A stretch of 25,561 nucleotides of DNA from the NCBI GenBank assembly GCA_026770585.1, contig MU646304.1:262646-288206 (forward strand), in the 5' to 3' direction. The DNA is from Baffinella frigidus (lineage: Eukaryota; Cryptophyceae; Cryptomonadales; Baffinellaceae). How positions within the stretch are numbered: position 1 is the first letter of the stretch; every line of letters begins with the position of its first letter. Both the position numbers and the translations under genes were made by a program. The notes below the pieces were generated by a model. That model saw only the letters and a program-made list of their open reading frames with translations. It made no database searches and was not told the DNA's origin. Below, piece after piece: positions 1-25,561 of this stretch.

Positions 1-71
1 CCCCCTTGCGTCCTCCTTACGCATGCCCATCCCCTCCTCCACCCCACTGCGCCCCGCCCCACGCCATGTCA

Positions 72-195
72 TACAGGGGTACCTCGCTCATAAGAAAGCC
101 CCCCCCCCCAGGACCCTACAGTAGGCCTATGCCTACATAGGGCCCCACGATAGTCCTGGGGGGGGGCGTTTTCTTGTGAGCGAGGTACCCCTGTA
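72..195. mobile_element. Family 1 TIR element (MITE-like), full copy
   Basis: Both ends carry the inverted repeat TACAGGGGTACCTCGCTCAT (right end inverted, one mismatch in the inner part). The 124-bp body is non-coding, with a palindromic core rich in CCTAGGACC and CCTATGCC. The outermost TA at each end fits a TA target duplication, as in Tc1/mariner-type elements. Confidence 0.85.
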
Positions 196-245
196 CTCCC
201 CACTGTCCCCACTGTCCAGCCGTTTTCAGCAAGCGAAGAGGCCCC

Positions 246-291
246 GCTCTCTCTCTCGCTCGCTCTCTCTCTCTCGCGCGCGCTCTCTCTC

Positions 292-348
<57 letters not shown>

Positions 349-376
349 CTCTCGCGCGAGCGCGCGCTCTCTCTCT
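246..376. repeat. CT/GA microsatellite
   Basis: An imperfect (CT)n tract with CG interruptions. It lies just 3' of the stop codon of the RING/TRAF gene, so its sense strand there is (GA)n. Long open frames across it are low-complexity artefacts. Confidence 0.9.
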
Positions 377-400
377 GCCGCCTCACCTCCCCCCCCACAC

Positions 401-1947
401 TCACGCCACAACATCGAAGAGGCGCACCACCGCGCGGAGCCTGACGCTCCCATCCGCCCGCACAGCCTGCGCATGCTCCCACTCCTGCGGATGGAACCCC
501 TGGCTGCAAATCGCGAAATGCTCGGGGTCGCTCTCACGAGACTCGGGGGAGGAGGTGAATCGCGAGAGGTCGTAGGTCGGTTCGCGGAGGAGGAGGGGTT
601 TGTCGTGCTTGTCGAGGATGGAGAACTCTGCGTGGACAGAGCAATCTTCCCTCCCTAGGAACTTGAACCCGACCACGAACTCGAGATCCATCGAAGATCG
701 GTTCATGGTTCCTACCCCGACGAACCCAATTCCGAAGTCGTGGCTCTCCGAGATCCAGGATCCCGGGCCATAAGCGTCCGCTTTCCAGTTAAACACCCAC
801 GTCCCAGACTCTGGAGCGGAGTGGCGCTGCTCGCTCGATGCCGTCTCCTCCAGCGCAGCGATCCTCTCCATGAGCTTCACGGTGGAGAACGCCGCGCCGA
901 GGTTCTTCGCCGCCACGTGCGCGTCCATGTCCTTGCGCAGCAGCCTGGCCGTGCACCCCTTGCTCGGGCACGTGACCTCCTCGTGCTCGCACTTCGCGCG
1001 GTGACGGCGCATGGACCCCCTTTTCCAGAGCACGCTGCAGCCCTCGTTCGGGCACCTGGTTTCGGGTTTCGGGTTTCGGGTTTCGGGTTTCGGGTTTCTG
1101 GTTTCTGGTTTCTGGTTTCTGGTTTCGGGTTTCGGGTTTCGGGTTTCTGGTTTCGGGTTTCGGGTTTCGGGTTTCGGGTTTCGGGTTTCTGGTTTCTGGT
1201 TTCTGGTTTCTGGTTTCGGGTTTCGGGTTTCGGGTTCAGGGTGTACTCGATCTTCTCGTCCGGGCAGCTGTCCTCGTGGTGATCGCAAACCACAAAGAGC
1301 GACTGCATCCCGCAGTGCTTGCAGCAGACCAAACGGAAGTCGCACGTCGACACCATATGCTCTGCCAGATCCTTCCTCAGGTGCATCTCCTGGCACCCCC
1401 CCGGCCCCCCGTTGGGGCACCTTTCAGGCACCATCCCGCATTCCTCAAGATGCGCCGCCCGCTCCCAATGGCGCCCGATCCATGCGCACCCGGCCGTCTC
1501 CTCCGCCATGGTGCCGTGGTGCCGCCACCATGCCATCTGCCGGGGCGCGTGGACGCAGCGCATCCGCGCGTTGTGGATCTCGCATTCCGAACGAAGATGC
1601 GCAGCCAGCTCCCCCACGCACCCCCTCCATGCGCATCCGACCGCCTGCTCTGGCATGGTGCCATCTTGCGCGGCCAGCTGCTCCTCAGGGGCAAGCACGC
1701 ACCGCATACGCATGTTGGCGATCATTGTCTCCGCACACCTGTTCGGCACCAACCCGTGGACGGGTCCTCGACACTGCGGGCACCGGTTCTGGCGGAGAAG
1801 CGACTTGCGAAAGCATGATTTGCAGAAGCTGTGCCCCCCGGGGCAGCCGCTCACCGGCTCCGCCATCACTCCGAAGCATATGCCGCATACGCATGCATCC
1901 TCGTTATGCTCGAGAAAGTCTGGGTTGATCCATCCTGGATGCGCCAT
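401..1947 (-). CDS. RING / TRAF-type zinc finger protein with TRAF-like C-terminal domain, two exons
   Basis: Exon 1 is 1947-1247 and exon 2 is 1055-401 (stop TGA 403-401), giving 451 residues. The ATG at 1947 is the first in frame and is followed at once by a RING finger: Cys21, Cys24, Cys35, His39, Cys42, Cys45, Cys56, Cys59, the C3HC4 spacing. Cys/His pairs of TRAF-type zinc fingers fill residues ~80-290, then a short helical stretch (KLMERIAALEETASS) and a C-terminal part resembling a TRAF/MATH fold (GTWVFNWKADAYGPGSW). The family usually acts as E3 ubiquitin ligase or signalling adaptor; the substrate is unknown. The two exons are in different frames. Splicing GA|GTACAC to AACCAG|G restores the finger as KIE-CPNEGC, ideal TRAF-finger spacing, and removes an intron made almost only of 7-bp repeats. 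No exon-edge copies were seen, unlike the other genes here. Confidence 0.85.
1056..1246 (-). repeat. 191-bp intron made of a 7-bp telomere-like array
   Basis: On the sense (minus) strand the intron runs GTACACCCTG, then about 25 units of CCCGAAA with CCAGAAA variants, then ACCAG. Because 7 and 3 share no factor, the array reads as the same heptapeptide cycle (PKPETRN) in all three frames, so open frames run through it and it can be mistaken for coding sequence. Confidence 0.85.
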
Positions 1948-2547
1948 TCCTCCCAGCGAATGGCAACACGGCCGAATCTGGAGCGCCGTTCGCCTTCCTG
2001 GAGGGAGGGGCCGGTCGGAGTCGTCAGCGATTTCGGCTGTCGTGGTCCGGGGCAGGTCGACAGGACGACAGAGAGACCAGGAGGGTCTGATCTCGGCAGA
2101 TCAGTCGCAGAGGCAGTTGTAGATTCGCTGTTCGCTCGGAGGGGGGCCGGATGGGCTGGAGGCTGGGGTGGGGATGGTCTCTGCGCTCGAGCATCGCTCT
2201 AGATGCTCGCGCTAGCTCACTGCGCCCCCAAACCGCTTCCTGGTTGAGGTATCTTCCGTAACAAAATTTAATACATATATCAGTGGTGATCCAGGATCCA
2301 GCCTGTCCTTCACTCGCAGCACCAAGATCAAGATCCTGTGAGGTCCGTCGTGGCGTGCGCAAGACAGAACTACCTCTCTAGCAGGCGACCTGGTGCTCCG
2401 TCGCGTCGTCCTCGACTGGGAACTTTCAACTTTTCTCCCGCGAAAATACTACCCCAAAAGTTGAAAAATAAACTTAAGATCGAGGCTCATGACCTGTGAC
2501 AGGAACTTCCCACGAATTTTGCCTGTCTTTTAAATATTTTTCACACG
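1948..2547. promoter_or_regulatory. Divergent upstream region between the RING/TRAF gene and PPME1
   Basis: About 600 bp with no recognisable coding exon. It presumably holds both start regions. The only structure seen is an inverted repeat at 2425-2465 (TTCAACTTTT ... AAAAGTTGAA) close to the PPME1 side, in an AT-richer stretch. No TATA box or other element could be assigned with confidence. A first PPME1 exon may be hidden here. Confidence 0.4.
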
Positions 2548-5500
2548 GTGCAGAAGCAGCAGAACCAGGTTCCTGGCCCCTATGTCGAGAGCTCGAAGAA
2601 CTTAAAGGATAAAACGAACCATTTACTTCACGCAGCGCCCCTTCCCTGCCGCACAATCCAAGGCGAAGATCCTGAAACCTTCTTCAACGTCGCGACATCT
2701 GGATTTGACCTTGAGAACTCAGAGGACCGGACGCAAGATCCACCCAGCACCGTCGCAGTGCTCCTGCACGGGGCAGGGCACTGCGCTCAGAGCTGGAGCG
2801 CTCTGGTCTCGCGGCTGAACGGCGCCGTCAAGGTCATTGCGCTGGACCACCGAGGTCACGGAGCCTCGCGCGCTTCCGACGAGGGCGACCTGAGGCAAGG
2901 CCCACCGCCCGAACCTGCAGCTGGTCTTGTTCGCAGCTTTCGGACACCAATGCGTGATGATGGCAGTCGCTGCTCTGCTCCCGCTGGTGGATATGTGACC
3001 CGCCTCAACGAATCGCAGCCTCGAGCGCCTTGTGTCGGATCTCCTCCTGGTTCTGCGGGCAGTGCTTGGAGACTCTCGTCCACCACTGGTACACTTCCCT
3101 CTTACTCCACGCTCCCCTCTTACTCCACCTCAGTAAGGACAACCACTGGTGAACCTCCCCCACCCTCTCCACCAATGACCTCCGATGAACTCGAAGATAA
3201 TTCTCTTCCGAGAACTCTCGTCCGCCGGTGGTACGGCTCCCCTCCCTCTCCACCTTCTGGCCTCGGATGAACTCGAAGAGGCTTTGCAGCCTACGCCTCC
3301 CAAGAGGAGATGGCTAGTTCCACCAGCCATCCCAACTGGCTCAAATAGTGCCCTGGAAGGTCTTCGATTTTACCTTGGATCGGGGTCGGATCCGACCCCG
3401 ATCCAAGGTAAATCGAAAATGCCCCAGCGCACTATTTGAGCCACTTCCAAGGGCTAGTGGTTCGAGAGGTTCCTCACCAATGCACCCCCCGTATCAGACC
3501 CTCCTTCCGACCCACTCGCCGTTCCCTCAACCCTAAACTCTAAACCCTAAACCCTATCCTGTTCCACTCCCCTCTTACTCCACGCTCCCCTCTTACTCAA
3601 CCTTAGCAAGAACAACCACTGGTGAACCCCCGCCTCTCCACCATATGGCCTCCAATGAACTCAAAGAGTATTTTCTTCCCGAGAGCAGCTCGTCGCCGTG
3701 GCAATGCGCCTCAGCCCCCCCCCCCTTCTGACCCACGCGCTGTCCCCCAGGTCTTGGTGGGGCACTCAATGGGCGGGAGCGTCGCGGTGCGGAGCGTGAC
3801 GGTTTTGGAAGAGGCGGGGTTTGTTGTCCGCGCGCTCGTCGTCCTTGACACCAGCGAGGTGCACCACCAACCCTCACGGAAAGACCAAATCGTCGATTTT
3901 CAGACCGCGGATTTAGGGGGCATCGGGGTCGGATCCGACCCCGACGACTTTATAATGGCCCAAGAAAAGCTGCTTTATCAGGGTTTGGGAGTTTTAAAAA
4001 TTCTTTGCACAATAGGTCGAAAAGCGTTGACGGTTTTGGAAGAGGCGGGGTTTGATGTCTGCGCGCTCGTCGTGCTGGACACCAGCGAGGTGCAGTCTCG
4101 TCCCCTCCCACATCCCCAAACTGCCGTTTTTTTATTATGAGCGTACTCACCCAGAACCCGAGGTGCAGTCTCGTGCCCTCCCTTCAGGTCCTTTAGGTTC
4201 TTTTAACTCCCACCATAGGCGGACACTGGAACTTATCCTGCAGAAAGGCTCTGCTTCACATCTCGTCCGTTCTCCAAGGCAACCAATATTTTTTTGCAGT
4301 TTGGCGACCCACGAAACGGGCTGTGTTGGCATGCAGACGCCTCTTTTTGAGCGTTTTCCAGCGTTCCCCAAAACTCACCAGCGAGGTGCATTCCCGTCCC
4401 TTCCCACATCCCCCCTGCCCCCTCTCCAAAATGCCGTTTTTTTAATGAGCATACCCACCCAGAACCAGCCGTGGAGGGTTCTGATTGAGTACGCTCATTA
4501 GAAAATGGCTTCATTTCAATGTCTCTCCCACCTCCACTTGAGAATCACTCAAGCTCTCTCACTTGAGCGGGGTACCGCCGTAGCTGCGTCCCCCATCCGA
4601 GGCCCGACCACCCCGCACCCCACGCAGCCTCTCGTTGCCACGATATTCAACTGCTGAACAACGCCAGCTCTCTCTATCTCTCAGGGGACCGCGGTAGCCG
4701 CGTTCGGGCGCTCACCAGCGTGAGAACAAAAACGGTTTCGTTTTTGTTCCGCTCACCGGCGTGAGCTTGGATCGGGGGTCGGACGCCGGTGAGCGCCCGA
4801 ACGCGGCTTTGCGGAACAAAACCGGTTTCGTTTCCGCGTCTCTCGCCGCCAGCAGTTGAATACCGCCAGCTCTCTCGGCTCCAGGCTCTACGCCCGTCTA
4901 TATCCCTAATTCAGTCTGGCGCTCTCACTCGAGCAGGGGACCGCGGTAGCCGCGTTCAGACGCTCTTTCCGTTTCTCGCGCCACCACCAGTTGAGTCGGC
5001 TGGATTCCGCTCTGCAACACCCAGGAGTTTGCGATTTTTCTAGGTATCCAATAAATTTGATCAGGTTAATAACGTCATCTCTCACTCTTGAGCAGGGGAC
5101 AGCAGTGGCAGCGTTCGGGCGTTCGATGGCGGGGCTGCGCCTCCGCCCCAAGTCGTTTCCGTGCGTCGCGCACGCTGATTCTCATCAACAAAAACCTGCC
5201 ACGTTTCCGTGTCTCTCACCACCTCCAGTTGAGAATAACGCCTCCCCCCTCTCACTTGAGCAGGGGACAGCGGTAGCAGCGTTCGGGCGCTCCTCCGCCC
5301 CAAGTCGTTCCCGTCCGCTGCAGACGCAGTCTCCTTGACTCTTCCCCGCTCCATAGTTGACGGATTTGTACCGCACACCCAGCATGTCAGCTTGAGCATA
5401 GTCGACTTTCACACCGCCAGCGCTCTCACTTGAGCAGGGCACAGCAGTGGCAGCGTTCGGGCGTTCGATGGCGGGGCTGCGCCTCCGCCCCAAGTCGTTC

Positions 5501-7913
5501 CCGTGCGTTGCTGACGCTGTGACGTGGGCACTCGACTCCAAGCTCCTCCACTCCCGCGAGTCTGCTGAGTGAGTCCCGCCACCTCATAGATTTGTCTTGG
5601 CGTTGGAGCCGTTTCGTACTTTCAGGACTTAACATACTGGGGTTTGTACCGGAAATTCTTTAGATGGGCACTCGACTCCAAGTTCCTCCACTCCCGCGAG
5701 TCTGCTGAGTAGCGCCCAACCCCTCGCTCTGTCGCAGTCTATTTGGGCTTAACAATCTGGTGAGCAGGGGTTTGCTTCGCTCCAAAGTTGACGGATTTGT
5801 ACCGCATACCCAGCATGTCAACTTGAGAATAGTCTTGACAGTCAACCCGACTGAGGCAGAGCTAGACGATGCTTGCCCCGGCAGCCCGCACGCAGCACAG
5901 CAGGGGACGCTGAGAACCGCGCTGGAGAGAGCTACCACGCCAGATTGGAGGAGGGGGTTAGATTTTTTAACCCGTGTGCGGATACGGGTGTGAACTTTTG
6001 AAAACATTGCCTTGGGGATGAATTGATTTTTGGCGACCCCTTCCAAGAATCTGGTGTGGTAGCTAGTTCGGAGAGGGGAAAGGCGAGGTTGATTAAGTTG
6101 ACATATGTTGATTAAGTTGACATATGTCGCTTCACGTTCACTCATCCATCCACTCGAGAATGCTGGAGGATCCAATTTACATGTGTGGTTTTAAATATTT
6201 GTACCAGGGTAAGGTGTTCCAACCTCGCGCCTGGCCACTATTTGGCTAGTTACATCACCAATCAAAGAAACTTACTACACATATGCCCACTTTTAAAAGC
6301 ACATCGGTTTTAAATAGGCCCCTCTAGCATTCTCGTGTGGATGGCGGGCTTGGAGCCGTGGAAATTTATATAGAGCGCGGGGCCACACAGCGGGCTACGA
6401 AGGGATTTTCGGCCAATTTTGGGCCGAGTTTCCGTTGCCTTATCCGTAGGAACCCTCCTATGCCCCTACGGGTTGCCTACCGTAGGGCCCTAGGTCTTAT
6501 CGCTTAGGGGTTATTCACGAATCCCTTCGAAGTCCGCTGTGTGGGATGGACCTAAATGGCGATCGCACCCCCAGGTTGAGCATTCCGTGCATGGTTGTCG
6601 AGGACGGCAGCGGGGGGGTGAAGTGGCGCGCTGACGTGGAAGGGTCCGCGCCGCATTGGGAAGGCTGGTTTAACCTAAACCCTACACCCTACACCCTAAA
6701 CACCAACCCCTACACCCTAAACCCTAAACCCTGAACCCGATCCGACCCGCATTGGGAAGGCTGGTTTGAGTCCACCCCGCTCCCCAACCCTAAACCCTAA
6801 ACCCTAAACCCTGAACCGTCACTTCTAAACCGTAACCTCTGAAACCTAAACCCTGAAACCTAAACCCTAAACCCTGAACACGTAGCCTCGCGTTGTTTCC
6901 CTAGGATATATACGACTAGTTTAACCCCCCCCCCCTTCGCTCCCCGCCCTGTTTTGCGGCACGATTCGACACCGCATCGATATCCAGCGGCGGGCCATAC
7001 GTATTTTCTTTAAGTTGACACCGGAATCCACTTAAGATTTACTATCCAGCGGGCCTATCTATTCAGAGGCGGGCCTATCTGTCCCGAGGCGGGCCTATCT
7101 ATCCAGAGGCGGGCCTATCTGTCTAGAGGCGGGCCTATCTCACGCAATACCTGAGGCGGTCCTCACAACACTCTCAATTTCGCGCCCCTCTACCATTCAC
7201 TCTTCCTCCCTAGATTCAGGGGCACCTCGCTCATAAGAAACTGCCTCCCACCCTAGGACTCCCATAGGGCCCTAGGCATAGGCATACTGTAGGGTCCTAG
7301 GGGGTTGCGCTTTCTTATGAGCGAGGTACCCCTGTGCCCTTCACTCTTCCGCACTAGATACCCCCCCTCAACTCTCTTGAAACCACAGCCTGTTTCTTCA
7401 CCCCACCGCAGGTTCAAAGGCATGTCATCCGCATTCCTCTCGGTTCCATCACACATCCCGAAGCTGCTGGTGCTATCCTCGCGCGACGGTTTCATAGATA
7501 CAGGGATTTTATAATCGATGTATCGACTGTATAATAGATTTATTGAATGTATGCAACCTCTCCTGAACCACAGCCCGTTTCGCCAGGTTCAAAGGCATGT
7601 CATCCGCATTTCTCACGGTCCCATCGCGGATCCCGAAGCTACTAGTGCTATCCTCGCGCGACAACCTCTCCTGAAACCACAGCCCGCCCCAGAGCTAGGA
7701 TGCTGGCGCTCTCAACGCGCCTCTCTCCTGAAGCCATCTCCAACCCACCGCAGGTTCAAAGGCATGTCATCCGCATTCCTCGCGGTTCCATCACGCATCC
7801 CGAAACTCCTAGTGCTATCTTCGCGGGACAATCTCGATACGACGCTCGTCGTCGGGCAGATGCAGGGGGGGTTCCAGCTGGAAGTGCTCCAGGGCGGCCA
7901 CGCGATCCACGAG
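2548..7913 (+). CDS. PPME1: Protein phosphatase methylesterase 1 (PME-1), alpha/beta hydrolase, six recognised exons
   Basis: Removes the methyl ester from the C-terminal Leu of the PP2A catalytic subunit. Exons: 2548-2894, 3019-3088, 3751-3858, 5438-5568, 6575-6667, 7754-7913; all phases join to 303 codons. Exon 1 has the oxyanion motif LLHGAGH and DHRGHG. Exons 2-3 join as DSRPPL-VLVGHSMGGS (nucleophile Ser ~145). Exon 3 ends VVLDTSE (catalytic Asp ~172) and joins GTAVAAFGRSMAGLRLRPKS. Exon 5 has KWRADVEGSAPHWEGW, exon 6 IPKLLVLSSRDNLDTT and GGHAIHE (catalytic His ~299). These blocks follow the order known for PME-1. Intron 1 uses a GC donor (CTGAG|GCAAGG); the others are GT-AG. The 5' end is uncertain: no in-frame ATG opens exon 1 (position 2548 is GTG), so an upstream exon is likely. 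The last exon is missing or at ~8510. The introns hold many partial exon copies. Confidence 0.85.
3096..3705 (+). repeat. Direct duplication of ~140 bp inside PPME1 intron 2
   Basis: Segments 3096-3235 and 3561-3705 are diverged copies (shared CTCTTACTCCACGCTCCCCT and AACCACTGGTGAACC). Each contains a degenerate copy of the exon-2 end CCACTGGT. The palindromic element 3337-3443 lies between them. Confidence 0.7.
3337..3443. mobile_element. Near-perfect palindromic element in PPME1 intron 2
   Basis: The ends TGGCTCAAATAGTG / CACTATTTGAGCCA are exact inverted repeats. The centre is a perfect palindrome around GGATCC (CGGGGTCGGATCCGACCCCG). The arms carry GATTTTACCTTGGATC and its inverse. A 107-bp foldback, non-coding. 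Confidence 0.8.
3867..3950. mobile_element. Left part of a foldback element at the PPME1 exon 3 donor
   Basis: Begins CCAACCCTCACGGAAAGACC, 8 nt after the end of exon 3, and continues with CAAATCGTCGATTTT. The same end is found complete with its inverse at 19432-19573. It also holds the CGGGGTCGGATCCGACCCCG core of 3337-3443. The right TIR is not visible, so it is truncated. Confidence 0.6.
4027..4089 (+). pseudogene. Shadow copy of PPME1 exon 3 (3' part with donor)
   Basis: Reads TVLEEAGFDVCALVVLDTSE followed by GTGCAG, nearly identical to the end of exon 3 but without the GHSMGG part. It lies downstream of the real exon. Two tiny remnants of the same edge (GCGAG|GTGCAT and CCGAG|GTGCAG) lie at ~4383 and ~4165. 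Confidence 0.8.
4429..4508. mobile_element. Short inverted-repeat element in PPME1 intron 3
   Basis: Imperfect inverted ends CCGTTTTTTTAATGAGCATAC-like on the left and GTACGCTCATTAGAAAATGG on the right. The left arm is repeated at 4123-4150. Confidence 0.5.
4569..5330 (+). pseudogene. Serial shadow copies of the 5' end of PPME1 exon 4
   Basis: Upstream of the real exon 4 (5438) its first bases recur at about 4569, 4685, 4937, 5096 and 5264; the last four follow a CAG acceptor (mutated at the first). The exon text GTAVAAFGR is legible in the copies at 4685, 5096 and 5264; 4937 reads GTAVAAFRR. The copy at 5096 is longest (to FPCVAHA, ~5177); the others stop after 7-12 codons. One more piece is inverted at 4783-4807 and pairs with 4698-4723. 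All lack the exon's 3' end and donor. Confidence 0.8.
5569..5663 (+). mobile_element. Introner-like 95-bp GT...AG segment at the start of PPME1 intron 4
   Basis: Starts with the strong donor GTGAGT directly after exon 4 and ends CTTTAG directly before a copy of the exon end. Its sequence (CTTGGCGTTGGAGCC core, GTACCGGAAA near the end) is homologous to the start of BUB3 intron 5 (15401 downward) and to a BUB3 shadow (15172 downward), both also beginning at the donor GT. Confidence 0.65.
5664..5708 (+). pseudogene. 45-nt in-frame copy of the PPME1 exon 4 end (possible cassette exon)
   Basis: Preceded by TTCTTTAG and followed by GTAGCG. It repeats the last 45 nt of exon 4 with a single codon change (KLLHS to KFLHS). 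Length is a multiple of three and the phase matches, so inclusion would add EWALDSKFLHSRESA without a stop. Confidence 0.7.
5723..5865. mobile_element. Family 4 element, full copy in PPME1 intron 4
   Basis: Left end CTCGCTCTGTCGCAGTC and right end GACTGAGGCAGAGCTAG are inverted. The body has the family marks AAAGTTGACGGATTTGTACC and ATGTCAACTTGAGAATAGTC. About 140 bp, non-coding. Confidence 0.75.
5931..6063. mobile_element. TIR element (GCTACCACGCCAGA ends)
   Basis: Ends GCTACCACGCCAGA / TCTGGTGTGGTAGC are inverted. Inside the right end is TTGGCGACCCCTTCCAAGAA, found inverted in the related element at 22875-23012 in the SMG1-like gene. Confidence 0.75.
6088..6125 (+). repeat. Two tandem 19-bp units
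   Basis: GTTGATTAAGTTGACATAT is present twice, head to tail, without mismatch. Confidence 0.9.
6150..6340. mobile_element. Family 3 TIR element in PPME1 intron 4
   Basis: Ends CCACTCGAGAATGCTGGAGG and CTCTAGCATTCTCGTGTGG are inverted. Body marks: TTTGTACCAGGGTAAGGTGT and TACTACACA. 191 bp; related copies at 12309-12477 and 24360-24571. Confidence 0.8.
6383..6544. mobile_element. Family 2 TIR element 30 bp upstream of the PPME1 exon 5 acceptor
   Basis: Ends CCACACAGCGGGCTACGAAG and CTTCGAAGTCCGCTGTGTGG are inverted over ~25 bp. The core contains a CCCTACGG/CCGTAGGG palindrome like family 1. Related ends at 8209-8342 and 14905-15042. Confidence 0.8.
6668..6890 (+). repeat. CCCTAAA array at the start of PPME1 intron 5, with an exon 5 shadow
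   Basis: From the donor (CTG|GTTTAACC) the sequence passes directly into CCCTAAA/CCCTACA units. At 6741-6763 the end of exon 5 (CGCATTGGGAAGGCTG|GTTT) occurs a second time, followed by a second CCCTAAA/CCCTGAAA array. Confidence 0.85.
7049..7140. repeat. 20-bp tandem repeat, about 4.6 units
   Basis: Unit GCGGGCCTATCTATCCAGAG with few changes, no spacers. Lies in PPME1 intron 5. Confidence 0.9.
7215..7336. mobile_element. Family 1 TIR element in PPME1 intron 5
   Basis: Left end TTCAGGGGCACCTCGCTCAT, right end the inverse ending CCCCTGTG. 122 bp with the usual CCTAGGAC/CCCTAGGCATAGG core. The TA at each end has mutated. Confidence 0.85.
7412..7667 (+). pseudogene. Two shadow copies of the 5' part of PPME1 exon 6
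   Basis: At 7412-7488 and 7587-7667, each after a CAG acceptor, the sequence reads FKGMSSAFLSVPSHIPKLLV and FKGMSSAFLTVPSRIPKLLV, then runs off the exon after SSRD. They lack the GQMQGG...GHAIHE half. The complete exon follows at 7754. Short AT-rich and ACCACAGCC repeats lie between. Confidence 0.85.
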
Positions 7914-7931
7914 GTGTGCCAACCATCCACG

Positions 7932-8028
7932 CATTAATTAGGGCCCTAGCTAAATATTAACTAGGGCCCTAACTAAGCATTAATTAGAGCCACAACTAAA
8001 CATTAATTAGGGCCCTAAGTAAATAACG
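7932..8028. repeat. Tandem TTAATTAGGGCCCTAA units
   Basis: Three to four ~33-bp units of ATTAATTAGGGCCCTAACTA. A similar unit recurs at 8115-8150 and inside the foldback 13611-13756. The unit is itself nearly palindromic. Confidence 0.8.
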
Positions 8029-8059
8029 ACCGGTGCCTTATCCATTAGGCCACCGACGC
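8028..8059 (-). tRNA. Fragment: 5' half of a tRNA-Arg-like sequence
   Basis: On the minus strand the text GCGTCGGTGGCCTAATGGAT continues AAGGCACCGGTC: a 7-nt acceptor strand, then a D arm with GCCT/AGGC stem, like arginine tRNAs. No matching anticodon stem, T arm or 3' acceptor strand follows, so this is not a working tRNA. It could be a SINE head or a tRNA-fragment insertion. Confidence 0.4.
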
Positions 8060-8208
8060 ACCAAAAAGAGGAGCTATCCACACCGTGGACGCCCCTGTAT
8101 ATATACTACTCTCAGTGAACATTAATTAGGGCGCTAACTAAATTTAGTTAGAGGGCCATAATCCCGATTGCTCACCCAGGTGCGCCTCGAATTGCTCGTG
8201 CCGCGATC

Positions 8209-8342
8209 CACACAGTGGGCTTCGCAGATCGGTCCATTTATTTTGGTGGCTCTAATCAAGTATCGCTCGGTACAAAGACATCTTAGTAACCGATATTTCG
8301 ACATGATTTTCGGTCGGAATATCCTTCGAAGCCCACTGTGTG
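8209..8342. mobile_element. Family 2 TIR element
   Basis: Ends CACACAGTGGGCTTCG / CGAAGCCCACTGTGTG are exact inverted repeats; 134 bp, non-coding body. Confidence 0.75.
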
Positions 8343-8509
8343 CCAGCCAACTTGCCAGCGCCCCTCCATCAGCCCTCTACGAGGTGTGCCAAACTCAGGG
8401 AGCGTTATTTCTACCGACACGGCCGCTGTGTATGCACCCCCACCGAGGCTGTGTCTGTGCAGGACTCTGATTGCACGAGGCTTCCCCAGTTGAGGCGGCC
8501 AAGACCAAG

Positions 8510-8647
8510 GCACATCTCAACTCTGTCGAATTGGTTCGTTTCAAATTGCTTGGTCGTTTTGTTCACTGGATTCTCCTCGTCACTGTAGGACATTTAGGGA
8601 GAAAGAGGTTTTCAAAACAGTCCTTGTTCCAGCCTCGACTTGTTTAG
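8510..8647 (+). CDS. PPME1: Possible last exon of PPME1
   Basis: Exon 6 ends in phase 0 after HAIHE, and PME-1 proteins need ~20 more residues. After an AAG-type acceptor (AAGACCAAG) this stretch reads AHLNSVELVRFKLLGRFVHW and on to a TAG at 8645-8647. The pattern V-x-x-LV-x-F-x-L-x-x-R loosely resembles the known C-terminal helix. A second, similar copy starts at 8670 (AHLDFVELVRFDLIGRVVHW) and a third fragment is at ~8797. Which copy, if any, is used is unclear. Confidence 0.35.
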   Translation, partial: AHLNSVELVRFKLLGRFVHWILLVTVGHLGRKRFSKQSLFQPRLV

Positions 8648-9057
8648 TCAACAGCCTGTGCTCACCAAGGCACACCTGGATTTTGTCGAATTAGTTCGTT
8701 TCGATCTGATTGGTCGGGTTGTTCATTGGATTCGTGCTCTGATTGCGCTAGGCTCCCACGCAGGACCACCCCGCAGCGCGGGTTGGCCCCCCCCCCGGTT
8801 CAAATTGATTGGTCGACTTTTCACTGGGCGCCCCACAGCGCTGCGCTCTGATTGCGCGAGGCTTCCCCACAGGACCAAAAGATTTTGTACCAGGACAAGC
8901 CATCTATTGCGAACGAGTGTATATGAAAATCCCATTTCTGACCTGGCGTGGCTTCCACGCAGGACCACCCCGCGGCACTCGCGACAATCCTCCGCCGTTT
9001 CCTCGCACGATACGCCCTCGCCCCTGCGCCGTCCTCCGAAGCCTCCAAACCACGTCC

Positions 9058-9126
9058 TACAGGGGTACCTCGCTCATAAGAAACGCCCACCCCCCTGGGA
9101 CCACCAAGGGCCCTAGGCATAGGCCC
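9058..9126. mobile_element. Half copy of family 1 with duplicated flank
   Basis: Left end and half the core only. The right half is missing; instead the sequence that precedes the element (TCCTCCGAAGCCTCC, 9036) occurs again at 9134-9157. Confidence 0.75.
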
Positions 9127-9313
9127 CTCCGCTTTCCTCCGAAGCCTCCGAACCACGCCCGAACCCTTTCGTTACCCGGCCTGCCTTCCCCTAGCCGCCG
9201 GTGGACACCTCCGTGTATACCCCTCAAGTGCCCATAGGGTGAATATCCACCCTAACTCGCCCATAGGCAGGTCCTAGGGCCCTACCGTAGGGCGTATGAG
9301 CCTACAGGGCACT

Positions 9314-9434
9314 TACAGGGGTACCTCGCTCGTAAGAAACCGCCCCTCCCTAGGACCCTACAGTAGGCCTATGGCTAGGGCCCTAGGGTGGTCCCATGAG
9401 GGGGGCAGTTTCTTATGAGCGAGGTACCCCTGTA
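9314..9434. mobile_element. Family 1 TIR element
   Basis: TACAGGGGTACCTCGCTCGT ... ATGAGCGAGGTACCCCTGTA, 121 bp with the standard core. Confidence 0.85.
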
Positions 9435-9507
9435 GGGGATACGGGTGTTGGGCACCTCCCTACGCGGGTGCGCGGTGTGCACAGTTGTGCATATGACGCG
9501 AGTGCTG

Positions 9508-9870
9508 TACAGGGTTACCTCGCTCATAAGAAACTGCCCCCTCCCTAGGACCACCGTAGGGCCCTAGGCATAGTCCTACTGTAGGGTCCTAGGGGGAGGC
9601 GGTTTCTTATGAGCGAGGTACCCCTGTACAGGGTTGCCTCGCGCTGAAGGAGGCGCACCCCCCTAGGACCCTACAGTAGCCCTATGCCTAGAGCCCTATG
9701 GGAGTCCTAGAGGGTGGGGCAGTTTCTTGTGAGCGAGGTATCCCTGTACAGGGTTACCTCGCGCGTACATGTAACGAGGCGCACCCCCCTAGGACCCTAC
9801 AGTAGGCCTATCTAGCCCTACGGTGGTCGTAGGGGGGGGCGCGGTTCCTTATGAGCGAGGTACCCCTGCA
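9508..9870. mobile_element. Three family 1 elements in tandem, sharing single TA dinucleotides
   Basis: Copies at 9508-9628, 9627-9748 and 9747-9870. Each right end ...CCTGTA overlaps the next left end TACAGGG... by exactly TA. The left ends of copies two and three have diverged (TACAGGGTTGCCTCGCGC, TACAGGGTTACCTCGCGCG). Confidence 0.85.
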
Positions 9871-10013
9871 TGGCGTGAGTGCTGTGAGGCGTGCGACGTC
9901 TCGGGGAGGGTGAAACGACACAACCGCGTCGTTCCCTGTGCACGACCCCCCCGAGCCCCGGACCAGAAACGAAAACTTTCATTGCACGGGAGATTCGGCG
10001 CTGCAGTGGGCAC

Positions 10014-10136
10014 TACAGGGGTACCTTACTCGTAAGAAACCGCACCCCCCTAGGACCATACAGTAGGACCATGCCTAGGGTCCTAGGGTGGTCCTAGGGG
10101 GGGGGGGCGGGTTCTTATGAGCGAGGTACCCCTGTA
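10014..10136. mobile_element. Family 1 TIR element
   Basis: TACAGGGGTACCTTACTCGT ... CGAGGTACCCCTGTA, 123 bp. The 143 bp between this copy and the tandem trio hold an open stretch reading CEACDVSGRVKRHNR, which I do not recognise. Confidence 0.8.
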
Positions 10137-10737
10137 CATGTAGCCGGCATGCGCTGCTCGAAACACTCGCTGCACCAAAGCGTGGTGCTCCTCCTATTCA
10201 ACACAGCGCCCCCCTTACCCCCCCTTCGTCCGAAGAATTCGGGCCTTCTGCGATATTGGATGTGCGAACAAGGCTCAAGCCCGCTGATAGTAGTAAAGGA
10301 CTCTACCTTGGTCGGACAAACCCAGGCCTTGTGCGAACGAAAGAGGTGCGAACACGATGTGCGAACACGGCCACGCAGGCCGCTCTCTGATTGGGCCGCG
10401 TGTGAGGACCGGGTCCGGGATATAGGGATTTCCCCCGATAGGACTCACCCTTGGAGCCCTTATCCCCTGAGGCGGGCCCATCCCGGACCCGGTCCTCACA
10501 CCGCGGCCCGTGTGCGAGCAAGAAGCGCGAACAAGGACCAGACGGCGCGCTGCTGAACCCGGGCCTTGTGCGAAAAAGAGAGGTGCGAACAAGAAGAGCC
10601 AGGCTCAGGCCTTCTGCGATGTTTGGTTGTGCGAACGTGTTTGGTTGGATCAGGCGGCGCGCTGCTTGGGCCGCGGCCGGACTTCTGTGTCGGAGAGCGG
10701 CCGGAAGAAGATCTGGTCCGGCGGCGTGTTCTGCCGT
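10137..10737. other. Gene-poor stretch with GTGCGAAC motifs and a foldback element
   Basis: No supported gene. GTGCGAACA-like words recur at 10262, 10330, 10346, 10359, 10582 and 10629, a degraded dispersed repeat. At 10393-10509 lies a foldback with ends GGGCCGCGTGTGAGGACC and GGTCCTCACACCGCGGCCC. It precedes the GGGTTTA arrays. Confidence 0.6.
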
Positions 10738-11520
10738 CCAGGGTTTGGGGTTTAGGGTTGGGAAATTATGGTTTATGGTTTATGGTTTATGGTTTATGAT
10801 TTATGGTTTAGGGTGTAGGGTTTAGGGTTATGTGTCGGACAAGGGGCGGAAGAGGATCTAGATCCGCCCCCCCTAGGACCACCGTAGCACATAGGCATAT
10901 TTGTACATGTAGGGTCCTAGGCCGCACTTCTGTGTCGGAGAGCGGCCGGAAGAAGATCTGGTCCGGCGGCGTGTTCTGTTGAGGGTTTGGGGTTTGGGGT
11001 TTGGGGTTTGGGGTTTGGGGTTTGGGGTTTGGGAATTGGGGTTTGGGAATTGGGGTTTGGGGTTTGGGGTTTAGGGTTTAGGGTTTAGGGTTTTAAGGTC
11101 AATGCCGTCGTGCCACCCGCACATCAGGGCTTCGGGAATCAACGGTACAGGGGTACCTCGCTCATAAGAAACCGCCGCCCCCCCCTAGGACCACCATAGG
11201 GCCCTAGGCACAGGCCTACTGTAGGGTCCTAGTGGGTGGCGGTTTCTTATGAGCGAGGTACCCCTGTACGAAAGACGATCTGGTCCGGCGGCGTGTTATG
11301 CCGTCATGGTAGGGTTTAGTGTTTAGGGTTTGGGGATTAGGGTTTAGGGCTAAGGGTTTAGGGGCTGGGGTTTGGGGTTTAGGGGTTTGGGTTTTGGGTT
11401 TTGGGTTTCGGGTTTAGGGTTTAGGGGTTGGGGTTGGGGTTCAGGGTTTAGGGTTTAGGGTTTAGGGTTTAGGGCTTATGGCTAAGGTCGTATGGTTTAT
11501 GGCTTATGGTTTATGGCATA
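10738..11520. repeat. GGGTTTA / GGGTTTG arrays with a family 1 element between
   Basis: Arrays at 10738-10830, 10981-11096 and 11311-11520, all G-rich on the plus strand, thus C-rich in the BUB3 sense direction. A 40-bp unit (CGGAAGAAGATCTGGTCCGG) precedes two of them (~10700, ~10945) and a shortened form (GATCTGGTCCGGCGGCGTGT) precedes the third (~11276). Internal arrays, not a chromosome end: unique genes lie on both sides. Confidence 0.85.
11146..11268. mobile_element. Family 1 TIR element between GGGTTTA arrays
   Basis: TACAGGGGTACCTCGCTCAT at the left and its exact inverse at the right; 123 bp. Confidence 0.85.
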
Positions 11521-11652
11521 GGGATTGGCACCCCACGCACGTTGCGAGCTGTGCAATGCAAGCCCGGGCAAAACTGCCCGGGGTTAGAAAACGAGGTGAG
11601 TAAATAATAAAATGAAACCCATACGGAATAAACAATAGAAAATAAGAAATAC

Positions 11653-11722
11653 CTTCTCGCCTTCTTCGAAGGTGTAGGGAGAGGCGACGGCTAGGATGGC
11701 GCCAGTGGGGTTGAACGCCAGC
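11653..11722 (-). pseudogene. Shadow copy of BUB3 exon 9 (3' part with donor)
   Basis: On the minus strand reads [20 protein letters not shown] then GEK and the donor GTATTT. It repeats two thirds of exon 9 with one residue changed. It is separated from the real exon by the element 11723-11830. Confidence 0.85.
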
Positions 11723-11830
11723 TAAAACGAAGGACACACACCACCCCCAGCGTGGTCCTATGCTCCTAAGACTAGCTCTACAGTAGGACCCTAGGGCGGT
11801 GTGTGTCCTTAATTTCGAGTAATCCCTGTA
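11723..11830. mobile_element. Diverged family 1 element sitting in the BUB3 exon 9 donor
   Basis: Its right end, read on the minus strand, is TACAGGGATTACTCG, then GGACACACACC; the inner inverted repeat GGACACACACC pairs with 11732-11742. The family core (CTACAGTAGGACCCTAGGG) is kept. The outermost TA forms the donor of exon 9: AAG|GTACAGG. Confidence 0.75.
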
Positions 11831-11831
11831 C

Positions 11832-12539
11832 CTTCTCGCCTTCCTCGAAAGTGTAGGAAGAGGCGACGGCTAGGATCGCGCCGGTCGGGTTGAACGCCAG
11901 CGCCGCCACCGACGTGGGATACGACCACGGTGCCTGCAATACCAGGACAGTTAGATAGTTAGAGTGCTGCGTAGAGAAGTTGGCCACGGAAATAATGAAA
12001 TAATGGTAAGAGTTGACGGCTCTGGTACAAACATCATCGCATCGCTTCGGCCGAGGCTGCACTTTCTTTCCTGACCGGTTCACACCAAAATCTCCATTTC
12101 CACCCGAGAAGAACTGCGGAAGGTCGGGTGGGAAACCTAGCTCTGCCTCAGTCTATTTGGGCTCACCAATTTGGTGAGCCCGGGCCCTTGCCCGCTCCAA
12201 AATCAACGAATTCGCACCGCACACCCAACATGTCAACTTGGGAATAGTCTGACAGTCGACCCGAGTGAGGCAGCGCGGGCAACGTGCCTGCAGACGGATC
12301 TGGTTCTGCAAGAGGGCCCTATTTACATGTGGGGTTGTAAACTTTTGTACCAGGATAGGGTGTTCCCACCTCGTGTCTGGCCTAATCGGGCATCAAATGG
12401 CTCCAAAGGCAATGAAAGTTACTACACAAAAGACTACATCTCGGTTTAAAATAGGCCCCTCTAGCATTCTCGTGTGGAACGTGCCTGGAGGCGGATCTTG
12501 TTCTGTCCGTCCCACATGACAACCTTCACGTATATATAC

Positions 12540-12624
<85 letters not shown>

Positions 12625-12919
12625 NNNNNNNNNNNNNNNNNNNNNNNNNNNNNNNNNNNNNNNNNNNNNNNNNNNNNNNNNNNNNNNNNNNNNNNNNNNN
12701 NNNNNNNNNNNNNNNNNNNNNNNNNNNNNNNNNNNNNNNNNNNNNNNNNNNNNNNNNNNNNNNNNNNNNNNNNNNNNNNNNNNNNNNNNNNNNNNNNNNN
12801 NNNNNNNNNNNNNNNNNNNNNNNNNNNNNNNNNNNNNNNNNNNNNNNNNNNNNNNNNNNNNNNNNNNNNNNNNNNNNNNNNNNNNNNNNNNNNNNNNNNN
12901 NNNNNNNNNNNNNNNNNNN

Positions 12920-13015
<96 letters not shown>

Positions 13016-13886
13016 GAACGAATTTGGGGCGTGCCTGGAGGCGGATCTTGTTCTGTCCGTCCCACATGATAACCTTCCCGTCGCACCCCCCTGCGGCGAA
13101 TGTCAAGTTTATCGAATGCCCATACTCATACGATAACGGACTGAAAATGGGGTAGTCAGGCCTACGGTGTTGACTACGGTAGGCCGTAGGGCCCAGGGGG
13201 GCTCCTACGAAAAACCGGAGCCTAGGGGAATCCAGGGTGTTGCACAGCGGAATCCAGCCGAGTGCGACCGCGCACGCCACTAGGGGCGGGTGAAGTGCCC
13301 ACCACCTACAAGCTGCGCTACCGGGGTGGCGGGGGTAGAGGTTCTTCTCTCTTTCTCTCTCACTCTCTCTCTCTCTCTCGCGCGCGCTGTCTCTGTCTCT
13401 CTCTGTCCCACTCTCGCGCGCACGCTCTCTCTCTCTCGCTTTCTCTCTCTCTCGCTCGCTTTCTCTCTCTCTCTCGCTTTCTCTCTCTCTCTCTCTCTCT
13501 CCCGCTCGCTCGCTCGCTGTCGCCCCCCCCCCCATCGCGCGCTCTCTCTCAGGGCCCGTCTTTCACAACCGGCGTTTCCCCTTGAGGGCTGGAGCTGGGC
13601 GCAACCTCATCCGGGAACATGTTTAATTTAAAAGAAAATGGCCTATCAAACCGGATTCTGGCCCTAATTAAATTTACTTAGGGCGCTAATTAATCTTGTT
13701 CCAACTCCTATGAACACATAGGGATCCGTTTTCTTTTAAATCAAACATGTGCCCGGATTAGACCTGTGGCGAAGGTGCCGTGTGTGGGGTGGAACGCCAG
13801 CGCGTTGACGGGGTATACTGTGTCCACCCCTTTGGCGTCCTGCGCCCCCCAGAGGTGTGTTTGATTCAGTGTTGGTACCAAGCAAC

Positions 13887-13952
<66 letters not shown>

Positions 13953-14048
13953 GTCTCTCTGTCTCTCTCTCGCTCTCTCTTTCTTGGTGTGTCCTGCTCC
14001 CCCCAGGGGTGTGGTTGATTCGGTTTGGTTCAGTGTTGGTACCAATCA

Positions 14049-14092
<44 letters not shown>

Positions 14093-17000
14093 ATACTGTG
14101 TCTACCCTTGGCGTCCTGCTCCCCCCGTGTGTTTTGATTCGGTTTGGTTCAGTGTTGGTACCAATCACGCTCTCTCTCAGTGCGCCCCCCCCCCGGGGGG
14201 GGGTGGGTTTGATGCAGAGAGAGAACTGTGTTAGCAGCAACACGGCCGCCAGGTTTGCACCCCTATCGAGGCTGTGTCTGAGCAGGACCTAGAGAGAGGT
14301 CATGTGCCCACCCCGTGTGTTGCATTCAGTATTGGTGCCAACCTAACGCGGAACCAGATTCAATTTAAAACACCGTTTGCATAATCTTAAATTTGGAAGC
14401 AAATTCCAAATCAGCAGGCTCAATTTGGAATTCGCTGCTAACTCAGGCTCGGGGGCTCGGCGGGGCAGGGTTTCGGTTTTCGGGTTTCGGGTTTCGGGTT
14501 TCGGGTTCACCTGTGCACGGTGGCACTTGAACGCGTATTTCCTGCGTGCGGAAACGGGTGAGCGGGCAGGGACGTCGAGGCATGGTGAGTGCGAAAACGA
14601 ACTTGCTCTGGAATTCGGGGGCAATCCGGTTGGGTCCCAACCGTACTACGCGGAACGACTGTCTAGAATTCGTGGATTGCGGTCAGTTCACAATTCTTCC
14701 CCACAAATCGGCCACTTTTGGAGAAAAATCGATTTGTTTCTCCTCGTTGACAACTTTTGCCACCCGCAGAAATCTGCGGATACGCGTATTAACGGTTGGG
14801 TCCCGAGCGTAGTGCCCAAATCTCTCATCTGGGATCCGGGTGGCGGTGGGGATGGTGTGCGAGTCGACTCAGTGAGTGGGAAAGGACTTTCATCGCGTCA
14901 CCTACCACACAGTGGACTACGGACCTTTCATCAAAAGTCAACTTGCCCTGTGGGCAGTTAACTTTAAGGATTTTCCGGTTCAACTTTGGTCACGTTACCG
15001 CTAAATCTAGGGGTCCCGAAACCCTCGAAGCCCACCGTGTGGATATAATCTATTTCGCGGCGCGTCCATCCAGAGAGTTTCCGGTACACCGGCGTTCTAA
15101 ACCCGAAAAGAACGAACCGGCTCCAACGCCAAGCTAAATCTGAGATATAATCCATGAGGTAACGAGCATTACTTGCTCTGGAACACAGAAGCGGTGGGGA
15201 TGGTATGCGAGTAGAGAGGGTGGAGTGAGGGGGGCGCGAGTGAGGGGGAAGGGACTTGCTCTGAAACAAACCCTTGACCCTAAACCCTACACCAAAAGAG
15301 CGGGAACGGACTTGCTCTGCAACTCAGGCTCCCGGTATTTTAAACCGTAAAAGTGCGAAATGGCTCCAACGCCAAGGCAAATCTGAGGCGACGGGCGTTA
15401 CTTGCTCTGGAACTCGGGCGCGGCGTCAAAGTACTCCATCGCAACGCGCCCCTCGATCGACGAGAGCGCATACCCCTCCCCGTTCGGGTACGTCCGGATG
15501 CAGCGTGTCTGGAACTTCAGCGATGATTCCCGCTGCCGCACCAACAGCCAGAAATCAATAGCCAGCCACCACAAGCCCGCGCGTGCCCCACCGTGAGTTG
15601 AAGCCTCTCGGCAGACTCCCTAGTTTTATCTCAGAAAAGGAGTTCTAAAACTCATTTTCTTAAGTCAATTCCCCTACAAATTTGTCAAGTTAAGCGGATA
15701 GTAAAGAATAAGTTGACGAATTCGTAGGGGAATTGACTTAAGAAAACGAGTTTTAGAACTCGTTTTCTGAGATAAAGTTCTGCCTGGGTAAAACTGGATT
15801 CCCGCTGCGCGCCGGGGATCCCCTTTGTGAGTTCTAGCTTTGTCTCAGTCTATTTTGGGACCACCGATTTCGCGAGCCACTCCAGTGATGATTCCCGCTG
15901 CTGAAATAGATAAGGGTGTTATCGTCTTGGACTTCCCGCGTGGTCCCCGCCGTGAGTTCTAGCTCTGTCTCGGTGTACCACGCAGGGCTGGATGGGGGGG
16001 TATTCAAAAGTCATTTTTCTAGGGGAAACGGTATAAGTCATTTTTAAAAGGAAAACGGCTCCAACAACGCACCAATGGCTCCAAGACCGCACCTGGGATA
16101 CCCTAGCCAAGAGCCTGGCGTGGTTTGGGCGCACCGGTTTGGTGAACCCGGGGCTCTTTGGAGCGGAAAGTTGACGAATTTGTACCGCACACCCAGCATG
16201 TCAACTTAAGAATAGTCAGCCAACCCGAGTGAGGCAGCGCTAGACCTTTCGCTCTAGCTCGGACAGGTAACGGGCTTTCAGATCCCTCCTTCCAGTCAAC
16301 TCCCGTGCTCGACCCCGCGGTTTTCGGGGGGCCCACCCCAGAACTGAACGGCACGAAAAGGCCCTTTAGAAAGCGGACCTTTTGCTCCGGCTCGGAGAGG
16401 TTCTGGACGTCGTACACCCACACGTGGCGTTCTATTCGGGCTTACCGATTCACACGTGGCAGTCTATTTGGGCTCACTGATTTGGTGAGCCTGGGTTCGT
16501 TTGCGCTCCAAAGTTGACGGATGTGTACCGCACACCCAGCATGACAACCTAACAATAGTCCGCCAACCCGAGTGAGGCAGCGCTAGACCTTTTGCTCCGG
16601 CTCCGAGAGGTTCCGGACTTTCAGATCCCTACTTCCAGTCAACTCCCGGGCTCGACCCCCCGGTTTTCGGGGGGCCCACCCCGGAACTGAACGGCACGAA
16701 AAGGCCCTTAAGGAAACGGACCTTTTGCTCCGGCTCGGAGAGTTTCCGGACGTCGTACACCCACACGTGGCGGTTCGCCGTTCCAACAACGATGCGGTTC
16801 TGGGTCACCGCCATCGTGAACACCTGTCCACAGGGGGAGGGTTTACGGTTCAGGAGCTGGGGTTTGAGGTGGAACAGGAGCAGGGGAGACTGCATCGTGA
16901 ACACCTGTGAAGCGAAACGCGGGTTTGGGGATGAGGGGTTGGGGTTCGGGGTTCAGGGAAGCGGCTGCCGCCGGGGCACGCCCTCGCGAACACCTTCCAG

Positions 17001-17815
17001 CCGGGGGGGTCACTCGTTACGGGGAACGAGGACACCGAGAGGCCGTGAGGCACCCAGATCCCACGCGCGAGGCCAACCCCGCGGCACCTGGGAAAGCCAG
17101 GGTGGGGTGGTGGTGGTGGGGGGGGGCACCTTGTCGGGCACTTCTGTGGTCGACTGGCACTTGGCCGTCCGCGTGTCCCACACCTTGACCTGCTTGTCCC
17201 ACCCCCCCGACACCACGCACCCCAGCTCCTTCTGCCAGCAGACTGCCTTCACGGCCTTCTCGTGCTCGCCCACCACCTGCGCCGCACCCGCACCCGCTTA
17301 GCATGGGGGGTCAAAACCCAGCCTGGCTGGGTTTTCAGGCGGGAGCGAAAGATGTGAAGGCACGTTTCTGGAGATGCGAAGGGCGGATGACGAACGTGCG
17401 ACAGATAGAGGACAAGCGGGATGGCACCGTGTCGGTCGACGTCGCAAAGTCGTACGTCTTCACCACCCTGTCGACTCCCCCCGAGAAGCACCGATTCTGG
17501 TCCACCCCCCAGCAGCAGTCCAGCACCGCGGCCTGCCCACACCGCCCCGCCAGCTTTTAGGTCCTGCCGCCTCCACACACTCCACCGCAAGCCTCACGCT
17601 GCCACTGAATGCAGCACGTCAGGGGTCCTGGCTACGCTGGGTCCTCGCATCACCTTGTGCGTGTACGTCGCCCGCTTCGCGTTCATGAGCACGTCGTACA
17701 TGCGGACCTCGGTGTTCCACGACGAGACCAGGAGCAGGTTGTGCTCCGGCGCGAAGATCATGGCCGAGATGCCATCCTTCGGCGGGTCCGCCAGCTCTGA
17801 TTGACCACCGCTCAT
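11832..17815 (-). CDS. BUB3: BUB3 mitotic checkpoint WD40 protein, nine recognised exons
   Basis: WD40 propeller that recruits BUB1 and BUBR1 to kinetochores. Exons (minus strand): 17815-17654, 17532-17428, 17276-17130, 16823-16722, 15532-15402, 14541-14511, 13839-13764, 13090-13035, 11933-11832. All phases join, giving 304 residues. Landmarks: exon 1 DGISAMIF and [15 protein letters not shown]; exon 2 [13 protein letters not shown]; exon 3 [14 protein letters not shown]; exon 4 [15 protein letters not shown]; exon 5 [12 protein letters not shown] and [17 protein letters not shown]; exons 5-6 KKYAFKCHR; exon 7 [18 protein letters not shown]; exon 8 [18 protein letters not shown]; exon 9 [21 protein letters not shown] and KYAFKCHR separate BUB3 from its relative RAE1. 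Exon 8 appears to use a GC donor (CTCCAG|GCACGC). Known BUB3 proteins have ~25 more residues; that exon was not found. ATG 17815 matches the usual N-terminus. Confidence 0.9.
12137..12276. mobile_element. Family 4 element in BUB3 intron 8
   Basis: CTAGCTCTGCCTCAGTC at the left; right end GAGTGAGGCAGCG. Contains the family palindrome GGCTCACCAATTTGGTGAGCC. ATGTCAACTTGGGAATAGTC near the right end. Confidence 0.75.
12288..12528 (-). pseudogene. Two shadow copies of the BUB3 exon 8 end around a family 3 element
   Basis: Minus-strand copies of the exon 8 end: 12528-12485 ([20 protein letters not shown]) and 12308-12288 (a degraded QNQIRLQ|GCACGT). The family 3 element (12309-12477, right end CTAGCATTCTCGTGTGG, left end eroded) lies between them. 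The GC dinucleotide at the exon border is conserved in all three copies. Confidence 0.75.
12530..13014. repeat. TA microsatellite interrupted by an assembly gap
   Basis: (TA)n from 12530 to 12624 and 12920 to 13014 around 295 N (12625-12919). The true array length is unknown. Open frames here read YIYIYI and are artefacts. Confidence 0.95.
13215..13300 (-). repeat. Dispersed repeat shared with the SMG1-like gene
   Basis: The inverse of this stretch matches 21066-21165: GTGAAGTG, then GCGGAATCCAGCC and CCAGGGTGTTGC-like blocks in the same order. A shorter match is at 4985-5060 in PPME1 intron 3. Confidence 0.6.
13342..13553. repeat. CT/GA microsatellite in BUB3 intron 7
   Basis: Imperfect CT tract on the plus strand, hence GA in BUB3 sense direction. 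Confidence 0.9.
13611..13756. mobile_element. Foldback element 6 bp downstream of the BUB3 exon 7 donor
   Basis: Ends CCGGGAACATGTTTAATTTA and AAATCAAACATGTGCCCGG are inverted over ~30 bp. The core contains CCCTAATTAAATTTACTTAG, like the units at 7932-8028. Confidence 0.75.
13860..14330 (-). repeat. Tandem units of exon 7 acceptor shadow plus GA tract in BUB3 intron 6
   Basis: About four diverged units, each with a CT tract (13891-13982, 14049-14089), the exon 7 start with acceptor (GGCGTCCTGCTCCCCCC on plus; shadows 13983-13993 and 14089-14114) and a shared TTCAGTGTTGGTACCAATCA block. The shadow at 14089-14114 repeats nine codons of exon 7 imperfectly. Confidence 0.75.
14470..14510 (-). repeat. 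CCCGAAA array at the start of BUB3 intron 6
   Basis: Sense strand: CACAG|GTGAACCCGAAACCC and about four further units. The array starts 4 nt after the donor GT, as in the RING/TRAF intron. Confidence 0.85.
14603..15325 (-). pseudogene. Shadow copies of the BUB3 exon 5 end
   Basis: The exon end (TTCCAGAGCAA then GT) recurs downstream at 15325-15312, 15265-15256, 15184-15173 and 14620-14603. Each keeps only 10-18 nt of exon but a GT donor. The copy at 15173 is followed by the same introner-like sequence as the real exon. Confidence 0.7.
14905..15042. mobile_element. Family 2 TIR element in BUB3 intron 5
   Basis: Ends CCACACAGTGGACTACGG and CTCGAAGCCCACCGTGTGG are imperfect inverted repeats; 138 bp. 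Confidence 0.65.
15305..15401 (-). mobile_element. Introner-like segment at the start of BUB3 intron 5
   Basis: From the donor GTAACG the sense strand reads GCCTCAGATTTGCCTTGGCG, TTGGAGCC, CATTTCGCACTTTTACGG: the same order and spacing as PPME1 intron 4 from its donor. A second BUB3 copy starts at 15172. No coding potential. Confidence 0.6.
15625..15776. mobile_element. Foldback element in BUB3 intron 4
   Basis: Long inverted arms: TTTATCTCAGAAAA...GAGTTCTAAAACTC, then TTCTTAAGTCAATTCCCCTA, and their inverses at the right; about 65-bp arms with few mismatches. Confidence 0.85.
15794..15904 (-). pseudogene. Acceptor-side shadows of BUB3 exon 5
   Basis: GATTCCCG|CTGC (plus strand) recurs at 15797-15804 and 15885-15897, i.e. 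CAG|CGGGAATCATC on the sense strand, the first bases of exon 5 after an acceptor. A left end of family 4 (TCTAGCTTTGTCTCAGTC, ~15837) lies between them. Confidence 0.65.
16118..16243. mobile_element. Family 4 element, right part
   Basis: Right end CCCGAGTGAGGCAGCGCTAG abuts AC, which is the donor GT of an exon 4 shadow on the minus strand. Contains TGTCAACTTAAGAATAGTC. Left end eroded. Confidence 0.7.
16246..16626 (-). pseudogene. Three shadow copies of the BUB3 exon 4 end, alternating with family 4 elements
   Basis: Minus-strand exon ends at 16589 ([12 protein letters not shown]), 16379 ([19 protein letters not shown]) and 16246 (degraded). Between them lie intron text shared with the real intron start (GGGCCTTTTCGTGCCGTTCAG-like) and the family 4 element 16433-16586. 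The unit is a ~340-bp tandem duplication of exon end, intron start and element. Confidence 0.8.
16433..16586. mobile_element. Family 4 element abutting a splice donor
   Basis: Left end in TTCTATTCGGGC/CAGTCTATTTGGGC; right end GAGTGAGGCAGCGCTAG. On the minus strand its first base follows AAAAG|GT directly. Confidence 0.75.
16891..16998 (-). pseudogene. Acceptor-side shadows of BUB3 exon 4
   Basis: ATCGTGAACACCTGTG (plus) at 16893-16908 repeats the first ~12 nt of exon 4 and its acceptor (CACAG|GTGTTCACGATG in sense); GCGAACACCTTCCAG at ~16985 is a weaker copy. GGGTTTGGGG-type 7-bp text lies between. Confidence 0.65.
17312..17334. repeat. Perfect hairpin in BUB3 intron 2
   Basis: AAAACCCAGCC / GGCTGGGTTTT with one central base. 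Short stem, no element ends. Confidence 0.8.
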
Positions 17816-18269
17816 GTTGATAATAGGCGATACGGGTGATGGATGGAGGGAGGAGTGGGGACGATCAGCGCGCTCGATCCTCTTCCCGCGAATTCGCTAG
17901 CTGGACCAAAAAGGGGTCAATCGCAAAAGTCATCTCCACCCCACTCCCACAAATTCTGTCAACTTATGGTCGGTGACTGAGCCACTGCCGATAAAGTTGA
18001 CTTTTGATTGACACCCCTCACGTCTTTAGAAGGTAAAGTCTGGAACAGGTTACGAGATACGAGCCTCTGGGTCTGGGGAGGGGCACTTCCTGTCTGGTTC
18101 AGGGGTTGAGTCTTGTTTGCCATGCCGAGCACCGCGGAGAGGAACCCCCCGTGAACAGTGGCAGTGGCAGGCCGCGCACAATCTCCCAAAAAATCAAACA
18201 CACTTACTAAAGCCATCCCACCAGGAGCGAGGCTCCGACCGGATCTCCGAGGATCGGGCGCAGTGAAGC
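17816..18269. promoter_or_regulatory. Divergent upstream region between BUB3 and the SMG1-like gene
   Basis: About 450 bp without a recognised exon. A foldback lies at 17913-18018 (GGGGTCAATCGCAAAAGTCA and GTTGACTTTTGATTGACACC, imperfect inverse). No core promoter motif can be assigned. The first SMG1 exon could be hidden here. Confidence 0.4.
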
Positions 18270-21200
18270 ATGCCTTCGCCCCCCCTGTTCGCAGCCGGGA
18301 TCCCGGCGCTGCTCTACACCGCGCAGGCGGTTGAGCAGCGCCCAGATGTGCGAATTGCAGCCTTGGAGGAGCTCTCCGCCACACTTCTTCCGGGCTTCGG
18401 CATCGCGAAGCCGGAAAAGCAGGAGGATCTCGGCTGGGCGGAGGTGGAGGACGATTCGGGGAACTGCTGGGAAGGTGGGGACGGGGCGGCGCGCCGCTCC
18501 TACCTCTGCGAGAACCTTGCCCCGCTGATCCTCCCGGCACTCGCCTCCGTTCTCATGGACCGTGAACCTGCGGTGATGTACAAGGGCGTCGCCGTGCTCG
18601 CGCAGATCGGCGCAGCGCTCGGGTGAGCCGCAGCTCCACACCCACCGCGCTCTCCCCCATCATCCCTTTCCTCGACACCTCCGTGACCACCCCGTCTTCG
18701 ACCCTGATCCCCTCCCCTCGCGGACTTCCGTCCCCCGCGCGCAGGAGCGACAGCGCCCACCTCTTCATGTTCCTCGAGACGTCCGTGGAGCTGCACGCGG
18801 TGCAGGACCCGTTCCGCCTCTCGGCGATCCTCTCGGTCGTCTCGCAGATGCTGGCGCTCGGCGCCGCGGACTCCATCGCGCCCTTCCTCAGCAGGTCGCC
18901 CACGCCGCCACTTCGCCTAAACCATAATTCCTCAACCATCAACCCTCAACCCTCAACCCTCAACCCCAAAACCAGAACCCTAAACCCTCAACCCTCAACC
19001 CTAAATCCTCAACCCTCAACCCTCAACCCTCAACCCCAAACCCTAAACCCTAAACCCTAAACCCTAAACCCTGAACCCTGAACCCAAAATCCTAAACCCT
19101 GAACCCTAAACCGAACCCTAAATCTGAACCCTAGACCCTAAACCCTAAACTCAGTGTTGCAGACGGAACAGAATGGCTCATCTTCCAGTTCTGCCTGCCA
19201 CGCCAGAGGGATCGAAACATCCACTTTTGACATCTTTCACGGGAAACCTCTTGAACTCTTAAGTCAACGACGACAGATCTGTCGTGGATAAGGCGTCGGT
19301 TTCCCTCCATCGTTCTGGCGGGGTGAGTTGATCTGGTCTCCTCAAAATGAGGAGACCGGGGTTTCAATTCCTTGTTTTGCGTTACAAATTCGTCAAAATT
19401 ATGGAGTGGAAACGATCAGGCAATCCAAGCACCAACCCTCATTGGACCAAATCATCGATTTTGGACTTGAGATTTACCCTGGCAAAGACCCCGGATCCGG
19501 AGTCTCTGCAAGGGTAAATCAAGGGTAAATCTAGAAGCTAAAATCGACGATGTGGTCCGATCGTGAGGGTTGGTGGACCTGAGGCAGCGCTAGAGCTCTC
19601 CACCTGCTCGCAAAGTCATCAAGACTCTTGACCCGGTGCAAATCCGTCAACTTTGGTGCGGAAAAGAGCCCGGGCTCACCAAATCGCTTCCCCCAAATGG
19701 CCGGATATAGAGGTAGATGTTGACTCTCGCCCGGCTGCTGCAGGCTCCGTCAACTTTGGACCGGAAAAGAGCCCGATTTCACCAAATCGCTTCGCCCAAA
19801 TAGCCTGAGACAGAGGTAGATCTTGACTCTCGCCCGGGTGCCGCAGGCTCGTCGCGCGATTAACAATCCTCCTGAGCGGAAAAGAGCCCGGGCGCACCAA
19901 ATCGGCGAGCCCAAAAAGACAGAGACAGAGGTGGATGTTGACTCTCGCCCGGCTGCCTGTTGACTCTCTTGCCCGGCTGCCGCAGGCTCGTCGCGCGGTT
20001 GACGGATCTCCCATCCGATTTGCTACAAAAATTACCACACGGACGTGACTGGAAAAGTCCGGTGTGTAGTAATTTTCGTTGCCGTATTTGAGTCAAATAC
20101 TCGCCGCGATTAACTCTCGCCCGGCTGCTGCAGGCTCGTCGCGCGGTTGACGGTCCTCCTCGAAACCGGAGAGCATCACCACCAGGTCCTCCTGAGAGAG
20201 AGAGAGGGAGAGAGAGAGGGAGAGAGCGAGCGAGAGAGAGAGAGAGGGAGGGAGAGAGAGAGGGAGAGAGAGAGAGCGAGAGAGGGAGGGAGAGAGAGAG
20301 GGAGAGAGAGAGAGAGCGAGAGAGAGAGAGGACCTGCACTCTCAGTCACAGCTCGGTCACAGCGCAGTCCTAGCTCCGTCTCAGTCTCTTTGATCCTACC
20401 AATTTGGTGGGACCAGGCCCTTTCCCGCTCCCAAGTTGACGGATTTGTTCCAGACACCCACACGTCCACCTAAGCACAGTCAGCCAACCCGACTGAGGCA
20501 GAGCTAGAGGTCCTCCCCCTCCTCCCACCACCCACTCGTGTCCGAGCCCGGAACCAGCTCCATTCCCGTGCCCCCGTGCGGTGGCAACCTGGACCTCCTT
20601 CGACGCCCGGGTCGTGATGCACTCGTTCGTCCTAGGGCCCTACGGTAGGAGGTCCTAGGCAGGTCAGCACCGCGTGGACGCCAGCGGCCCAGAGCCCAGC
20701 GTCGGTGAACCTCGGACGTGGCTATCCCGGGAAAGAGGGGGATGAAGTGTAGTGTCGCTGGTTTTTGGAAACTTTATTCCAGGAATTGACTTGATGGCTT
20801 TGCGGGGGCAGGTGGTTCCTATCGTGGCGGCGCTCGCCGACATAGGCATCGCGCAACCCGCGCTCCTCCAGCCGACGTTGGCCTCGATCGCTGACTTTTG
20901 GCGTGTTTCGGAGAAGAATCCCAGGATCAAATTTAGATTTAAATTTCCACGTGTGAGCTGGCGTGGACAAAGAAAGAGGGGAGTGAAGTGTTGTGTCGGG
21001 GGCAGGTGGTGCTTATCGTGGCGACGCTAGCCGATGTTGGGATCGCGCAACCCGCGCTCTGAAGTGTTGTGTCGCTCACTTCACCCTCTCCTGGTGGCTT
21101 GCGCGTTCGCGCTCGGCTGGCTGGATTCCGCTTTATAACACCCAGGATTTTGCTATTTTATGGATACCCGATGAACTTCATTCATGTCGGGGGCAGGTGG

Positions 21201-24200
21201 TCCCGATTGTGGCGACGCTGGCCGATATTGGCATCGCGCAACCAACGCTCCTCCAGCCGACGTTCCACGACACTGTCGACCTCCTCGTCGGATGGAGTCT
21301 CGACGAGCAGGTCTGTTCTAGAATTCCCATCGAAAAAACGTCTTAAATTCCCATTAAAAAACGTTTTTTTTTCAGAATGTGTGTAGATGGACGGCTACTG
21401 AGATGAAGTTAATCAAAGCACGCGAGACCAGAGTGCGTGCATGGTGTATTGGACTAGTGTTGTGCTCCTCCAACCGACGTTCCACGACACTGTCGACCTC
21501 CTCGTCGGATGGAGCCTCGACGAACAGGTCTGTCCGTCTTCTAGCGCTGCCTCACTCGGGTTGACCGACTTTTGTCAAGTTGACATGCTGGGTTTCCAGT
21601 GAAAATTCGTCAACTTTGAAGCGGAAACGACCCCGGGCCCACCGAATTGATGCGCCCGAATAGCCTGCGACGGAGCTAGATCTCGGCGGCCAGCGCTCCT
21701 CCAGCCGACGTTCCACGACACTGTCGACTTTCTCGTCGGATGGAGTCTCGACGAGCAGGTGTTCTCTCCAAAGTTGACGGATTTGTACCTCGGACCCAGG
21801 ATGTCAACTTAAGAATAGTCGGTGAGGCAGAGCGAGGGCTCGCCCGCGAAAACATGGAAGCCAGCGGTCCTCCAAAGAATTTCACCTTCATTTGTTTATT
21901 TTTACTTCGAGTACTGTCGACCTCCTCGTTCCACACGAGGCTACCCAGGCGAACAGAATAAAAGGCACTTTTAAAGTTTTGTGGGGAAATGATCACGTTT
22001 CCGCCCGCTGAGCGGTCGGTCGGTTACCTTATCCGTGATCATTTCCCCACAAAACTTTAAAAGTCCTTTTTATTCTGTTCGCCTGGGTAGCCTCGTGTGG
22101 TTTGGTGGAGTCTCGACGAGCAGGTCCTCGCTCCACCTCAGCTCGCGGACTATTCGTAAGTTGACATATGCTGGGTTTGCAGTGCAAACCCGTCAACTTT
22201 GGAGCGGAACAGATCCCGGGCCCACCAAATCGATGAGCCCAAATAGCCTGCGACGGAGCTCCTACCTCTGCCTCAGTCTATTTGGTCTCACCAATTTGGT
22301 GAGCCCGGACACGAGTGGAAACGTTGACGGTTTTGTACCACGCTCACAGGATGTCAACTTGAGAATAGTCGGCCAACCCGAGTGAAGCAGAGCTAGTGTT
22401 GAGTCCTGAGTCCTGAGTCCGGAGTCCTGAGTCCTGAGTCCTGGGTCCTGAGTGTTGACTGCTGACTGCTGAATCTTGAGAACCACGGCGCAGGTGCCTC
22501 AGCGGGTGCGGAAGACTTTCACGCGATCCTTCCGAGGGTCCTAGCTCAAATCACTTCGCTTGGGACGGGAGTCCTAGCTCAAACCCAACTAAGGATCAGG
22601 TGCCCCAGCGGGTGCGGGAGAGGTTCACGGCATCCCTCTGAGGGTCCTCGCTCAAAACACTTGGGAATGCTTGTGACGGGAGGCCACACGGCCCTAGCTC
22701 AAAACCGACCACGGGGTGTTGAGTGCTGGCTTCTGACTGCTAACTGCCGACTGCTGAATCTTGAGAACCACGGATCAGGTGCCACAGCGGGTGCGGGAGA
22801 CGTTCACGCGATCCCTCGGAAGCCTGCAGCACCTCTGGGGGCAGGACCTCCCCTTCGCCCAGGCTCCCGCCCTCCCACGCCAGATTCTTGGAAGGGGTCG
22901 CCAAAAGTCGATTCCACGGAAGGAATAAGGGGAAATTGTTTACTTTGGGGATAGTTCGGCACCCAAAAGTGCGCTCGGAAAGAGCCGAACCCCCACGGGG
23001 ATTCTGGCGTGGCCCCTTCAGCCTCGGGAGGGCTCCCGGGGGGGGGGGGGGGTGCCACGCGCGCGGGTGACCCCACTGCCGAAATCCTACCCGCGACTCG
23101 CTGGACGCTACACCCCACACCCTGCAAGTGAAACGGTTTGGAGCTTGGTTGATGGGTGCAGCGTCCCTCCCTTGACCCACCCTCGCGCAGCGAAGCCGTT
23201 CCTCCCGTGACCCACCCGGTCTGCCTGAACACCAACTCGGCACACGCAAGGCAGTCACCTCGGACAGTTGGCTTCGGCGGGCGCTCACGAGCCTGCCGGC
23301 GGGGCTGTTCCACGCCGGCAGAAGCGCTTCTTCGCTGCGTACCGTCGGACCACGTTTGTCCTTTGTGTTATCTCGCGGGTGGAATTTGCCATCGTAGCCT
23401 CGGCAGAACTTTACCATAGCGCAGCACATCTCCTAAGTCGCCTGGAGGACCTCTGGGGGTAAGACCTCCTTTTCGCACAGGCTCGCACCCTCCCTTCAAC
23501 CGACCTCGTGCTCCAATGGCTCCAATGCACTGCCAGCGAGAAAATTTCGCAGAGGACGTGAAGACACTTTAATGTGTCTCAGACACATATAGTCGCTGTG
23601 ACAGCGACAACAATGTTCTAAAAGGGTCTTCACGTCCTCCGCGAAATTTTTCGCTGGTAGTGCAATAAGTCCAATCGGTCCAGTAGCTCCGCTGTCGCCC
23701 AGGCTCCCGCCCTCCCTTCAGCCAACATCGTTCTCCCCTGTGTACGGTTGGACTGCGTTTGTGTGCGCTGCATAGTTTTGCAACAGGCTAGATTTGACCA
23801 GTCGATACCTGGTTTTGACCAGTAGAGCAGCCTCGCGTGTGTGTGCGCTGCGACCGTCGTTGCCGTCTTGCGGTAGGCTAGATTTGACGAGTCGACTACG
23901 GGGTTCGCTACATCGAGGCTAAGATAGCAAGTTTCATCTTTGTAAGAGCACACAACGGTGTTTTCAAATTGAATCTGATTTCGCATTAGATTGACGAAAG
24001 GCGGCAAAACACACAAGTAGGGCGTAGCCGGAAACCTCCTGAAAGACATCAAACGCGAAAAGAAGGCTGGCGCTCGCACACGCAGGCGCTAGCCGACTAT
24101 TCTCAAGTTGACACGCTGGGTCTGTGGTACATCAAAGTCGACAGATTTCTGGTGGCCGCCAGGCGTTGGCTGGGAATCTTCTCAAAGACATCGAGCGCGA

Positions 24201-24763
24201 GAACAAGGCCGGGGCTCGTCGCGAGCCTGAGCTCATGCGTCAACTTTTGGCTGACTCCGTCAACTTTGGGCTGATTTTTGGTGGCCTCCAGGCGTTAGCC
24301 GGGAACCTCCTGAAAGACATCGAGCGGGAGAAGAAGGCCGGGGCACGGCGCGAGCCTGACCACTTGAGAATGCCAGAGGGGCCTATTTAAAACCGAACAT
24401 ATAAGGTCTTTACTACACAAACGCTCAAATTTGTACCAGGATAAGATAAAAGTGACCTCGTGCCTGGTATATTTTTTACCGGGCACGAGGTTACTTTACC
24501 TTATCCAGGTACAAATATTTACAACATTTCCCCCCCACATATAAATAGGCCCCTCTAGCGTTCTCGTGTGGTGAGCTTGTGCGGCTCTTGGGCTGATTTT
24601 TGGTGGCCTCCAGGCGTTGGCCGGGAACCTCCTGAAAGACATCGAGCGCGAGAAGAAGGCCGGGGCGCGCCGCGAGCCTGAGCTGGTGCGGCTCGTAACC
24701 TGTTTGGTCGGGATCCTCGAGGGGGTCGCCAGCGTGGTCTTCTCCTCCGACCATCAGAAGACG
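18270..24763 (+). CDS. SMG1: SMG1-like PI3K-related kinase, part of the HEAT-repeat N-terminal region, six exons; 3' end outside the window
   Basis: SMG1 phosphorylates UPF1 in nonsense-mediated mRNA decay; its kinase domain would lie beyond the window. Exons: 18270-18622, 18745-18894, 20134-20185, 21197-21310, 22779-22862, 24614-24763; joined phases give 301 codons. Exon 1 shows helical-repeat text (DVRIAALEELSATLLPGFG, LAPLILPALASVLMDREPAV). Exon 4 has TFHDTVDLLVGWSLDEQ, exon 5 SLGSLQHLWGQDLPFAQ, exon 6 ALAGNLLKDIE; this order matches the conserved SMG1 block D-x-VD-LVGW, SL-x-x-W, DL-x-F, G-x-x-L-x-D-x-E. The 52-nt exon 3 fits only as AG+G...CAG (RLVARLTVLLETGEHHHQ). Exon 5 needs a GC donor (GCCCAG|GCTCCC). 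Start uncertain: ATG 18270 is possible, but a pyrimidine-rich CAG at 18292 could be an acceptor of an internal exon. The family call rests on remembered motifs; a general HEAT protein is the alternative. Confidence 0.7.
18913..19152 (+). repeat. CCCTAAA / CCCTCAA array at the start of SMG1-like intron 2
   Basis: Begins about 20 nt after the donor AGCAG|GTCGCC with CCTAAACC and continues ~240 bp in CCCTCAA, CCCTAAA and CCCTGAA variants. C-rich on the sense strand. Confidence 0.9.
19432..19573. mobile_element. TIR element (CCAACCCTC ends) in SMG1-like intron 2
   Basis: CCAACCCTCATTGGACCAAA and TGTGGTCCGATCGTGAGGGTTGG-type inverse; inner arms ATCATCGATTTT / AAAATCGACGAT and GATTTACCCT / AGGGTAAATC. 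142 bp. The left end matches 3867. Confidence 0.8.
19574..20010 (+). pseudogene. Acceptor-side shadows of SMG1-like exon 3 alternating with partial family 4 elements
   Basis: GCAG|GCTCGTCGCGCG recurs at 19847 and 19986, with a weaker copy at 19744, each after CTCGCCCGGCTGC-type text as at the real acceptor (20133). Between them are three inverted partial family 4 copies (GGAAAAGAGCCCGGGCTCAC, CAAATCGC). Shadow 19847 keeps about 27 nt of the exon. Confidence 0.75.
20027..20076. mobile_element. Small hairpin element
   Basis: AAAATTACCACACGGAC and GTCCGGTGTGTAGTAATTTT are inverted; inserted in a copy of the exon 3 acceptor region. Confidence 0.6.
20193..20331 (+). repeat. GA microsatellite 8 nt after the SMG1-like exon 3 donor
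   Basis: Imperfect (GA)n with GGGA and GCGA interruptions, GA on the sense strand. Confidence 0.9.
20370..20507. mobile_element. Family 4 element, full copy
   Basis: CTAGCTCCGTCTCAGTC and GACTGAGGCAGAGCTAG ends; 138 bp; AAGTTGACGGATTTGTTCC inside. Confidence 0.8.
20812..21061 (+). pseudogene. Two acceptor-side shadows of SMG1-like exon 4
   Basis: At 20812 (VVPIVAALADIGIAQPALLQ, then PT and divergence) and 21006 (VVLIVATLADVGIAQPAL, then a stop). Both follow GGGGGCAG like the real exon at 21197. Each is preceded by GAAGTGTWGTGTCG text. Confidence 0.85.
21541..21679. mobile_element. Family 4 element, inverted full copy
   Basis: CTAGCGCTGCCTCACTCGGG left, GCGACGGAGCTAG right; 139 bp. It separates two exon 4 shadows. 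Confidence 0.75.
21931..22100. mobile_element. TIR element inside an exon 4 shadow
   Basis: CCACACGAGGCTACCCAGGC and its exact inverse at the right end; the inverted arms extend ~65 bp (GAACAGAATAAAA, TTAAAGTTTTGTGGGGAAAT) around a short GC-rich loop. 170 bp. Confidence 0.9.
22139..22396. mobile_element. Two family 4 elements in opposite orientation, adjacent
   Basis: An inverted copy at 22139-22260 (AGTTGACATATGCTGGGTTT, CCCACCAAATCGATGAGCCC) directly followed by a forward copy 22262-22396 (CTACCTCTGCCTCAGTC ... GAAGCAGAGCTAG). Confidence 0.7.
22397..22778 (+). repeat. 7-bp GAGTCCT array and two acceptor-side shadows of SMG1-like exon 5
   Basis: GAGTCCT repeats ~8 times (22400-22457), then GACTGCT units, then CAG and a shadow of exon 5 at 22494 (VPQRVRKTFTRSF); a second shadow at 22600 (VPQRVRERFTASL, stop). 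The real exon at 22779 is again preceded by GACTGCT units and TTGAGAACCACGG. Confidence 0.8.
22875..23012. mobile_element. TIR element (CCACGCCAGATTC ends)
   Basis: CCACGCCAGATTCTTGGAAG left; GGGGATTCTGGCGTGG right, inverted with mismatches. Related to 5931-6063. Confidence 0.65.
23436..23705 (+). pseudogene. Donor-side shadows of SMG1-like exon 5 around a TIR element
   Basis: 23436-23470 (LEDLWG then a stop, ...CTTTTCGCACAG|GCTCGC) and 23695-23704 (TCGCCCAG|GCTCCC). Both keep the CAG|GC border, supporting a GC donor. Between them lies the element 23526-23664, ends TGCACTGCCAGCGAGAAAAT and its inverse. Confidence 0.7.
23526..23664. mobile_element. TIR element
   Basis: Inverted arms of ~39 bp with few mismatches (GAGGACGTGAAGAC / GTCTTCACGTCCTC inside), 139 bp. 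Confidence 0.85.
24022..24590 (+). pseudogene. Three acceptor-side shadows of SMG1-like exon 6, the third split by a family 3 element
   Basis: Copies at 24022 (AGNLLKDIKREKKAGA, degraded), 24163 (ALAGNLLKDIERENKAGARR) and 24292-24359 (ALAGNLLKDIEREKKAGARR). The third is cut after GCCTGA by the element 24360-24571 and resumes with GAGCTTGTGCGGCTC. The same TTTTTGGTGGCCTCCAG acceptor precedes the third shadow and the real exon. Confidence 0.85.
24360..24571. mobile_element. Family 3 TIR element inserted in coding-like sequence
   Basis: CCACTTGAGAATGCCAGAGG and CTCTAGCGTTCTCGTGTGG are inverted; a long inner foldback GTACCAGGATAAG / CTTATCCAGGTAC. TGA occurs on both sides, compatible with a 3-bp target duplication. 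Confidence 0.85.
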
Positions 24764-25561
24764 GTGCGAACTCTGAATCCTGAACTATCAACTATAAACC
24801 CTGAACTACGAACCCTGAACTTTGAACTATGAAATATGAACCCTACACTGTCTCGTTGGGATCCTCGAGGGGGTCGCCAGCGTTGTCTTCTCCTCCGACC
24901 ATCAGAAGGCGGTGCGAACCCTGAACCCTGAACTATCAACTACAAACCCTGAACTATGAACTACGAACCCTGAACTATGAACCTGTTGATTGATTGATTA
25001 CTTGGGTTTAAATTAATTGATTAATTGGGTTTAGATTAAGCCTGAGCTCGTGCGGCTCGTAACCTGTCTCGTCGGGATCCTCGAGGGGGTCGCAAGCGTG
25101 GTCTCCTCGGATCATCAGAAGACGGTGCGAACCCTGAACCCTGAACCCTGAACTATGAACTTTAAACCCTGAGCTATGAACCCTGAACTATGAAGTATGA
25201 ACTATGAGCCCTACACTGTCTCGTTGGGATCCTCGAGGGGGTCGCAAGCGTGGTCTTCTCCGACCATCAGAAGGCGGTGTGAACCCTGAACCCTGAACTA
25301 TGAACCCTGAACTATGAACTATGAACTTTAAACCCTGAACTACGAACCCTGAACCCTGAACCCTGAACTATGAACCCTACACTGTCTCGTTGGGATCCTC
25401 GAGGGGGTCGAAAGCGTGGTCTTTTTGGATCATCAGAAGACGGTGCGAACCCTGAACCCTGAACTATGAACCCTGGACCCTGAACCCTGAACCCTGAACC
25501 CTGAACCCTGGACCCTGAACCCTGAACCCTGAACCCTGAACCCTGAACCCTGAACCCTGAA
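24764..25561 (+). repeat. Tandem array of exon 6 donor shadows and CCCTGAA repeats
   Basis: After the real donor (AAGACG|GTGCGA) comes CCCTGAA/ACTATGA text, then four donor-side shadows of exon 6 at 24848-24911, 25039-25124, 25216-25276 and 25382-25442 (GILEGVASVV, then DHQK), each again followed by GTGCGAACCCTGAACC-type arrays. Units are ~170-190 bp. The window ends inside the last array. Confidence 0.9.

Follow-up and report, generated by a model that had tools for sequence, protein, structure and literature searches.

How do the introns of a gene come to hold truncated copies of the borders of its own exons? This question is raised by a stretch of 25,561 nucleotides from the Arctic cryptophyte alga Baffinella frigidus, called the window here, in which a first-pass annotation had counted about 35 such copies in three genes, PPME1, BUB3 and an SMG1-like gene. 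These truncated exon-border copies are real and are found in introns of B. frigidus beyond this window too. No earlier description of exon-border copies inside introns surfaced in literature searches.

Exon borders were set by homology and in-frame splicing before the copy scans, and were checked against PDB relatives and a B. frigidus transcript protein. PPME1 lies on the plus strand (2629-9024; 3c5w, 1.9e-53; NCBI Baffinella frigidus P0121), and its exons P1-P7 (2629-2894, 3019-3088, 3751-3858, 5438-5568, 6575-6667, 7754-7913 and 8963-9024) splice in frame. BUB3 lies on the minus strand (10650-17815) with exons B1-B10 (17654-17815, 17428-17532, 17130-17276, 16722-16823, 15402-15532, 14511-14541, 13764-13839, 13035-13090, 11832-11933 and 10650-10730), and its spliced ten-exon translation has zero mismatches over the aligned residues of the MMETSP transcript protein P0001 (taxid 697907, now Baffinella frigidus). 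The SMG1-like gene is present with its N-terminus on the plus strand (18270-24763; SMG1 6l53, E=5e-8), comprising exons S1-S6 (18270-18622, 18745-18894, 20134-20185, 21197-21310, 22779-22862 and 24614-24763), and these N-terminal exons gave zero Pfam matches. Every intron of the three models is of the GT-AG or GC-AG type, and all splice in frame. P0001 lacks 28 residues spanning the BUB3 exon 2/3 junction (window 17130-17532), and the NCBI PPME1 model P0121 skips exon 2 (3019-3088) and takes intron 1 as coding. In addition, at 1045-1250 on the minus strand, a RING/TRAF-like gene, named from its open reading frames by eye, seems to have an intron that is almost entirely a 7-bp GGTTTCG array.

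The main scan was performed with the 23 window exons, 15-nt flanks, low-complexity masking and a threshold of E<=0.01, with self-BLAST and unmasked border scans alongside. Thirty-seven border copies were typed, close to the number first counted, and their polarity is strict: the copies of 5' exon ends all lie upstream of the working exon (18/18) and those of 3' exon ends all lie downstream (19/19), on the same strand, with no wrong-polarity copy among the 37. The annotation was also right that only the inner copy is complete, the masked scan having found no complete exon copy for the 23 window exons or for the 17 exons of CCT1. Cross-gene controls, in which the 23 window exons were compared with C94 and 17 exons with the window, gave no matches either way. 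Left out of the 37 are a B10 copy that was typed as interior because its border is masked, a weak B7 match (E=0.006) located in the B9 copy, and an antisense self-match of S1 which is a palindrome. Copies within the threshold accompany 13 of the 23 exons (S3-S6, P3-P6, B4, B5 and B8-B10); P2, P7 and B7 have weaker or masked copies only, seen in the border scan, and no border copies were found for S1, S2, P1, B1-B3 and B6 in the masked scan at E<=0.01. A copy holds roughly 15-90 nt of exon, and the splice dinucleotide is usually retained, the acceptor AG in 19 of 22 5' copies and the donor GT or GC in 18 of 21 3' copies.

In PPME1, all on the plus strand, P3 has a 3' copy (exon 43-108) with donor at 4023-4094 (93%); P4 has five 5' copies (masked scan) at 4556-4589, 4682-4713, 4922-4965, 5081-5177 and 5249-5330, just the five on one side that had been claimed for this exon, and a 3' copy (88-131) at 5665-5710 (98%); P5 has a 3' copy at 6747-6767 (E=3e-4); and P6 has two 5' copies at 7399-7487 and 7584-7668 (masked scan). 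One P4 5' copy stands next to its own inverted copy and forms a foldback (window 4696-4808). The BUB3 copies, on the minus strand, are the B4 3' copies at 16586-16618 and 16364-16429 (masked scan), weak B5 3' copies at 15162-15194 (E=3e-4) and 14601-14622 (E=0.006), a weak B5 5' copy at 15879-15901 (E=0.002), the B8 3' copies at 12475-12519 (to 12531 by self-BLAST) and 12283-12308 (self-BLAST and masked scan), a B9 3' copy (33-102) at 11650-11722 (92%), and 5' copies of the last exon, B10, at 11269-11305 and 10913-10975 (border scans). In the SMG1-like gene, on the plus strand, the masked scan gave 5' copies of S3 at 19832-19873 and 19971-20011, of S4 at 20803-20879 and 20994-21059, and of S5 at 22479-22535 and 22587-22641, as well as 3' copies of S4 at 21464-21533, 21690-21765 and 22106-22126 and of S5 at 23440-23494 and 23681-23716. 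S6 has 5' copies at 24021-24077, 24150-24239 and 24277-24359, the last of which resumes at 24572-24587 past an element, and 3' copies at 24848-24925, 25039-25123, 25216-25278 and 25384-25444 with tandem arrays between them.

The pattern extends beyond the window: border copies are present at 10 of the 11 gene loci examined, and outside the window 36 of 37 same-strand copies have the expected direction. CCT1 (17 exons, contig 94), scanned with masking because 7-bp arrays swamp the unmasked scan, has four upstream 5' copies and three downstream 3' copies, plus one weak antisense interior match. CCT4 (8 exons), CCT6 (6 exons) and seven kinesin exons on five contigs gave 30 same-strand copies, 29 of them in the expected direction, together with three weak antisense matches (E=0.006); the single exception in direction outside the window is a weak match (E=0.006) at a distance of 5 kb. 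One kinesin locus with two exons showed no border copies in the scan. The kinesin exon borders are ends of HMM matches, so the typing of their copies is approximate, and the kinesin loci C506 and C112 were picked after overlapping partial matches had been seen, whereas the other three were not so picked. One K506 copy, covering 15-105 of 123, shrinks to 62-105 with stricter scoring. The scans leave out a chaperonin on contig 1202 and the RING/TRAF-like gene of the window.

What, then, lies between the copies? The annotation had taken the introns to be largely exon-border copies, which is too much: the copies amount to only 1,349-1,754 of 17,270 intron bp, that is, 7.8-10.2% (S6 3' copies beyond 24763 left out), while foldback/TIR elements from a hand-compiled list make up 25% and simple repeats 12% of the same introns. 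Some copy-free introns are 103-151 bp long (S1-S2, P1-P2, B1-B2, B2-B3 and CCT6 1-2), and others are longer. A palindromic element of about 125 bp with TACAGGGGTACCTCGCTCATAAGAAA ends occurs in many copies (72-195, 7217-7335, 9058-9868, 10014-10137 and 11145-11269), several of them head to tail at 9508-9868. The annotation had also stated that the copies are mostly separated by a TIR element, a 7-bp array or a GA tract, and this is partly so, since a foldback element or tandem array is present in 17 of 31 spacers and some repeat recognised within the window in 21 of 31, but in 10 of 31 no repeat was recognised. These counts are the ground for supposing that insertion of transposable elements, or repair of their excision, lies behind each duplication; yet 14 of 31 spacers are without a listed element or tandem array (the element list is hand-compiled and incomplete, and a narrower array list gave 15/32), and two foldback TIR elements sit within existing copies. 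One at 24360-24571, with a clear 3-bp target duplication TGA, splits an S6 5' copy, which resumes at 24572, and another at 21931-22100 splits an S4 3' copy into pieces at 21913-21929 and 22106-22126; these two elements therefore arrived after the copies. As a general cause, which the annotation had suggested, the elements are very improbable.

A simpler idea is that plain local tandem duplication across the borders, whether by slippage or by unequal sister exchange, produced the copies, that these then decayed neutrally, and that elements were inserted afterwards. Some copies are indeed plain tandem units with the intron part included, and long same-context units are found at B4 (255 nt of intron), K506 (at least 300) and K112 (260) and in the S6 array. 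Exon-side breakpoints are common to several copies, and local direct repeats are dense elsewhere too, with 17-74 per 10 kb, element copies included, in the seven random stretches (within L009-L019) of which 2.5 kb or more could be read, most of the random stretches reading N. However, the intron flank common to copy and working exon is shorter than 10 nt in 26 of 57 copies, 10-29 nt in 14 and at least 30 nt in 17, of which nine are flanked by arrays, so homology stays below 30 nt in 40 of 57 copies. Moreover, a dead copy should change about equally at all codon positions, so that, according to our own derivation, no more than about half of its differences should fall at third positions, but the observed share is 69% (152/220; 95% interval 60-75%). 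Duplication without anything further is thus unlikely. The tandem duplication of exon-intron borders put forward at first stands as far as the border-spanning duplication, the strict polarity, the many exons and the other genes are concerned, and is incomplete with respect to the short flanks and the third-position bias.

Compared with the working exon, 59 copies differ at 48/920, 20/922 and 152/916 sites of codon positions 1, 2 and 3 (5.2%, 2.2% and 16.6%), the pattern is unchanged after trimming of the truncated ends, and the position 2 to position 3 ratio is 0.08-0.22 by bootstrap over 33 exon-sides. Fifty-four copies hold 126 synonymous differences over about 620 sites and 68 nonsynonymous ones over about 1,843 sites, a nonsynonymous/synonymous rate ratio of about 0.18, with one stop in 821 codons and eight deleted bases, counts to which local alignment contributes by favouring gap-free copies. 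Changes private to a single copy have the same bias (25, 14 and 73 changes, each out of about 270 sites, over 17 exon-sides). The 40 copies that lack flank homology show the strongest bias (6.3%, 1.9% and 17.7%), and the eight whose complex intron homology extends to 30 nt or more show a weaker one (0.8%, 4.2% and 11.0%); in the same eight the flank divergence of 10.5% equals that of position 3 and exceeds those of positions 1 and 2. Base composition and CpG mutation were rejected as its source, as the bias persists outside CpG and third positions are highest for A, C, G and T. Judging from these comparisons, most differences of the copies are silent, as though the copies had still been functional coding DNA a short time ago. 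Frozen fossils of the working exon were rejected as a reading, because the private changes are mostly on the copies (112 vs 14 on the working exon). A split-exon model, in which a new exon inserted in the middle of an old one leaves 5' and 3' copies as complementary halves, was not supported, with six of 11 exons fitting within 6 nt and about four under the null (P=0.17 and 0.09).

Could the copies be in use, or be selected directly, as alternative exon edges, recursive splice sites or splicing decoys? The retained splice dinucleotides and the coding-like constraint speak for this, but splice-site use alone would give no three-base rhythm, and inspection of the truncation points by eye showed no consistent splice sites. 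Translation as in-frame inserts was rejected: copy spacing modulo 3 is 0, 1 and 2 in 13, 19 and 16 of 48, and just two of 48 copies are in frame and stop-free, the other 46 being out of frame or with stops. The BUB3 copies contain eight residue differences (not counting one more in the weak B7 match), and the transcript carries the working-exon residue at each of them. Hence neither the frame and stop check nor the BUB3 transcript residues gave signs of copy translation, and use of the copies is quite unlikely. At one BUB3 position, both copies of B4 have Asn and the working exon has Lys; Asn is also found in P0002 and P0003 (Hanusia phi), and Lys in P0006 (Hemiselmis).

Coding-like differences are also what alleles show, and so the copies might come from an artefact of the assembly or sample, in which several diverged genotypes of a culture were merged and truncated alleles were placed in series. 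The published assembly, which we infer to be the genome scanned here, is Illumina-only, made with AllPathsLG, and consists of 10,880 scaffolds, its strain having been obtained by serial selection-dilution that was continued until only one species remained (PMC9756366); the word "intron" is absent from the main text of that paper. Given such an assembly, this explanation is retained, although it too is unlikely. The truncation points sit in read-length stretches joined to unrelated sequence, elements interrupt copies, and at K506 blocks that already held copies were duplicated again. Furthermore, in all seven introns found with both kinds of copies (P3-P4, P5-P6, S4-S5, S5-S6, B4-B5, B9-B10 and CCT4 2-3) the order is X, X', Y', Y, namely, 3' copies of the upstream exon followed by 5' copies of the downstream exon, unlike alleles in series, and just one BUB3 locus is present in the 382,457,362 bases of 1364 contigs searched (the published assembly has 534.5 Mb).

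The reading that we prefer, though tentatively, combines duplication of the exon borders with recombination between copies and working exons, perhaps those of other alleles. The borders have been duplicated; sequence exchange with working exons, probably those of other alleles, is a supposition added to this. Duplications of DNA across exon-intron borders left truncated border copies in the introns, and the strict polarity presumably arises because a duplication is tolerated only where one complete inner exon remains. In most copies the exon part is still close to the working exon and the flanks are unrelated. This exon part, as the sole remaining homology, may go on recombining with working exons, whether through gene conversion or through one-ended exchange, and the partners would probably be versions in other, diverged alleles, which may be the source of the copy sequence. 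Several observations count against allele exchange. One is the single BUB3 locus in the part of the genome searched. An open reading frame of a relative, P0122 (ENA contig of 2242 bp), runs through the SMG1-like S1-S2 intron and exon 2 with recognisable intron similarity, so a native intron can be aligned at a higher protein divergence than the copies show, and longer flank homology would then be expected if the copies had simply been captured from another allele. In addition, private changes are rarer on the working exon than on the copies, so the set is not an exchangeable sample of alleles. A bolder and rather unlikely reading is that introns differ so much between chromosomes that exons are the only islands of homology, and that attempts at recombination between diverged alleles break down again and again at exon edges, with truncated, coding-like border copies of other alleles as their residue, in which case each haploid genome would be a fossil sample of the exon variants of the population and introns would grow by failed recombination.

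If real, border duplication with recombination would be a common path by which introns grow across a single genome, with both processes at work. In that case it may also help to explain failing gene models, as seen in the NCBI PPME1 model, which skips an exon and reads an intron as coding, and in the published BUSCO coverage of 72.3% (PMC9756366). Coding-like differences in non-coding copies would also allow a direct test of sequence exchange between exons and the copies in introns. Should the copies be an artefact, they are a warning about intron structure in this assembly.

Several known systems resemble these introns in part. In intron gain by tandem duplication, one exonic segment is duplicated and a new intron forms between two AG|GT sites, and potato RdRp is reportedly an example of gain by tandem (internal) gene duplication. 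Both cases have duplicated exonic sequence in or beside an intron, and splicing restores the mRNA; however, that model would place the copy of the downstream exon's start first in the intron, whereas B. frigidus has the order X, X', Y', Y in seven introns. Tandem exon duplication with mutually exclusive exons also gives local copies of one exon with splice sites, but those copies are complete and have both sites, and in B. frigidus no complete copy was found for the 23 window exons and 17 CCT1 exons, the copies retaining a single splice site. Under neutral partial tandem duplication, codon positions should be biased no further than by changes in the working exon itself, and a further bias is present here. 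Homology-facilitated illegitimate recombination in bacteria uses homology at one end and non-homologous joining at the other, which is the shape suggested for copies without flank homology, and we know of no intron-exon case. Finally, introners, as described in PMC9860276, give rise to new introns, some families with target duplications of 3-9 bp, and share with the present case intron-dense protist genes and TIR elements with short target duplications in introns, but what is duplicated in B. frigidus is a piece of exon of 15-90 nt, and foldback elements are present without being the duplicated unit.
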